In this document: positions 1 to 64,000 of the stretch, in pieces
How positions within the stretch are numbered: the stretch's first letter is position 1
How the letters are laid out: the number at the start of each line of letters is the position of its first letter
From: Wenyingzhuangia sp. 2_MG-2023
GTDB lineage: Bacteria; Bacteroidota; Bacteroidia; Flavobacteriales; Flavobacteriaceae
Assembly (NCBI RefSeq): GCF_030548295.1
Contig: NZ_JAUOSB010000001.1
Coordinates: 124,001-188,000 of the forward strand
DNA: 64,000 bases
Direction of reading: 5' to 3'
Made by a program: the position numbers and the translations under genes
The notes under the pieces: generated by a model
Told to the model about the DNA's origin: nothing
The model's input: only the letters and a program-made list of their open reading frames with translations
Database searches by the model: none

Positions 1-267
1 ATTATACAACTTAGTTATATGTGTGTTAAAATCGATCCTTACATTTTCAAAATCATACCCATCATATTTGATCAATCCGTTTGCTGTACCAATCCATAAA
101 AAGCCATAAGCATCCTGTTCTATTGTATTTACCGTATTCTGATTGAACCCTTCTAGATTAGAAAACTTTTCTATTCTTTGGGCATAAGAAGTATATATAT
201 TAAAAAACAAAATCATACTTAACTGAATAATAAGTATGATTTTATAGGAGTTTGTATTCTTAAGCAT
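1..267 (-). CDS. Hybrid two-component system sensor/regulator, N-terminal part (runs off the left edge)
   Basis: An open frame from an ATG at 267 runs to the window edge (89 codons). It begins with a hydrophobic signal or anchor segment ending in SYAQ, near residue 30. It continues with a ligand-binding propeller blade of the Reg_prop type: NTVNTIEQDAYGFLWIG followed by GLIKYDGYDFENV. This start is typical of Bacteroidetes hybrid two-component regulators, which place a periplasmic sugar-sensing propeller, a histidine kinase, a receiver and an AraC-type DNA-binding domain in one protein. The kinase and DNA-binding parts would lie outside the window, so the full architecture is inferred. Its position beside fucose genes and a polysaccharide locus makes it a candidate sensor for this island. 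Confidence 0.75.
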   Translation of the reverse strand, partial: MLKNTNSYKIILIIQLSMILFFNIYTSYAQRIEKFSNLEGFNQNTVNTIEQDAYGFLWIGTANGLIKYDGYDFENVRIDFNTHITKLYN

Positions 268-656
268 TTATTATAACGTTATAAAGGTGAAGATTACATA
301 TTTAAATGTAACTTTATATAAGTTCAACAAAAATAACTTCTATATTTTATCTTTAATATGTTTTTTGAAGATTTTATTTAATATTTTCAATATTCATCAA
401 CAAATTATTCTAATTTCTCAAACATCTCTTTGTTTACATAAAAAAAGAGCATTATTTGTTAGTGCTTGTAAAATTTACAGTTATCATTTGAACAAAGTTT
501 TTTAGATTATTTTTCTATTAATAAATTCTCTACTATTGATTTTTGTACTTTGTTTCTAATTGCCACAAACAACCTTTTTGCTAGGTTGTTAGACTTAGCT
601 AAAAGGTTGTTCTTCTTGTGTTCTTACTAAAATTTATAAATCTACTCTTAAAAAGA
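268..656. other. Intergenic stretch without a recognisable gene
   Basis: There is no convincing coding sequence here. The only open frame has low-complexity FKN/YIL-rich composition and no upstream signals. The notable structure is at 566-611, where AACAACCTTTT (568-578) can pair with AAAAGGTTGTT (601-611), or its first eight bases can pair with AGGTTGTT (583-590). The two hairpins are mutually exclusive. The stretch separates the sensor gene from the fucO remnant and probably contains the sensor promoter. Confidence 0.5.
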
Positions 657-830
657 TTACATAGCTAATTTGTAAATAGCAATACATTCTAATGTTACTT
701 CTCTAGAGTTACCATACCAACATCAGATGGTGCTTTTTAAACATTTCCTCAAAATCACCTTCTTTAGCATCTAATTTTCTTAGACCAGAAGGAATTTCAA
801 TAGCTTTTAATAATACGCTATGATAACTTA
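657..830 (-). pseudogene. Remnant of the C-terminus of an iron-containing alcohol dehydrogenase (lactaldehyde reductase, FucO-like)
   Basis: Minus-strand translation in three frame segments gives IEIPSGLRKLDAKEGDFEEM, then KAPSDVGMVTL, then EVTLECIAIYKLAM and a stop at 657-659. This follows the C-terminal pattern of group III iron alcohol dehydrogenases such as FucO (IPxxLRxxGVxxEDI, then NPREATLEDIVELY). Restoring one A in the A-run before the APSD segment and one A before the REVTLE segment gives one continuous frame. Only the last roughly 55 residues remain; the catalytic and metal-binding parts are gone. It lies directly downstream of the kinase, where a fuc operon often carries lactaldehyde reductase. 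The assignment rests on motif resemblance by eye. Confidence 0.6.
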
Positions 831-851
831 TAAATCTCCTTAGGAGATTAT

Positions 852-2162
852 CTATAAATAGTCTTTCATTAACAAAGCAGCCCCTAGTGCACTTTCATTT
901 TTACAGTTTGGTATTTTAACCTCTACTCCTTGTTTCATTTGGGCAATGAACTCAATAAACATTTCATTTCTATTAAACCCTCCAGAAACATAAATTTCTT
1001 TTAAAGCATTGTTCTGATCTAAAATCAAATCAATACCCGCAACAACCTTTTTACTTATTTCATATGTTAATTGATAATAAGCTTCCTTATAAGACGAAAA
1101 CTGAGATAAAAGACTTGGATTAGCCTCAAAATCAGTATCAATTCCTTCTGCTAAATACACTCTTTTACCTGTAGCAATTAACTCTTCACAATAAGATTTA
1201 TCTAATTCTAACTCTAAATGTGTATCAATATGCACATCAAAATAGGTAGCTAATGGTTCTAAATATACTTCATGAATACGACCTAAAAATTGCATAGATG
1301 ATTTTACCTGTTGCTTTTCTGGTGTCATAAAACACAAACAGTTATTGGTTAACTGGTGTTGTGTTAATTTTTCATGGCTATAAGGATTCATAGCAATAAT
1401 CCAAGTTCCTGTAGATAACAATACAAATTCTTTGTCATTACTATTTTGTAATACAGGAATAATAGACGAAGAACTATCATGCAAACCTGAACCTACAGCT
1501 ATTTTTTGACCGTTAATAGTTGACACTATTGCATCCTTACCATTACTTGGTTGAGGAAGTTTTATGTCTTTATCCTGAATCCATCGGTGATACTGCATGG
1601 TGTCAAAATCCCAAATTGCCGTATGTGCTCCAATAGATGTAAAATCCGCAGTTATTTTTTTGGTAAAAAGGTAACTTAAATACTGTGGATAATGTAAAAC
1701 AGCATCTACCCTATCCCAAAACTCTGGTTTTTCTTTTTGCAATCTTAGTATCTGAAGTCCAGCATTTAACATTCCGTAAGCAGGAGATGCCGTTTTTCTA
1801 GAAAACTCTTCTTTACCTCCATAAACCTCATAAAGTTCATTATACTCTTCTAAGTTTAATGGCTTTAAATAATTGTATAAAGGCGTAATTCTTTGCCCAT
1901 CCTTATCTAAATAGATAAGACTAGCTCCGTGAGTTGAGAAATTGATCGCTTTGATCGTGAATTCACCCTCTTCTTGTATTTTTTTTATTTCATTTTGAAT
2001 CCAATTTTCTATAGATTCAATATCATCACAAGGGTAACCATCTTCGTCAGATACTTCGTCAAATCTAGTTGCATTTCTGTATACTATATCAAACTCTTCA
2101 TTGAACAAGAGTATTTTTTTATTTGTTTTCCCTATATCGATTACAGCTATTACGTTCACCAT
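852..2162 (-). CDS. FGGY-family sugar kinase, probable L-fuculokinase
   Basis: The protein (about 436 residues) belongs to the FGGY carbohydrate kinases. It has the N-terminal phosphate-binding loop AVIDIGKTNKK near residue 6 and a C-terminal ATPase segment YVSGGFNRNEMF. The ATG at 2162 is preferred over the GTG one codon upstream. It is somewhat shorter than E. coli FucK or RhaK. Standing behind fucose isomerase and a class II aldolase, it most likely phosphorylates L-fuculose to L-fuculose 1-phosphate in the cytoplasm. L-rhamnulose or L-xylulose would be alternatives on family grounds. A strong hairpin lies between it and fucI, so its expression may be partly uncoupled from the upstream genes. 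Confidence 0.8.
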   Translation of the reverse strand: MVNVIAVIDIGKTNKKILLFNEEFDIVYRNATRFDEVSDEDGYPCDDIESIENWIQNEIKKIQEEGEFTIKAINFSTHGASLIYLDKDGQRITPLYNYLKPLNLEEYNELYEVYGGKEEFSRKTASPAYGMLNAGLQILRLQKEKPEFWDRVDAVLHYPQYLSYLFTKKITADFTSIGAHTAIWDFDTMQYHRWIQDKDIKLPQPSNGKDAIVSTINGQKIAVGSGLHDSSSSIIPVLQNSNDKEFVLLSTGTWIIAMNPYSHEKLTQHQLTNNCLCFMTPEKQQVKSSMQFLGRIHEVYLEPLATYFDVHIDTHLELELDKSYCEELIATGKRVYLAEGIDTDFEANPSLLSQFSSYKEAYYQLTYEISKKVVAGIDLILDQNNALKEIYVSGGFNRNEMFIEFIAQMKQGVEVKIPNCKNESALGAALLMKDYL

Positions 2163-2177
2163 CACAATTCAAAATTA

Positions 2178-2220
2178 AAAAAAGGTGTTTGATCCTTGTT
2201 TAAAAGGACCAAACACCTTT
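2178..2220 (-). terminator. Hairpin with T-run after fucI
   Basis: AAAGGTGTTTGATCCT (2181-2196) pairs with AGGACCAAACACCTTT (2205-2220), leaving one G-T pair. On the minus strand it is followed by a run of T. It sits between the fucI stop codon and the kinase start, so it should end or attenuate the aldolase-fucI transcript before the kinase. Confidence 0.75.
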
Positions 2221-2224
2221 TTAG

Positions 2225-4012
2225 TTATTCTTTAAATCCGTATAACGGACCATAATTTTTACAAGCTCTATAATCAGCCCCTTCTATTGCTTCTCCAAAT
2301 GCAGACCATGCACTAGGTCTAAACACGTCATCTTCACTAACATTATGCATGTTTACTGGAATACGTAACATAGCTGCTAAAGAAATTAAATCAGCACCAA
2401 TGTGTCCGTGAGAAATTGCTCCGTGATTTGCTCCCCACTTAGCCATTACCGTATAAACATCTTTAAAACAACCAGTTCCTGTAAGTCTTGGTACAAACCA
2501 TGTAGTTGGCCAAGTTGGGTTGGTTCTTTCATTTAAAATTTCGTGAACATCATCTGGCAACTCAACACTCCATCCTTCTACTATTTGTAAAACAGGTCCT
2601 AATCCTTTTACTAGGTTCAATCTACACATAGTAATAGGCATAGATCCTTTGGTTTTAAATTGAGAAGAGAAACCTCCACCTCTAAAGTATTCACCAATAG
2701 CTGCAGGCCATTTTGTATTGTCTAAACATTTTTGAACTTCCTCTTCAGTAATCTCCCAGAATGGTTTCATTGTAGGATTTCCTTCAGCATCTGTTTGTTC
2801 TGCTGTTGCATCTAAAGTTGTAGAACCAGAATTGATTAAGTGAATAATTCCATTCTCAGCAATTCCTGTTAATTTTTTACCTGTAACTCTTTCTACAGAC
2901 TCAGGACTCCAGTATGTACGTACATCAGAGAACAGTTGAGCTTTGTTGGTTAACAAGTGTCCAAACAACATAGAAATTGCATTTAAACAGTCATTTTCTG
3001 TAGCGAAAGTATATGCTTGACGAATTCCGTTCCAGTCAAAAGAAGAGTTTAAGATAGACTCCGTATAATCTGCATTTGGTTGATAATCTGTCCACTGACG
3101 TTGCCCTTGGAAACCTCCCATAATTGCATTTCTACCTTTAGACTCTTCACCGAATCCCATTTCTTTTAACTTAGGGTTTCCGTTCATTAAATCTTTACAG
3201 ATCAAAGTCATTTTTACAACTTTTTCCCACTCAGCATCTTTTACTTCTGCTGATTTTTGTGTTTCTGGAGTGTTGTAATCTTTTCCTTCTTTACAGTTTT
3301 CTTTTGTCCAAGCTAAAGCTTTTTCAAATTCATCGTGATCGTAAATACCTTCATCCATACGTCTTAAAAGCTCTACAGACTCTACAAACTCTGCTCTAAC
3401 TCCTAAGTAATCTTGTAAAAAGTTAACATCAACCATAGATCCTGCAATACCCATAGAACTATAACCTATAGATAAATAAGATTTACCGTTCATTTGAGCT
3501 ACAGCTAACGCTCCTTTTACAAATCGTAAGATTTTTTCAGAAACATCTTGAGGAATAGTTTGATCACCACCGTCTTGAACTTCTTTACCATAGATTCCAA
3601 AAGCTGGCAACCCTCTTTGAGAATAACCTGCCAATGCAGCTGCTAAATATACAGCCCCTGGTCTTTCTGTTCCATTGAATCCCCAAACTGCTTTAGGAGT
3701 TAACGGATCTGTATCCATAACCTCTGTTCCATAACACCAACATGGAGTTACTGTTAATGAAACCTCTACTCCTTCTCTTTTAAATTTATCTGCACAAGCT
3801 GCTGCATCTGCAACACCTCCAATAGTTGTATCTGCAATTACGCACTCTACTTTTTCTCCACTAGGAAAACGCAATGTTTCTTCAATTAGTTTTGCTGCAG
3901 CTTTAGCCATGTCCATTGTTTGAACTTCTAAAGACTCTCTAACTCCTAATTCACGTCCATCAATCACCGGACGAATTCCTACCTTTGGTAGTCTCCCAAT
4001 TAATCTACTCAT
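2225..4012 (-). CDS. fucI: L-fucose isomerase
   Basis: This cytoplasmic enzyme interconverts L-fucose and L-fuculose and needs a divalent metal. Its length, 595 residues, matches the family. The start [19 protein letters not shown] and the C-terminal block [18 protein letters not shown], which holds a conserved metal/active-site histidine, are characteristic of FucI. The ATG at 4012 lies 19 bp downstream of the aldolase stop codon, so the two are co-transcribed. The family also accepts D-arabinose, but the neighbouring fucose genes fix the likely substrate. L-galactose is not expected to be its main substrate because a separate oxidative operon serves that sugar. Confidence 0.95.
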
Positions 4013-4031
4013 GATTATAATGCTTTTTTAT

Positions 4032-4826
4032 TTATATAAACTGCTCTAATTCTGTCAACTGCTCGTTAGACAATCCTGCTGGTTTAAATCCTGCTGCCCA
4101 ACATGTTAACAATAATTTAGCTCCTTTGTTTGACACATCTAAAAAGTCCCATGCTTTCTCTACATCTGGTGCAGTTGCAGTTGCCCCGTGCTTTTCCCAT
4201 AAAGAAACATTTCTTGTTTTAAAAGCCTCCATAGTAACCTCAGCCAATGCAGCAGTACTAGACAATGCATATGGTGTACAATGAACTCCTTTAGGTACAA
4301 ATACTCTTACCTCAGGACACATCATCCACAATTGTCTGTTTAATTCTTCTTCGTTATCAAACAACTCATGGTGACTCATACAGATCAATTCAATTGGGTG
4401 TGTATGTACAACCGCTAAGTTTTCAGGATTGTTTATAGAATTAAATAAATGGATACTTGCATGAGAAATTAATTCACACGTAGGTCCAAAATTCGGTCTT
4501 TTTCCACCCCATATAACCGAATAAGCACTTGCTTCTTCATTAATATAAAGAATACATGACACCTCTTCTATCATATCTACTAAATCTCTTAAATAACATC
4601 CAGTTCCTGTAATGTAAATTACAAAACCTGCACATCCTTTAGGAAAATCAAAAGGAACTTCTTCTCCAATTCCTTTAACCTCTTCTTTATCAAAAAAAGA
4701 TGTTAAGTTCATTGAGATATTTCCTGCGTTTCTTTCCGCCCATTCTCTTTGCCATAAATATCCTGCTACTTTAGATACTTTTTTCAACTCTGCTTGTACT
4801 TCTAATGGAAGTTTAATATTGCTCAT
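4032..4826 (-). CDS. Class II aldolase, probable L-fuculose-1-phosphate aldolase
   Basis: This is a zinc-dependent class II aldolase of the AraD/FucA/RhaD family. It splits a 1-phosphorylated 6-deoxyketose into DHAP and L-lactaldehyde. The zinc site appears as VVHTHPIELICMSHH near residue 139, with a further histidine in WEKHGATATAP near residue 212. At 264 residues it is closer in size to RhaD (about 274) than to E. coli FucA (about 215). Sequence type therefore suggests a RhaD-like enzyme, while the fucI neighbour suggests L-fuculose 1-phosphate as substrate. It is the first gene of the minus-strand fuc operon and is divergent from an AraC regulator. Confidence 0.85.
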   Translation of the reverse strand: MSNIKLPLEVQAELKKVSKVAGYLWQREWAERNAGNISMNLTSFFDKEEVKGIGEEVPFDFPKGCAGFVIYITGTGCYLRDLVDMIEEVSCILYINEEASAYSVIWGGKRPNFGPTCELISHASIHLFNSINNPENLAVVHTHPIELICMSHHELFDNEEELNRQLWMMCPEVRVFVPKGVHCTPYALSSTAALAEVTMEAFKTRNVSLWEKHGATATAPDVEKAWDFLDVSNKGAKLLLTCWAAGFKPAGLSNEQLTELEQFI

Positions 4827-4902
4827 GATATATTTTTTCTAAATTGTTATTTATTTTGTAAAATTAGAACGATAGGTTAGATTTATAGATATTTAAAACC
4901 TG

Positions 4903-4910
4903 TATATTTG
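4903..4910 (+). promoter_or_regulatory. -7 box of the araC-type regulator promoter
   Basis: TATATTTG matches the Bacteroidetes -7 consensus TAnnTTTG. Transcription would begin near 4917, which leaves a short leader before the ATG at 4934 and argues against the GTG at 4910 as the start codon. Confidence 0.55.
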
Positions 4911-4933
4911 TGTATAATTCAAACATTGCCAAT

Positions 4934-5836
4934 ATGAAATTTGTCCAAAACACAGAATTAGGAGATCCATCTGCTAACAAACAAAATTTTATAGATGTTA
5001 AATTAAAGCTGCTTTGCTGCCGTTACTGGTACTTGGATTTGTGGGATTGTCACGATATGATTTTTCCCTTTTGGAGACTGTACTGGAACAAGAATACCGG
5101 AGGACAATTAACCTTTCAGAAAAAAACGTATGAAATAGACCCTAACTATCTATACATTATATCTCCCTTTACTTCCTTTTCTACACAATTTTCAAAGAAT
5201 CACAAATACAGTTCTGGAATACATGTGGCTGGAAAAAATCTATCCGAAAGACACAATATTGATTATTATGAAAAACGTTCTCTAATTCACTTTTTCACAC
5301 ATTTTAATTTAGGAACTCCTTTTGACAATGTTTTTCCTGGAATTTTTAAAATTGAATTGACCGATTATTTAAAAGACAAACTAAACTACTTAACAGAAAG
5401 ACTAACTATTGAAAACCAAAACTTTAAACTCACCTTTAATTTAAAATTACAATCATTTGTAAGAGAAGCTATTTCTAACATAGGACCAGAGCTCTGGAAA
5501 ACCATTAACATTGACGATCGTGTATTATTTGTACATAGATATATTGAGGCTAATATTGATAAAAAACTAAGCAACACTCAGCTTGCAGGCCTCGTAAACA
5601 TGGCTCCAAATTCTTTCTCAAGACTCTTTAAAGAAGAGATGGACATTACATTACACAACTTTATTCAGAATAGAAAAATTGCAAAAGCTTGCGAATTATT
5701 TGAGCACTCAAACGCTACTATAGAAGACATCTCACACAACCTGGGCTTCTCAGACAGGTATCATTTCTCTAGAGTTTTTAAGACCATCACAGGTATTACA
5801 CCCGCCAGTTATAAGTCTGGAAAATACACATCATAG
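4934..5836 (+). CDS. AraC-family transcriptional regulator (fucose gene regulator candidate)
   Basis: The protein has about 300 residues. A variable N-terminal sugar-sensing domain is followed by a C-terminal double helix-turn-helix of the AraC/XylS type: LAGLVNMAPNSFSRLFKEEM, then IEDISHNLGFSDRYHFSRVF and the usual TGITPASYK ending. The ATG at 4934 is preferred because a good -7 box overlaps the upstream GTG. It is divergent from the aldolase-fucI operon and upstream of aldA, which suggests it senses L-fucose or a fucose metabolite and controls both sides. No membrane segment is visible. Confidence 0.85.
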   Translation: MKFVQNTELGDPSANKQNFIDVKLKLLCCRYWYLDLWDCHDMIFPFWRLYWNKNTGGQLTFQKKTYEIDPNYLYIISPFTSFSTQFSKNHKYSSGIHVAGKNLSERHNIDYYEKRSLIHFFTHFNLGTPFDNVFPGIFKIELTDYLKDKLNYLTERLTIENQNFKLTFNLKLQSFVREAISNIGPELWKTINIDDRVLFVHRYIEANIDKKLSNTQLAGLVNMAPNSFSRLFKEEMDITLHNFIQNRKIAKACELFEHSNATIEDISHNLGFSDRYHFSRVFKTITGITPASYKSGKYTS

Positions 5837-6017
5837 TTCCAACTAACTTAACCTTAAAACAGCTATTCCGTAAACTTTTCTTAATCAACAACACAAAAAA
5901 CAAATGTTTAAATTATACATAAAGTAGTTTGTTATAGATAAACACTAAACAGCATTGGTTATATAATTTTGAAACTCAACTATAATTTTTAAATTGAAGT
6001 CATTTTTAAACAATATT

Positions 6018-6025
6018 TAATTTTG
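6018..6025 (+). promoter_or_regulatory. -7 box upstream of aldA
   Basis: TAATTTTG fits TAnnTTTG. A TTG-containing -33-like element lies about 21 bp upstream near 5994. A second TAATTTTG occurs at 5964-5971, so start-site choice is uncertain. Confidence 0.45.
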
Positions 6026-6097
6026 TCTTTCCTTTATTAAAAATTAAACAATTTAGTCTTAAGAACACTATAACAACTATAACAATTTAACAACATT

Positions 6098-7537
6098 ATG
6101 AAAGAATTTAAGCAATACATTAATGGTAAGTTTGTAAACTCAACTTCTTCTGACGTTACAGAAGTATTAAACCCTTGTACTGAAGAAGTTATATCTATCA
6201 TTCCTGGAGGTTCTATTGCAGATGCTCAAGCTGCTGTTGATGCTGCATTTCACGCACAAAAAGACTGGAGAAAGCTAGCTGCAATTGAAAGAGCTAAATA
6301 CTTAAACCAGATGGCGGATATTATCCGTGACAACAGAGTGTTTTTAGCAGAAACTTTAGCTACTGAACAAGCAAAAGTAATGAGTTTAGCACAAGTTGAA
6401 ATTGATGTTACTGCAGAGTACTTTGACTATAGCGCTGCATGGGCAAGAAGAATTGAAGGAGAAATTATCCAAAGTGATAATCAAAAAGAACACTTATTCT
6501 TACACAAAATGCCTATTGGAGTTGCTGTTGGTATTTTACCTTGGAACTTCCCATTCTTTGTAATGGCAAGAAAAATGGCTCCGGCTTTGGTTACAGGAAA
6601 CACAAGTGTAATTAAACCAAGTTGTATTGCTCCAAATACTGTTTTAGAATTCTTTAAATTAATTGAGAAAATTAATTTACCTGCAGGTGTAATTAACTAC
6701 GTATGTGGACATGGTGCAACTGTTGGTAACTCTTTAAGTAGTAATTCAAAAACAGGAATCGTTAGTTTAACTGGTTCTGTATTTGCTGGACAAAAAGTTA
6801 TGGAAGCTGCTGCTCTAAATATTACTAAGGTGTCTTTAGAATTAGGTGGTAAAGCTCCTGCAATTGTATGTGCTGATGCTGATTTAGAATTAGCAGCTAC
6901 TGCTGTTGTAAACTCTAGAATTAATTTTAGTGGACAAATTTGTAACTGTGCAGAAAGATTATATGTAGAAGAGTCTATCCATGACCAATTCTTAGATATG
7001 TTGAAAGAAAAAATGTCTGCTGTAAAAGTAGAAGACGCTTTTTCTGAAAACAACCCAGACATGAGTGCTCAAGTATCTAAAATGCAATTAGACAAAATTG
7101 CAGAAATGGTAGAGTTCGCTAAGAAAGAAGGTGCCGAAGTAATTGTAGGTGGTGGTAAAGATGGATCTAAAGATAAAGGATACTATTTCCAACCAACATT
7201 ATTAACTAACGTTAATAACAATATGCAAATTGCAAGAGATGAAATTTTTGGACCTGTTTTACCTGTAATGACATTCTCTACTTTGGACGAAGCTATTGCA
7301 ATGGCAAACGACTGTGAATACGGTTTAACATCTTCTATTTTCTCTGAAAACTATAACAAAATTATGCATGCATCTATGGAGTTAGAGTTTGGTGAAACTT
7401 ACGTAAACAGACAACACTTTGAAGCAATTCAAGGATTCCACGCTGGTTGGAAAAAATCTGGTATCGGTGGAGCTGATGGTAAACACGGTATGGAAGAATA
7501 CTTACAAACAAAAGTTGTATACTCTCAATACAGATAA
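6098..7537 (+). CDS. aldA: Lactaldehyde dehydrogenase (NAD-dependent aldehyde dehydrogenase)
   Basis: This soluble enzyme oxidises L-lactaldehyde to L-lactate. Its 479 residues match E. coli AldA. The family signatures are present: PWNFPFFVMARK for cofactor binding near residue 147, the general-base glutamate in SLELGGKAPA near residue 249, and the catalytic cysteine in FSGQICNCAERLY near residue 283. It follows an AraC regulator, precedes FucP and lies close to fucI and the aldolase. It therefore handles the lactaldehyde released from fuculose 1-phosphate. A hairpin terminator follows it. With fucO reduced to a remnant, oxidation appears to be the only lactaldehyde outlet seen here. Confidence 0.9.
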   Translation: MKEFKQYINGKFVNSTSSDVTEVLNPCTEEVISIIPGGSIADAQAAVDAAFHAQKDWRKLAAIERAKYLNQMADIIRDNRVFLAETLATEQAKVMSLAQVEIDVTAEYFDYSAAWARRIEGEIIQSDNQKEHLFLHKMPIGVAVGILPWNFPFFVMARKMAPALVTGNTSVIKPSCIAPNTVLEFFKLIEKINLPAGVINYVCGHGATVGNSLSSNSKTGIVSLTGSVFAGQKVMEAAALNITKVSLELGGKAPAIVCADADLELAATAVVNSRINFSGQICNCAERLYVEESIHDQFLDMLKEKMSAVKVEDAFSENNPDMSAQVSKMQLDKIAEMVEFAKKEGAEVIVGGGKDGSKDKGYYFQPTLLTNVNNNMQIARDEIFGPVLPVMTFSTLDEAIAMANDCEYGLTSSIFSENYNKIMHASMELEFGETYVNRQHFEAIQGFHAGWKKSGIGGADGKHGMEEYLQTKVVYSQYR

Positions 7538-7560
7538 TTTAAAGTAACTATTTAAATAAA

Positions 7561-7596
7561 AACACTATAGTTTACAAAAGCTATAGTGTTTTTTTT
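7561..7596 (+). terminator. Rho-independent terminator after aldA
   Basis: AACACTATAG (7561-7570) pairs perfectly with CTATAGTGTT (7581-7590), followed by a T-run to 7596. It separates aldA from the fucP permease gene. Confidence 0.8.
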
Positions 7597-7648
7597 AAAA
7601 ATTCAATAATAGCACATAAGTGCATTCATCTATTAACTATTCTTTACT

Positions 7649-8950
7649 ATGAACAGCCAACAAAAAATACCTGTAGTTTCTAAAGAGGTTTTATTTCCTT
7701 TTATATTAATTACTTCATTATTCGCTTTATGGGGTTTTGCGAATGATATTACCAATCCTATGGTAGCTGCCTTTGCAACCGTTATGGAAATATCTACAGC
7801 AAAAGCTGCATTGGTACAATTAGCCTTTTATGGCGGTTATGCTACTATGGCTATTCCTGCAGCTTTGTTTGTTAGAAATTATAGCTATAAGAAAGGAATT
7901 CTTTTAGGTTTAGCTTTGTACGCTATTGGTGCATTATTGTTTTATCCTGCTGCACAATTTGAAATGTTTGGATTCTTTTTATTATCACTATACATTTTAA
8001 CATTTGGATTGGCTTTTTTAGAAACAACAGCAAATCCATATATATTATCTATGGGTGATGAACGTACAGCTACACAACGTTTAAACCTTGCTCAAGCTTT
8101 CAACCCTATCGGGTCTTTATTTGGAATGTTTGTCGCTTCTAAATTTATTTTAACCGCATTAGATTCTGACAAAAGAAACGAAATGGGTGAATTGATTTTC
8201 ACAAAACTAGATGAGGTTCAAAAAGTAGTAATTAGAACACACGATTTAGGAATTATTAGAAACCCATACGTAATACTTGGTGGGGTTGTAATCCTTATGT
8301 TTATTGTAATTCTTGTTTCTAAAATGCCAAAAAGAGATATTACTACTAAATACGGACCTGCTGCAGATTCATTCAAAAGACTTTTCAAAAACGGAAAATA
8401 TAGAGAAGGAGTACTTGCTCAATTGTTTTATGTTGCTGCACAAATTATGTGTTGGACATTTATTATTCAATATGCTGACAACTTAGGTATCTCTAAATCT
8501 ACGGCACAAAACTATAACATTATTGCAATGTCTATCTTTTTAGGTAGTAGATTTGTTTCTACTTTCTTAATGAAATACATCAACTCTAAAAAATTATTGA
8601 CCATTTTTGCAATTGGTGCTATGATTACTATGCTAGGAGTTATTTTTATAGAAGGAACCTTAGGATTGTATTCCTTAGTAGCAACGTCTGCTTTTATGTC
8701 TTTAATGTTTCCTACCATATATGGTATTGCCTTAAACGGTCTTTCTGCAGAAGATTCAGCACTTGGTGCTGCCGGATTGGTAATGGCTATTGTAGGTGGA
8801 GCTTTAATGCCTATTTTACAAGGGATGATTATTGACATGGGAACTATCGGATCATTTGCTTCTGTAAACATATCTTTCTTTTTACCTTTTATTTGTTTCT
8901 GTTTTATTGCTTTTTATGGTTATAGAACTTTAAAGATTCATAGCAATTAA
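7649..8950 (+). CDS. fucP: FucP-type L-fucose:proton symporter (MFS)
   Basis: This inner-membrane permease of the major facilitator superfamily, FucP group, has 433 residues and a pattern compatible with 12 transmembrane segments. The characteristic start SLFALWGFANDITNPM holds the substrate-channel asparagine/aspartate region. LAFLETTANPYIL and RLNLAQAFNPIGSLFG are FucP-group signatures. It lies between aldA and a second AraC regulator and would import L-fucose. A paralogue at 11746-13083 belongs to the L-galactose operon. Specificity of the two cannot be separated by reading alone. Confidence 0.88.
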   Translation: MNSQQKIPVVSKEVLFPFILITSLFALWGFANDITNPMVAAFATVMEISTAKAALVQLAFYGGYATMAIPAALFVRNYSYKKGILLGLALYAIGALLFYPAAQFEMFGFFLLSLYILTFGLAFLETTANPYILSMGDERTATQRLNLAQAFNPIGSLFGMFVASKFILTALDSDKRNEMGELIFTKLDEVQKVVIRTHDLGIIRNPYVILGGVVILMFIVILVSKMPKRDITTKYGPAADSFKRLFKNGKYREGVLAQLFYVAAQIMCWTFIIQYADNLGISKSTAQNYNIIAMSIFLGSRFVSTFLMKYINSKKLLTIFAIGAMITMLGVIFIEGTLGLYSLVATSAFMSLMFPTIYGIALNGLSAEDSALGAAGLVMAIVGGALMPILQGMIIDMGTIGSFASVNISFFLPFICFCFIAFYGYRTLKIHSN

Positions 8951-8977
8951 GAAATACATCTGATATTATATTACCTT

Positions 8978-9013
8978 ATAGGCTAATAGTTCTTTCATGA
9001 ATTATTAGCCTAT
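8978..9013 (+). terminator. Probable terminator hairpin after fucP
   Basis: ATAGGCTAATA (8978-8988) pairs perfectly with TATTAGCCTAT (9003-9013) around a 14-base loop. The downstream sequence is A/T-rich but lacks a clean T-run, so termination may be partial. Confidence 0.55.
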
Positions 9014-9065
9014 ATTTATATATAGTATTTTTAGTTCCTAAAATCTTAAACTCTAATACCGAATT

Positions 9066-9929
9066 ATGAAACTTCATTTATTAGACAGAGGCAACCTTAA
9101 CAATAGATCTTTTACAACCAAAGTGAACGATTATCCATATTTCTTAAAAATATGGCACTACCATCCTGAGCTAGAACTTGTCGTTATTTTAAAAAATGAA
9201 GGAACCTGTTTTGTGGGTGATAATATAGAAAAATTTGAGTCTGGGGACATTGTTCTACTGGGTAAAAACCTACCACACATGTGGTTAAATGAAGATGATT
9301 TTTTTAAAGCAGGAGTCAATCAATCCGCCATAGCAATACATTTCAAAGAAGATTACCTTGGAACAACTTTTTTTGAAACTCCTGAAATGGAACATATTTT
9401 AGCTCTTTTTAAAAAAGCTCGTTTTGGTTTAAAGTTTTTAGAAGTACCTAAAAAAACAATTAAAGAAATAAAATCTATGTTAAAGCTAGAAGGATACGAA
9501 AAAACAATTTCCTTTCTAAACATACTAAATAAATTAGCTAGGAGCAAACAAACAAAGTCGCTGACTAATGAAGGCTTTATCAATTCTTTTAAAACAACAC
9601 AAAATCAGACACAAGACAAAGTGTTGACTTATATATTTAAAAACTTCAACAGAGTAATTACGTTAACAGAAGTTGCTGAATTAGCACATATGAATCCTAC
9701 AGCATTTAGTCGTTATTTTAAACGAACAAATCGCAAAACGTTTTCAAGATATTTGGCTGAAGTTCGTATTGGATATGCTTGTAAATTACTTTTAGAAAAC
9801 AAACATAACATATCTTCCATCTGTTACAAATCAGGGTTTAATAATATATCAAACTTTAACAGACAATTTAAACTTATCATGAATTGTTCCCCCTCAACGT
9901 ACTCAAACAAACACACAAATAACCATTAA
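9066..9929 (+). CDS. AraC-family regulator with N-terminal cupin domain
   Basis: The protein has 287 residues. The N-terminal cupin/AraC-binding fold is visible in WHYHPELELVVIL and FESGDIVLLGKNLPHMW (residues about 30-80). The C-terminal double helix-turn-helix has LTEVAELAHMNPTAFSRYFK and ISSICYKSGFNNISNFNRQF. It lies between fucP and the lactate dehydrogenase gene on the same strand. Its effector is unknown; L-fucose, L-lactaldehyde or L-lactate are plausible. It is not closely alike to the AraC regulator at 4934-5836, so the two probably respond to different signals. Confidence 0.83.
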   Translation: MKLHLLDRGNLNNRSFTTKVNDYPYFLKIWHYHPELELVVILKNEGTCFVGDNIEKFESGDIVLLGKNLPHMWLNEDDFFKAGVNQSAIAIHFKEDYLGTTFFETPEMEHILALFKKARFGLKFLEVPKKTIKEIKSMLKLEGYEKTISFLNILNKLARSKQTKSLTNEGFINSFKTTQNQTQDKVLTYIFKNFNRVITLTEVAELAHMNPTAFSRYFKRTNRKTFSRYLAEVRIGYACKLLLENKHNISSICYKSGFNNISNFNRQFKLIMNCSPSTYSNKHTNNH

Positions 9930-10093
9930 GAATTAAAACCAAACTTAATAACTGATTTTAAACCAATTACACCTTATCTTAAATTTAACAACAAATGCAA
10001 TAATTGCTATTATTCTAAGTAAAATCAAGGATTAAAGCAAAAATAGTATCACAAATTATTAAATATTAAGAAGATTACCACTTCTATTCATTG

Positions 10094-10101
10094 TAAATTT
10101 G
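10094..10101 (+). promoter_or_regulatory. -7 box upstream of the lactate dehydrogenase gene
   Basis: TAAATTTG fits TAnnTTTG and leaves a leader of roughly 70 bases before the ATG at 10178. The 248-bp gap upstream of the gene shows no open frame. Confidence 0.5.
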
Positions 10102-10177
10102 GAGCAAATAGTTATGCATTATAAATGGACAACTTAATCAAAAACTACAAAATTATATTTTTTAAACTAAATAAAAT

Positions 10178-11326
10178 ATGGAATTAACAATTAATCCAAA
10201 ATATCCATCAGTAGATGATTTACGAAAAAGAGCGATGGTAAAAATGCCAAAGTTTGCTTTTGAGTATTTAGATGGAGGATGTAATGAAGACATCAATTTA
10301 GATAAAAACAGAACAGATATTCAGAAAATAGAATTGATGCCTCAATACTTGTCTAAGTTTGAAAAGTCAGAAATGAAAACAGAATTATTCGGACATACAT
10401 ATGATGCTCCTTTCGGAATTTCTCCTGTAGGATTACAGGGATTGATGTGGCCAAATTCACCAGAAATATTGGCTAAATCTGCAAAGAAACATAATGTTCC
10501 ATTTATATTAAGTACCGTTACCACTTCTAGTATAGAGCGTATTGCTGAAATTACAGAAGGTAAATCATGGTTTCAATTGTATCATCCTGCAGAAGAAGCT
10601 ATGAAACGTGACTTATTAGACAGAGCTGCTGCTGCGGGTACAGATGTATTGGTTATTTTGGCAGATGTTCCAACTTTTGGATATAGACCACGTGACGTAC
10701 GTAATGGACTAGCAATGCCTCCAAGCATGAGTGTGAAAAACATTATTGAAGTAATGAAAAAACCTGATTGGGCTTTGCAGACTTTGATACATGGACAACC
10801 TAGTTTTAAAACTTTAGAAAAATATATGCCTAAAGGATTAAATTTAAAGAAACTAGGAGAATTTATGGACATCACTTTTTCAGGTAGATTAAACGAAGAC
10901 AGAATTGCTTCAATTAGAGATCAGTGGAAAGGTAAATTAGTTATCAAAGGAGTTGTTAGCGAAGAAGATGCTCAGAAATCCATAGACTTAGGTGTTGATG
11001 GTATTATTGTTTCTAATCACGGAGGTCGTCAGTTAGATGCAGGTCAATCTTCTATTGTACCCATGACAAATTTGGCTCAAAAATTTGGAGATCAAATAAA
11101 AATCATGGTAGACTCAGGTTTACGTGGAGGTCCAGATATTGCAAGAGCAATGGCTAGTGGAGCTGAATTTACTTTTATGGGAAGAAGCTTTATGTACGGA
11201 GTTGGAGCTTTAGGTAATGAAGGAGGAGACCATACAATCTCTTTAATGAAAAGAGAGTTGTTACAGGTTATGGAGCAAATTTGTTGCCAAGAAACAGGTT
11301 CTTTCAAACCACATTTAATTAAATAA
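10178..11326 (+). CDS. lldD: FMN-dependent alpha-hydroxy acid dehydrogenase, probable L-lactate dehydrogenase
   Basis: This 382-residue enzyme of the LldD/glycolate oxidase family oxidises 2-hydroxy acids with FMN. The signature ISNHGGRQLD-type segment (SNHGGRQLDAG, near residue 278) holds the catalytic histidine and arginine. MVDSGLRGGPDIARAM and GAEFTFMGRSFMYG form the phosphate-binding end. Placed after aldA, fucP and an AraC regulator, it most likely converts the L-lactate made from L-lactaldehyde to pyruvate, passing electrons to the quinone pool. This closes the fucose route. Glycolate or another hydroxy acid remains possible on family grounds. Confidence 0.85.
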   Translation: MELTINPKYPSVDDLRKRAMVKMPKFAFEYLDGGCNEDINLDKNRTDIQKIELMPQYLSKFEKSEMKTELFGHTYDAPFGISPVGLQGLMWPNSPEILAKSAKKHNVPFILSTVTTSSIERIAEITEGKSWFQLYHPAEEAMKRDLLDRAAAAGTDVLVILADVPTFGYRPRDVRNGLAMPPSMSVKNIIEVMKKPDWALQTLIHGQPSFKTLEKYMPKGLNLKKLGEFMDITFSGRLNEDRIASIRDQWKGKLVIKGVVSEEDAQKSIDLGVDGIIVSNHGGRQLDAGQSSIVPMTNLAQKFGDQIKIMVDSGLRGGPDIARAMASGAEFTFMGRSFMYGVGALGNEGGDHTISLMKRELLQVMEQICCQETGSFKPHLIK

Positions 11327-11350
11327 TTGATACATACCCCTACCCTAGTT

Positions 11351-11386
11351 AAAAAGGCCAAACACAATATTGTGTTTGGCCTTTTT
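11351..11386. terminator. Bidirectional terminator between lldD and the mutarotase gene
   Basis: The 36-bp segment is a perfect palindrome: AAAAAGGCCAAACACAAT followed by its reverse complement. It has A-runs and T-runs on both ends and lies between convergent genes, so it can terminate both transcripts. Confidence 0.88.
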
Positions 11387-11392
11387 CTTATT

Positions 11393-11737
11393 TTATACTA
11401 ATTGAAATACTTTTTCCATTTCAATCCACTTTTCTCCGTTCTTAGCCCAAGGCAAACCTTGTTGGTATTTCCACATCAATTGTTCCCATTCTTGCACTTT
11501 AGGATTGTTAGCATCCATTTCTGCTTTTTTATTCGGATCAAAAGTTTCATCACATTCCATAATCATAAACATTCTGTTTCCAGACAAATAGATTTGCATG
11601 TCTACAATTCCAGCATCTTTAATACTTGCCGTAATTTCCGGCCAAGCATTTCCTGCTGCATGATATTCTTTATATTCTGCTATTAACTTGTCATCATCTT
11701 TCAAATCACAAGTCAAACAATATCTTTTTATACGCAT
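11393..11737 (-). CDS. RhaM-family sugar mutarotase (L-rhamnose/L-fucose type)
   Basis: A small cytoplasmic protein (114 residues) of the L-rhamnose mutarotase family. It starts MRIKRYCLTCDLKDD and contains YHAAGNAWPEI, with a candidate catalytic histidine, plus the conserved C-terminal WEQLMWKYQQGLPWA. It is the last gene of the operon, 8 bp after the permease. Here it probably equilibrates the anomers of imported L-galactose or L-fucose, because the downstream dehydrogenase acts on a ring form. Rhamnose use is not supported, since rhamnose isomerase is absent from the window. Confidence 0.8.
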   Translation of the reverse strand: MRIKRYCLTCDLKDDDKLIAEYKEYHAAGNAWPEITASIKDAGIVDMQIYLSGNRMFMIMECDETFDPNKKAEMDANNPKVQEWEQLMWKYQQGLPWAKNGEKWIEMEKVFQLV

Positions 11738-11745
11738 CTTTCCTT

Positions 11746-13083
11746 TTAATTTTTAGATTTTTTATAAGTTACCATTCCATATCTAGCAACAACAATCAAA
11801 CAGATTAATGGTAAAACGAAAGAGATATTAACTTCAGGAATATATCCTAAAATTTTCATATCAGAGAACCCTGGTCCTCCCCAGTCTAAAATACTTCCTT
11901 GCAAAACAGGCATTAAAGCTCCACCTACAATAGCCATCACCAAACCAGCAGAACCAATTTTAGCTTCATCCCCCATATCTTTTAATGCGATTCCGTAAAT
12001 AGTTGGGAACATAATCGACATAAATAAAGAGACTCCTACCAAAGAATATAATCCCAAAGTTCCTGGAAGCAAAATTGCTCCAGAACAAGCCAACACACCA
12101 CCTATACCAAACATCATTAATACTTTAGAAGGATTCATTGTCTTCATTAATCCAGTTCCAATCCATCTACCAGATAAAAAGATAACCATGGCCGCTACGT
12201 TAAACCAAGTAGCTGTTAACGCTTCACTTTCTGTTAAACTCTCATTGATGTTATCTACATATTGAAAAATATAGGTCCAACACATAATTTGAGCTCCTAC
12301 ATAAAATGCCTGAGCAATAACCCCCTGAACGTAATTATTATTTGCAAATAATATTTTAAAAGATTCCGATAAACTCATTTTATCTTCTTCTGCAGTTTTA
12401 GGAATTTTTGTAAAAATAATTAGAACCGTAATGGCTACAACCACCAATCCTAAAACAATATAAGGAACACTAATCACACCCAAATCATTTTCTCTTACTA
12501 TTGCTTTAGCAGATTCAGATAGGGTATCATAAACTAATTCTCCTGCTTCATTTTTATCATCAGATCTTAATGCAGAAATTACAAACTGTTGCGCAACAAT
12601 CATTCCCATTAAAGAGCCAATTGGGTTAAAAGCTTGTGCTAAATTTAAACGTTGCGTGGCTGTTTCTTTATCCCCTAAAGCTAAAATTAAAGGATTAGAA
12701 GTAGTTTCTAAAAAGGCCAAACCACAAGTAATAATCCATAAAGACACCAAGAAATAATTGAACTCTTGAAAAGCGGCCGCAGGATAAAATAAAAAAGCTC
12801 CAATTGCATACAAAGCCAATCCTAAAAGAATTCCAGATTTATAACTAAATTTTCTAATGAACAAAGCAGCTGGCAATGCCATAAAAAAGTAACCAAAATA
12901 AAATGCGAATTGTACTAATGATGCTTGCATGTTAGACAATTCTGGCATTACTTTTTTAAATGCAGAAACCATTGGATTGGTTAAATCATTTGCAATACCC
13001 CATAATGCAAATAAGGATGTGATAATAATAAAAGGAAATAGCAATTCCTTGCTTACTACCGGTTTTTTAACTGTGTTGTTCAT
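11746..13083 (-). CDS. Second FucP-type permease (MFS), probable L-galactose/L-fucose importer
   Basis: A 445-residue inner-membrane permease of the FucP group. It carries SLFALWGIANDLTNPM, LAFLETTSNPLIL and RLNLAQAFNPIGSLMG, closely parallel to the protein at 7649-8950. The start is placed at the ATG at 13083; the longer frame would need a TTG. It shares the operon with L-galactose enzymes, so L-galactose is the likely cargo, although FucP-type carriers can take both L-fucose and L-galactose. Its leader holds the 21-bp-spaced direct repeat found upstream of the polysaccharide genes, which suggests an extra promoter inside the operon. Confidence 0.85.
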   Translation of the reverse strand: MNNTVKKPVVSKELLFPFIIITSLFALWGIANDLTNPMVSAFKKVMPELSNMQASLVQFAFYFGYFFMALPAALFIRKFSYKSGILLGLALYAIGAFLFYPAAAFQEFNYFLVSLWIITCGLAFLETTSNPLILALGDKETATQRLNLAQAFNPIGSLMGMIVAQQFVISALRSDDKNEAGELVYDTLSESAKAIVRENDLGVISVPYIVLGLVVVAITVLIIFTKIPKTAEEDKMSLSESFKILFANNNYVQGVIAQAFYVGAQIMCWTYIFQYVDNINESLTESEALTATWFNVAAMVIFLSGRWIGTGLMKTMNPSKVLMMFGIGGVLACSGAILLPGTLGLYSLVGVSLFMSIMFPTIYGIALKDMGDEAKIGSAGLVMAIVGGALMPVLQGSILDWGGPGFSDMKILGYIPEVNISFVLPLICLIVVARYGMVTYKKSKN

Positions 13084-13141
13084 TCTTTTGTTAATTTTAA
13101 TCAATTACGAATTACTGACAATATCCGTTATCTTGTGAAAT

Positions 13142-13173
13142 CATATGTCTTTGAAAGTATTACATATGTCTTT
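13142..13173 (-). promoter_or_regulatory. 21-bp-spaced direct repeat upstream of the permease-mutarotase pair (site 1)
   Basis: CATATGTCTTT occurs at 13142-13152 and again, identical, at 13163-13173. The start-to-start distance is exactly 21 bp. No good -7 box is seen at the distance found in most other sites. It is the only one of the nine sites outside the polysaccharide locus proper and lies between two genes of one operon. Confidence 0.6.
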
Positions 13174-13214
13174 TTAGTACTTTATCTTCATAAACTACTA
13201 TTGATTCACTTAGA

Positions 13215-14165
13215 TCAACCTTTAATCTTTTCAATCACTGTAGTAATTTCATTAAAAATTGACTCTTCTAACTTTCCTTCTTCCCAAGCATTTAACAAAT
13301 CTATCATTTGTTCTTTTTTACTAGGTCCTACTACAACCCTATCAGCTTCTTTAGTAGAGAACACATATCTTAATGCCAATCTTGATAATGGAATATCGTG
13401 CTTTGTAGCAATCTTATTTATTTCAAGCGCTGTATCTACATCTAAATTAGTCACCCATTCGTTGTTTGGTCTTTCTTCATTGTATTGATCCAGTCGTCTA
13501 CCTAACAATCCCATGTGTAGTGCAGATGCAGCGTAGTATGCTATATTTTCTTTTTGAATTTGAGGAATGTCTCTTTCAAAACCAGATAAATTACAAGCAT
13601 CCATTTTTAAGAATCCAGAAAGCACATCAAAATTATCTTTGACCATATGTGGATAAAATGGCTCTGTTGGATTCCCTCCAATTCCTAACATACCTACTAC
13701 TCCTTCTTTTTTTAAACCATTCAAACAATCCATAATCTCATCCATTCTTTCTACAGGCACCAAATGTGGTTCGTGTAAAAACAACAAATCAATTTTATCC
13801 ACTCCAATTACCTCTAAACTTTCGTAAACGCTTTTTCGCATGGTTTCTGTTGAATAATCTACAACACAATCATCAGCTCTATCTGCTTTTAAACGTCCTA
13901 CTTTGGTACTTATAAATGGTTTTTCTCCAGTCCATTCTTTTAAAGTTTTCCCTAAAAACTCTTGAGATCTATTGTAAGAAGGTGCAGTATCAAAAACACG
14001 AACTCCGTTTTCTAAAGCATAAGTTAATGTTTCCACAGCATCTTTTTCTGCGATAGGTCTCCAAACACCTCCTAACCCAGAACAACCACAAACTAATCTA
14101 CTTTGGTTGTTAAAAAATTCACTTTTTGTATAATCTCCTTTTATGTAAGTTGGTTTTGTTTTCAT
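13215..14165 (-). CDS. Aldo/keto reductase, probable L-galactose (L-fucose) 1-dehydrogenase
   Basis: The protein has 316 residues and an aldo/keto reductase barrel. The catalytic tetrad is visible: Asp and Tyr in VFDTAPSYNRS (near residue 58), Lys in ISTKVGRL (near 87) and His in DLLFLHEPH (near 128). Members of this branch oxidise the anomeric carbon of L-fucose or L-galactose with NAD(P) to give the aldonolactone. The next gene is a lactonase of the matching family. Because no fuconate dehydratase is present and altronate enzymes are, L-galactose is the more likely physiological substrate. It lies 11 bp after the lactonase stop codon. Confidence 0.8.
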   Translation of the reverse strand: MKTKPTYIKGDYTKSEFFNNQSRLVCGCSGLGGVWRPIAEKDAVETLTYALENGVRVFDTAPSYNRSQEFLGKTLKEWTGEKPFISTKVGRLKADRADDCVVDYSTETMRKSVYESLEVIGVDKIDLLFLHEPHLVPVERMDEIMDCLNGLKKEGVVGMLGIGGNPTEPFYPHMVKDNFDVLSGFLKMDACNLSGFERDIPQIQKENIAYYAASALHMGLLGRRLDQYNEERPNNEWVTNLDVDTALEINKIATKHDIPLSRLALRYVFSTKEADRVVVGPSKKEQMIDLLNAWEEGKLEESIFNEITTVIEKIKG

Positions 14166-14176
14166 TTTTTATTCTT

Positions 14177-15004
14177 TTATAAATTGTAAAACTTTACAGC
14201 ATTTGATCCCATTATAGATTCTTGTTCATCTATGGTTAATGGAGCTATAAAATCGGTTGTTATTTTTCTTACTTTTTCATAATTACCGGCTACTAAACAT
14301 ACAGGCCAATCAGATCCAAATAAAATTCTATCAGCTCCAAAAACATTTAAAACCAATTGCATATAAGGCACCAATTCATGATAAGACCAAGTTTTGTAAT
14401 CTGCTTCAGTAATCATTCCAGACAGTTTACAATACACATTAGAGTAACTTGCTATTTCTTTCATTAGCAATGCCCAACCGTCATAAAAACCATCTTTAAT
14501 GTAGGGTTTTGCTATATGATCTATGACAAATTTGATGTTTGGAAACTTTTTCACAAACTCTAACACCGACCCTAATTGATGTGGAAACACCAAAATATCG
14601 TAGGTAAAATTGTATTGTTCTAGCTTAGCAATTCCGTTTAAAAAATCAGGTCTTAACAAAAAGTTAGGATCTGATTCTCCTTGAACTACATGACGAAATC
14701 CCTTTATCTTTTCAAACTGACTGTAGTGTTTCAAAACTTCATCAATATCAGCTCCTCTAAAATCTACCCAACCAACAATTCCTTTGATAAAATCGTTTTT
14801 AGTAGCTAAATCTAATAAGAAATCTGTTTCTGCCAATGTTTGGTCTGCTTGTACAGCTACACAGCCATCAATGTTGTTTTGTTGATAAACACTTTTTAAA
14901 TCTGAGGGCATAAAATCCTTTCGAATTACTGCCATCTCATCGTCTATCCAACTATGTTTTACGGGTTCGTATTTCCAAAAATGTTGATGTGAATCTATAT
15001 TCAT
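14177..15004 (-). CDS. Amidohydrolase-family lactonase, probable L-galactono-/L-fucono-lactonase
   Basis: The protein has 275 residues and belongs to the COG3618 branch of the amidohydrolases, which contains L-fuconolactonase and related sugar lactonases. It starts with the metal-binding MNIDSHQHFWKYEP. Later conserved sites are FVIDHIAKP and the catalytic aspartate in ILFGSDWPVC (near residue 230). It would open the lactone made by the adjacent aldose dehydrogenase to give L-galactonate, with L-fuconate as the alternative. It lies 10 bp after the tagaturonate reductase stop codon. Confidence 0.8.
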   Translation of the reverse strand: MNIDSHQHFWKYEPVKHSWIDDEMAVIRKDFMPSDLKSVYQQNNIDGCVAVQADQTLAETDFLLDLATKNDFIKGIVGWVDFRGADIDEVLKHYSQFEKIKGFRHVVQGESDPNFLLRPDFLNGIAKLEQYNFTYDILVFPHQLGSVLEFVKKFPNIKFVIDHIAKPYIKDGFYDGWALLMKEIASYSNVYCKLSGMITEADYKTWSYHELVPYMQLVLNVFGADRILFGSDWPVCLVAGNYEKVRKITTDFIAPLTIDEQESIMGSNAVKFYNL

Positions 15005-15014
15005 AACTACGTTT

Positions 15015-16466
15015 TTATAAGTTTTCCAGGCAATATTTCACCCCTTTATTTTCTACTTCTTGGATTCTTTCTGTTACAAAATCTACCAATCCGTTGTAGA
15101 TAGACAAATCATCTCCTACTATGTTTTTGTTTGCTAAAGTATGTGCTACCAAATCTTTTAATGTTTGATTTCCCTTATCTACTTTATCCCATTCCGTTTT
15201 AAAGAATTCCAATGCTACTGCATCATCATTTACAGCAATGGTTTCATTGTCAAAGCTTCCTTTGTAAAAACGAATCATACAAGCTAAAGAGAAAGCAATA
15301 CGTTTGGGAAAAGTTCCATTTAAAGTGGTGTATTCTCTAAAAGCAGGTAACAATCTGGCCTGAAATTTAGAGGTACTATTTAGAGATATTGCTAATAAAA
15401 AGTGCTTTAATGTTGGATTCTTAAAACGATCTATCACCGCATTGACAAACGCATCTACTTCACTTTCAGAAAAATTAGTCAACGTTGGTTTTATTTCTGA
15501 TGACAATACTTGCAATACATGATTGCTAACCAAAGCATCATCCATACTTTCTTTTACGGTTCTTAATCCTGATAAATATCCTACAGGAACCAATGAAGTA
15601 TGAGCTCCATTTAGAACTCTAACTTTCATCTCTCTATAATCAGACAAATCATCTACAAACTGAACGTTCAAATCTGTTTTGGCAAACGGCAATTCTTCTT
15701 GCACCAAAGCAGGCCCTTTAATTACCCAACTATGATAATCTTCACCTGCGACCAACAAATCATCATTAAAACCAATTTGCTCAGTAATAGCAGCTTTTCT
15801 AGCTTCTGGAAACCCAGATACAATTCTATCTACCAACGTGCTGCAAAAGTAATTATGATCTACAATCCATGCTGCAAACTCTTGACCTAAATCCCAAAGT
15901 TTTATGTATTCTAAAATAGTTTTTTGTAATTCTACACCATTATTTTCTATCAACTCACAAGGCAATAAAACACACCCCTTGTCTGCTGCTCCATTAAAAT
16001 GAGTAAATCTATGGTGCAGCCATAAGGTTAATTTTGCAGGGAATTCATGCGGAGGACAATCTGTTTGTTTATCTGTATTAGAAAATTTGATTCCCGCTTC
16101 GGTAGTATTAGACACTACAAAACGCATTTCCGGCTCTTCTGCCAAAGCCAAATATTCCGTCCATTGTGTATAAGGTTGAATAACTTTACTTACAGATTCT
16201 ACCAAAGTAACTTCTGAAACCAACTTTCCATTTCTAACTCCATCTAAAGCTACATGAAACAAGCCTTCTTGCTCTCTTAACTCTGTATAATCACCTCTTT
16301 TTGTAGGTTTTACTACAGCAACACTACCATTAAAATCTGTTGATTTGTTCAATACATCAAACATCCAATCACAAAAGGCTCTTAAAAAATTACCTCCTCC
16401 AAATTGCATTACTTTTACAGGATATTTGACTGGTTTATTAGCTGTTGTTCTATTTAATGAATTCAT
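15015..16466 (-). CDS. uxaB: Tagaturonate reductase (altronate oxidoreductase)
   Basis: This cytoplasmic NAD-dependent reductase of the mannitol dehydrogenase superfamily has 483 residues from the ATG at 16466; a longer frame would start with GTG. The Rossmann start VMQFGGGNFLRAFCDWMF is typical of UxaB. The C-terminal domain carries the catalytic segment RVLNGAHTSLVPVGYLSG with conserved asparagine and histidine. It reduces D-tagaturonate to D-altronate. In the classical galacturonate route tagaturonate comes from UxaC. No uxaC is present here, and a dehydrogenase that can make tagaturonate from L-galactonate begins the operon. Confidence 0.88.
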   Translation of the reverse strand: MNSLNRTTANKPVKYPVKVMQFGGGNFLRAFCDWMFDVLNKSTDFNGSVAVVKPTKRGDYTELREQEGLFHVALDGVRNGKLVSEVTLVESVSKVIQPYTQWTEYLALAEEPEMRFVVSNTTEAGIKFSNTDKQTDCPPHEFPAKLTLWLHHRFTHFNGAADKGCVLLPCELIENNGVELQKTILEYIKLWDLGQEFAAWIVDHNYFCSTLVDRIVSGFPEARKAAITEQIGFNDDLLVAGEDYHSWVIKGPALVQEELPFAKTDLNVQFVDDLSDYREMKVRVLNGAHTSLVPVGYLSGLRTVKESMDDALVSNHVLQVLSSEIKPTLTNFSESEVDAFVNAVIDRFKNPTLKHFLLAISLNSTSKFQARLLPAFREYTTLNGTFPKRIAFSLACMIRFYKGSFDNETIAVNDDAVALEFFKTEWDKVDKGNQTLKDLVAHTLANKNIVGDDLSIYNGLVDFVTERIQEVENKGVKYCLENL

Positions 16467-16590
16467 TTTTTTACTAAAATTGAGTAATGAGTACACTTCA
16501 CAAAAGTTTGTCTCATTATTTTTAACATAATTAATTAACTATCCATTCTAATACTGAGTCATCGTATGCCAATAACTCAGTATATTATAT

Positions 16591-18243
16591 TTACAGAGAC
16601 ACTCCTCTTTTCCAAGGAATAAAATCATTATTTCCGTGCAATACAGCTTTTGATGGAGTTTCACCACTAGCCACTCTAATTACGTGATCTAATATTTTTT
16701 CTCCCATGGTTTGAATAGTATCCTCTCCTGTAATAACCGTTCCTGCATTGATATCGATAATATCGACCATGCGTTCATATAAATTGGTGTTGCTAGACAT
16801 TTTTAATACGGGTGCTACAGGATTTCCTGTTGGAGTTCCCAACCCTGTAGTAAACACAACAATGTTACATCCAGAACCTACCAAACCTGTAGTAGACTCT
16901 ACATCATTCCCTGGTGTACATAACAAATTCAACCCTGGTTTGGTCACCTGTTCTGTATAATCTAAAACTTCAACCACTGGAGAAGTACCTCCTTTTTTAG
17001 CTGCTCCTGCAGATTTCATAGCATCTGTAATCAAACCATCTTTTATGTTACCTGGAGAAGGATTGTTTTCAAATCCAGACCCCACAGCAACTGCTGCTGC
17101 TGAATAAGCTCTCATAATATTGTAGAACTTTTTAGCATCGTGCTCTGTCACACACCTATTGATGATTTCTTGCTCAACTCCATTTAATTCAGGAAATTCT
17201 GATAATACTGGACTACCCCCCAAGGCTACCAATAAATCTGATGCATATCCTAAAGCAGGATTTGCAGAAATACCAGAAAATCCATCAGAGCCTCCACATT
17301 CTAAACCAAGAACCAACTTACTTAATGGTGCCGGTTGACGAGTTAGTTTGTTTGCCTCTGCCAAGCCTATAAATGTATGTTTTACGGCTTCTTCTATCAA
17401 AGCACGTTCACTAGCACTTTGCTGTTGTTCTAAATAATGAACTGGTTTGTCATTATTAGGGGCAATAGCATTGATAGCGTTTTGCAACATTTCTATTTGT
17501 GCATTCTGACATCCTAAACTAAACACAGTAGCACCTGCTACATTTGGATTGGAAATATAACCCGCTAATAATTTACACAAAGTTTCAGAATCTTGACGAA
17601 TACCTCCACAACCACCATCGTGCTTTAAGAACTTAATTCCATCTACATTTGGAAAGATTCTGTTTTTAGACATTTCTTCTTTAGTAGTAATGATGGGTGT
17701 ATTGAAAATTTCATCAGTACTCGCTCCAGATTTGTATTGTTGGATTAAAGCATCTGTATCTACTGCAAAATCTTTTTTGGTTTCGTATCCTAACTTTTCT
17801 GACAAAGCTCCTTCTAAAACATCAATATTTCTGTTTTCGCAAAACGTTAAAGGAATTACCAACCAATAGTTAGCAGTTCCAACTTTTCCGTCTTTTCTAT
17901 GAAAACCGTCAAAGGTTCTTCCTTCAAAATTAGAAATATCTGGAGCCGTCCAGGTAAATTTCTCTGCACTTTCTTTGTATGCTGCCGATGCGTGTTTTAC
18001 GTTTTCAATAGTAATTGCGCATCCCGCTGGAATTGGTAATACTGCTTTTCCTATCAATACTCCGTACATAAAAATTTCATCTCCAATAACGAAATCGTAC
18101 AAAGAAAATTTGTGTTTTTGTTTGATGTCTTCTTTCAACATCAAACTCTCTCCTGCTACTTCTACAAAAGTGTCTTTTGCCAATGCTTGAATGGCAACAA
18201 TTACATTATCTTTTGGATCTATTTGTGCGTACTGAGTTGACAT
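16591..18243 (-). CDS. uxaA: Altronate dehydratase
   Basis: The protein has 550 residues and the two-part build of full-length UxaA. An N-terminal SAF-like domain (residues about 1-100) is joined to the catalytic domain. Catalytic-domain features include GFHRKDGKVGTANYW, KHDGGCGGIRQDSETLC, LGLECGGSDGFSGI and VVFTTGLGTPTGNPVAPV, with conserved cysteines consistent with metal binding. It dehydrates D-altronate to 2-keto-3-deoxy-D-gluconate. It lies 4 bp after the aldolase gene, so the two are translated from one message. A 124-bp gap separates it from uxaB. Confidence 0.9.
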   Translation of the reverse strand: MSTQYAQIDPKDNVIVAIQALAKDTFVEVAGESLMLKEDIKQKHKFSLYDFVIGDEIFMYGVLIGKAVLPIPAGCAITIENVKHASAAYKESAEKFTWTAPDISNFEGRTFDGFHRKDGKVGTANYWLVIPLTFCENRNIDVLEGALSEKLGYETKKDFAVDTDALIQQYKSGASTDEIFNTPIITTKEEMSKNRIFPNVDGIKFLKHDGGCGGIRQDSETLCKLLAGYISNPNVAGATVFSLGCQNAQIEMLQNAINAIAPNNDKPVHYLEQQQSASERALIEEAVKHTFIGLAEANKLTRQPAPLSKLVLGLECGGSDGFSGISANPALGYASDLLVALGGSPVLSEFPELNGVEQEIINRCVTEHDAKKFYNIMRAYSAAAVAVGSGFENNPSPGNIKDGLITDAMKSAGAAKKGGTSPVVEVLDYTEQVTKPGLNLLCTPGNDVESTTGLVGSGCNIVVFTTGLGTPTGNPVAPVLKMSSNTNLYERMVDIIDINAGTVITGEDTIQTMGEKILDHVIRVASGETPSKAVLHGNNDFIPWKRGVSL

Positions 18244-18247
18244 ATAT

Positions 18248-18916
18248 TTACCCTCTTACTTTTTTTATTGTTTCTAAAGCTTTTGCTACTGTTTTTTCTA
18301 AACCTGCAAAGTCTTGATCTGCTAAAATTTGTTTGCTAATTAATTGAGACCCCATTCCAACACAAACCACACCAGCATCAAACCAGCCTTTTAAGTTATC
18401 TTCTTCTGTTGTAACTCCACCTGTAGGCATGATAGATGTCCATGGTTGAGGCCCTACAATTCCTTTTACAAAATTTGGTCCGTATAAATTTCCTGGAAAT
18501 AATTTTACAATTTCACATCCTAGTTCCTCTGCTCTTGCAATTTCTGTCAACGTTCCACAACCTGGATTCCAAGCTACTTTACGTCTGTTACAAGCAATCG
18601 CAATATCTTCTCTAAACACAGGTGTTACTATAAAATTAGCACCCAAAGACATGTACAATGAAGCAGCTGCAGCATCTGTAATAGATCCTACACCCATAAT
18701 CATCCCTGGTAATTCTGCAATGGCATATTTTGTCAATGCAGCAAAAACTTCGTGAGCAAAATCTCCTCTAGCGGTAAACTCTAACAGACGAGCTCCACCA
18801 TCGTAACATGCTTTTAATACTTTTTTTCCTAATTCAATATCTGGATGGTAAAACAAAGGAACCATTCCTGTTTCTTTCATCACTTGTGCTACTTCTATTC
18901 TTGAAAACTGTGCCAT
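18248..18916 (-). CDS. eda: KDPG aldolase (2-keto-3-deoxy-6-phosphogluconate aldolase)
   Basis: A class I aldolase of 222 residues in the KDPG/KHG aldolase family. It cleaves KDPG to pyruvate and glyceraldehyde 3-phosphate. The Schiff-base lysine lies in CEIVKLFPGNLYGP (near residue 138). The glutamate/arginine site is in LLEFTARGDFA, and PTGGV forms the phosphate-binding loop. It comes directly before uxaA and follows the kinase gene, as expected for a dedicated lower pathway operon. A separate copy for other pathways may exist elsewhere in the genome. Confidence 0.92.
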   Translation of the reverse strand: MAQFSRIEVAQVMKETGMVPLFYHPDIELGKKVLKACYDGGARLLEFTARGDFAHEVFAALTKYAIAELPGMIMGVGSITDAAAASLYMSLGANFIVTPVFREDIAIACNRRKVAWNPGCGTLTEIARAEELGCEIVKLFPGNLYGPNFVKGIVGPQPWTSIMPTGGVTTEEDNLKGWFDAGVVCVGMGSQLISKQILADQDFAGLEKTVAKALETIKKVRG

Positions 18917-19009
18917 TTTTTTAATCTTTATTCGTTTAACTTTTTAATTTGTTTGCCTAATCTATTGTTTAATTGTTTGTTTTGCATTTAACAATCAAAC
19001 CACATCACC

Positions 19010-20044
19010 TTACCTGTCTACCAATGCAGATCCGTCACTTTCCATAAAATCGATGACTTCTTGTTTAGAAGCTCTGTTTACATCTCCAAAAATGGTGTGC
19101 TTAATTACACAAGCAGCAGTTGCAAAAGCTACTGCTTTTTGCAAATCGTTTTTATAATCTATCAGACCATATAACAATCCTCCCATAAAAGCATCTCCTG
19201 TACCTACTCTATCTACTACTGGTGAAACTTCATTAATTCTTGCTCTGTATAACTGATTGTTTTTGTACAATAGACCACCAATACGTTGGTGAGATGCATT
19301 TACGGAATTTCTAAACGTCATTCCGATAGTGTGTACATTTGGCAACAACTCTATAATTTTGTCAAACTGTTTTTTTACTTCTTCATCTTTGCTATAATCT
19401 GGGTTGATTTTAGCTTTTCCTAGCATAAACATTGCTGTATCAACATCCGCTAAAATAACATTGCTGTATTTCAACAAAGCTGGCATCACCTCTTTCGGTT
19501 CTTTACCATATTTCCAAAGTTTACTTCTATAGTTTAAATCTGTAGAAATAGTCAAACCTCTTTCTGCTGCTGCTTTTACAGCTTCTAAGCAAGTGTCTGC
19601 TGCATTTTGAGACAATGCAGGAGTAATACCACTCCAATGAAACCAAGTTGCTCCTTTAAAAATTGTATCCCAATCAAATTGACCTGGTTGCACTTCTGAC
19701 ATAGCTGAATTGGCTCTATCGTATACAACAGCACTGTTTCTTCCAGAAGCTCCGTGTTCTAAAAAATACAATCCTAATCGGCTTCCTTGTCTTAAAATAT
19801 ACTTGGCTCCTACATTTCTACTTCTAATGCTTTGCAGCACACAATCTCCAATAGCATTGTTGGGAACTGCTGAAATAAATTGAGCTCTAATTCCGTAATT
19901 TGCTAAAGAAGCTGCTACGTTAAATTCTCCACCTCCATAGATAACTTCTAAAGAATTGGCTTGACTAAACCTTAGGTGATTGGGAGGAGACAATCTTCCC
20001 AAAATCTCACCAAAAGTGATGACTTTATGCTTTGTTGAGAACAT
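19010..20044 (-). CDS. kdgK: 2-keto-3-deoxygluconate kinase (PfkB family)
   Basis: The protein has 344 residues and the ribokinase/PfkB fold. It starts KVITFGEILGRLSPPNHLRF, has a glycine-rich YGGGEFNVAASLANYG substrate loop, and ends with the catalytic motif DRVGTGDAFMGGLLYG (near residue 283) containing the base aspartate. It phosphorylates KDG to KDPG in the cytoplasm. It is the second gene of the operon, 31 bp after the zinc dehydrogenase. Position between altronate dehydratase and KDPG aldolase functions supports KDG as substrate over other PfkB sugars. Confidence 0.9.
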   Translation of the reverse strand: MFSTKHKVITFGEILGRLSPPNHLRFSQANSLEVIYGGGEFNVAASLANYGIRAQFISAVPNNAIGDCVLQSIRSRNVGAKYILRQGSRLGLYFLEHGASGRNSAVVYDRANSAMSEVQPGQFDWDTIFKGATWFHWSGITPALSQNAADTCLEAVKAAAERGLTISTDLNYRSKLWKYGKEPKEVMPALLKYSNVILADVDTAMFMLGKAKINPDYSKDEEVKKQFDKIIELLPNVHTIGMTFRNSVNASHQRIGGLLYKNNQLYRARINEVSPVVDRVGTGDAFMGGLLYGLIDYKNDLQKAVAFATAACVIKHTIFGDVNRASKQEVIDFMESDGSALVDR

Positions 20045-20075
20045 AGTAATTGTTAATTTTTGGTTTGGTTAATTT

Positions 20076-21086
20076 CTATATAAAATCTACAGTTGCTTTG
20101 ATAACTCCAGTAGCTGGTTTTGTCCAACTATCAAAATTTTCAATCATTTCTGTAAAAGGAACATTGTGTGTAATAAATGAGCTTGTTGGGAATTGGTCTA
20201 ACACACTAATTACATGTTCAAAATCTTCGGTAGTTGCATTTCTACTACACATAATAGTAGTTTCCTTTGCATGAATTTTTGGATGTGCAAAAGTCAAATC
20301 ACCCTTAGACAATCCAACCAATACATAACGTCCTCCATGAGACATATAATCTGGTCCTATTTCTAATGCACCTTTAAATCCAGTAGCATCAAACACAGCA
20401 GTTGCCATGTCTCCATTTGTAATTTCAGCAATTTTCTCAACAGGATTGTTGTTTACATTAATTACATAATCTGCTCCAATTTCTTCTTTTGTATATTTTA
20501 AACGATCATCATTTACATCCAAAACAATAACTTTAGCACCTGCAATTTGTGCTAATTTCACCATTCCTATTCCGATAGGTCCACAACCCACAACAACAAC
20601 TGTTTCATCTTTCTGAACATTTGCTCTACGAATGGCATGTGCACCAATTGCCAAAGGTTCTACAATAGCCATTTGATCATCTGACAACTCATTTGCTGGC
20701 AACAATAAATCTTGACGAACTGTGATAAACTCTTGCATACCTCCATCAGAATGTACACCTAGCACACTAATATTTGTACAACAATTTGTTTTTCCATTTC
20801 TACAAGCAATACACTTTCCACAACTAACGTATGGCATAACCACTACATTGTCTCCTGCTTTCAATCCTCTTTCATTTTCTCCAATCTCTACAATTTCAGA
20901 AGCCAATTCGTGCCCTAAAATTCTTGGATACGTGAAAAATGCTTGGTTTCCAGAATAAGCATGCAAATCTGTACCACAAATCCCTACTTTTTTCACTCTT
21001 AACAAAGCTTCATTTTCTTTACGAACAGGAGCTTCTTTTTCCTTTAATAAAAACTTTCCAGGTTCTTCACAAACTATGTATTTCAT
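20076..21086 (-). CDS. Zinc-dependent alcohol dehydrogenase, probable L-galactonate 5-dehydrogenase
   Basis: A medium-chain dehydrogenase of 336 residues. Catalytic zinc ligands are in KVGICGTDLHAYSG and ILGHELASEIVEIG. Structural zinc cysteines are in CGKCIACRNGKTNCC, and VVVGCGPIGIGMVKLAQ is the NAD-binding loop. The family contains sorbitol, threonine and L-galactonate dehydrogenases. In this operon, L-galactonate oxidation to D-tagaturonate is the step that links the lactonase to tagaturonate reductase, so that role is inferred. It is the first gene of the operon. A LacI-type operator lies 25 bp upstream of the start codon. Confidence 0.78.
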   Translation of the reverse strand: MKYIVCEEPGKFLLKEKEAPVRKENEALLRVKKVGICGTDLHAYSGNQAFFTYPRILGHELASEIVEIGENERGLKAGDNVVVMPYVSCGKCIACRNGKTNCCTNISVLGVHSDGGMQEFITVRQDLLLPANELSDDQMAIVEPLAIGAHAIRRANVQKDETVVVVGCGPIGIGMVKLAQIAGAKVIVLDVNDDRLKYTKEEIGADYVINVNNNPVEKIAEITNGDMATAVFDATGFKGALEIGPDYMSHGGRYVLVGLSKGDLTFAHPKIHAKETTIMCSRNATTEDFEHVISVLDQFPTSSFITHNVPFTEMIENFDSWTKPATGVIKATVDFI

Positions 21087-21110
21087 CTTATTATTTGAAT
21101 TTAAATTCTT

Positions 21111-21128
21111 TGTTCAAACGTTTGAACA
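21111..21128 (-). promoter_or_regulatory. LacI-family operator O1 upstream of the L-galactose operon
   Basis: TGTTCAAACGTTTGAACA is a perfect 18-bp palindrome with the central CG usual for LacI-family operators. On the minus strand the internal AACGTTTG (21115-21122) is one mismatch from the -7 consensus, so a bound repressor would cover the promoter. Confidence 0.78.
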
Positions 21129-21229
21129 AAAGGGTTAAAAAAATTAACAACCGAAAAAACATCAATTATTAATCTCACAACTTTCGCACATTAAACATCC
21201 TATATGTTGAATAAAACAATTAGAATATT

Positions 21230-21237
21230 TACATTTG
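21230..21237 (+). promoter_or_regulatory. -7 box of the lacI-type regulator promoter
   Basis: TACATTTG fits TAnnTTTG, with a TTGA element about 20 bp upstream (21207-21210). It abuts operator O2, so the regulator probably represses its own gene. Confidence 0.6.
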
Positions 21238-21253
21238 CTCAAACGTTTGAACA
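21236..21253 (+). promoter_or_regulatory. LacI-family operator O2 upstream of the regulator gene
   Basis: TGCTCAAACGTTTGAACA differs from operator O1 at one position. It overlaps the end of the -7 box and the expected transcription start of the regulator gene. Confidence 0.75.
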
Positions 21254-21273
21254 AATATAGTAATATTTTGAAT

Positions 21274-22296
21274 ATGAAAAAGAAAACCACAATAAAAGAT
21301 ATTGCTAATGTTTTGAAGATTACCCCCTCAGCTGTTTCTAGAGCTCTACACAACCATCCTAGAATTAGCGACAAAACCAAAGAAGCCGTAAAAAAAGTAG
21401 CCAAAGAACTTGAATACCAACCCAACCAATTGGCATCTGCTTTGCGAAGTGGAAAAAGTAAATTGGTAGGAGTTATTGTACCTAGAACCAATAGTTATTT
21501 CTTCTCTTCTGTAGTAGAAAACATGGAAGAAGAATTGAATAAAAAAGGCTACAATGTAATCTTTACACAATCTAACGAATCTTACGACAAAGAATGTAGA
21601 AATATCGAAACTTTACTACAAACTCAAGTTGATGGTATTATCGCATCATTAACCAACGAAACCGTTGACTTTAGTCATTATGAAAAAATTAAAGCTAAAG
21701 AGATTCCTCTAATTTTATACGATAGAGGTGATAATGACATTGGTGTTGATTATATTGGTATTGACGATTACAAAAGTAGTCACATTGTGGTAGACCATAT
21801 GGTAGCACAAGGATGTAAAAGAATTGCTCACATTGCTGGTTACAGACATACACGAATATACAACAACCGTATTAGAGGCTATATTGATGCGCTTGAAAAA
21901 CACAATTTACCTCTTGAGAAAGAATTGATACTAGAAGGAGATCTTACTGTTGAAGGAGGTAGACAAAAAATGAAAGAACTTTTAAAACTTCCTAAAAGAC
22001 CTGATGGTGTTTATGCTGCTGGTGATTATGCTGCTTTAGGAGCTTTACAAGTTTTGCTAGAAAACAACGTAAAAGTACCCGAAGAAATTGCCTTGGTCGG
22101 TTTTAGTAACGAGCCCTTTACCTCTTTGGTTACACCTGCCATATCTACCATTTACCAACACAACGAAGAAATTGGAAAATTAGTAGCTAAGCAATTTTTA
22201 AAAAGAGAAAAGGACAAAACATGGAAACCAAAACTAAATAAAATTATTTTAGATGCCGAACTTATAGTCCGAGCATCCTCTAAAAAAAAGAATTAA
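21274..22296 (+). CDS. LacI-family transcriptional regulator of the L-galactose operon
   Basis: The protein has 340 residues from the ATG at 21274; the longer frame starting with TTG runs through the operator and is rejected. The N-terminal helix-turn-helix and hinge are typical: TIKDIANVLKITPSAVSRAL and ALRSGKSKLVGVIVP. They are followed by a periplasmic-binding-protein-like sensor domain, with YAAGDYAALGALQVL and VGFSNEPFTSLVTP near its end. It is divergent from the L-galactose operon, and two near-identical operators lie between them. It is most likely a repressor relieved by a pathway sugar or acid such as L-galactonate, tagaturonate or KDG. The inducer is not known. Confidence 0.88.
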   Translation: MKKKTTIKDIANVLKITPSAVSRALHNHPRISDKTKEAVKKVAKELEYQPNQLASALRSGKSKLVGVIVPRTNSYFFSSVVENMEEELNKKGYNVIFTQSNESYDKECRNIETLLQTQVDGIIASLTNETVDFSHYEKIKAKEIPLILYDRGDNDIGVDYIGIDDYKSSHIVVDHMVAQGCKRIAHIAGYRHTRIYNNRIRGYIDALEKHNLPLEKELILEGDLTVEGGRQKMKELLKLPKRPDGVYAAGDYAALGALQVLLENNVKVPEEIALVGFSNEPFTSLVTPAISTIYQHNEEIGKLVAKQFLKREKDKTWKPKLNKIILDAELIVRASSKKKN

Positions 22297-22326
22297 AAAA
22301 GGTTTTGCCCTAAGACAAAACCTTTT
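22297..22326. terminator. Bidirectional terminator between the regulator and the first GH29 gene
   Basis: AAAAGGTTTTG (22297-22307) pairs with CAAAACCTTTT (22316-22326) between convergent genes. A- and T-runs flank both sides. Confidence 0.75.
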
Positions 22327-22350
22327 AACAAAACCAAAAATTAACTTATA

Positions 22351-23892
22351 TTACAGTGTTAATTCTAATACGTAAGCATAATCTCCTGGTTTATCTTTTG
22401 GTAATTCTACCTGTAAACCATCAGCATTTTGCTTCCATTGTAAAGTATTCCCAGTACTCAACATTTTAATAGATTTCACTGTAATATCTTTTGAATACTC
22501 ATTACCTAACCCCAATGAATGAATTTTTACACTTCCTATAGTTGGCCACTCCATTAAAATAGCATACAACTTTGTTCCATCTTCACTTTGTGTAAAACGG
22601 ATATCTTGCCCCGTAAAATCTTTATTTTTTCCTTCTGAATGATGTCCTTTTTTAACCTCTGTAGGTCCTTCTCCAAAAGTTCTCCAATATTTTGTGTTGT
22701 AAATTGCATCACCATTAGTACCTAGCCATTCTCCCATTTGCAATAATATTTTTGCCTGGTCATCTGGGATTGTACCGTCTGCTTTTGGTCCTACGTTTAA
22801 TAATAAGTTTCCGTTTTTAGAAACAATATCAATTAAATTATCTAACAAATCATTGGTTGTTTTAGATTTCCAATTAGAAACGTGACTCCAAGAATTTTTA
22901 CCAATAGAAGTATCTGTTTGCCAAGGTAATTTTCTAATATCAGCCAATTTCCCTCTTTCTAAATCATACACAACAGTTCCTTCTGGAAAAGCTTGTTCGT
23001 AAAAGTTTTTGTCTTGCAACACTACTTCTTTACCCCACTCAATTCCTTTGTTATAGTAATATGCGGCTAATTTTGGACGGTATTCTCTAAAATCAGGAGT
23101 ATCTAACATAAAATCAAACCACAAGATATCTGGCTTATAATTATCAATTAAATCTTTCGTTCTATCCCACCATCTTTTCTTAAACGCCTCTGAAACTGGC
23201 TCTGTTAAATCTTTTCCTTTTGATGAATATAAATCAGCATATTCAGGGTCTGTAGTATCAAAATGATCTTTTTTGTTAAAGAAAGACCAGTTGAACGCAA
23301 AGTGAGAAGAAGCACCCATAATCAACCCTTGCTTACGCCCTTCTGCCATTAACTCTCCTAAAACATCTCTTTTTGGCCCCATATCCACAGAGTTCCATCG
23401 AGTTGTATTTGATTTGTACATCGCAAAACCATCGTGGTGATCTGCAACAGGGACTATATATTTTGCTCCAGCTTCTTTAAACAACGTAATCCATTCTTTT
23501 GGATTGAATTTTTCTGCTTTGAACATCGGAATAAAATCTTTATATCCAAATTCTTTAGGATTTCCATATGTTTTCACATGATGCGTATAAGCCTCATGAG
23601 GTCCAGTTTTTTGATGTTTTAACTGTGCTGTAAACACCGCAGTGTCCATGTACATGTTTCTTGGATACCATTCTGAAGAATACGCAGGAACCGCATAAGC
23701 TCCCCAATGGATAAAAATCCCGAATTTCTGTTTGTTAAACCATTCTGGATCTTTGTAGTTTTTCTTGATAGATTCCCAGTTTGGTTCAAACACCTTCTTA
23801 ACTGCAACCTCTTTTTTTTTCTCACTTGAACCCTTGCAGGCTACCAATAAAAATGCTCCTACAAATAGAGCTAACACGATTTTTTTTAACAT
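22351..23892 (-). CDS. GH29 alpha-L-fucosidase / alpha-L-galactosidase, lipoprotein
   Basis: The protein has 513 residues. A lipoprotein signal ends at FLLVAC, placing it at the outer or periplasmic face. The GH29 barrel shows FGIFIHWGAYAVPAYSSEWY near residue 56, VPVADHHDGFAMY, and the nucleophile aspartate in DILWFDFMLD near residue 260. A C-terminal beta-sandwich follows. GH29 enzymes remove alpha-L-fucose by retention, and some act on L-galactose. The L-galactose operon next door makes that activity worth considering. A related GH29 lies at 38226-39788. It is transcribed alone from its own promoter carrying the shared direct repeat. Confidence 0.9.
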   Translation of the reverse strand: MLKKIVLALFVGAFLLVACKGSSEKKKEVAVKKVFEPNWESIKKNYKDPEWFNKQKFGIFIHWGAYAVPAYSSEWYPRNMYMDTAVFTAQLKHQKTGPHEAYTHHVKTYGNPKEFGYKDFIPMFKAEKFNPKEWITLFKEAGAKYIVPVADHHDGFAMYKSNTTRWNSVDMGPKRDVLGELMAEGRKQGLIMGASSHFAFNWSFFNKKDHFDTTDPEYADLYSSKGKDLTEPVSEAFKKRWWDRTKDLIDNYKPDILWFDFMLDTPDFREYRPKLAAYYYNKGIEWGKEVVLQDKNFYEQAFPEGTVVYDLERGKLADIRKLPWQTDTSIGKNSWSHVSNWKSKTTNDLLDNLIDIVSKNGNLLLNVGPKADGTIPDDQAKILLQMGEWLGTNGDAIYNTKYWRTFGEGPTEVKKGHHSEGKNKDFTGQDIRFTQSEDGTKLYAILMEWPTIGSVKIHSLGLGNEYSKDITVKSIKMLSTGNTLQWKQNADGLQVELPKDKPGDYAYVLELTL

Positions 23893-23950
23893 TTTCCTTA
23901 AATATTATTTGAAATAGAAATCCTTATCAATACCAAATATCGATTTAAAG

Positions 23951-24016
23951 CAAAGATCATTTTTTAATACCTTTTATAACAAAACAAAAGGTTCATTCAC
24001 TAAAACAAATGATTTA
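23951..24016 (-). promoter_or_regulatory. Promoter with 21-bp direct repeat upstream of GH29 (site 2)
   Basis: Half-sites are CAAAAG at 23985-23990 and CAAATG at 24006-24011, 21 bp apart. CAAAGATC at 23951-23958 is, read on the minus strand, GATCTTTG, one mismatch from the -7 consensus. It lies 26 bp from the repeat and about 60 bp before the start codon. Confidence 0.6.
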
Positions 24017-24060
24017 ATTTTCATCAATTACAAGTATATACTACATTTTAGACCTATAAA

Positions 24061-24768
24061 TCAAACACCTGTGGTAAATTTAAAAACTGATGAAATGGAA
24101 ACATTTCCTGTATTGTCTTTTGAATGTACTTTCCAATAATAGGTAGTATTGGGACTTAGAGACACATTTTCTAAAATAGATTTATCTAGAATTGTATGTA
24201 ATGTTGATGGATTACTGTCAGTATCTAAATACACCTCATAAGAAACAATATCATTATCCAAATCATTAGAACTCCAAGACAATGTTATAGTTTTAGTTGC
24301 GGTAACAATTCCCATAGATGGTGCTACCAAAGTTGCTGGATACGGAACATGACTTTCGGTTCCTTCTGCAGCGTTGTAAAATATCCAAATTTCACTTTCT
24401 GAGGTTTTAGATGTTGTGTCTGATTTAGAAACCACATGCCACTTAAAAGAAATTCCTCTTGACAAATTCACCGATGCTGTAGTACTACTACTCACTATTT
24501 GTTTCACACTATTATCTTCCAAACTTTCTATCACCACAATGTATTGATCTGTGTTTTTTGAAGCCTCCCAAGAAAAAGTAATTGTGCTTAGCAATTCTGA
24601 CAACACACTTCCCTGATTGCAAGGCTCATCTTTTAGAGGAGACACCAATATTGCAGCTGTAGGTATTGCTACAACTTTTTCTACTTCTTTAGAACTATCA
24701 CCTCCACAAGCAACCATTAAAAAAAGTATAACGGCAACAGCTACTATTTTTGTGTATTTTGACTTCAT
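24061..24768 (-). CDS. Lipoprotein with two fibronectin type III-like domains
   Basis: The protein has 235 residues from the ATG at 24768, which opens a clear lipoprotein signal ending LFLMVACGGDSSK; the longer frame is rejected. Two beta-sandwich modules follow, each with the fibronectin type III pattern: ITFSWEASKNTDQYIVVIE, then TLSWSSNDLDNDIVSYEVYL with NTTYYWKVHSKDNTGNVS. No catalytic motif is seen. It is the last gene of the GH2-propeller operon and is probably a surface or periplasmic accessory or glycan-binding protein. The function is not established. Confidence 0.7.
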   Translation of the reverse strand: MKSKYTKIVAVAVILFLMVACGGDSSKEVEKVVAIPTAAILVSPLKDEPCNQGSVLSELLSTITFSWEASKNTDQYIVVIESLEDNSVKQIVSSSTTASVNLSRGISFKWHVVSKSDTTSKTSESEIWIFYNAAEGTESHVPYPATLVAPSMGIVTATKTITLSWSSNDLDNDIVSYEVYLDTDSNPSTLHTILDKSILENVSLSPNTTYYWKVHSKDNTGNVSISSVFKFTTGV

Positions 24769-24804
24769 AATTTTCCTTTTTAATATACAACTCAACCTTG
24801 AAAA

Positions 24805-27800
24805 CTATTTGATAAGTAATTTTGATTTCACGGTCATTTCCTCTGACTTCACTTCCATTTGATACAAACCTGTATTCAATTCACTTGTATCTACTACCAA
24901 TTGTTGATTGTAATTTTGAAAATTTTCAGCTAAAATTAAACTTCCTAAAACAGAATAAATCTTTACGGATATTTGAGAATTCCACTTCGTATCAAATTGA
25001 ATATTCACATAATCTTTTGCTGGGTTTGGAAAAATTTTTGTTGTTCCATATGCAATAAGATCTGTGAAAAAACCTTGACAATCTTGTGCTCCTTTTATTT
25101 CAATTGTATTTTCACCTTTCTCAAGAACTATATTGATAATTTCACCACTGGTTACATACGTATTATCATTGTGCTGAATGGTAAAAACATCACTTCCTTC
25201 TAACTGATATCGCACCTTATTTTTGACAATATTTTTGTTGACAATCTTTATATTTTCTGGTTCAGAAACCACTACCACATAGTGTTCATCTATCAAATTG
25301 TCTTTTGATGAAACAGCTACAGAATACGATCCTGAAAGCAACTCTGTAAAACTAATTTCTTTTTGAAAATCCTTAATTTCATTAAAATTCTCACCATTTA
25401 TTTCAACTTCATAATCCCCACTATACAAAGCATCCACTTTTATTACACCGTAATTCACCCCTTCACAAGGATTGTTTACTATACTTACTTTTATCGTTTT
25501 TTCATTGGTTTTATACACTCCTTTAGCCCAACCACTTCCTTTTAAAGCAATCCAAAAAACATTTTCATTTTCAGGATCTGGTTTAAAATCAGTAATAGTA
25601 TCTGGCTGACCTAAATTTTTATTCACCTTTTCCCAAGTAATACCAGCATCAAAAGAAATATAAGCTCCTGGATTAAAAGTAGTAGCTCCTTTATTTTCAT
25701 GTGGTAAAGCAACATTAACAGTAATAATATTAGGATTTATAGGAGAAGTTTCTGTTTGCCAGATATATGGCATGTCAAAAATTTTCTCCCAATTAGCACC
25801 ATTATCCCTACTTCTCCACACACCACCTTCTACAAAAGAACCTTCTTCTCTACCACAAGAAATATAAATATATTCATTCGTCTTATCTACAAACACATTG
25901 TTCACCGCTTTTATGCTTGATGGAATTGTAACTTTAGACCAATTAGTTCCTTTGTTGGTTGTTGTATACAAGCCTCCGTTACCTCCATCTGTTCCTATAT
26001 TTAAAGCCGCATATAAAACTTCTGGATTTTTTGGATCCATTTTAATTCTACGCACACTTGCTTTTGTTGGCAAACCCGTATTTTCTATAGACCATGTAAG
26101 ACCTCCGTCTTGACTTCTATAAACTCCCAAACCGGTAAAATCATCTGGCAACAACTTTCCTGAAACTTCTGCAATCGGATTCGCTATTACACAGAAATAA
26201 ATATTATTAGGATTGTTATAATCAACGGTTAATGAATATTGAAAAAGATTGTCTGATGACAAATTCCCTCCATACGGCACAGGATATGAAAGATTTGACC
26301 AAGTTTTTCCACCATCAACAGAACGTCTAAATTGCCCTCTATGATCTTGTCTAAACTGTAACGTATAGATTTCATTAGGGTTTTTAGAGTTTACGGCCAC
26401 AGATGAAATGGAAGTAGCTCCACTATGATTTACTTGACCTTCTATCTGTTTTACAGCAATAGCATCTTTATCAGGATAATCACCTAAATCCGCAGATTGC
26501 CACAAACCATGTTCTCCGCTACAAAACAGTTTTCTATTGGCAACCCCTGTTTCTAGCAACATAAATCTACCTGGTAAATTACTAGCACCTCTACCTACCC
26601 AAGCATCAGAACCAGGAGCTGTTTCATTATCATCAACTTGTTTCCATGAAACTCCTTTGTTATTAGATCTCATCACTTGCTGATCTAAACAAATAAAAAC
26701 CTCTCCATCTTTATTAATTTCTAAAAAACGATTTCCATAAAACTCTTCTTGTTCGGCTTTTTCATACTTTAAATGTGCAAACTCAGTATTTATTCCTTTA
26801 GGATTGTTTCTGCCCGTCCAATACGTACCGTTTTTATCTTCTGACCAATATGTTCCAGATCTTGCTGTTGCGAACCAATTTTGACCTCCATCATTTGTTT
26901 TCCAAACATCACCAGGACCAAAAGCATAATCGTGTTTTACGTTATGAGAAATATAAATATCATTTTTGTCTTTAGGATTCACTACAATTCTATTATACAC
27001 CGAATACACACTTGATGGATAATCTGGATACATACTTTTAGCTTCGGCTTGAGAAACATCAAACCAATAAGCAATAGCTCTCCAATACTTATTTTGCGTA
27101 TTGTAATTGGTTATTTCAGTTAAATCCATCGCTAAATTCCCTGAAATACTTTCCCAATTAATTCCTCCATCTAAACTTTTATAAATTCCTCCTTTAGAAA
27201 TTACTGAGTTTCCAGATTTTTCATAAAACGTTTGCTCTACCAGGTACAAAATAAATTCTCCTGTAACAGCATCGTAATAAGAAGTCATATCTCTTGGCGA
27301 ATTGTTTGGCAATCCTGCCCCGCTTAACTCCCAAGACTCCCCTTTATTGGTACTTCTATAAACCCCTGAATTGGTTGCTATAACTACATTGTTATTGTTT
27401 GTAGGATCTACAATAATCCTTCCCACATCTAATGTACTAGGCAATCCTGTTTTTTTCTTTTGCCATGTAACTCCTTTGTCGGTACTCTTGTATACATGAC
27501 CATAATCTGCATAGGCATATACATATCCACGTAAATCGTTGTGTTTTCTATGATTTGCTTTTACGTTCCAAAAATCACCAGCACCCATATACCAAATAGC
27601 ATCATCGGTAGGGTCTACGGTTAACTCGGCATGTTTTCCCCCCATGTTTTTCACAAAAGACCAAGTTCTACCCCTGTCTAGAGTTTTGTACAATTCTCCT
27701 CTTACATCAATTGCAAATCCAAAATCTGCATCTTGATGAGAAAAAATAATCGACTGGATTCTTCTCATATCTTTTCCAGATCCATCAACATCTTTAATCG

Positions 27801-28059
27801 TTTGCCAGGATTTTCCGTTATCCCAACTACCATAACTATTATACATATCTGGAGACATAAATAGTACATTTACATCTGTAGGATGACACCAAAACTCCTC
27901 ACAATAACCAGCCATACCTGGACCAAATTGTTTCCATTCTAATTTATCACTAGATGCTATTTTCTGTGATTGTAATTTTTGAAAATAAGTGGTATTTAAC
28001 TGTGCGTTCACTAAAGAACACGTGCAAAAAAAAATAAAAATGCTTTGAAATATCTTCAT
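24805..28059 (-). CDS. Very large secreted Asp-box beta-propeller protein with T9SS sorting domain (first copy)
   Basis: The protein has 1084 residues. A signal peptide ends at LVNAQ. Residues about 40-850 contain about twelve Asp-box/BNR motifs, for example STDKGVTWQKK, SLDGGINWESI, SQDGGLTWSIE and SRDNGANWEKI. This is the pattern of one or two large propellers, as in GH74-like and sialidase-like enzymes. Ig-like modules follow. The C-terminus is a type A T9SS sorting domain beginning FPNPAKDYVNIQF, so the protein is exported and probably surface-bound. A paralogue lies at 42896-46672. Glycan binding or hydrolysis is likely from context, but no family can be named with confidence. Confidence 0.75.
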   Translation of the reverse strand: MKIFQSIFIFFCTCSLVNAQLNTTYFQKLQSQKIASSDKLEWKQFGPGMAGYCEEFWCHPTDVNVLFMSPDMYNSYGSWDNGKSWQTIKDVDGSGKDMRRIQSIIFSHQDADFGFAIDVRGELYKTLDRGRTWSFVKNMGGKHAELTVDPTDDAIWYMGAGDFWNVKANHRKHNDLRGYVYAYADYGHVYKSTDKGVTWQKKKTGLPSTLDVGRIIVDPTNNNNVVIATNSGVYRSTNKGESWELSGAGLPNNSPRDMTSYYDAVTGEFILYLVEQTFYEKSGNSVISKGGIYKSLDGGINWESISGNLAMDLTEITNYNTQNKYWRAIAYWFDVSQAEAKSMYPDYPSSVYSVYNRIVVNPKDKNDIYISHNVKHDYAFGPGDVWKTNDGGQNWFATARSGTYWSEDKNGTYWTGRNNPKGINTEFAHLKYEKAEQEEFYGNRFLEINKDGEVFICLDQQVMRSNNKGVSWKQVDDNETAPGSDAWVGRGASNLPGRFMLLETGVANRKLFCSGEHGLWQSADLGDYPDKDAIAVKQIEGQVNHSGATSISSVAVNSKNPNEIYTLQFRQDHRGQFRRSVDGGKTWSNLSYPVPYGGNLSSDNLFQYSLTVDYNNPNNIYFCVIANPIAEVSGKLLPDDFTGLGVYRSQDGGLTWSIENTGLPTKASVRRIKMDPKNPEVLYAALNIGTDGGNGGLYTTTNKGTNWSKVTIPSSIKAVNNVFVDKTNEYIYISCGREEGSFVEGGVWRSRDNGANWEKIFDMPYIWQTETSPINPNIITVNVALPHENKGATTFNPGAYISFDAGITWEKVNKNLGQPDTITDFKPDPENENVFWIALKGSGWAKGVYKTNEKTIKVSIVNNPCEGVNYGVIKVDALYSGDYEVEINGENFNEIKDFQKEISFTELLSGSYSVAVSSKDNLIDEHYVVVVSEPENIKIVNKNIVKNKVRYQLEGSDVFTIQHNDNTYVTSGEIINIVLEKGENTIEIKGAQDCQGFFTDLIAYGTTKIFPNPAKDYVNIQFDTKWNSQISVKIYSVLGSLILAENFQNYNQQLVVDTSELNTGLYQMEVKSEEMTVKSKLLIK

Positions 28060-28076
28060 GTTATTGTTCTTTAAAA

Positions 28077-30551
28077 TTATTGAGATACAAATTCTACAGT
28101 AGCAGTTTCTAAACCGTTACTTTTTGCTACAAATTCTATTGTTCCAGATGCTTCTGAAGTTTTAACAATAGCCAAACATTTTCCGTTAAATGCTTTTCTT
28201 TTGGAAGCTTGGAAAGAATCATGATTCATATTATCTCCATTTCCTACTCCAATTAAAGTAGCGGCTCCATTAACTTCAAACTCAATTAAATTAGCTGCTT
28301 TTGGGACTACATTTCCATCTTTATCTAAAATAGTACACTCTACATACGCTACATCTTTTCCGTTTGCTTGCAATTCCGTTCTTCTTACAAATAATTTAAT
28401 TTTAGCCGCTTTACCTGCTGTTTTCACTTCTTTTGTAGCAAACTCTTTTCCGTTTTTGTATGATATTGCCTTTAAAGTTCCTGGCTGATAAACAACTTCC
28501 CATTGTTGGTATTCTACTCCATTAATATCATTTTTTTGTTTCCCTAAAGATTTTCCATCCTGAAACAATTCTACCTCATCACCATTAGTGTATGCATATA
28601 CGGTTACTTTTTTTCCTTCTTGTCCTTCTAAATTCCAATGAGGGAAAATATGCACCATAGGTTTATTAGACCATTGAGATTGATAAAAATAGTATCCGTC
28701 TTTTGGAAAACCACATAAATCTATAGGAGCAAAAGAAGAAGATCTAGCTGGCCAACCATAAGGAATAACCTCTCCCAAATAATCCCAACCTGTCCAAATA
28801 AACTGCCCCATAATATCAGGTCTGTTTTTAATATCTTTCCAAGCTTGTACTCCTCTATAACCTATTAATTCTCTTTGCTCTACCCAATTGTACGCATCAT
28901 CGTATTTATAGCCTAATTTATCCCACCATTGTTTTTTCTCATCTCCATACAAATAAGTACCTCTAGGATAGTAAGATTGTGCAGAAGCACATTCTGTTAC
29001 AATTCCCATAGCATTTGGAGCTATTTTATCTTCTCTGTCTAAACCATTTTCTTTAATGTAATTATACCCTCTAATATCGCTTGTAGATGCAGCAGCTTCA
29101 CTTGGCCAAGCATCCCAACCGTATCCAATTAATCCGTTGGTTACAGGTCTATCATCTAGATTGTGAATAATATCAATCAATCTATTGGCAATAGGCACAC
29201 CTTCATCGGTTTTCATTTGATCAATTTCATTCCCAATACTCCACATAACAACTGATGGATGATTACGATCTCTCAATACAAAATCTGTTAAATCTTTGTC
29301 TGCCCATTCTTTAAAAATATCCGCATAGTATTTTACAGGAATCCGTACTTTTTTACCGTTTTGAATCGTAGCAGGTTCTTTCACTACTTCCCATTCATCA
29401 AACATTTCGTTCATTACTAAGAATCCCATTTCATCACAGGTATCTAAAAACTCTGTAGAAAATGGATTGTGCGATGTTCTTACCGCATTACATCCCATTT
29501 CTCTTAAAATTTCCAATTGTCTCTGGATGGTTCTTTTGTAAATAGCCGATCCTAAAGGACCTCCTGCATGATGTAAACAAACTCCTTTTAATTTAATTTG
29601 TTCTCCGTTTATAGAAAAACCAGTGTCTTTACTGTATCCTAAAGTTCTAATTCCTGTTCTAGTGGTTTCTTTTCCTACTAAAACGCCTTCATCAAATAAC
29701 TCTACTTGAACAGTGTACAATTCTGGAGTTTCTGGAGACCATAACTTTGGATTGTTAATAGCTAAATCTACCTTAACTTCTGTAATTTTTTCTGATGAAA
29801 CTGTTTGATTTACTTCTGTAGAAGCCACTACAGCTCCATTATTAATAGCACTGATTTTAGCGACTATGTTTTTTGTTTTAGCAAATTCTGTTTGAATATT
29901 AAAAACAGCATTTACCGTTGCTTGTTCTTTAGTAATTGTAGGAGTAGTTACATATAAACTCCAATTAGGAATAAAAGTTTTATTTCTAATTTTTAAAGTT
30001 ACATCTCTATAAATTCCTGTTCCAGAATACCATCTATGTCCTGGTTGAACCGAATTATCTAATGTTACGGTTAATACATTTTCACTATCAAAATTGATGT
30101 ATTCTGTTAAATCGTACTGAAAACCAATGTAACCTAAAGGTCTATATCCTACTTTATTTCCATTTATATAAACTACTGAATTTCTGTAAGCCCCATCAAA
30201 ATAAACAAAGACCTTGTTCTCTTTTTCATTAGCATCTACCGTAAAAGATTTTCTGTACGTACATTTTCCTGTTGGCAACCAACCTCCTCTAGAAAAAGAA
30301 GGATTGTCTTTAGAAAAAGGACCTTTGATACTCCAATCATGGGGAACATTTACCATTTCCCAACTAGCATCATTGTACTCTGGCTTAATTGCTTCTGCAA
30401 CTTCTCCTTTGGTAAACTTCCAACCTTTGTTAAAATCTATATCTTGACTATAATTCTGTTTTTCATTAGAACAAGCTATTGTTATGAAAAGCACAAGAAG
30501 GTTCCATAAAATATTTTTCTTTGATTTTCTTTGGTTTGAGTAATTTTCCAT
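28077..30551 (-). CDS. GH2 beta-galactosidase-like lipoprotein (first copy)
   Basis: The protein has 824 residues. A lipoprotein signal ends at FITIACSN. It has the GH2 order of sugar-binding sandwich, Ig-like domain, TIM barrel and C-terminal domains. The start FNKGWKFTKGEVAE and MVNVPHDWSIKGPF are typical. The barrel holds the acid/base glutamate in VMWSIGNEIDQ (near residue 443) and the nucleophile glutamate in GIVTECASAQ (near 520). It probably removes beta-D-galactose from oligosaccharides in the periplasm; beta-glucuronidase or related activity cannot be excluded. It begins an operon with the propeller protein and the small lipoprotein. Confidence 0.88.
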   Translation of the reverse strand: MENYSNQRKSKKNILWNLLVLFITIACSNEKQNYSQDIDFNKGWKFTKGEVAEAIKPEYNDASWEMVNVPHDWSIKGPFSKDNPSFSRGGWLPTGKCTYRKSFTVDANEKENKVFVYFDGAYRNSVVYINGNKVGYRPLGYIGFQYDLTEYINFDSENVLTVTLDNSVQPGHRWYSGTGIYRDVTLKIRNKTFIPNWSLYVTTPTITKEQATVNAVFNIQTEFAKTKNIVAKISAINNGAVVASTEVNQTVSSEKITEVKVDLAINNPKLWSPETPELYTVQVELFDEGVLVGKETTRTGIRTLGYSKDTGFSINGEQIKLKGVCLHHAGGPLGSAIYKRTIQRQLEILREMGCNAVRTSHNPFSTEFLDTCDEMGFLVMNEMFDEWEVVKEPATIQNGKKVRIPVKYYADIFKEWADKDLTDFVLRDRNHPSVVMWSIGNEIDQMKTDEGVPIANRLIDIIHNLDDRPVTNGLIGYGWDAWPSEAAASTSDIRGYNYIKENGLDREDKIAPNAMGIVTECASAQSYYPRGTYLYGDEKKQWWDKLGYKYDDAYNWVEQRELIGYRGVQAWKDIKNRPDIMGQFIWTGWDYLGEVIPYGWPARSSSFAPIDLCGFPKDGYYFYQSQWSNKPMVHIFPHWNLEGQEGKKVTVYAYTNGDEVELFQDGKSLGKQKNDINGVEYQQWEVVYQPGTLKAISYKNGKEFATKEVKTAGKAAKIKLFVRRTELQANGKDVAYVECTILDKDGNVVPKAANLIEFEVNGAATLIGVGNGDNMNHDSFQASKRKAFNGKCLAIVKTSEASGTIEFVAKSNGLETATVEFVSQ

Positions 30552-30582
30552 TATTGCTTTTTAACGTTAGATAATTTAATTT

Positions 30583-30648
30583 CAAATTAAAACGAATTCT
30601 ATATTCTTAAAGATTAGATATGATTTTTAAGCTAATACAAATGGTTTA
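30583..30648 (-). promoter_or_regulatory. Promoter with 21-bp direct repeat upstream of the first GH2 operon (site 3)
   Basis: Half-sites are GATATG at 30617-30622 and CAAATG at 30638-30643, 21 bp apart. CAAATTAA at 30583-30590 gives TTAATTTG on the minus strand, one mismatch from the -7 consensus, 26 bp from the repeat. Confidence 0.6.
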
Positions 30649-30669
30649 ATCGTGATACAACCTTAAAAC

Positions 30670-30701
30670 AAAAAGAGACTACTCAGGAGCAGTCTCTTTT
30701 T
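30670..30701 (-). terminator. Terminator of the SusC/SusD/surface lipoprotein operon
   Basis: AAAAGAGACT (30671-30680) pairs with AGTCTCTTTT (30691-30700), and T-runs follow on the minus strand. It lies between the stop codon of the surface lipoprotein gene and the next promoter. Confidence 0.82.
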
Positions 30702-30741
30702 ATTACATCAAACAAAAACAATGAGTTTGATTTGAAATTTA

Positions 30742-32802
30742 TTATGGTCTCTCTGAATATTTCTCAATGACAAGATCATCAATATAAAAATTAGCATATG
30801 CTGACCAAGTTGGTAATATTGTTAATGAAGTAGTTTCTCCAATAGCATCATTATCTCCCACAAAAGTAATTTCTGATTCTAACCATTGATCTAACTTAGT
30901 TGGATCTCCTTTCAAAACACTAAAACTTGCATCTTTTCTTATACTTCCTGTTTCAAAACGGAAAACAAGATTACCTGCACTATTTGCATTATCAGGATTA
31001 CTTCCAATATATCTCTTAAAGCTAATTTTATAAGTAACATCTCTTTCCATTTTCAAACTACTAATAGTTTTTAGTTTTGCATTTGTAGTAGAAGTAGACA
31101 TAGGATCATCTATATTAATAGTTGAACGGAATACATTACCCGTTGGTACTACAGTTCCTCCTGCTGGTGGATTACTTACTATTTCTGCAAAAGCAATATC
31201 TACCCCACCTACTTTTCCTGAAGTAGAACTCCAATCAACACCAATTTCATTGTTAAAAGCTCCTTTACCTCCTAAAACATCTATTCCAACATTTTCTACA
31301 TTCTGTAATGGTATCTCTGCCAAAGCTCCACCTCCAATAGAAGTTATATCTCCTATTGCAGAATATGAAATTTGGATGGCATCGTTATCGTAAATAGGAT
31401 CTGCCAATTCAATGTTAAGTAATTTATCATCGTCTTCACTCAAAGTTACTGAAACTACAGATGTACTAACACCATTCACAGTAACTTCAAATCCTTTAGT
31501 GGCATCATCTGAATTTGTTATTGAAAGAGGATCTACACCTTCATCTAATTTTAATGAAATCATCTCTTCTCCTCCATATTTTTTAATGGTTCCGACTACA
31601 CCAATTGGTGTTGGTACATAAACTTGTACAGCCACATCTGTAAAAGACTGAAACGGTCTTAAATCTAAAGAAGTCAATCCGGCTACAGTACTATCATACG
31701 ACAATGTCACTGTTTTTGTAGCATCGCTTGGTTCTAGTGGCGTTTCTAAAACAATATTTATTTTAGTTAGATTTCCTGCTGGTTGAGAAACAGAAGCTAT
31801 AGATCTTGAAACACCATCCACTTTTAGGTCAAAGCCTGCCAAGGCTTCGTTTCCAAAAGTTACAAATTTAGAAGATCCAATAAATTCAATAATATCCGTG
31901 GGACCTTCTACAATATTTCCTTTTAATACAAAATCTTCATCTAAAGGTTCTACTTTAAAAATAACTGGAAAAACATAAGTATCTGTACTCGATCCTACCG
32001 TCTCTGTTCTATCTCTAGTCGCTTTTAATTCTCCTTTAAAAGTACCTATAGATTTGCTAAAAGTTAACGTGTCAATAGTTGTATTTCCAGACGCAATACT
32101 TACTCTATTTTTTATATCATCGGTAATTGTATATATTTTCCAACTTGTTGTTGTAGGTCTTGCATTGTTGTCTGGTAACTTTGCACTTAAATCTTCAAAA
32201 ACCAATTTATCATCAAACTTTAATCTAATCGTATCTAAATTTTTATAATCAATTACATTTGCTGCCAAATCTCTAATCTCAGCCACCGCAACAACGGTAT
32301 CATATACATCTAAAACAGTTGTATACTCATACACCCATTTATCACCTTTTTTTACTGTTCTTGTTGTATCTAATATCTGTTGATTAGCAACAGCATCCCA
32401 TCCTACAGGTAACACAAACTCGGTATATTCATCAAATTCATTATAAATTGTGATTGGTGTTATGGTATTTCCTTTTTTAAATAAAACATTTACAGTTCTA
32501 TCTGTAGAGACTGTGTCTCCAGGATTTATGATTGATTTATCATAGCTAGTAGACCCTACCTGAAGAGGTCCCTTTAAGAAAAAAGCTCCTTTAGGAATTC
32601 TCCATTCATGATGTGTTGCTCCTGCCGACAAATCCATAAACGTAGCAAACTTATTTACTTCGGACTCTTTAACTCCACCAGCAAAAGTACTTGTGAAAAT
32701 TACATCTGTAAATGTATTGGGAGCCTCATATTCTTCGTTCTGACAACTAACAACTAGTAGTGTTAGAAATAGATATTTAATTATTTTTCTAAGATTTTTC
32801 AT
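30742..32802 (-). CDS. Putative surface glycan-binding lipoprotein of the Sus-type system
   Basis: The protein has 686 residues. A lipoprotein signal ends at LLVVSCQNEEYE. The middle is a series of Ig-like/BIG-like beta-sandwich repeats, visible as recurring NKVTLSYDS-like segments and VTVNGVSTSVVSVTLS. The C-terminal region looks like a carbohydrate-binding sandwich ending YANFYIDDLVIEKYSE. No enzyme motif is visible. It follows SusD in the same operon, the usual place for SusE/F-like or SGBP proteins that catch polysaccharide at the cell surface. Its sequence is not close to canonical SusE, so the role is inferred from position and signal. Confidence 0.7.
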   Translation of the reverse strand: MKNLRKIIKYLFLTLLVVSCQNEEYEAPNTFTDVIFTSTFAGGVKESEVNKFATFMDLSAGATHHEWRIPKGAFFLKGPLQVGSTSYDKSIINPGDTVSTDRTVNVLFKKGNTITPITIYNEFDEYTEFVLPVGWDAVANQQILDTTRTVKKGDKWVYEYTTVLDVYDTVVAVAEIRDLAANVIDYKNLDTIRLKFDDKLVFEDLSAKLPDNNARPTTTSWKIYTITDDIKNRVSIASGNTTIDTLTFSKSIGTFKGELKATRDRTETVGSSTDTYVFPVIFKVEPLDEDFVLKGNIVEGPTDIIEFIGSSKFVTFGNEALAGFDLKVDGVSRSIASVSQPAGNLTKINIVLETPLEPSDATKTVTLSYDSTVAGLTSLDLRPFQSFTDVAVQVYVPTPIGVVGTIKKYGGEEMISLKLDEGVDPLSITNSDDATKGFEVTVNGVSTSVVSVTLSEDDDKLLNIELADPIYDNDAIQISYSAIGDITSIGGGALAEIPLQNVENVGIDVLGGKGAFNNEIGVDWSSTSGKVGGVDIAFAEIVSNPPAGGTVVPTGNVFRSTINIDDPMSTSTTNAKLKTISSLKMERDVTYKISFKRYIGSNPDNANSAGNLVFRFETGSIRKDASFSVLKGDPTKLDQWLESEITFVGDNDAIGETTSLTILPTWSAYANFYIDDLVIEKYSERP

Positions 32803-32846
32803 CTATTATTTTTTTTAGTTAAACAATCCAAAAACAGAAATTAGTC

Positions 32847-34730
32847 CTATTTTGTTTGATTCCATTTTAAGTTAGCAGTTACTTCATCAAGTGGTATTGG
32901 ATAATAAGAATGCGTATTCTCGTCAAAGTTTTCAGCCCCTCTTATCATGTCTTGAATTCCTGTTGGTTGAGAGGTAACACTTAATCTTGAAGTATAAGTT
33001 GTAGGAGCTTCTCCTGAAATTGTGATAAAACACTTATATCTATCTCCATGTTTTCCATTAAAATTCTTATCAAAACTCCAATAGTCATATTTTATAGAGG
33101 CTATGTTTTCTAATTGAGTTTTGAATACCCCCCATCGTCTTAAATTCAACGCTCTCTCTTCTTCTAAAGCTAATTCTAAAGGATATTCTGTAAAACGTAA
33201 ATGCTCTTTTAAATTGTCTAATGTTACTTCCTCTTCTCCATTTGATGAATCCAAATCAATATCATCCATATAAGTGGTCTCTGCATTTGCAAACTCTGCT
33301 CCTGCAATTTTTCCTAGTAAAATAAGATGTGAACGTTTTCTAATTCTATTGATGTATTTTAAAGCCTCAGTCAAATCTCCTTGCTCAATCATACATTCTG
33401 CATATGATAAATAGACCTCTGCCAAACGAATTACAGAAATATTAATTCCAGATTTATTGTTCATATTTATAGATCTATCTTCTCCTAGTCCCCCACCAAT
33501 GGTATTCCAATGCGTAAATTTTTTCCACAAGTTAGGCTTGGTTCTAGCTAAAGGCGAGGCTCCAGCAGCATTACCATACTCCGCTGTCGTTACACCATAA
33601 TACGGTGTATCAATATCATCAACCATTGCTATAGAATTACTTGCTCTAATACTATATCTTCTTAATCTATCTTCTGTACCTATAACTTCACCAGTAGCTG
33701 TGTCATAAATATCAGCTCCAACATGCATATTTTCTGGATCTGCTGGATCTATTTTTTCATCTCTATACTTAAGAGTAATCCATGAACTAGGTTGAACATT
33801 TCCTTGTGACATTAAGGCTGTTATATTATGATAAAAAGTTTCCTCTCCATCATTGGTTAAATTCAAATCTGTTGTGTAATTAATTTCAAAAATAGACTCT
33901 GTATTAAATTCATCAACTCCTGTTACACATTTAGAAATATTATCTGTTAGTGAATAACCATAATTCTCTATTACATTTTTAAAATAAGTTGCTGCTTTAG
34001 GAAAATCATTTTCTATCAAATAACTTTTCCCTAACATTGCTTCACAAAAACCACCTGTTACACGTCCTAAATTATTGCTCCCAACAGTCTCCCAATCAGA
34101 GTACGTTTTTGGCAAACTATCTAGGCCGTACTGTAAATCTTCTCTGTAAAAATCTTTGACTGCCTGTGAAGTTGACATTGCTTGTTGAAACTCATCTATG
34201 TTTTTAGGAACAAAATCTAGCAAAGGAACACTACCATTGTTGTAATATGCATTTAACAAATAATACAAATAACCTCTTATAGCTCTAGCTTCGGCAACAA
34301 TTTTATATCCTTTATCCATTGTTGTTTTATCTGTAAATGTAGGTTTCAACTTCTCATAGTTTTCTATTACCTGATTCGCTCTAAAAATTCCTAAATACAA
34401 AGCAACCCATCTATTTCCTACTTCTTTTGTAGTTAAATCAAAATTCTGAAAATAGAAAAGTGTTCCTATTGAATTTTGTCTAAAACTACTTGGTACTGAA
34501 TAATCTACTCTCGTTGATTCATAAGGAATCCCTAGAATATCCGTGTCTTTTAAAGCACTGTATACTGAGGTTAAACCTGCATCTAAATCTGTTATATTTT
34601 GCCAAAAATTACCTACTGTTATTTTATTTGGATTTGTTTGCTCCAAAAAATCATCGGTACATGCTTGCATTATAAAAGCAAAAAGCAGCAATGGAATCCA
34701 TCTATTTATATTAATGATTCTATTTTTCAT
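32847..34730 (-). CDS. SusD/RagB-family outer-membrane glycan-binding lipoprotein
   Basis: The protein has 627 residues from the ATG at 34730, which opens the lipoprotein signal LLLFAFIMQACTDDFLE; the longer frame adds an implausible leader. The SusD fold is shown by the N-terminal FLEQTNPNKITVGNFW, the TPR-like helices with ARAIRGYLYYLLNAYY, and the C-terminal VIRLAEVYLSYAECM followed by EYPLELALEEERALNLRRW. It sits over the SusC pore and delivers oligosaccharides for import. It is 44 bp downstream of susC. Glycan specificity cannot be read from SusD sequence. Confidence 0.93.
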   Translation of the reverse strand: MKNRIININRWIPLLLFAFIMQACTDDFLEQTNPNKITVGNFWQNITDLDAGLTSVYSALKDTDILGIPYESTRVDYSVPSSFRQNSIGTLFYFQNFDLTTKEVGNRWVALYLGIFRANQVIENYEKLKPTFTDKTTMDKGYKIVAEARAIRGYLYYLLNAYYNNGSVPLLDFVPKNIDEFQQAMSTSQAVKDFYREDLQYGLDSLPKTYSDWETVGSNNLGRVTGGFCEAMLGKSYLIENDFPKAATYFKNVIENYGYSLTDNISKCVTGVDEFNTESIFEINYTTDLNLTNDGEETFYHNITALMSQGNVQPSSWITLKYRDEKIDPADPENMHVGADIYDTATGEVIGTEDRLRRYSIRASNSIAMVDDIDTPYYGVTTAEYGNAAGASPLARTKPNLWKKFTHWNTIGGGLGEDRSINMNNKSGINISVIRLAEVYLSYAECMIEQGDLTEALKYINRIRKRSHLILLGKIAGAEFANAETTYMDDIDLDSSNGEEEVTLDNLKEHLRFTEYPLELALEEERALNLRRWGVFKTQLENIASIKYDYWSFDKNFNGKHGDRYKCFITISGEAPTTYTSRLSVTSQPTGIQDMIRGAENFDENTHSYYPIPLDEVTANLKWNQTK

Positions 34731-34779
34731 CTTTAAAGTTTTTTTATGTTTTCTTGTATTGTACATCTTCCTCTAATTG

Positions 34780-37700
34780 TTAAAATTGAAGTTGTAAACC
34801 TAATTTGTATTGAGCAGACACTGGATATGTTCCTTGATCTATACCTCTCGTACTCAATCCACTATTCCCTACTTCTGGATCAAATCCTGTGTACTTGGTA
34901 AATTTTAATGGATTTTGTGCTTGTATGTAAAATCTTAATCTACTCAATCCTAAAGTTTGTAAGACTTGTTTTGGTAATGAATACCCTAAAGCCACATTTC
35001 TCAATCTCACAAAGGTACCGTCTTCTAAAAAGTAATCGGATCCACCTCTGTAAGAAGGACTTGTTGAGGTTCCATTATACCATGGAATATCTGAGTTTGT
35101 ATTTTGTACAGTCCACGAATAAAATAAATCCTTAGCAGTACCAGCCTGATTAGCATATGCTTTTGTACCATTCATAATTTTACCTCCAAAAGAACCGTAC
35201 CATTGCATTGAAAAATCAAAATTTTTGTAATTCGCACCAAAGTTCATTCCCATCACAAAATCTGGAATACCACTTCCCTTGTATACTTTATCATCTTGAT
35301 CAATTTTTCCATCACCATTTTGATCTACATATCTTAATTCTCCCATTTGTGCTGATGGATCAATCTTTTTATATGCTGCCAATTCATCAGCCGTTTTGAT
35401 GACCCCATCAGTTTCACGTAAGAAAAATGATCCAGCCTCATATCCTTCTCTAATAACACTTACCAATTCTTTACTACCTCTACTAGATAAATAACTATTT
35501 GCCAAATAAATAACTGGGTTATTTTCTGGTGTTTTAGTCACCCTATTTTTGTTTTTTGAATACGTTAATGAAGCATTCCATTTAAACCCTTTTTTACCAA
35601 CTTGTCTATATTTAATAGCGTATTCACTACCCACATTTGTCATATTTCCAATGTTCTGTACCGTATAACGATTACCTCCAGAAACACCAGTAGATGGTGG
35701 ATTTACAACATTAAACAATAAATCCTTTTTTTCACTGCTATAATAATCTGCAGAAATCATTAATTTATTTTTGAAAAAACTAAAATCATACCCTAGGTTA
35801 CGTTCTATAGACGTTTCCCATTTTAAATTTGCATTGGCATATCCTAATTGAGTAGTACCTATATTTACTGTCTCTGTAGTTGTATTCAAGCTTGTCTGAC
35901 TACTTCCAAAAACATAATCTTGACCAATCCCTACAACTGATTGATTACTATAAGGACTAAATCTATCATTACCTGTACTACCATAACTAGCCCTAATTTT
36001 AAAAGCATTTACAACATGCTCCACAGGCTCCCAAAATTTTTCATCTGACACATTCCAACCAGCAGAAACAGAAGGAAACACCCCCCATCTATTATCTGGT
36101 CCAAATTGAGAAGATCCATCTCTCCTTACACTTGCACTAAAAAGATATTTACCATCAAAATTATATTGCACTCTTCCTAAAAAACCGATCAAGGTTTTCA
36201 CATAATCATTACCTCCTGAATTCACTAAATCTCTTGAAGTATAACCATCAAAAACAGTAATAGAAGAATTTGCATTTCCTACTTTCTGTGCATAAAAAGA
36301 TTCTCTAGTTGATTTTTGAAGTGAATTTGCCACCATAAAAGTAAAATTGTTTTTACCTATTGACTTTTTATAGTTTATAATCGCTCCAAATGTCAAATTT
36401 GAAGTATTGATAGCTGTAGTTTTATTAGATGTTACTTGCCATGGATTTGGAGGAATCAAAGCTCCACTTGAATCATAAATATCAAACCTTGGCACAATTC
36501 TAACTTGTTTTTGACTACCATAATTAGCACTTCCTCTAACAGTTACTGTTAAGTCTTTATTTGCCTGATAATCCATTTGAATATTTGCAATCGTTGTCTG
36601 TCCTCCGTTATTTTGTGTTGTTTTTAAATTTTGAATAGTTCCTTGAAGATTTTTTAAAATATTGGACACATCTCCTGCATCTCCAGCGTTATCTAAAGAG
36701 CTTGAACCTAAATCTACATCTGGCTTGTACGGTGCATATGTGTAAATCTGATTAATCAATCCCCAGTTAGGCAACAATTTTTCATCTTTCTGAAGTGTCA
36801 ATCCTGTCGTAATTTTCCATTTATCTTTCACAAATTTTGTATTTGCTCTAAGATTGATTCGGTTATAATCAGAATTAATCAAACTACCTTCTTGTCCAAA
36901 ATAATTTGCATTAAAACTATACGTTAATTCTTTTTTACCTCCAGAAACATTAACAGAATGATTTTGAATAGGTGCTGAATTATTCATTATAAGTCCCTCC
37001 AAATTAGTCTGATTTGTCAACCAACTAGCGTTTTGATTTATTGGAGCTGTAATTTGTCCTGGTGCTTTATTTGAATTCAAAGCCCCTCTTAAAACATCTA
37101 AATATGTTATTTCTTCCGATGTCATTGTAGGAACTCCATGTGAAACAATTTTCTGAATACCATATTCAGAATTTACACGAATCGTCATTTCTCCTGCTTT
37201 ACCTTGTTTAGTCGTAATTAAAATAACACCTCCTGCTCCACGTGTTCCGTAAATTGAGGCCGAAGCTGCATCTTTCAATACATCAATGGACTCAATTTCA
37301 CTAACACTTAGTTGAGGGTTCTGATCATAAGGTACTCCGTCTACCACATATAAAGGACTGTTTTGTCCATCCATAACAGAACTATATCCTCTAATTACAA
37401 TACTGGATTGATCTCCTGGCTGACCAGAACTAGAAGTAACATTTACCCCTGCAATCTGCCCTTGTAAAGCAGTTGCTACATCAGATGTTGTTGTTTTTTC
37501 TAGTACTTCAGCCTCTACCTTAACTACGGCCCCAGTTACTTCTTTCTTTTTCTGAGTACCGTATCCTACTACAATAACCTCATCCAGTTCTGTTGCATCT
37601 TCTTCTAAAGATACGTTCATGGTATTGTTTCCATAAACTTTCATTTTTAACGTCTTAAAACCTATAAGACTAAATTCGATTACTTCTCCTTTTTTTGCTT

Positions 37701-37935
37701 GAATACTATACATCCCATCAAAATCTGTCATACTGGCTTTATTCGTTCCTTTCACAAGAACATTTACACCTAACAACGGCTCGTTGTTCTTATCTGTAAC
37801 TAATCCGGTTACTCTATTTTTCTGAGCATTACCCGCCAATGTTCCCATCATAAATACAAGAACTGTTGTCATAAGACATCTACTGATAGATTTTCTATTG
37901 CTTTTTGAAAGCATTGATTTTAATCCATTATACAT
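34780..37935 (-). CDS. SusC/RagA-family TonB-dependent oligosaccharide transporter
   Basis: The protein has 1051 residues. A signal peptide ends at LAGNAQ. It is followed by a carboxypeptidase-like domain (VTGLVTDKNNEPLLGVNVLV), the TonB box/plug region with DEVIVVGYGTQKKKEVTGAV, and the barrel. The plug signature SSIVIRGYSSV and YVVDGVPYDQNPQLSVSEIE is typical of SusC. It imports large oligosaccharides across the outer membrane using TonB energy. It is the only SusC in the window and heads the SusC-SusD-surface lipoprotein operon. No N-terminal extension for anti-sigma signalling is seen, so control is probably by another regulator. Confidence 0.95.
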   Translation of the reverse strand: MYNGLKSMLSKSNRKSISRCLMTTVLVFMMGTLAGNAQKNRVTGLVTDKNNEPLLGVNVLVKGTNKASMTDFDGMYSIQAKKGEVIEFSLIGFKTLKMKVYGNNTMNVSLEEDATELDEVIVVGYGTQKKKEVTGAVVKVEAEVLEKTTTSDVATALQGQIAGVNVTSSSGQPGDQSSIVIRGYSSVMDGQNSPLYVVDGVPYDQNPQLSVSEIESIDVLKDAASASIYGTRGAGGVILITTKQGKAGEMTIRVNSEYGIQKIVSHGVPTMTSEEITYLDVLRGALNSNKAPGQITAPINQNASWLTNQTNLEGLIMNNSAPIQNHSVNVSGGKKELTYSFNANYFGQEGSLINSDYNRINLRANTKFVKDKWKITTGLTLQKDEKLLPNWGLINQIYTYAPYKPDVDLGSSSLDNAGDAGDVSNILKNLQGTIQNLKTTQNNGGQTTIANIQMDYQANKDLTVTVRGSANYGSQKQVRIVPRFDIYDSSGALIPPNPWQVTSNKTTAINTSNLTFGAIINYKKSIGKNNFTFMVANSLQKSTRESFYAQKVGNANSSITVFDGYTSRDLVNSGGNDYVKTLIGFLGRVQYNFDGKYLFSASVRRDGSSQFGPDNRWGVFPSVSAGWNVSDEKFWEPVEHVVNAFKIRASYGSTGNDRFSPYSNQSVVGIGQDYVFGSSQTSLNTTTETVNIGTTQLGYANANLKWETSIERNLGYDFSFFKNKLMISADYYSSEKKDLLFNVVNPPSTGVSGGNRYTVQNIGNMTNVGSEYAIKYRQVGKKGFKWNASLTYSKNKNRVTKTPENNPVIYLANSYLSSRGSKELVSVIREGYEAGSFFLRETDGVIKTADELAAYKKIDPSAQMGELRYVDQNGDGKIDQDDKVYKGSGIPDFVMGMNFGANYKNFDFSMQWYGSFGGKIMNGTKAYANQAGTAKDLFYSWTVQNTNSDIPWYNGTSTSPSYRGGSDYFLEDGTFVRLRNVALGYSLPKQVLQTLGLSRLRFYIQAQNPLKFTKYTGFDPEVGNSGLSTRGIDQGTYPVSAQYKLGLQLQF

Positions 37936-37967
37936 TTATATTTCAGTTTTTAGTTGGTTAATAACCT

Positions 37968-38036
37968 CAAAATTGGCTTTAATCTCTTGATAGAGCAGAA
38001 CCATATGGGTAAAATAAAGATAGAAATGATTTAAAA
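37968..38036 (-). promoter_or_regulatory. Promoter with 21-bp direct repeat upstream of susC (site 4)
   Basis: Half-sites are CATATG at 38002-38007 and GAAATG at 38023-38028, 21 bp apart. CAAAATTG at 37968-37975 gives CAATTTTG on the minus strand, one mismatch from the -7 consensus. It lies 26 bp from the repeat and 33 bp before the start codon. Confidence 0.6.
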
Positions 38037-38148
38037 ATACACAACAATTCAACAAACAAACACCAATAAACCCAATAAAACCAGTGGTTTTTTACATTAT
38101 ACATCAAAAACCATATGTTTAACCCTAATTTCAACATTAAACCTTTGC

Positions 38149-38192
38149 AAAAAACCTCCGACAACATTTTAAAATGCTACCGGAGGTTTTTT
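38149..38192 (-). terminator. Terminator after the second GH29 gene
   Basis: AAAAAACCTCCG (38149-38160) pairs perfectly with CGGAGGTTTTTT (38181-38192), with T-runs on both sides. It ends the propeller-sulfatase-sulfatase-GH29 operon before the susC promoter. Confidence 0.88.
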
Positions 38193-38225
38193 GTATAAAT
38201 AACTTCTTTTACTAAAAATAGAGGC

Positions 38226-39788
38226 TTAATTTTCTGCGTGAGTGTCTACAGCTCCACCAATATTATTTTCAACATAACCTTCCATGGTTATTTTATATGA
38301 AATACCGTAGTTAGAAGGACATGCTTTTGGTGCCTTTATAACCAATCCTCTTTCATTTCTTTCCCAAACAACTTTTTCATTGCTTCCTAACAATTCTACG
38401 TTCATTATTTTAGAGTTCAAAACTCCTAATTGAGTACTTAAAGATTTGATTATAGTTTCATTTTCTGGTACATCCATAACAATTGCATAAAACTCTTTCT
38501 CAGATTTTTTGGTAAAACGAATGTCCTTATTGGTATACTCAATTTTAATTTTCTCAACCTTATGCCCACCTTCTGGCAAACGTGTTGGTCCTTCTCCAAA
38601 AATAGTCCAAGGTCTTGTTCCGTAGATGGCATCTCCATTTATCTTCAACCATTTCCCCATATCTATCAATAAATTTTGCATCACCTCTGGAATGCTTCCA
38701 TCAGGATTAGGAGGAACATTTAACAACATACATCCATTTTTAGATACAATATCAGCTAATATATCTACCAATTCATTTGGAGTTTTGAACCTAGCTCCAG
38801 GTCTATAAAACCAAGCCCCTGGAGAAGTATCTGTCAACCAAACGTCTTTTTTAGGTTGATTTGGCCTACCTCTTTCATAATCTTTTACTGCAGTATTTTC
38901 TGGAAACGTAGATTCTTTATAACACACAACTACATCTTTACCCCACTCTTTTCCTTTATTGTAGTAGTAAGCCAAAAACTTTTGTCTTGTTTTTTCGTCC
39001 ATGTTTTCTAACCACCAATCAAACCAAACCAAATCTGGCTGATACACGTCAATAAACTCTTTCAATTTATCCCACCATTCTTTGTAAAAACGACTGTCTG
39101 GTGTCATAGAATTTAACTCATGAGGATTCGTGTACAAATCATAATCTTTGGCATCTACTCCTCCATATTTATGCGCAGGTGCAAAATATTGCCATGTAAA
39201 AGCATGGTGAAAAGATCCCATAAATTTCAAACCTCTGCTTTCTATTTCTTTTTTTAAGCTTGCTGATGGATCTATTCCTCCATAATTCATAGAGTTCCAA
39301 CGTGTAGATTTTGCATTCCACATAGCAAAATTATCATGATGCATAGCTACAGGACCTGCAAATTTAGCTCCAGAGGCTGCAAACAAATCAGCCCATACTT
39401 TTGCATCAAAGCCAGAAGTATCAAAACTTTCTATAAAATTTTTATATCCAAATTCAGCAGGATCTCCAAATTTCTCTACTTGATGTAAGTAATTACTTGT
39501 AGGTTTTCCATTTTTTGTTGGTACTTTTTTACCGTCTTCATACATTTTCATTCCATGCCAACCTGCATAAAATTTCTTTGGATTGGTTCCTTCAAACGCT
39601 TGAGAAACGGGTCCCCAGTGTGCATAAATTCCAAACTTAGCATCCTGAAACCAATCTGGAGCTTCGTTTACTTTTGCTAAAGACTCCCAATTAGGTTTTA
39701 CTTTTTTCTGAGCATTTACATTGCTAAAAGTCAATGCGCTAATTGCAGCTATGGTTAAAAAACCCTTATTAATTTTGCTATATAACAT
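38226..39788 (-). CDS. GH29 alpha-L-fucosidase / alpha-L-galactosidase (second copy)
   Basis: The protein has 520 residues. A standard signal peptide ends at FSNVNAQ. The GH29 barrel shows FGIYAHWGPVSQAFEG near residue 53, GPVAMHHDNFAMWN, and the nucleophile aspartate in DLVWFDWWLEN near residue 260. It resembles the GH29 at 22351-23892 in layout, but the residues after the nucleophile differ and it is secreted rather than lipid-anchored. The two may therefore act on different linkages or in different compartments. It ends the operon with two sulfatases, which suggests action after desulfation. Confidence 0.9.
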   Translation of the reverse strand: MLYSKINKGFLTIAAISALTFSNVNAQKKVKPNWESLAKVNEAPDWFQDAKFGIYAHWGPVSQAFEGTNPKKFYAGWHGMKMYEDGKKVPTKNGKPTSNYLHQVEKFGDPAEFGYKNFIESFDTSGFDAKVWADLFAASGAKFAGPVAMHHDNFAMWNAKSTRWNSMNYGGIDPSASLKKEIESRGLKFMGSFHHAFTWQYFAPAHKYGGVDAKDYDLYTNPHELNSMTPDSRFYKEWWDKLKEFIDVYQPDLVWFDWWLENMDEKTRQKFLAYYYNKGKEWGKDVVVCYKESTFPENTAVKDYERGRPNQPKKDVWLTDTSPGAWFYRPGARFKTPNELVDILADIVSKNGCMLLNVPPNPDGSIPEVMQNLLIDMGKWLKINGDAIYGTRPWTIFGEGPTRLPEGGHKVEKIKIEYTNKDIRFTKKSEKEFYAIVMDVPENETIIKSLSTQLGVLNSKIMNVELLGSNEKVVWERNERGLVIKAPKACPSNYGISYKITMEGYVENNIGGAVDTHAEN

Positions 39789-39817
39789 ATTCTTTTTTTA
39801 ATCTTGATTTATTATTT

Positions 39818-41350
39818 CTAAATGTGTTTTCCTGTAGGAGTTTTAGTATCTCTATAATGATTGTATTTGTCGAACAACTCTTTTACTTTCTCTTTATATT
39901 TTGGATTATTGACTAAATTTCCGCTTTCTTTTTCTTCAATATTCTCTTTTAGATTAAACAAGGATACTGGAGTTCTTGTCATCCATGTTTTGTCTTTTTT
40001 ATCAAAATTGACAATCAACTTCCAATCATCTTCTATAATAATTCCTTGTTTACCAGAACCTCCTTGAACAATTAAGAAAGAATGAATATCATCACTTTTA
40101 GGATTCTTTAAAACGGGTAATAAATTGTATGAATCTACCGCTTCATTTTTTGCAATTTTAGTTTCTGTAATTGCCGCTAAAGTTGCCATAATATCCAATC
40201 CTAAAGCAGGTTTGTTTATGGTATGATTTTTTAATGTATTTGGCCAAGACACAATAAAGGGAACTCTATGTCCTCCTTCGTAAGGTTGATTTTTTGCTCC
40301 TCTGTAAATATCACTCACTTTGTGTCCAGATTTTGCTGTGTTCTTATCTACCAACAAACCTCCATTGTCTGATGTAAACACAAAAACCGTATTTTCATAA
40401 ATCCCTTCTTTTTTCAATTGCTCTATCATCATTCCTATTTGCACATCCAATTCTTTAATCATGTCCATGTGTGTAGAAGGTGTGGTTCCCGCAATTTTAA
40501 CCCCATTTAATTCCTTAGCAGGTGCATGTGGTTTGTGCACTGCCTGAGAACAGTAATACATAAAAAATGGTTTCTCTTTTTTCGCATTTTCTTTGATGTA
40601 ATTAACAGCTTTATGAGCCAGTATAGGTCCTATCAAATGCGGATCCCAATTAGAATCTCCCAAACCTTCATCCTTATCCAAATGAATATTGAATTTTTGC
40701 ATTTTCTGATTGGTAATCACATCAATTTTAGAGTCTTTTTGCAAAGGCATCCAAAGGTTATTTTCATAAACAGCATAAGGTACATCTTGTACTCCAGCAG
40801 GTAAAGTAAGACTGTAATCAAAACCATTAAACTGCGGTCCTCCTCCTACAATTTTGGTAATATCTACACCCAACTCCATTGCTTTTCCATGTCTTTCTTG
40901 GTAGATTTTGTTTGGATTTCCTTTTTCTCGAAAACTAGTTCCTAAATGCCATTTTCCAAAAAACGCTGTGTTGTAATTTGCTTTTTGCATTAATGTACCT
41001 AAGGTTAATTGGTCTGGTGTAAAAGCTGATTTTGCATACGCACTCCAAACTCCCCAAGGTAATGGACTTTGATGACAACTATTTCCTGTCATAATTCCAT
41101 AACGAGAAGTTGCACACAACGCAGCAGGAGCGTGAGCATTGGTAAAAACAACTCCTTGATTAGCTAACTTATCTATATTTGGTGTTTCTAAAATAATATT
41201 GTTAGAATGCATTTTTCTGTAATGCGAAATATCACCCGTTCCTATATCATCTGCTAAGACAACAATTACGTTAGGCTTGGTGTGTTTTTGCGCTTGTAAA
41301 GACAGGATCCCCATCAAAAGCACAGCTAGTATAACTCTTCTATTTTTCAT
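39818..41350 (-). CDS. Type I (formylglycine) sulfatase, tandem copy A
   Basis: The protein has 510 residues with a signal peptide ending SLQAQ. It is an arylsulfatase-fold S1 sulfatase. Metal-site aspartates are in VIVVLADDIGTGDIS (near residue 34). The cysteine converted to formylglycine is C79 in CATSRYGIMTG. Later sites include GKWHLGTSF and FTSDNGGLLVDKN. Threonine stands at the third position of the C-x-[P/A/S/T]-x-R motif, where proline is usual. It is very similar to the sulfatase at 41359-42894 and probably arose by duplication. It would remove sulfate esters from the polysaccharide in the periplasm; the position on the sugar is unknown. Confidence 0.92.
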   Translation of the reverse strand: MKNRRVILAVLLMGILSLQAQKHTKPNVIVVLADDIGTGDISHYRKMHSNNIILETPNIDKLANQGVVFTNAHAPAALCATSRYGIMTGNSCHQSPLPWGVWSAYAKSAFTPDQLTLGTLMQKANYNTAFFGKWHLGTSFREKGNPNKIYQERHGKAMELGVDITKIVGGGPQFNGFDYSLTLPAGVQDVPYAVYENNLWMPLQKDSKIDVITNQKMQKFNIHLDKDEGLGDSNWDPHLIGPILAHKAVNYIKENAKKEKPFFMYYCSQAVHKPHAPAKELNGVKIAGTTPSTHMDMIKELDVQIGMMIEQLKKEGIYENTVFVFTSDNGGLLVDKNTAKSGHKVSDIYRGAKNQPYEGGHRVPFIVSWPNTLKNHTINKPALGLDIMATLAAITETKIAKNEAVDSYNLLPVLKNPKSDDIHSFLIVQGGSGKQGIIIEDDWKLIVNFDKKDKTWMTRTPVSLFNLKENIEEKESGNLVNNPKYKEKVKELFDKYNHYRDTKTPTGKHI

Positions 41351-41358
41351 TGTTTTGA

Positions 41359-42894
41359 TTAAAAATGTTTTCCTGTATTAATTTTACTATCACGTGTTTG
41401 ATTGTAGTTTGCAAACAACTTTTTTACTTTTTTCTGATATTTTTTAACCGCTATAAGATTCTTCTGTTCATCTTCTGTCGGATTTAATTTTAAATTGAAC
41501 AATGCAATAGGCTTTCTTTTTTGATTGGTTTGATCTTTTTTATCTATCTGAATGATTAGTTTCCAATCTCCTTCTATAATAATTGCCTCTCTACCTGTTC
41601 CTCCTTGAACCAAAATATTTTGACGAGATGGCTTTTTTTCTACTCCCGTTAAGAGTGGTAATAAGTTGTAAGAATCTAAAGCTTCTGTATTTGGAATTTT
41701 ATATTCTGCAGCTGCTGCAATAGTTGCTAAAATATCCAACCCAATTACAGGATAAGATACTGTTTGTTTTGCCTTTATATGATTTGGCCAAACAGCAAAA
41801 AAAGGCACTCTGTGTCCTCCTTCATAAGGATCATTTTTCTTTCCTCTGTAAATATCACTTGGCTCATGTCCCACATTCCAAGTATCTCCATCTACATGCA
41901 AGCCACCGTTGTCTGATGTAAAAATAAACACCGTATTTTCGTAAATCCCTTGTTTTTTCAACTCTTCAACCATCATTCCTACCTGAACATCCAGTTCTTT
42001 AATCATGTCCATATGTCTAGATGGGGTGGTTCCTGCTATTTTTACTCCGTTCAATTCCTCCGAGGCCATGTGTGGTGTGTGTACTGCCTGAGAACAGTAA
42101 TACATAAAAAAAGGTTTGTCAGATTTTGCTTTATCGGCTATAAAATTCACTGCTTTATTTGCTAACAAAGGCCCTATTTCACTTGGGTTCCAATTAGAAT
42201 CTCCTAAACCTGCTTTTTTTTCTAATTCAGATCCAATTCTCTCCATAAAAACTTCATCAACAAAAGCTATTTCTGAATTCTTTTGCAAAGGGTACCATTT
42301 GCTGTTTTCAAATGCTGCGTAGGGCTCATTCTGAATTCCAGAAGGTAATGTAAAAGAATAATCAAAATGATGAGTCGCAGGTCCTCCATCAACTATTTTA
42401 GACAAGTCTACATTGATGTTTGATTTTTTTCCTGCTATTTCATAAATCTCATTAGGATTGCTTTTTTTTGCAAAGCTCATTCCCATATGCCATTTTCCTA
42501 AAAAGGCCGTATGATAGTTTGCTTTTTTCATCAACCTTCCTAAAGATATTTGTTCTTTGGTAATTTCTGTAGCTGCGTAACCAGACCAAACCCCCCATGG
42601 TTTAGGACTTCTATAATTGCTATTTCCTGTCATAATAGAATAACGAGAAGTAGCACATAAAGCTGCCGGAGCATGTGCATTGGTAAATGTAGTTCCCTGA
42701 TTTGCTAGTTTATCAATATTAGGGGTTTCTAACACTACTTTTCCTTTGTGTAAATTTCTATAATAAGAAATGTCTCCCACTCCAATATCATCTGCCAAAA
42801 CAACTATTACATTGGGTCGTTTGTTTTCTTGAGCATTTGACAAAACAATTACTCCAATAAAAAATGTAAAAAATACTAATCCTCTTTTCTTCAT
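41359..42894 (-). CDS. Type I (formylglycine) sulfatase, tandem copy B
   Basis: The protein has 511 residues with a signal peptide ending VLSNAQ. Its layout matches the neighbour at 39818-41350, with metal-site VIVVLADDIGVGDIS, C80 in CATSRYSIMTG, GKWHMGMSF and FTSDNGGLHVDGD. It differs in the middle and C-terminal thirds, which form much of the substrate pocket, so the two may prefer different sulfated sugars. It starts 1 bp after the propeller gene stop codon and is followed 8 bp later by copy A, a tight operon. Confidence 0.92.
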   Translation of the reverse strand: MKKRGLVFFTFFIGVIVLSNAQENKRPNVIVVLADDIGVGDISYYRNLHKGKVVLETPNIDKLANQGTTFTNAHAPAALCATSRYSIMTGNSNYRSPKPWGVWSGYAATEITKEQISLGRLMKKANYHTAFLGKWHMGMSFAKKSNPNEIYEIAGKKSNINVDLSKIVDGGPATHHFDYSFTLPSGIQNEPYAAFENSKWYPLQKNSEIAFVDEVFMERIGSELEKKAGLGDSNWNPSEIGPLLANKAVNFIADKAKSDKPFFMYYCSQAVHTPHMASEELNGVKIAGTTPSRHMDMIKELDVQVGMMVEELKKQGIYENTVFIFTSDNGGLHVDGDTWNVGHEPSDIYRGKKNDPYEGGHRVPFFAVWPNHIKAKQTVSYPVIGLDILATIAAAAEYKIPNTEALDSYNLLPLLTGVEKKPSRQNILVQGGTGREAIIIEGDWKLIIQIDKKDQTNQKRKPIALFNLKLNPTEDEQKNLIAVKKYQKKVKKLFANYNQTRDSKINTGKHF

Positions 42895-42895
42895 G

Positions 42896-45800
42896 TTACT
42901 TTTTAATTATTTTCTGTGTATAACTATTTGATTCCTTTTGCACAAACAATACATACAATCCATTTGCTATTTCTGACAAATCTATCTGTCCATTAAAGTT
43001 GTTCCCGTTCATTATTAACTCTCCCTGTATGTTGTAAATTTTAACCCAATCTCCTTTTCTTAGTTCTTGAATATTGACAACATCGTAGGTTGGGTTTGGA
43101 GACACAGAAAGTCCATTCACCATAATTTCTTCAATATATTCACCTTGACATTGCAAACCTGTATGTACCGCAAGTTTGTTTACTCCTGCTTGTAATTGCA
43201 ACGCTATTGAATTCTCCGAAGTTGTAATTTTCTGATCGTTTAATTGAATGGTATATTTTTCACTTCCAGTCAAATTCAAATGCATTGTTTTTTGATCAAC
43301 GTTAGAAATCACAGACAAACTTTCTGGTTTCGTAATATTTAAAACATAACACAACTGTTCTTTATTTTTGGGAGTGATACACAAATTGTAAGTACCCGAT
43401 GCTAAATCCTCAAAAGCTCCCTTATTTGTAAATACTTTTGTTTCATTATAAATTTTGTCATTTGTTAAAACAGCCGTGTACTCCATTTCTTTTTGAGCAG
43501 TAATTTCTACCTTTCCATTCTTACTATTTGGACAAGTTTCTGAAGAACTTTTAATTTTCAAATTGTCCATTGACAAAACAACCCCTCCTGAATTTTGCTC
43601 TTTAGCCATGTACCAACCACTTCCACGAGTTGATGCATAATATTTTCCTGGCTGTGTATAATCTATTGCAATGTCATTCACTCTGTCTGATTGCCCGTTT
43701 CCTTTGTTGAACTTTACCCAAGTTGTACCACCGTCTTTGGATAAATAAGTCCCTGAATTTCTTAAATTTACTTTGGTGTTTGGTAACGTAGAAATCATAA
43801 TTACATTGGTGTCATATCTTGCTACTTCAACTCTATTTACCCAAGGGTAATCAAATTTTTGAGTCCAACTGACCATACCATCTGTACTTACCCACAAGCC
43901 ACCAGCATTGGTAGCAACATTTTTATAACCCGTAGTAATGTATGCATTTCCTGTCACATCAAAATGAATATCATTTACCCCAGAATCTCCAGAAAGTGAA
44001 GTTGTAGAAGCAACTTCTGCCCAAGTATTCCCTTTGTCAGTTGATTTATACAAACCTCCATCATTATCTATAACCGCTGCATAAAGTGTGTTTGTATTGT
44101 TGGGGTCAAAAGCAATTCTAGCCACATCTAACGAACTTGGCAATCCTGTATTTACTTCTTCCCAATCAACTCCTCCATTTGTAGACCTATGCACTCCCCA
44201 ACTTTGAGCACTGTCTCCAACCCACTCTAAATCTAGTGATGATTTGGGTACACAGAAATACATATTATCTGGATTGTTTTTATCGATCAACAAATTTAAT
44301 TGATGTACTGCTTGGTCACCACTTCCTGCAGGTGCTGGGTCCCAGGGTTCTGGAATTGGAGTACCAACTGCTGCCCAATTGACACCAGCATCAGTAGTTT
44401 TGTACAACTTACCTCTTCCTGCTTGCCTAAAAAATGTGGCAAACCAAGTATTTTTATCTGTAGGATGCACCGCAACCGAACTTACAGAATGTTCTTGTTT
44501 TACACCATTATTGTTATAGACTAGTTGCATTACTGAAGCTCCTTGTGCTCCAGCTCTTACGCTTTCTCCTTCATCATTGGTTATCCATAAACTATTTTCT
44601 CCCGAGGGACAAAACACTTTCCCTGGCCATAAAGAAGATTGATACAATCCATGACCTGGTACATTGCTATTACCAGCTCCTACCCAACCTTCTAAATCAG
44701 ATCCAGACTCAACAGCTTCCTCATCATCAATATCTACCCAAGTATCTCCTTTGTCATAAGAAACAAAACCAATCTTTGCCATTTGTGTAAACAACACAGA
44801 ACCGTCCGAACTAAATTTCACAAAATTGGATCCTTTGCGCTCATAATCATCTCTGTTTAACCAATCGTTCTTATATTTAAACGAAACATTTGTTCCTAAG
44901 GGATTTCCTCTTCCTACCCAAAAAGCATCGTCTTTTCCATTGTTCCAATTAGTTCCATTTCTTAGAGTAATGTACCAATTAGCACCACCATCTTTACTTC
45001 TCCATATTTGACCTGGTTTAAAATTATTGTCTGATGCATTGGAATAATTATTGATCAAATAGATGTTATCTGGATCTTGTGGATCTACACTTATCAAATT
45101 GAATCGCTGTGTAATTGCTGTTGGCAACGTTGAATAAGTTGATACCGCCTCGTCTCTACTACTCAACCCAAAATAAAACTCAATGGTATTGTAATAAGAG
45201 TCTTCAATTCCTTGATTTCCTTTAAAATAAGTCATATCTAAAACCAAATTATTGGTAATATTCACCCAATTTTCTCCTTTGTCTGTACTTTTAAAAATTC
45301 CTCCTTTGTCGTTGGTTACTTTGGTACCATCAGCTTTCCAAGTAATATTATTGATAACGTACAAAACTACATCATCTCCTGTCAAAGCATTGTTGTGATA
45401 CATTACAAAAGAACGAATCACATCATGATTCATTCCGTTTTGTTTTAGTTCCCAATTGGCTCCTCCATCAGTACTTTTATAAAATCCATAATTGGTACCT
45501 GCATACACAATGTTAGAATCAACAGGATCTACAAGAATAGTTTCCACCTCTGCATTGCTATTCAACCCAGAATTTACCAATGCCCAATTATTTCCTGCAT
45601 TGGTGGTTTTCCAAATTTTACCTTGACTATTAGTATCTGTATGACTTCCGTGAGGTTGTGATTGTGGAAAATCAACCCTTCCATAATCTCTCATTCTACC
45701 CGCACCTACATACCACACATCATCATTACTAGGATCTACAGCTACACAAGCCAAATATGAATTACCTCCTTGTGATTGAATACTATTTACTCTTGTCCAT

Positions 45801-46672
45801 GTTTTTCCTTTGTCTGAGGTTTGAAATAAATCTCCTTTTAGCTTACCTGTTGTAAAACCAAAATTGGCATTGTTTCTAGAATAATCCATAGAATACGTTT
45901 CAATAGGGCCTCTTTCCCCGCTTCTGTACGAAGCAGCATCTTCATTTAAAATGGTTTCAAACGTGAAACCTTTATCTAGAGATCTGTATGAATTTCCCAT
46001 ATTGGGAGAAGAGTAGCTTACGTTTGCATCTGTAGGGTGTACAAAAAAAGAAGTATTATTACCACTCATTCCAGGCCCAAATTGTACCCACGGAATGGTA
46101 TCCACAGAGACCACGTCTTTCGTTTTTAAATCGTCAAAAAAGCTAGATAAATCTTCAGACTCTGTAATGGTAACATCATCCATATAGATTTCACCTGCTC
46201 CAGAAGAATTTGGTCTTAACGAAAAAAGTACGTATCCATTGTTTGTGTTTGTATCTGGGATAAAATCAACAGAATATTCAGCCCAATTGGCACTGCTTAG
46301 ATTAAAATTAAAATGACCTATTTTATTTCCATCTCCATCAAAAACTTTGATATTGGTTTCATTGTTTTCCAATGGTTGGATTGCTTTGTAATAAAAAGAA
46401 ATTTTATATGTTTTTCCTACTTTCCAATTCTTGTTTTTTGGTGTCCAAAGGTTTCCTTTTTGAGAAGCATTATCAAACTGAATTTGAAATCCATTGCCTC
46501 CATTTCTTTTAGAAATTGTATTAATTTCAAACTTTGGCATTCCCGACCCACTGGTAGCAGCATCCCAATCAACATTTAAATCATTTTCAAAACCGCTCAA
46601 AAAAACGTGAGTCTGTGCAATACTCACAAAAGGTAAAAAACAAATTAGTAAAGTAGCGATGACAACTTTCAT
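42896..46672 (-). CDS. Very large secreted Asp-box beta-propeller protein with T9SS domain (second copy, extra N-terminal module)
   Basis: The protein has about 1258 residues from the ATG at 46672, which opens a signal peptide ending FVSIAQ; the longer frame is rejected. Residues about 20-180 form a carbohydrate-binding-like beta-sandwich (KTYKISFYYKAIQPLE and GEIYMDDVTITES). About twelve Asp-box motifs follow, such as STDGGANWELK, STDKGENWVNI, STNGGVDWEEV and SKDGGTTWVKF. The tail has Ig-like modules and a T9SS type A sorting domain starting SPNPTYDVVNI. It shares QFGPGM plus a following HPTD motif with the protein at 24805-28059, so they are paralogues. It begins an operon with two sulfatases and a GH29. 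Confidence 0.75.
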   Translation of the reverse strand: MKVVIATLLICFLPFVSIAQTHVFLSGFENDLNVDWDAATSGSGMPKFEINTISKRNGGNGFQIQFDNASQKGNLWTPKNKNWKVGKTYKISFYYKAIQPLENNETNIKVFDGDGNKIGHFNFNLSSANWAEYSVDFIPDTNTNNGYVLFSLRPNSSGAGEIYMDDVTITESEDLSSFFDDLKTKDVVSVDTIPWVQFGPGMSGNNTSFFVHPTDANVSYSSPNMGNSYRSLDKGFTFETILNEDAASYRSGERGPIETYSMDYSRNNANFGFTTGKLKGDLFQTSDKGKTWTRVNSIQSQGGNSYLACVAVDPSNDDVWYVGAGRMRDYGRVDFPQSQPHGSHTDTNSQGKIWKTTNAGNNWALVNSGLNSNAEVETILVDPVDSNIVYAGTNYGFYKSTDGGANWELKQNGMNHDVIRSFVMYHNNALTGDDVVLYVINNITWKADGTKVTNDKGGIFKSTDKGENWVNITNNLVLDMTYFKGNQGIEDSYYNTIEFYFGLSSRDEAVSTYSTLPTAITQRFNLISVDPQDPDNIYLINNYSNASDNNFKPGQIWRSKDGGANWYITLRNGTNWNNGKDDAFWVGRGNPLGTNVSFKYKNDWLNRDDYERKGSNFVKFSSDGSVLFTQMAKIGFVSYDKGDTWVDIDDEEAVESGSDLEGWVGAGNSNVPGHGLYQSSLWPGKVFCPSGENSLWITNDEGESVRAGAQGASVMQLVYNNNGVKQEHSVSSVAVHPTDKNTWFATFFRQAGRGKLYKTTDAGVNWAAVGTPIPEPWDPAPAGSGDQAVHQLNLLIDKNNPDNMYFCVPKSSLDLEWVGDSAQSWGVHRSTNGGVDWEEVNTGLPSSLDVARIAFDPNNTNTLYAAVIDNDGGLYKSTDKGNTWAEVASTTSLSGDSGVNDIHFDVTGNAYITTGYKNVATNAGGLWVSTDGMVSWTQKFDYPWVNRVEVARYDTNVIMISTLPNTKVNLRNSGTYLSKDGGTTWVKFNKGNGQSDRVNDIAIDYTQPGKYYASTRGSGWYMAKEQNSGGVVLSMDNLKIKSSSETCPNSKNGKVEITAQKEMEYTAVLTNDKIYNETKVFTNKGAFEDLASGTYNLCITPKNKEQLCYVLNITKPESLSVISNVDQKTMHLNLTGSEKYTIQLNDQKITTSENSIALQLQAGVNKLAVHTGLQCQGEYIEEIMVNGLSVSPNPTYDVVNIQELRKGDWVKIYNIQGELIMNGNNFNGQIDLSEIANGLYVLFVQKESNSYTQKIIKK

Positions 46673-46775
46673 TTTTGATAAGTTTAGTTTTCTAATTATT
46701 TTCAACCACAACCTATTACAAAATAGTAGTTGTACGAAAAGCTAAATAAGTAAATAAGGCAGCGAATGAACATAT

Positions 46776-46810
46776 CATATGTAAAATATTAGAATACATA
46801 TGTGTTATTC
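46776..46810 (-). promoter_or_regulatory. 21-bp direct repeat upstream of the second propeller operon (site 5)
   Basis: CATATG occurs at 46776-46781 and 46797-46802, exactly 21 bp apart, and both copies are followed by GT. No good -7 box is seen at the distance found in most other sites. The start codon is about 100 bp downstream. Confidence 0.58.
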
Positions 46811-46859
46811 TAATATCTTCAAGCGAATTCTGACAGTATTTTTGATGAACTAACATTTT

Positions 46860-46896
46860 AAAAAAGCCCAACTAAAATAAATTCAGTTGGGTTTTA
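46860..46896 (-). terminator. Terminator after the second GH2 gene
   Basis: CCCAACT (46867-46873) pairs with AGTTGGG (46885-46891). On the minus strand the hairpin is followed by CTTTTTT. Confidence 0.7.
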
Positions 46897-46929
46897 CACA
46901 TTATAAAATTATGCACAAGTGTAGCTAAT

Positions 46930-49392
46930 CTATTTAGTTTTCACTTCTATTTTAGCACTTCTTAAAGATTTAGACTTAGCTGTTAATTTGATTGTTCCTG
47001 CTTTTTTAGATGATTTAATTATAGCCAAACACATTCCGCTAAAAGCTTTTCTGTGATTTGCTTGAAAAGATTCCAAACTAATTTGATTTCCGTTATCTAC
47101 CGCTAATAACTCACCAACTCCTCTTACAGAAAAGTCTACTAAATTATCCGCATTGGGACATAAGTTTCCATTTTTGTCTTCAATTCTAACAGTTACATAT
47201 GCTAAGTCAGAACCATCTGCAGCAATTTCTTTTCTATCTACAGACAAACTTATTTTAGCAGGTTTTCCAGCTGTAAAAATTTGCTCTTCTTTTACAATTT
47301 TTCCATCTTTATAACCAACCACTTTAATGTTTCCAGCCTCATAAGGAACATTCCAAGACAACCTGTATTTAGATTTGAAAGTTTTAGGTTCATATCTTAA
47401 AAAACCAACTAAAATCTCTGACAAATCTTCTCCTTTTACTTTTTTACCCATTGATTTTCCGTTCACAAACAATTCAGCAGCATCTAAATTGGTGTAACAG
47501 TATACTGGAATTTCTTTTCCTTCCATTCCTTTCCAATTCCAATGTGGCAATAAATGAATCATTGGTTTTTCTGTCCAATGACTTTGGTATAAGTAAAATC
47601 TATCTTTAGGAAAACCACATAAATCTACCGCTCCAAAATAAGAACTGTGTGATGGCCAATCTCCATTCCAATAACCATTGGTTGAGTTGTCTTTACCACC
47701 ATAAGGAGTTGGCTCTCCTAAATAATCAAAACCTGTCCACATAAACTCTCCCATAATATTTGGATTCAATTCTTGAAAATGAAATTCAATATCTGGTGGA
47801 TATGCCCATGGTGGACCAATAATATCATAACTAGTTACATGAATAGATTTGTGTGTTTTGTATTTTTCTACTGGAAAATGATATACACCTCTACTACTTG
47901 TAATACTTGATGTTTCTGACCCATACAAAGGCATGTCTGGGTATTTTGCATGTAATTCTGCATAATTAGCAGGCTTGTAGTTAACCCCTGCAATATCTAC
48001 TTGCTGTGCCATGTTATTGTCATACGGCCCGGGATAGTTATTAAACCCTGCCGATGTAGGACGAGTAGGATCTATTTCTTTACAGTAATCATTTAGCATT
48101 TTAGCTACTTTCCAACCGTTTTTCCTGTCTTTTTGCTCTATGATTTCGTTTCCGATACTCCACATAATAATTGATGGATGGTTACGATCTCTTCTAATCA
48201 TATCCTTTAAATCACGTTCTGCCCATTCATCAAAAAACACATTGTATCCGTTAGGTACTTTTTCCATTTTCCAAACATCAAAAGCTTCATCTAAAACAAC
48301 CAAACCTAATTCATCACACAACTCTAAAAACTCTCTAGAAGGTGGATTGTGACTTGTACGGATAGCATTTACACCCATATCAATCATAATTTGCAATTTT
48401 CTTTCATCTGCTCTTCGATATACAGCAGATCCTAAAGATCCATTATCGTGATGCAAACAAACTCCATTAAAACGAACTTTTTTTCCGTTCAAAAAGAATC
48501 CATCTTTAGTATAAGCAATTGTTCTTAAACCTATTTTAGTTTCATAGCTATCTACAATTTTACTGTTTTGAGTAACCGTAGTAACTGTTTTGTACAAATT
48601 TGACTGATAAATATCCCAGCGAATTGGATTTTTAACCTTAGCATACAAAGCAGATATTTTTGATGCATTTGCTTTAATCGTAATCTCTTCATCAACAGTT
48701 GCTACACTTTTCCCATTTGGATCAAAGTATTCGTGCTTTACTGTTACTTTTACTGGTTGATTGCTTTTATTTTCAATGGTGGTTTCATTCTGAATTACTG
48801 CCAATTTTTCTGTAACCGTTGGTGTTGTAATGTAAGAACCCCATTGACCAACATGAACTTGTTCGTCAATTTTTAACCAAACCGAACGATACAATCCTGC
48901 ACCAGGATACCATCTAGAAGATAAATCTTGCGGACGTAAACGCACTGCAATTACATTTTCTTGATCTCCATATTTTAAATACTTAGAAATATCAAATTCA
49001 AAACCAATATATCCATAAGGTCTATTTCCAACCAATTGTCCGTTTACCCAAACATAGGCATCATACATAGCTCCTTCAAACTCAATTCTAACTACTTTGT
49101 TTTTTGCTGTTGTAGGTACTTTAAACGTTTTTCTGTACCATCCAGTTCCATGAAATGGTAATCCACCTGCACGAGCATTGTACTTTACATCAAAAGGTCC
49201 TTCAATAGCCCAATCGTGAGGTAAATTTAATTTTCTCCATTTGGAATCATCAAAATCAACTTTTTCAGCCCCTTCTGCTTCCGCATTAAAAAAAGTCCAC
49301 GATTCATTAAAATTTAAATCTTGCCCATAACTTGCTTGACTAGCAAACAAACTCAAGAACAATAAACAGGTAAGTAAAATGAGTTTCTTCAT
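46930..49392 (-). CDS. GH2 beta-galactosidase-like enzyme (second copy)
   Basis: The protein has 820 residues with a cleavable signal peptide ending ASQASYGQ. GH2 features include RKLNLPHDWAIEGPF, the acid/base glutamate in IMWSIGNEIIEQK (near residue 415) and the nucleophile in LYGSETSSITS (near 492). C-terminal Ig-like domains end with AKSKSLRSAKIEVKTK. It resembles the GH2 at 28077-30551 in length and order but is not lipid-anchored. A beta-galactosidase role fits a galactan substrate. It is alone in its transcript, between a direct-repeat promoter and a terminator. Confidence 0.88.
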   Translation of the reverse strand: MKKLILLTCLLFLSLFASQASYGQDLNFNESWTFFNAEAEGAEKVDFDDSKWRKLNLPHDWAIEGPFDVKYNARAGGLPFHGTGWYRKTFKVPTTAKNKVVRIEFEGAMYDAYVWVNGQLVGNRPYGYIGFEFDISKYLKYGDQENVIAVRLRPQDLSSRWYPGAGLYRSVWLKIDEQVHVGQWGSYITTPTVTEKLAVIQNETTIENKSNQPVKVTVKHEYFDPNGKSVATVDEEITIKANASKISALYAKVKNPIRWDIYQSNLYKTVTTVTQNSKIVDSYETKIGLRTIAYTKDGFFLNGKKVRFNGVCLHHDNGSLGSAVYRRADERKLQIMIDMGVNAIRTSHNPPSREFLELCDELGLVVLDEAFDVWKMEKVPNGYNVFFDEWAERDLKDMIRRDRNHPSIIMWSIGNEIIEQKDRKNGWKVAKMLNDYCKEIDPTRPTSAGFNNYPGPYDNNMAQQVDIAGVNYKPANYAELHAKYPDMPLYGSETSSITSSRGVYHFPVEKYKTHKSIHVTSYDIIGPPWAYPPDIEFHFQELNPNIMGEFMWTGFDYLGEPTPYGGKDNSTNGYWNGDWPSHSSYFGAVDLCGFPKDRFYLYQSHWTEKPMIHLLPHWNWKGMEGKEIPVYCYTNLDAAELFVNGKSMGKKVKGEDLSEILVGFLRYEPKTFKSKYRLSWNVPYEAGNIKVVGYKDGKIVKEEQIFTAGKPAKISLSVDRKEIAADGSDLAYVTVRIEDKNGNLCPNADNLVDFSVRGVGELLAVDNGNQISLESFQANHRKAFSGMCLAIIKSSKKAGTIKLTAKSKSLRSAKIEVKTK

Positions 49393-49427
49393 CTTTTTTG
49401 TTTAATTCATTATTTTATAGATACCCG

Positions 49428-49495
49428 CAAAATTAAGAGATAAGTTTATCTCTATTCAGACAAATGATTTTGTTTGTAGCAGATATGTGTTTTTT
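49428..49495 (-). promoter_or_regulatory. Promoter with 21-bp direct repeat upstream of the second GH2 (site 6)
   Basis: Half-sites are CAAATG at 49461-49466 and GATATG at 49482-49487, 21 bp apart. CAAAATTA at 49428-49435 is TAATTTTG on the minus strand, a perfect -7 box 25 bp from the repeat and 36 bp before the start codon. An inverted repeat, GCAGATAT (49479-49486) with ATATCTGC (49501-49508), overlaps the distal half-site. Confidence 0.68.
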
Positions 49496-49598
49496 AAAAA
49501 ATATCTGCTTTTATTTTGATCAACACCTTTATTAAAAGGAGTACAAACATTACAAATACAAATGAATTATTCCTTTGTATTCTGAAAAATTATCAAAA

Positions 49599-51071
49599 TT
49601 ACTCAATAACTAATAATTTCTTTTTAGCGGCTGCTTGCTGTTCTTTTTCGTACATTTTTTTATACAAATCCAATCTTTTCTTTTGATATTCTCCAGATTG
49701 CAAATACCTATTTGATATATTTCCTTGATTCCAATCGTTCCAAAGCTTTGCCATTTGAGCTCTTTTTTTAGTGTTTTTGGCCACAATATCTTTAGCTTCA
49801 AAAGGATCTTTTTTCATGTCAAACAATTCAGGTTTAGCTCCTTTTTTGTTCAGTTTTAAAAACTTTGTTTTTTCTGTTCTAATTGCCCAAGCCATTCCAT
49901 CTTGCATTCTCCAATACAAAGCATTGTGTGGAGAACCTTTTTGCTTTCCTGTTAAATAAGGAATAAGATTTTTTCCTTCTAAAGCATTTCCAGTAGTATC
50001 TCCATTTCCTACAGCAACAGCCGTAGCAGCAATATCTAAAGCAGAAACCAATCCATCAAACTCTCCTACATTTAAATTTCCTTTAGGCCAATGTAAAATA
50101 AATGGTACATGACATCCACCCTCATACATACTTCCTTTTCCTTCTCTAAAATTTCCGTTGTTTGCAAAGGTTTCTCCATTTTTTCTTGGCCCTCCATTAT
50201 CTGACAAGAAAAAAATCAATGTATTGTCATACTTACCAGATTTTTTAAGAGACTATAAAACCAGCCCTATTCCTTGATCCATTTCATCAATCATAGCGGC
50301 ATAAACTCTTCTCTTTTTATCTTTAATATGATTGTACTTTACTATAGTTTCTTTAGGAGCTTCTAAAGGTAAATGAGGAGCATTGTAAGCCAAATACAAA
50401 CAAAAGGGCTTGTCTGAACTCTGTATAAATTTAGTAGCATCTTTACTTAATGCTGTGGTTAAATATTCATTAAACTCTCCTGCCTGGTTGTTTCTAGTTA
50501 AAGGCCAATAGCTCCCTTCATTAGCACTGTAATGAGGTTTGTTATTTTTAGGATTGATTAATGGCATATGCGTTTTTACGTTTTCTGGAAAATAAGAGTG
50601 TCCTCCTGATAAAAATCCATAGAAATAATCAAAACCTCTATTATTAGGATGAAAGGTATCCGATCCTCCTAAATGCCATTTTCCTATTACCCCTGTGGTA
50701 TATCCTTTCTTTTGTAATCTTTTTGCAAAAGTTTGTTCTGATAACGGCAAACCGTTATACATATCAAAAGGAGAGTTGGTTAGGTTAATTTCTAATCCAA
50801 ACCTTGCCTGATAGCGACCTGTTATTAATCCTGCTCTAGAAGGTCCACAGTACGGATGGGTAACGTATCCGTTCTTAAAAACAACTCCGTTATTTGCTAA
50901 TTTATCTAAGTTGGGTGTAAAAATTTCTTTAGACCCTGTAAAACCTACATCTCCATACCCTAAATCATCCGCTAGAATTACCAACACGTTTGGCTTTTCG
51001 TTTTGCGCATTTACTGCTAAACTTGACATTGCTAAGAACAACATCAATCCTATTTTTTTACTAAAAATCAT
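49599..51071 (-). pseudogene. Type I sulfatase interrupted by an in-frame amber stop
   Basis: The reading frame is continuous over about 490 codons except for one TAG at 50253-50255, near codon 273. Reading through, GLVL is followed by SLKKSGKYDNTLIFFLSDNGG, so a single change (for example GAG to TAG) explains the break; no frameshift is present. The upstream part has a signal peptide ending SLAVNAQ, metal-site VILADDLGYGD and formylglycine cysteine C75 in CGPSRAGLITG. The downstream part has SDNGGPRKNG and the C-terminal domain. As it stands the product would be truncated and lack part of the active site. A sequencing error is possible. Confidence 0.85.
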
Positions 51072-51088
51072 CGTTCATTATTTTTCAT

Positions 51089-51152
51089 CAAAAATAACGT
51101 ACTTGTAAAAAATTAAATAACTGTATGATTTACAATGCAACACATATGATTT
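51089..51152 (-). promoter_or_regulatory. Promoter with 21-bp direct repeat upstream of the interrupted sulfatase (site 7)
   Basis: Half-sites are TGTATG at 51122-51127 and CATATG at 51143-51148, 21 bp apart, both followed by ATTT. CAAAAATA at 51089-51096 is TATTTTTG on the minus strand, a perfect -7 box 25 bp from the repeat. The start codon is 18 bp further on. Confidence 0.68.
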
Positions 51153-51164
51153 TTTTTAGGCTGC

Positions 51165-52721
51165 TTAATTGACCTTTGGAAAATACCTCATAGAAGAATA
51201 ACGTTTGTAGCTATCAAAAACTTCTTTATTTGGCCCCACAACTCTAGGATCTTTTGTTTTAATGAGTTCTTGCATTAATTCTTGTTTTAAAGCTATCTCT
51301 ACATGCTGATATTCTTTTGTTTCTGATAAATTAGTTAAGCAAGAGCTATCTTTTTCTAGGTTGTACAATTCAAACTCTGGACGTTTGTCACAAGAAATAT
51401 CAAAATAGTAACTCACCTCATCAGCCTCTTTGTTTTTAAGGATATAACTTTTTGTGGGAGAACCATCAATATCTGCAAATACATTTTTAATAAGTTTTTT
51501 ATCTTCTTTAGATTTGTAGCTAACAGGAGCACCCGCAGGCCATCTTTCTGGACTAATGTTCCAAATCAATAAATACTCTTTTTTACGGATACTACGTTGC
51601 GGATACCCAAGGTTATTATACCTAGCAGAAGTATGTCTTTCTCTTCCAGAAAACACAGCATTATTTGTATTTAATTCCTTTTCTCCTTTTAAGACCTTTA
51701 AAAAACTACTTCCCGTAATAGATTGCATTTTAGTAGGTGTTGTTTGGGTTATTTCTAAAATAGTAGGAGCTAAATCTACAGCTCCTAAAGGAGTTTTTAT
51801 GGTTTTATTTTTCTGAAATTCTTTAGGATAACTTACTACGAAAGGTACATGTACTCCATAATTGTAACAATTAGCTTTGGCTCGAGGAAAAGGCATTCCG
51901 TTGTCTGCTGTTACAATCACAATGGTATTTTCTAATTCTCCTTTACTTTTTAAATAGGTTAGCATTCTTTGTAACTGAGCATCAAACCATTCAATTTCTA
52001 CAGCATAATCTAACAAATCTCCTCTTACTACTCCATTGTCTGGTAAAAAAGCGGGTACGGTTACATCTTTTAACTGTTTATTAGTTCTTTTCCAAGAACC
52101 CTTTTCATATCCTCTATGTGCTTCGTGTGCTCCGTACCAAAAAAAGAAAGGTTGATGTTCTTTTTTGTCCTTCATAAAAATTTTAAAATTCTCAAAGTAA
52201 TTTTTAGAACTTATTTTAGTTGTAGTTCGTTCATCATGTTCTTTACTGTAATGAATTTTATTGTATTCAGGACCTGCAGCATTTTCTTTTCGCCAAAGAG
52301 TTTCTTCTGATTTGTTTTTTGCATATCGAAATGGAGACACTCCTTTTCCTGTCATTCCTACTTTATATCCATTGGCTTGTAATTCATCAGCCAATGGCAC
52401 ATATTTTTTCATCCAAGAAGAACCGTGTTGTCCAGATTGTTCATTTTGCCAAGGATACCTACCTGTAACAATAGAACCTCTAGAAGGTGCACAACCTGGA
52501 GATGCCACATAAAAATTAGAAAAACAGATTCCTTCTTTGGCTATTTTATCAAAAGTTGGAGTGTTTACAAATTTACTACCTCCAAAACTCATATGTAAAT
52601 AAGATACATCGTCACAAATGGCGAATAATATATTTGGTCTTTTTTTACTTTTTTGAGCCACTACTGTAAAACTTAAAAGTATTACAAGTCCTGCAATCAT
52701 TAACTTTCTATAAAAAATCAT
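51165..52721 (-). CDS. Type I (formylglycine) sulfatase
   Basis: The protein has 518 residues with a signal peptide ending FTVVAQ. Metal-site residues appear as ILFAICDDVSYLHMSFGG. The formylglycine cysteine is C77 in CAPSRGSIVTGRYPWQ, the most canonical motif in the locus. TADNGMPFPRAKANCY supplies the later metal ligands. The CDDVS start and PRAKANCYNYG recall the N-sulfoglucosamine sulfohydrolase-like subgroup, but many marine members act on other sulfated sugars. It is 13 bp downstream of the GH28 gene and co-transcribed with it. Confidence 0.9.
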   Translation of the reverse strand: MIFYRKLMIAGLVILLSFTVVAQKSKKRPNILFAICDDVSYLHMSFGGSKFVNTPTFDKIAKEGICFSNFYVASPGCAPSRGSIVTGRYPWQNEQSGQHGSSWMKKYVPLADELQANGYKVGMTGKGVSPFRYAKNKSEETLWRKENAAGPEYNKIHYSKEHDERTTTKISSKNYFENFKIFMKDKKEHQPFFFWYGAHEAHRGYEKGSWKRTNKQLKDVTVPAFLPDNGVVRGDLLDYAVEIEWFDAQLQRMLTYLKSKGELENTIVIVTADNGMPFPRAKANCYNYGVHVPFVVSYPKEFQKNKTIKTPLGAVDLAPTILEITQTTPTKMQSITGSSFLKVLKGEKELNTNNAVFSGRERHTSARYNNLGYPQRSIRKKEYLLIWNISPERWPAGAPVSYKSKEDKKLIKNVFADIDGSPTKSYILKNKEADEVSYYFDISCDKRPEFELYNLEKDSSCLTNLSETKEYQHVEIALKQELMQELIKTKDPRVVGPNKEVFDSYKRYSSMRYFPKVN

Positions 52722-52734
52722 TATCTAAAAAGAA

Positions 52735-54159
52735 TTAGTTATTTACATCTATCATCACAACTTCTTCTCTCTTATCTTCAGACTTTAAGTTAAACACGAT
52801 GTTTTTGGTTTTTAAATTCTCAATATGCCTTGCATACAAACCATAGGAAGGTGTAATACCCAACATCGTAAACTCAGGGTACTGAGTTTCGTTTTCTGGA
52901 ACTACTGTTTTTGCATGTTCTGCTGTTCCTCCTCCAGGTAAAGTAATATTGATATTCTCTAAGCTAATTTTTCCTAATTTATGATTTGGTGTCCCTGAAA
53001 AAAACAAACCTGTTGTTGCTGCTAATCTACAATCTTTAAGCTCTCTAACCGTAGCATCAATATTTCTAATAACTACATTGGTAATGCTTCCTGTAGGTTT
53101 TCTATCTGCATTTCTGTACACCAATCTACGTTCGCACAAGCGAATAAAAATAGGCATCTCTACATTCTCCATTTTAATATTCTCTATCAATATATTTTCT
53201 GCATTAGCTCCATCGGCACTTAAAATTTTAATTCCACCACCTCTAGTATCGTGTACAAAACAATCTCTAACGGTAATGTTTTTAAAATCTCCCATAGACT
53301 CTGTTCCAAATTTAATAGCACCCCATTCACTCTTAATTTTACAATCATACACTTCTACATCTGTTGTCGGTTTAGGGCTGGTAGATTTAAAACAAATAGC
53401 ATCATCTCCTGAATCTATATCACAATTTTTAATAACTCCGTTTGTACTTGAATCAATATCAATAGCATCATTATTTCTGTTAGCATGGCTGTAAATAGAG
53501 ATTCCATCTACCACAAAATTATTACATTCTAAAAAATGTAAGGTCCAAGCTGCAGGTTGACGTAAATGAATATCTTGCAACTTTACATTTTCTGATCTTA
53601 CCATTCTTACCAAAAAAGGTCTGTTAGACAAACGAATGTTATTATTTACATAATTATTGGTCTTAGATACCAAGCCAGTTAAATCAGGCTTTTCCTGTTC
53701 TATTCCTAATCTTTTTAAAGTTTCTTTTACTTTGTTTGGAGCTAACATTTTTCCGTGACCATCAATAGTCCCTTTTCCTGTAATAGATACATTCTTTACA
53801 TCAATAGCACCAATAAAACATTGTCCTCTAAATTGCCCTGTAGCATCTACAAAAGGCTCTACAATTGGATAATCATTAGGATTGATACTTCCTAACAAAG
53901 TTGTATTTTCTGTGATTTTTAAATCAACATTGTCTTTTAACAATAAAGTTCCCGACACGAATACATCTCCATCAATTAATACCGTTCCTCCACCTGCTTT
54001 GGCACATTCATCAATTGTTTTTTGAATGGCAGTTGTATTAACTGTTGCATGATCATCTACTGCTCCATAATCTTTTACATTCCAACTTTTTTGTTGTTGA
54101 CATGATGAAATTATTACGGATAAAACAATCATCAATCCTTTTAGTATTCTCTGTATCAT
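52735..54159 (-). CDS. GH28-like right-handed beta-helix glycosidase, lipoprotein
   Basis: The protein has 474 residues with a lipoprotein signal ending VIISSCQQQ. The polygalacturonase-type helix begins WNVKDYGAVDDHATVNTTAI. Catalytic aspartates are recognisable as NNDAIDIDSS and DSGDDAICFKS (near residues 230-255). The usual GHG histidine motif is not seen; the corresponding stretch reads WGAIKFGTES, followed by RGGGIKILS in place of RIK. GH28 enzymes cleave alpha-linked uronic acids or related sugars by inversion. The altered site may mean an unusual substrate. It heads an operon with a sulfatase. Confidence 0.8.
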   Translation of the reverse strand: MIQRILKGLMIVLSVIISSCQQQKSWNVKDYGAVDDHATVNTTAIQKTIDECAKAGGGTVLIDGDVFVSGTLLLKDNVDLKITENTTLLGSINPNDYPIVEPFVDATGQFRGQCFIGAIDVKNVSITGKGTIDGHGKMLAPNKVKETLKRLGIEQEKPDLTGLVSKTNNYVNNNIRLSNRPFLVRMVRSENVKLQDIHLRQPAAWTLHFLECNNFVVDGISIYSHANRNNDAIDIDSSTNGVIKNCDIDSGDDAICFKSTSPKPTTDVEVYDCKIKSEWGAIKFGTESMGDFKNITVRDCFVHDTRGGGIKILSADGANAENILIENIKMENVEMPIFIRLCERRLVYRNADRKPTGSITNVVIRNIDATVRELKDCRLAATTGLFFSGTPNHKLGKISLENINITLPGGGTAEHAKTVVPENETQYPEFTMLGITPSYGLYARHIENLKTKNIVFNLKSEDKREEVVMIDVNN

Positions 54160-54190
54160 TTTGTTTTTTTTTTAGATAAAACACCACTAC

Positions 54191-54202
54191 GTGTGCGCAC
54201 AC
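54191..54202. repeat. GC-rich perfect palindrome at the predicted GH28 transcription start
   Basis: GTGTGCGCACAC is a perfect 12-bp palindrome in otherwise AT-rich sequence. It lies directly downstream of the minus-strand -7 box at 54202-54209, so it would sit at or just after the transcription start. Confidence 0.5.
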
Positions 54203-54270
54203 AAAAATATTCAAAAAGAAGAATTATAAGTCACACGTATGTTTTTAAATATACTACTAATGGTTTATTT
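54202..54270 (-). promoter_or_regulatory. Promoter with 21-bp direct repeat upstream of the GH28-sulfatase operon (site 8)
   Basis: Half-sites are CGTATG at 54236-54241 and CTAATG at 54257-54262, 21 bp apart, both followed by a T-rich tract. CAAAAATA at 54202-54209 is TATTTTTG on the minus strand, a perfect -7 box 26 bp from the repeat and 43 bp before the start codon. Confidence 0.66.
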
Positions 54271-54290
54271 TATTTATACAAATCCCGAAT

Positions 54291-56714
54291 TTATTGAGCT
54301 TTCAACTTGGAATACCCAATTAACAAGTCCCCTTTTATTGTTTTTCCTAATAATTTTCCAACAAAATTATTTTCTGTAATTCCGTTTCCTAAGCCATCAA
54401 ATTCAACAATTAAATCTTTTCCTTTTTTCTTTGTTTTGATCACTTTACATCCTCTTCCAAAATCTACCTCTTCGGTAGCTCCAAAGCGTAATGAATTTAC
54501 ATTGATATCTATTTGAGCATTGAATCCTTTTTCTGAACGGATTAGAATTTTAATGTTTTTAGTGGTACTATCAACTTGTGTTTTATTTAACATTGTAATT
54601 CTTTTTGGAATCACTAACGGGATTACAATGTTTTTAGAATTGTGATTGTCTTTTGCCAAATCATCTTCTTTAGGCACATCTATCACTGCTAAAGATAAAT
54701 GTGTAGCTCTACCAAACTGGTCTTGTAACACATGTGGTCTTTCTAATTTGTACCAATGCGTTCTAGTACCATCTACATAAGAAGTATTATCGGGTGTGTA
54801 GGCTGTACCTGAATTAAACTTCCAATGAATTCCATCTGGAGATCTTAAATAAATAGCTCTATAATCTAAAAAAGCATTAATCATCATATGATATTGAACC
54901 TCATCTTTCCACAAAACAGGATCTTCATAATTAGAGTTTCTATATTTTTCTGGAATAATTTTATTTCCTCGTACCCCCACAGTTAAAGCTTTATAAGGTC
55001 CTAATGGATTTTTATCCTGACTAACCATCATTCCACCTCCTTTAGTTACAAATAAAAATCGTCCATCATATAATTGAACTCCTGATAAATTTCTATAATA
55101 TCTATAATTTAAATTTGGCTTTTCTAAAGAAGTTGACAAATCAACCTCCATAATTCCTAATCTTTTCCAAGGACCACTCATGGACTTAGAAGTAAACAAA
55201 TTAGCTTCCCAATTAATTAAAGAATACATCATGTAAGTACCATCATTCAACAAAATAATGTCTGGATTATGTCCTTTTCCATCAGCAAAAGAATACACCA
55301 ACTCTTTTTTAACTTTATAGGGTCCTGTAGGTTGATCTGCAACTACATGAGCTACTGTAGAATTTGGCCACTCCCAATGTCCTTTAATGGCATTGGCAGG
55401 CCAACGCGTAATATTCATATGATATTTTCCATCTTTATCGTACACAGGTCTTCCTCCCCAGTATGTCCAATCTACCGCTTCTATACCATTATCAGGATCT
55501 CTAGGCAACACTCCTTTGGCTCCCCATAGATTAGAACTTAAAGATTTATGAATAGGCATTGGTACTATTAAATCGCTAAAAGATGTTCCTAAAACAGTTT
55601 TTACACGACATTGAATAACTTTAGATGCTTTGCTTCTATTCCCACTATAATCATAAGCATAAACCTGATAAGTATTGTCTGTTTCTTTTAATGGGGTGAA
55701 ATCTAAATAATGATCCTTTTTTAAGTCATGAGCAATTTCTCTCATGTGATTTCCATTAGCATCTCCTCTAAAAAGAGAATAAGAAGCAATGTCTTTATCT
55801 GTATTTTTATTCCAAAACAATTTAATTTCAGTATCAAAAATTTCTGATTTTAAACCTAGTGGAGCATCAGGAGCAATGGTATCTTTTTTTGCTATTTTAA
55901 CTTTGTTAGAACCTATTGATTCTACTCCTTTTTGAATATATGTTACTACATAATTATAAGGAAAACCTGTAATTAAACGGGTATCTACAAAAGAATTATT
56001 TTGAGTTTCTCCAATTTGCTGATAAGCTACTTTGTTTATAGGACTTCTATAAATTTTATAAATAGCATTTTTAAAAGTATTCCACTTTAACGCTACCCCA
56101 TTTTTCACCAAATTAGCTTTTAATACTAGTACTTTGTTTTTTGTATCGGCAATTTTAATATTTACATAGTGTAAATAGACCTTTACACCTTGTTCTGAAT
56201 AAAATGTTGCTCTTACAAAGGGTAAACCAGCTTTAGCATCTTCTTTACTAACCACATACGTTCCTTTAAAATGTTCAATGGTTTTGTCTGATCCTATTAG
56301 TTTTACTTTTTCTGCTAAAATTCTTTCAGTATCACCAAAAACAAGACTTAAAGAAATAGTCCCTTTGCTTACATACTCTAAATCAGCTCCAAATTCCCAT
56401 TCAATAATATCTCCTCTTTTAGCTTGTTGATATTTTGGGTTTGTGTTTAAAATTTTAGATTCCGCCACTCCTAGTTCATTCATACTGAACAACGAACCAA
56501 AATGCAATCCCATTTTTTCTTTTCCTTTTAAAACTTTTGTTGTCCAAAAAGGAGATTGTTTGGCTTGTCTCCAATACCCTCGTACGGTGGTAAAGTCTCC
56601 GTCGTTTACATTGGCATAAGGAGCATTGTCTCCTAGTAATACAATTTGTGCATTTGCTACAGGAATAAATACTGTACAAAAAAGAACGGCTAAAAATGTT
56701 TTAAATTTAATCAC
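54291..56714 (-). CDS. Multidomain GH43-like five-bladed propeller protein with fibronectin-like domains
   Basis: The protein has 807 residues; the start is GTG at 56714, with a signal peptide ending PVANAQ. Residues about 25-190 form a beta-sandwich. Two fibronectin-like domains follow (about 190-370), with FPYNVVTYIQKGVESIGSNK and KLFWNKNTDKDIASYSLFRG. The remainder is a GH43/GH32-like propeller with WTYWGGRPVYDKDGKYHMN, KGHNPDIILLNDGTYMMYS and NYEDPVLWKDEVQYHM. The propeller core parallels the protein at 62380-63492. Such folds cleave terminal sugars in GH43, GH117 and neighbours, but the exact family is not certain. It is transcribed alone. Confidence 0.75.
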   Translation of the reverse strand: MIKFKTFLAVLFCTVFIPVANAQIVLLGDNAPYANVNDGDFTTVRGYWRQAKQSPFWTTKVLKGKEKMGLHFGSLFSMNELGVAESKILNTNPKYQQAKRGDIIEWEFGADLEYVSKGTISLSLVFGDTERILAEKVKLIGSDKTIEHFKGTYVVSKEDAKAGLPFVRATFYSEQGVKVYLHYVNIKIADTKNKVLVLKANLVKNGVALKWNTFKNAIYKIYRSPINKVAYQQIGETQNNSFVDTRLITGFPYNYVVTYIQKGVESIGSNKVKIAKKDTIAPDAPLGLKSEIFDTEIKLFWNKNTDKDIASYSLFRGDANGNHMREIAHDLKKDHYLDFTPLKETDNTYQVYAYDYSGNRSKASKVIQCRVKTVLGTSFSDLIVPMPIHKSLSSNLWGAKGVLPRDPDNGIEAVDWTYWGGRPVYDKDGKYHMNITRWPANAIKGHWEWPNSTVAHVVADQPTGPYKVKKELVYSFADGKGHNPDIILLNDGTYMMYSLINWEANLFTSKSMSGPWKRLGIMEVDLSTSLEKPNLNYRYYRNLSGVQLYDGRFLFVTKGGGMMVSQDKNPLGPYKALTVGVRGNKIIPEKYRNSNYEDPVLWKDEVQYHMMINAFLDYRAIYLRSPDGIHWKFNSGTAYTPDNTSYVDGTRTHWYKLERPHVLQDQFGRATHLSLAVIDVPKEDDLAKDNHNSKNIVIPLVIPKRITMLNKTQVDSTTKNIKILIRSEKGFNAQIDINVNSLRFGATEEVDFGRGCKVIKTKKKGKDLIVEFDGLGNGITENNFVGKLLGKTIKGDLLIGYSKLKAQ

Positions 56715-56723
56715 AACTATAAT

Positions 56724-56764
56724 TTAAAAAACTTCAGTTTGCTAAAAATCAACAAACTGAAGTT
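56724..56764 (-). terminator. Hairpin with T-run immediately upstream of the GH43-like gene
   Basis: AACTTCAGTTTG (56730-56741) pairs perfectly with CAAACTGAAGTT (56753-56764), followed on the minus strand by TTTTTT. It lies between the predicted site 9 promoter and the GTG start, so it would fall within the leader of that gene. Confidence 0.65.
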
Positions 56765-56778
56765 AAATTTGATAGTCC

Positions 56779-56844
56779 TAAAACTATATAGATACAATTG
56801 TTTTTATTGTTCTATATGATTTTAAATGTAGTTGATATGATTAA
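56779..56844 (-). promoter_or_regulatory. Promoter with 21-bp direct repeat upstream of the GH43-like gene (site 9)
   Basis: Half-sites are TATATG at 56813-56818 and GATATG at 56834-56839, 21 bp apart, both followed by ATT. TAAAACTA at 56779-56786 gives TAGTTTTA on the minus strand, one mismatch from the -7 consensus, 26 bp from the repeat. Confidence 0.6.
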
Positions 56845-56849
56845 AAATA

Positions 56850-56891
56850 AAAACAGATATTTTATGAACTTAAACATAAAACATCTGTTTT
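56850..56891 (-). terminator. Terminator of the right-hand operon, after the first GH16 gene
   Basis: AAAACAGATATTTTATG (56850-56866) pairs with CATAAAACATCTGTTTT (56875-56891) with one mismatch. On the minus strand a T-rich tract follows. It lies 49 bp after the GH16 stop codon. Confidence 0.75.
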
Positions 56892-56939
56892 AAAAAGGTA
56901 ATTATCTAACTCCTTAACCTATTCTCTATAAATATTATA

Positions 56940-58178
56940 TTATTTTTTCTGATAATATTTTACATAATCAACCTTCATACTTTTACCATTCAAATCATCT
57001 TTTAACACTCCGTGCCATTTAATAAGAGCTAAGCTTAAAAAGATAGGAGCTTCACTATAACAAAAATCATTTTTAGTTCTTCTTAATTCTTTACCATCAA
57101 AATAAAACACCAATTCATTTTCATCCCACTCCAATCCGTAGGTATGATATTCCTCAGAAAAATCATTCTCTTTACTGGCATCTAAAACAGAAATATCTCT
57201 CCATTCTCCATCTTTTAAATATTGAATTTTGTAATTGCTTACTAAGCTGTGCCATGTTTTACTTTGATCTCTCCATCCGTTTGTAAACTGAATACAACCA
57301 ACAGTTATAGATTGATCCCAAGTGAACTCTACCCATTTATCTCCCTCTTGCTGAGTGCTCCAAGAAGTAAAAGGGTTTCCGTCTATCAATTTATTTTCTG
57401 ACGAATTTCCTTTATACGAACCGCTAGAAGTAATTGTGGCGTTATTAGCTCTTGCATAGTTTACCAAACCATCAATGTCACTATCTGCTGTTTGTGACAA
57501 TACCGTTGGATATTCTCCTGACTCGTTTACTCCATACACTCTAAATTCTCCCATGTTAAACCTTGAGCTATTTTTAGAGGTAAAACGAATTTTTTTAGTT
57601 TCAACAGGAATTTCTAATTGAATAGAATAGTCAGGTTTGGTTCCAAAAAAGAACATTTCATTATAACTTGGGTGTGTTTTTTTTCCATTAGGTAATAAGG
57701 TAAAGTCTGACCAATTGTGGATGTTGGTACTTACTTCGTTAGGATAATGTCCTTCGTTGATATCAATTTCAAATTTTTTACCTTCCGTAGGCTCTCCTCC
57801 TCTGGTCATTAACCAAAAAGAATTATTTGTCGCTTCTCCTCCAGCATATTTATAGCGGCATTCAAAATAGCCGTATTTAAATTGTTTGCGTGTCCAGATA
57901 CTTCCAGCAGTCCAATCTTGCCCCCCTCTTTTTTCTTTTTTAATATTTAAATGCATTACACCATCTACTACATCTACGTTTTCTCGCCATCGGCTACAGT
58001 ATAAATTTTTACTAGGATGATTGGCAGAAATCCAATTATCATCTAATTGACTGTTTTTATAATCAAAATTATCTTCCCATTTTAATTCCCACTTGGAATA
58101 ATCAAACGTGCTTTTTTCTTGAGCTTTTACTTTAACTCCAAAAAGAGCAATTCCTATGCATAGTACGATATACTTCAT
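56940..58178 (-). CDS. GH16 enzyme with a discoidin-like module inserted in the catalytic domain
   Basis: The protein has 412 residues with a signal peptide ending GVKVKAQ. The first part of the GH16 jelly-roll (about 25-160) contains the catalytic EIDINE motif, E137-D139-E142. The fold resumes at about 340 with EYHTYGLEWDENELVFYFDG and ends MKVDYVKYYQ. Between them lies an F5/8C (discoidin-like) sequence, with RFNMGEFRVYGVNE first and ANNATITSSGSYKG to WVEFTWDQSITVGCIQF after. GH16 enzymes cut beta-galactans and beta-glucans internally; agarase, porphyranase or carrageenase-type activity fits this locus. It is the last gene of the right-hand operon. Confidence 0.85.
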   Translation of the reverse strand: MKYIVLCIGIALFGVKVKAQEKSTFDYSKWELKWEDNFDYKNSQLDDNWISANHPSKNLYCSRWRENVDVVDGVMHLNIKKEKRGGQDWTAGSIWTRKQFKYGYFECRYKYAGGEATNNSFWLMTRGGEPTEGKKFEIDINEGHYPNEVSTNIHNWSDFTLLPNGKKTHPSYNEMFFFGTKPDYSIQLEIPVETKKIRFTSKNSSRFNMGEFRVYGVNESGEYPTVLSQTADSDIDGLVNYARANNATITSSGSYKGNSSENKLIDGNPFTSWSTQQEGDKWVEFTWDQSITVGCIQFTNGWRDQSKTWHSLVSNYKIQYLKDGEWRDISVLDASKENDFSEEYHTYGLEWDENELVFYFDGKELRRTKNDFCYSEAPIFLSLALIKWHGVLKDDLNGKSMKVDYVKYYQKK

Positions 58179-58229
58179 CTTTGTTATATTTTATGTTGTT
58201 TATTTATGATCATTCAAAAATTAATTGAT

Positions 58230-59672
58230 TTACTGTAAAAGTCTTTTTTCCCAATCTTTTACTATTTCTTCATAAGAAGCTTCTACAGAAACTTCTGGTT
58301 TTTGTTGTTCCGATGCTTTTTTATAATAAATTTTAGAACCTTGTTTGGCTTTAGCAATGGTTGGCTCATCTTCAAAAATCATATTTTTTTCATAGATTTT
58401 TAAGTTTGATGATAGGGTTTGAAACAATCTTTCTTGAACTTTTTTACAAGCTTTTTTTCCTGCCAAATTTTTAAATTCCATAGGATCTTTTTTCAAATCG
58501 AACAATTCAAACTCTGGCTTTGTTGCTGCCATAAACTGATTGTACGGAGCTTTTAATGCTCCTTTACTATATAAATAATGATACAATGCAAAAGCAGGAT
58601 ATTGTAATTTTTTATAACTCGTTAACTGCATCCATGGTCTGTCATACGTTCTATTCCAAATTAATTTGTAACGACCATCGGTAATACTTCTCATATTTTC
58701 TACGGCATCTCCTGTACGTTGTCTAAATCCATAGATATATGTACGTTTTTCTATGTTATTTCCTAAGAACACTTTACCGTGTAATTTATACGGAGTTTTA
58801 ATACCTGATATAGCCAAACTAGTAGCTGCTACATCTACCAAACTGACCAAACGTTTGTCTTTTTTATTGGGTTTTAATTGATTTGGCCATCTTATAATTA
58901 AAGGAATCTGCAATCCTCCTTCGTATAAAAACTGCTTATCTCTTAAATGAGGACGACCGTGGTCTCCAAAAAAGAATACAATCGTATTCTCTGCCAATCC
59001 ATCTGCTTCTAATTTTTTTAAAATTTGCCCTACAATAGCATCACAATGCTGAACAGACTCTAAATACAAAGCCCAATCTGCTCTTAACAATGGATAATCT
59101 GGATAACAAGCAGGTAGTCTAACATCATCTGGATTAATAGGATTCTTTTCATCTCTAGAAAATATTCTATGAGGGTATTTTATTTGAACTTGAGCAAAAA
59201 AGGGCTGTCCTTGCTTTCTTTGATTCCAATCTGTTCCATCGTACTTAATACTTGGAATAAAATTGTAATCTTTTTTACCTCCACTTTTTAATAAATTCAA
59301 TCCATTTCCATTGGTTACAAAATAACCAGCTTTTTTAAAAAACTCAGTAATAGGTTGTATGCCATCAGGCAGAGTTGTCATATTTAAAGTTCTGTGATCT
59401 AACGAATTTATGGCTGTAGGATACATTCCTGTAATTTGAGACGATCTACTTGCAGAACAAACAGGAGCATTGGCATAAGCATTGATATACAAAACTCCTT
59501 GTTCTGCCAAACCATCAATATTAGGTGTCTGCACTACAGGATGTCCGTAGCAAGATAATTCTCTTCCTAAATCATCAGCATTTATCCAAACAATATTTAG
59601 CGGTTTATCTTGTGCTTGTACAAATTGAACTACAACAAAGAATAAAAAACCTAAAATCCTTAATTTATTCAT
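58230..59672 (-). CDS. Type I (formylglycine) sulfatase
   Basis: The protein has 480 residues with a signal peptide ending QFVQAQ. Metal-site IVWINADDLGRELSCYG, formylglycine cysteine C72 in CSASRSSQITGMYP, and FFGDHGRPHLRDKQFLYEGG are visible. The start INADDLGRELSCYGHP recalls the heparan N-sulfatase-like branch of S1 sulfatases, but substrate cannot be assigned. It lies between two GH16 genes in a six-gene operon (spacing 51 bp to the downstream GH16 and 6 bp to the upstream one), suggesting the sulfate it removes is on the same galactan the GH16 enzymes cut. Confidence 0.9.
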   Translation of the reverse strand: MNKLRILGFLFFVVVQFVQAQDKPLNIVWINADDLGRELSCYGHPVVQTPNIDGLAEQGVLYINAYANAPVCSASRSSQITGMYPTAINSLDHRTLNMTTLPDGIQPITEFFKKAGYFVTNGNGLNLLKSGGKKDYNFIPSIKYDGTDWNQRKQGQPFFAQVQIKYPHRIFSRDEKNPINPDDVRLPACYPDYPLLRADWALYLESVQHCDAIVGQILKKLEADGLAENTIVFFFGDHGRPHLRDKQFLYEGGLQIPLIIRWPNQLKPNKKDKRLVSLVDVAATSLAISGIKTPYKLHGKVFLGNNIEKRTYIYGFRQRTGDAVENMRSITDGRYKLIWNRTYDRPWMQLTSYKKLQYPAFALYHYLYSKGALKAPYNQFMAATKPEFELFDLKKDPMEFKNLAGKKACKKVQERLFQTLSSNLKIYEKNMIFEDEPTIAKAKQGSKIYYKKASEQQKPEVSVEASYEEIVKDWEKRLLQ

Positions 59673-59678
59673 TCTATA

Positions 59679-60616
59679 CTATTTTAATTTATGAAAGTGA
59701 AACCAATCTACTAAAAACGTACAATCGGTAATTTGATCTTCTGTTACTTTTGTTTTTCCTTGAGGCATGAATAAGTTTCCTATGTACCAATACAATGGTT
59801 TTACTGCCTTTTTAGGAACTGTTCTTAAAGAGGGTTTTACATCGTTATTTGTAAATACAACTCTGTGTCCTATTTTAACCCACTCGCCATTATCAATTTG
59901 CCATAATTGCAAATACTCAGGATGGTACTCCATTCCTAATGTTTGCCATTCATCAAAACTATGACTTCCTATAACTTTACCTTTGTATTTATCTTTTTTA
60001 CCATCGGTCATCATGGCTTTTTTCCAACCAAACTTTTTTCCTAGCTTATTTACTTTAGCTCGTTTCTGAATAGAGTCTACCCAAATATATGCAGGTGCAT
60101 CTGCGTTCCAGTCTGTTCTTGAAGCTTTCCATGTAGAAAATTCCATAATGTCTATTTCCATCCAACTCATACCTTTTTCATAAGTCCCTGGAACTTTCCC
60201 TTTTTTGGTATCGTCTAAAGAACCCCAAACAGAAGGATGCCAAACATTTTTCCCCTCTTCGTGAATTCCTGTAGTCTTCCATCTAAAAGCATAAAAGCCA
60301 TATTGGAAATAATCATTAGAAACAATTCCTCCTGCTTTCTTTTTGTCTTTACGTCCATAACAGATTAATTTTCCATCTTTCTCTTCAACAAATTCCTGAC
60401 CTACAGCCAAACCTTTTCTCCATGGTTTGGGTTGTCTATAATGCCACTTCTTAGTATTAAAAGAATTGTTTTTTCTGTTTCCATTAAACTCATCAGAATG
60501 CTTTTTACTAGGCTCAGCCTGATACACCTCTTTTAGATCATTAGGAATATCTTGCGCATTTAAATGTGCTACACAAAAAAAAATACGGTGCATGTAATTT
60601 GTATAATTCGTTTCAT
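59679..60616 (-). pseudogene. GH16 enzyme with a frameshift in the signal peptide (poly-T tract)
   Basis: The GH16 catalytic domain is intact, with FQYGFYAFRWKTTG, then WMEIDIMEF carrying the E-x-D-x-x-E catalytic residues. The visible in-frame start ATGCAC at 60593 leaves a poor signal peptide. An ATG at 60616 opens MKRIIQITCTVFFF, but a run of nine T (plus-strand A at 60575-60583) puts it out of frame and it stops at once. One more T would fuse it to CVAHLNAQ, giving a normal signal peptide and a 312-residue enzyme. The break may be a sequencing error, a real mutation or slippage-based switching. Marked pseudogene for the frame only; the enzyme may be functional. Confidence 0.78.
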
Positions 60617-60618
60617 CT

Positions 60619-62373
60619 TTATGGTTTAATTTTTTCTTTCACTTCCCAATCTTCATAAACATCTTTCAGTTGTTGGTAAGCTTTTTTCTTTTCTCTTGTT
60701 TCACTTACAATCCCCCACTCTCTAAATCCAGATTCTGGAGTTCCTTTGTAATTACTTCTATAATCATTATAACTCCACAATGAAACTCCTGTTACATAGG
60801 GGTATTTTTTCAACTCTTTTAAATAACCTACTAATCTATCACTCAAGCCCCCTTCTGGTGCTGGCCCTATTTGACCTATGCCTATTTCTGAAATAAAAAT
60901 GGGTTTACCGGGAAACTTCTTATGTGTTTTTTCTGCCAATACGGGAGCATTTCCATAACTGTTCATAGATATAAAATCTACTTTTTCATAGGGTTCTGTT
61001 CCTATTTCTCCTTTTCTGTAAGAAGTAATAGTTACGTAAGTTTTTAAACGAGTAGTATCTAACTCAGCCACATAATCTAACATACTATCTACATAGCCAT
61101 ATTGATCAGCTGTTAAGGCTTTAGTACTCCAAGCACCTTCGGGATTTCTTAATTCGTTTCCTACACTCCAAGCCACTACAGAAGGATGATTAAAGTCTCT
61201 TTCGATCATTGTTTTCATCCATTGTTTGGTTAATGGATTGTTGGGAATAGAATTAGGATCTTGATCTCCCCAAACTGGAATTTCTTCCACCAATAAAAAT
61301 CCATTTTTATCACAAAAATCTAAGATGTTTTTTGATAAAGGGGCATGCATCAATCTAGAAAAATTACATCCTAAAGATTTAATATCTAACAAATCTTGTG
61401 TTATTAAATGATCTGGTTCTGTATTTCCGTAATCTGGATGATTGTGTACACGATTAACTCCATTCATACGAACAGGCTGGTTGTTTAAGTAAAATTGTTC
61501 TCCAATTACTTCAAATTTTCGAACTCCAAAATTATCTGTAGCTACATCTTGTAGTTTACCCTTTATCAATAACTCACTTGTTAACTGATATAAATTGGGA
61601 TGATCAAAATGCCACAATTTAACATCTGATAATTTTTTGGTAAAATGAATTACTGTTTCCTTTACCTCACCCGCTTTTATGCTTAGCTCCTTATTCTCTA
61701 ATTTAACAACATCTTTAATTCTAAAAGCTATGGCTACTTTTGCCAAAGAACTTCCATTGTTCTCTATTTTATATTTAATAGAAAAAGCAACCTCTTTGGT
61801 TTTAAAATTAGGTACCGAAGCAATATGTTGGTAAACCATACGAACAGATTCATTAGCTTCTAAAAAAACCTCTCTACTAATTCCTCCCCAAGCCCACCAA
61901 GCTCCACGCTTAATAGTATTATCTGCCATTACAACTACAGAATTCACTTCCTTCTTTTTTACTTTTTGAGTTATATTAAATTCAAAAGGTAAATAACCAC
62001 CCACGTGAGTTCCTAAAAACTCCCCATTTAACCAAACTTTAGCTGTTTGATAAACAGCACCAAATTTTAATCGGACTTGTTTTCCTTGCCAATTAGTGGG
62101 TAGTTTAAAGTTTTTTTGATAATACCCTTTTCCTACATATTCTGCATATCTTTTTCTAGTGTCCCAATTCCCAGGAACTTTAAGTGTATCCCATTGTTTG
62201 TAGTCTTGAGTTAACACATTGGTTTCAGCTACCTCATTAGAAGCTAAAAATTGCCAACTTCCGTTTAAAGAAATTTTCTTTTTGTAGGAATTTTCAGTTG
62301 TTGATGTGTTTACATTTTTACATGATATCATCAACAAAACAGACATACTAAACAATAGAAATACCTTTTTCAT
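60619..62373 (-). CDS. GH2 enzyme, short form, lipoprotein (third copy)
   Basis: The protein has 584 residues with a lipoprotein signal ending SVLLMISCKN. It shows the GH2 N-terminal sandwich (SLNGSWQFLASNE, VKVPGNWDT-like WDTLKVPGNWDTRK), the Ig-like domain and the barrel. The acid/base glutamate is in VAWSVGNELRNPE (near residue 404) and the nucleophile in IFISEIGIGQIG (near 495). It lacks the C-terminal domains of the two other GH2 proteins. This compact build is shared by beta-glucuronidases and some galactosidases, so the released sugar is uncertain. It lies between the GH43-like gene (6 bp) and the frameshifted GH16. Confidence 0.87.
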   Translation of the reverse strand: MKKVFLLFSMSVLLMISCKNVNTSTTENSYKKKISLNGSWQFLASNEVAETNVLTQDYKQWDTLKVPGNWDTRKRYAEYVGKGYYQKNFKLPTNWQGKQVRLKFGAVYQTAKVWLNGEFLGTHVGGYLPFEFNITQKVKKKEVNSVVVMADNTIKRGAWWAWGGISREVFLEANESVRMVYQHIASVPNFKTKEVAFSIKYKIENNGSSLAKVAIAFRIKDVVKLENKELSIKAGEVKETVIHFTKKLSDVKLWHFDHPNLYQLTSELLIKGKLQDVATDNFGVRKFEVIGEQFYLNNQPVRMNGVNRVHNHPDYGNTEPDHLITQDLLDIKSLGCNFSRLMHAPLSKNILDFCDKNGFLLVEEIPVWGDQDPNSIPNNPLTKQWMKTMIERDFNHPSVVAWSVGNELRNPEGAWSTKALTADQYGYVDSMLDYVAELDTTRLKTYVTITSYRKGEIGTEPYEKVDFISMNSYGNAPVLAEKTHKKFPGKPIFISEIGIGQIGPAPEGGLSDRLVGYLKELKKYPYVTGVSLWSYNDYRSNYKGTPESGFREWGIVSETREKKKAYQQLKDVYEDWEVKEKIKP

Positions 62374-62379
62374 GATTGC

Positions 62380-63492
62380 TTATTTTTCTTTGGTAATTTT
62401 TAATGGAATTTGAATATTGAAAGAATGACGAATATTGTTTGCATCAATCGTATCTGCTGCACATAACAATGCTACAGGCTCTCCATTTTCTAGAAACACT
62501 TGTGGACGTTCTAAATGATCAAACTTAGTGGTAGTACCATCTTCCCAAGTCACTGTTTTATCAGAAACTTCAAAATGTTTGGCTTTATCCCAAGTAATTC
62601 CATCCATAGACTCATAGTGTACTAAAGAAAAAAGTCTCTTTTTCCCTTCAAACTTAATTCTCTTTACAATAGCTCTATATTTTCCGTCTTGATACCAGAT
62701 GTATGGATCTTCTGCAGGAAAACGTTCTCCTTCAAAAACAAATATTGGATCTGGGAATTTTTTAAAAGGTCCTGTTGGAGAATCTGCAATAGCAACCATG
62801 TGCACTACAGGTCCACCTGCTGGTAATTTATTCTTTTTCCCTACAGCTTTGTATACCATTAAAATTTTTCCATCTTTCATTTCACAAACCGATGGATTTG
62901 ATGTCATTAAAGCATCATAAGCATTTTCATCATCATGATTTATATCTAAAACAGGTGTATCTAATCTTGTCCAAGGTCCATTAGGATTGTCTGCTACAGC
63001 CACACCAATTCTTTGATTATTTCTGTGCACCCAGTTAATTTTTGCTTTTCCTGGAACACTTACAATTTTCTTATCTCCAGTATTCCCCATGTAATACAAG
63101 TAGTACTTTCCTTTTATTATAAGAATTGTTGGGTTGTGAGTGGTAGATCCATCCCAAAACTGAGGTCCTCTATCTGCTAACGCAACATCGTGAAATGTAA
63201 AAGGTCCAAATGGAGAGGTAGCGGTTGCATGTGCAATTTCTGAGTAATTTACCCATTCCCATCCTATATTTTTTGGCCATCTTGAATAATACATATGGTA
63301 CAATCCATCTTCTCCTTTAACCAAAGTTCCTCCCCAAACACTTTTTCCTTCTTCTAAAAAAATAGAGTTTTTAGAGGCTTTTCCTAATTCAATTTTATAG
63401 TCTACAGGTTTTGCTGTAACTTTTTCTGATTTGTTTGTTTTACATGCTGTCATTAAAGACATGGCAAGTATTGCTGTGTATATAACTTTCAT
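62380..63492 (-). CDS. GH43-like five-bladed propeller lipoprotein
   Basis: The protein has 370 residues with a lipoprotein signal ending LMTACKTN. It consists of a single propeller: SVWGGTLVKGEDGLYHMYY, SPFGPFTFHDVAL, TTHNPTILIIKGKYYLYYM, SNPSVCEMKDGKILMVYK and AEDPYIWYQDGKYRAI. These blades parallel the C-terminal half of the protein at 54291-56714. Acidic residues at blade starts (such as AEDPYIW) match the acidic centre of GH43/GH32-type enzymes. Activity on a terminal sugar is likely, but family and substrate are not established. It lies between a sulfatase and a GH2 gene in the same operon. Confidence 0.78.
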   Translation of the reverse strand: MKVIYTAILAMSLMTACKTNKSEKVTAKPVDYKIELGKASKNSIFLEEGKSVWGGTLVKGEDGLYHMYYSRWPKNIGWEWVNYSEIAHATATSPFGPFTFHDVALADRGPQFWDGSTTHNPTILIIKGKYYLYYMGNTGDKKIVSVPGKAKINWVHRNNQRIGVAVADNPNGPWTRLDTPVLDINHDDENAYDALMTSNPSVCEMKDGKILMVYKAVGKKNKLPAGGPVVHMVAIADSPTGPFKKFPDPIFVFEGERFPAEDPYIWYQDGKYRAIVKRIKFEGKKRLFSLVHYESMDGITWDKAKHFEVSDKTVTWEDGTTTKFDHLERPQVFLENGEPVALLCAADTIDANNIRHSFNIQIPLKITKEK

Positions 63493-63502
63493 CTATTTTA
63501 GT

Positions 63503-64000
63503 TTATTTGTTTTGAGGTACATCGTAAGTAGCTCTTAACTTTATGATTGCTTTTTTTAATTTTTTAATTTCTTTTTGATACGCTTTGTTGTGGTATTCAT
63601 TTTTCATTTCATTAGGATCTTTTCTTAAATCAAAAAACTCCCATTGATCTATTTTGTAAAAATGAATCAGCTTAAAATCTTTAGAAACCACACCTTCGTG
63701 TTTCTGAATACTGTGTCCTCTTGGGTATTCGTAATAATGATAATACAAGTTTTCTCTATCTTGTTTGAATCGTTTTCCTTGCATCAAAGGTTTTAAACTA
63801 ACTCCTTGTATATCTTTTGGAATTTCTGTTTTTGCAAAATCTAAAATGGTTGGCGTATAATCTATATTCTGTACCAAATTTTGAGACACTTGATTGGCTG
63901 GAATTTCACTTGGACAATAGGCAATAAATGGAGTTCTAAAAGCTTCCTCGTACATAAAACGCTTGTCGTACCAACCGTGCTCTCCCAAAAACAATCCTTG
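63503..64000 (-). CDS. Type I sulfatase, C-terminal part (runs off the right edge)
   Basis: The frame is open to the window edge and encodes about the last 165 residues. It starts QGLFLGEHGWYDKRFMYEEA, the metal-binding and substrate-pocket region typical of S1 sulfatases, followed by RTPFIAYCP and the C-terminal domain. The formylglycine cysteine lies outside the window. It is 10 bp upstream of the GH43-like gene and so belongs to the right-hand operon. The promoter of that operon is not in the window. Confidence 0.88.
   Translation of the reverse strand, partial: QGLFLGEHGWYDKRFMYEEAFRTPFIAYCPSEIPANQVSQNLVQNIDYTPTILDFAKTEIPKDIQGVSLKPLMQGKRFKQDRENLYYHYYEYPRGHSIQKHEGVVSKDFKLIHFYKIDQWEFFDLRKDPNEMKNEYHNKAYQKEIKKLKKAIIKLRATYDVPQNK

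Follow-up and report, generated by a model that had tools for sequence, protein, structure and literature searches.

AraC-family proteins often use direct repeats, and at the araBAD promoter of E. coli the AraC sites I1-I2 form an activating direct repeat, spaced by 21 bp and adjoining the core promoter on its upstream side. For regulators of polysaccharide utilization loci (PULs), Ravcheev et al. (2013) predicted that 16 hybrid two-component systems (HTCSs) of Bacteroides thetaiotaomicron act on direct repeats averaging 21 bp, and proposed a dimer with its monomers two turns apart (PMC3878776). Their two-site repeats lie upstream of PUL operons and the HTCS gene is co-localised; phasing to a -7 box does not appear in the part of that description covered here (PMC3878776). 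SusR-type operators are likewise direct repeats serving a PUL activator, with 67 or 77 bp between the sites (PMC3878776). For the Bacteroides HTCSs BT4124 and BT4663, gel shifts have been used to study how DNA binding depends on phosphorylation (PMC11253607), and the -7 consensus TAnnTTTG has been stated and was confirmed in Flavobacterium johnsoniae (PMC7366714).

Here we analyse a 64-kb stretch (G000:C1:124001-188000, hereafter the window) of a 3.98-Mb genome, G000, in which a half-site recurs in direct repeat at 21 bp. Compared with I1-I2 of AraC, this repeat has a different sequence and another core promoter, and its probable owner is a membrane HTCS instead of a soluble arabinose sensor. 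The spacing differs from that of SusR-type operators: it is 21 bp here, with spacings of 15-30 bp searched de novo. The predicted Bacteroides HTCS operators, from another bacterial class, share its architecture (PMC3878776). The original prediction, made by a reader of the window, had held that no motif is described for this set of sites. That is right for the letters: the half-site, its link to a flavobacterial HTCS and the fixed -7 phasing were not found in the literature searched, which included few subscription papers. It goes too far for the architecture, which was predicted in 2013 (PMC3878776), so that the repeat here is a new example with letters of its own and a likely owner.

Results

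From position 22351 rightward the window is a PUL for a sulfated polysaccharide, with SusC, SusD, fucosidases, many sulfatases, GH2, GH28, GH16 and T9SS-tailed BNR/sortilin-type proteins, while its left part holds fucose and uronate-type catabolic operons together with the regulator genes AraC1, AraC2 and LacI1. Half-site pairs are present at all nine coordinates originally listed, with a spacing of exactly 21 bp in each, and all nine precede genes on the minus strand. Read in gene direction the half-site is AAANNCATWTGT, in which CAT is near-invariant; TG ends 17 of the 18 half-sites, the count first reported, the exception being CAAAAG at 23985.

All nine pairs lie on the minus strand and are given here with the score from a matrix trained on these same nine sites, followed by the leave-one-out score. 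The leftmost pair, 13142..13168, precedes an MFS transporter gene (11746-13104; 25.4 bits, leave-one-out 17.5), and a site resembling it is present in the congener G006 at C11:113061. The next stand before an alpha-L-fucosidase gene (23985..24011, gene 22351-23892; 24.4 and 16.8 bits), an operon with GH2 and a BNR/sortilin-type T9SS protein (30617..30643, operon 24061-30551; 27.7 and 22.3 bits) and the susC-susD operon, whose SusC was identified by TIGR04056 (38002..38028, operon 30742-37935; 26.8 and 19.3 bits). They are followed by pairs before an operon for a T9SS BNR protein, two sulfatases and a fucosidase (46776..46802, operon 38226-46711; 23.3 and 16.7 bits), before a GH2 gene (49461..49487, gene 46930-49392; 26.1 and 19.1 bits) and before a sulfatase gene split into the ORFs 50253-51071 and 49599-50219 (51122..51148; 28.0 and 23.5 bits). 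The last two precede a GH28 and sulfatase operon (54236..54262, operon 51165-54159; 26.3 and 17.9 bits) and the gene of an 807-aa protein (56813..56839, gene 54291-56714; 22.5 and 15.7 bits).

We scored the -7 box as TAnnTTTG, with six informative positions, and counted offsets from the first C of the half-site. A box matching at five or more positions starts 25 or 26 bp past the second half-site in seven of the nine promoters, just as had been claimed. All are on the minus strand. The match is complete at 49428..49435 and 51089..51096 (both +52, promoters 49461 and 51122) and at 54202..54209 (+53, promoter 54236); it is 5/6, at +53, at 23951..23958 (fucosidase promoter 23985), 30583..30590 (promoter 30617), 37968..37975 (susC-susD promoter 38002) and 56779..56786 (promoter 56813). 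The two remaining promoters lack a good box at the standard place: the best in the span searched is 4/6 at +69 for 13142, and for 46776 it is 5/6 at +58.

Since the matrix excludes the promoter, the -7 box serves as an independent check on the sites. We looked at sites that took no part in training, in the loci of two congeners, G002 and G006, and in other loci with proteins like HTCS2, the HTCS described below. TTTG falls exactly at +57 in 14 of 23 sites for the two congeners and in 8 of 17 for the other loci (it is absent there in 9 of each group), and none of the offsets 32-53 and 61-99 holds it at more than one site in either group. Over all 52 sites of at least 17 bits, a set that includes the training sites and one site from a locus of another HTCS, HTCS1, 33 have their best TAnnTTTG match beginning at +53, and 37 have it within +52 to +54. 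The proximal half-site lies about 30 bp before TTTG; a box centred on -7 would put it near -40. Such a set distance from proximal half-site to core promoter is one trait of class II-type activator promoters, in which the proximal site also touches the -35-equivalent (-33) region. The proposal of an AraC-type activator on a direct repeat, with two helical turns between the halves and a constant gap to the -7 box, is supported. An alternative is that a LacI-type or other repressor uses the repeat. CATATG is itself palindromic, and the loci of G002, G006, G065 and G008 C1 contain relatives of LacI1 (64-97%); however, with its flanking A tract the half-site is directional, the G004 and G007 loci examined carry sites with no LacI1 match, and a position upstream of the -7 box fits an activator, so that we give a repressor hardly any credence.

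Statistical support for the repeat comes from several directions. In leave-one-out scoring, 8-15 positions on both strands of 144 kb score at least as high as each site; the site in question and the remaining true sites are among those counted. With the full matrix, which was trained on the nine window sites, a cut-off of 20 bits gives nine matches in the window against none in 20 dinucleotide shuffles taken together; the corresponding numbers are 10 against 1 at 17 bits and 11 against 9 at 15 bits. A de novo two-block EM search, blind to the reader's selection, was run on 21 upstream regions (window-equivalent 19001-94000, which leaves the 13142 site outside). It gave a log-likelihood of 94.9 at spacing 21 and 71.8 at the next best, spacing 23, among 15 other spacings in the range 15-30, and five first-order resamples reached 33-45 at spacings 20-22. 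Twenty gene starts of the window were scored: the values are 22.5-28.0 bits for the nine with sites, which are the training set, and at most 4.5 for the remaining eleven. Over the whole genome the refined pattern, with at most two mismatches, has 38 matches against 11 for a backward control.

These scores also delimit the regulon. The original prediction was of one activator for the whole polysaccharide locus, and a single activator with an AraC-type domain does seem likely, but "whole" is too wide: no site (at most 4.5 bits) precedes the fucose operon, the uronate-type operons or the genes of AraC1, AraC2, LacI1 and HTCS1. Two more strong sites stand to the right of the window, one at window-equivalent 72002 with 22.2 bits (23.4 in the opposite direction), the other at 88158 with 21.2 bits; a weaker one at 81649 (16.8 bits) faces no near gene.

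Which protein reads the repeat? The original candidates were the sensor at 1-267 and both AraC regulators; genome comparison points outside the window, to HTCS2. This protein of 1406 aa (G000:C1:212305-216522, plus strand, about 24 kb right of the window) has a Reg_prop propeller, Y_Y_Y, HisKA, HATPase and receiver domains and an AraC-type HTH, and its gene adjoins a second lacI gene behind the rightmost site found in 144 kb. The 21-bp direct repeat is, we judge from the comparison of loci, probably the operator of HTCS2. The HTCS2 gene is itself preceded by the site at 88158, with TTTG at +57; its counterpart in G006 is preceded by a 24.4-bit site, with no TTTG over +35 to +94, and the one in G002 by a weak site of 16.4 bits.

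The repeat occurs beside the relatives of HTCS2. Around its two 67% homologs we find 11 sites of at least 17 bits in G002 C3 (140 kb) and 12 in G006 C11 (100 kb), and a de novo EM search of 63 upstream regions from these loci returned AAATCATATGT at spacing 21 with a log-likelihood of 194, against at most 98 at nine other spacings; spacing 21 is thus the best de novo in the own, G002 and G006 loci alike. In 14 further HTCS2-like loci (49-53% identity, 560 kb), picked by protein similarity as 14 of the 15 listed, the matrix trained solely on the nine window sites finds 10 sites of at least 20 bits, one of them 20.0 by rounding. As in the described HTCS operators, the repeat stands upstream of susC and other PUL operons, in the nine window units and before susC in six relatives. 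The gene behind the site is SusC in 6 of the 10 cases scanned (G004, G065, G008 C12, G007, G002 and G006), starting 86-92 bp behind sites of 17.3-29.6 bits; for G002 and G006 the distances are 90 and 92 bp and the scores 18.6 and 19.4 bits.

A pattern search of 99 genomes that took no account of regulators leads to the same place, in that several of its matches adjoin HTCS2 relatives. The mean number of matches is 4.3 in nine relatives with an HTCS2-like protein and 0.6 in 89 genomes without (P=8e-6), or 4.3 (n=9) and 0.86 (n=50) within the same family (P=1.5e-4); these nominal P values overstate the case because the sites of congeners are related by descent. The backward control gives 0.67 per genome with such a protein and 0.22 without. 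The association is not strict: the 89 genomes without an HTCS2-like protein hold 53 matches in total, against 20 for the backward control, and G007 has an HTCS2-like protein and zero pattern matches.

HTCS1, whose 5' end is the sensor at 1..267 (minus strand; gene C1:120128-124267, 1380 aa), is an alternative because it is a nearby HTCS with suitable domains at the left border of the region, and it was the first candidate considered; it is 31% identical to HTCS2, and the two flank the region. That HTCS1 binds the repeat is nevertheless very improbable. Its own promoter scores 0.9 bits, and both congeners, G002 and G006, have the motif, yet a search for HTCS1 at E<=1e-200 found no match in either (for G002, among the 10 of 73 first-look candidates that were scored). 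The neighbourhoods of HTCS1 relatives contain zero sites of at least 20 bits. The HTCS1-side set comprised 18 loci at 50-65% identity, two more distant ones, 100-kb stretches of G004 and G008 and other own-genome stretches, for a total of 838,637 bp in which one Flavicella stretch figures twice. Across it the window-trained matrix has one match of at least 20 bits, on own-genome C34, a stretch included because of its site; a single 19.0-bit match sits in the HTCS1 locus G008 C8.

Instead, HTCS1 relatives carry another 21-bp repeat. A de novo search of 154 of their upstream regions returned GATTTGAGCAA at 21 bp with a log-likelihood of 217, compared with at most 120 at nine other spacings (17-26) and 64-70 in three resamples, and a strong site of this type (27.2 bits) lies at C1:119331, left of HTCS1. 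The HTCS1-type matrix is less clean than the HTCS2 matrix: at 16 bits or more it has 40 matches in its training loci, 7 in the 144-kb own region and 12 in the 16 HTCS2-group loci other than the own one (800 kb). Its matches, with offsets counted from the first G, have TTTG at +57 in 21 of 40 (two overlapping pairs included) and in at most two at any other offset from 40 to 84, so that in both the HTCS2 and the HTCS1 families the TTTG of the -7 box prefers one offset.

The stand-alone proteins AraC1 (4910..5836, plus strand) and AraC2 (9066..9929, plus strand) are similarly judged not to be cognate. Their genes are near, and the site-bearing G006 keeps both, at 96% and 94%, and so does not tell against them. 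G002, however, has 11 sites, yet no AraC1 at E<=1e-30 and AraC2 homologs of at most 42%, and conversely G004 C1 and G008 C8, where both HTCS1 and AraC1 are present, have zero sites of at least 20 bits in 100 kb each (G008 also has AraC2, and its AraC1 frame holds a stop). We consider it highly unlikely that either protein binds the repeat; HTCS1 was set aside on the loci of its relatives, AraC1 and AraC2 on G002.

The assignment to HTCS2 has to contend with its own paralogs. While the motif is kept at the two 67% homologs, at about 50% identity it is found in 6 of the 14 loci and missing from 8 by a combined score whose matrix was partly trained on these loci. Six of these eight site-less loci were searched de novo, and no 21-bp repeat emerged: spacing 21 reached a log-likelihood of 71.6, the best was spacing 19 at 79.4, and resamples gave 52-54. 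The HTH helices of the site-less proteins, that of own-genome C110 included, nevertheless closely resemble those of HTCS2. HTH similarity alone is therefore not predictive of the motif, and paralogs could share sites. Either the site-less paralogs act at a distance or specificity needs more than those helices.

It is thus conceivable that several HTCS2-like paralogs share the motif, in which case signals from more than one sensor would converge on the nine promoters. Over SRSNLYLKLKEITG, the putative recognition helix, HTCS2 and the C110 paralog (51%) do not differ, and the C34 and C77 stretches examined bear sites with no HTCS match by tblastn at E<=1e-10. Joint motifs for paired paralogs have also been proposed by Ravcheev et al. 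(PMC3878776). On the other hand, the 40-kb neighbourhood of the C110 paralog has zero sites of at least 15 bits, and we regard such sharing as rather unlikely, though far less so than the other alternatives.

Discussion

How might HTCS2 act through this repeat? In the scheme we favour, its periplasmic propeller would sense an oligosaccharide of the substrate, and phosphorylation would free the two AraC-type domains of an HTCS2 dimer. Each could then occupy one half-site, both on the same side of the helix, and touch RNA polymerase at a promoter whose -7 box starts about 26 bp, or two and a half turns, past the second half-site. Since the promoter of HTCS2 itself carries a site, a positive loop is likely. 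Binding, its control by phosphorylation, activation and the ligand are inferred in this scheme.

In Bacteroidota polysaccharide loci, regulators and operators are mostly unassigned; in this locus a probable regulator and its half-site emerge together with the regulon and the promoter geometry. Moreover, two unlike motifs, AAANNCATWTGT for HTCS2 and GATTTGAGCAA for HTCS1 relatives, obey the same grammar of 21-bp spacing and -7 offset. We put at about even the chance that Bacteroidota HTCSs in general share a rigid grammar, in which a regulator-specific half-site recurs after exactly 21 bp, in a fixed position relative to the -7 box. If so, each HTCS could be matched to its regulon from sequence alone, with changes in specificity confined to the letters of the half-site. 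The second HTCS family, with the same spacing, a set -7 offset and other letters, makes this testable as a rule for reading promoters: a 21-bp repeat at a set distance from the -7 box gives the half-site, and the half-site the matching HTCS.

The regulon itself may reach beyond the locus. Four sites on other contigs of the same genome, C34:29905, C77:3879, C77:40712 and C110:193489, have combined scores of 24.7-34.2 and could extend it; the genes that follow them encode two T9SS-tail proteins, a sulfatase and a GH43.

Related repeats and regulators

The repeat associated with relatives of HTCS1, the hybrid two-component system whose gene spans the left edge of the window, reads GATTTGAGCAA at the same 21-bp spacing; it concerns L013/L014, which precede the window on its left side, as well as loci L078-L095. 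We find 40 matches to it in the loci of HTCS1 relatives, genome G004 among them, and in 21 of these the TTTG of the -7 box lies at +57, counted from the first G of the repeat. The genome itself carries a strong match of this type at C1:119331, left of HTCS1.

A paralog of HTCS2, the favoured regulator of the window's repeat, lies in G000:C110:340001-380000 (L176-L177) and shares with HTCS2 the first helix of its HTH. The 40 kb surrounding this paralog contain no site of at least 15 bits, and its relatives in G002 (C1) and G006 (C8) lack a site by the combined score, whose matrix was trained partly on HTCS2-like loci.

Individual genes and operons

The sulfatase gene at 49599-51071, whose promoter still bears a strong site, is present as two ORFs instead of one. 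Its N-terminal 272 aa and C-terminal 206 aa are respectively 98% and 96% identical to the same intact 490-aa relative in G006; the gene is either disrupted or was misread in sequencing.

The cytosolic uronate-type catabolic operons at 13215-21086 are without the 21-bp repeat. They adjoin a lacI gene that is retained in the loci of G002, G006, G065 and G008 (C1), and they possibly form a separate LacI regulon.

Three locus proteins have no Pfam match at E ≤ 1e-4, namely those encoded at 30742-32802 (686 aa; a repeat domain in NCBIfam), 54291-56714 (807 aa) and 59679-60593 (304 aa), the latter two also having no NCBIfam match.

In G008, the relative of the stand-alone regulator AraC1 (C8:167757-168659) has a reading frame interrupted by an in-frame TAA.
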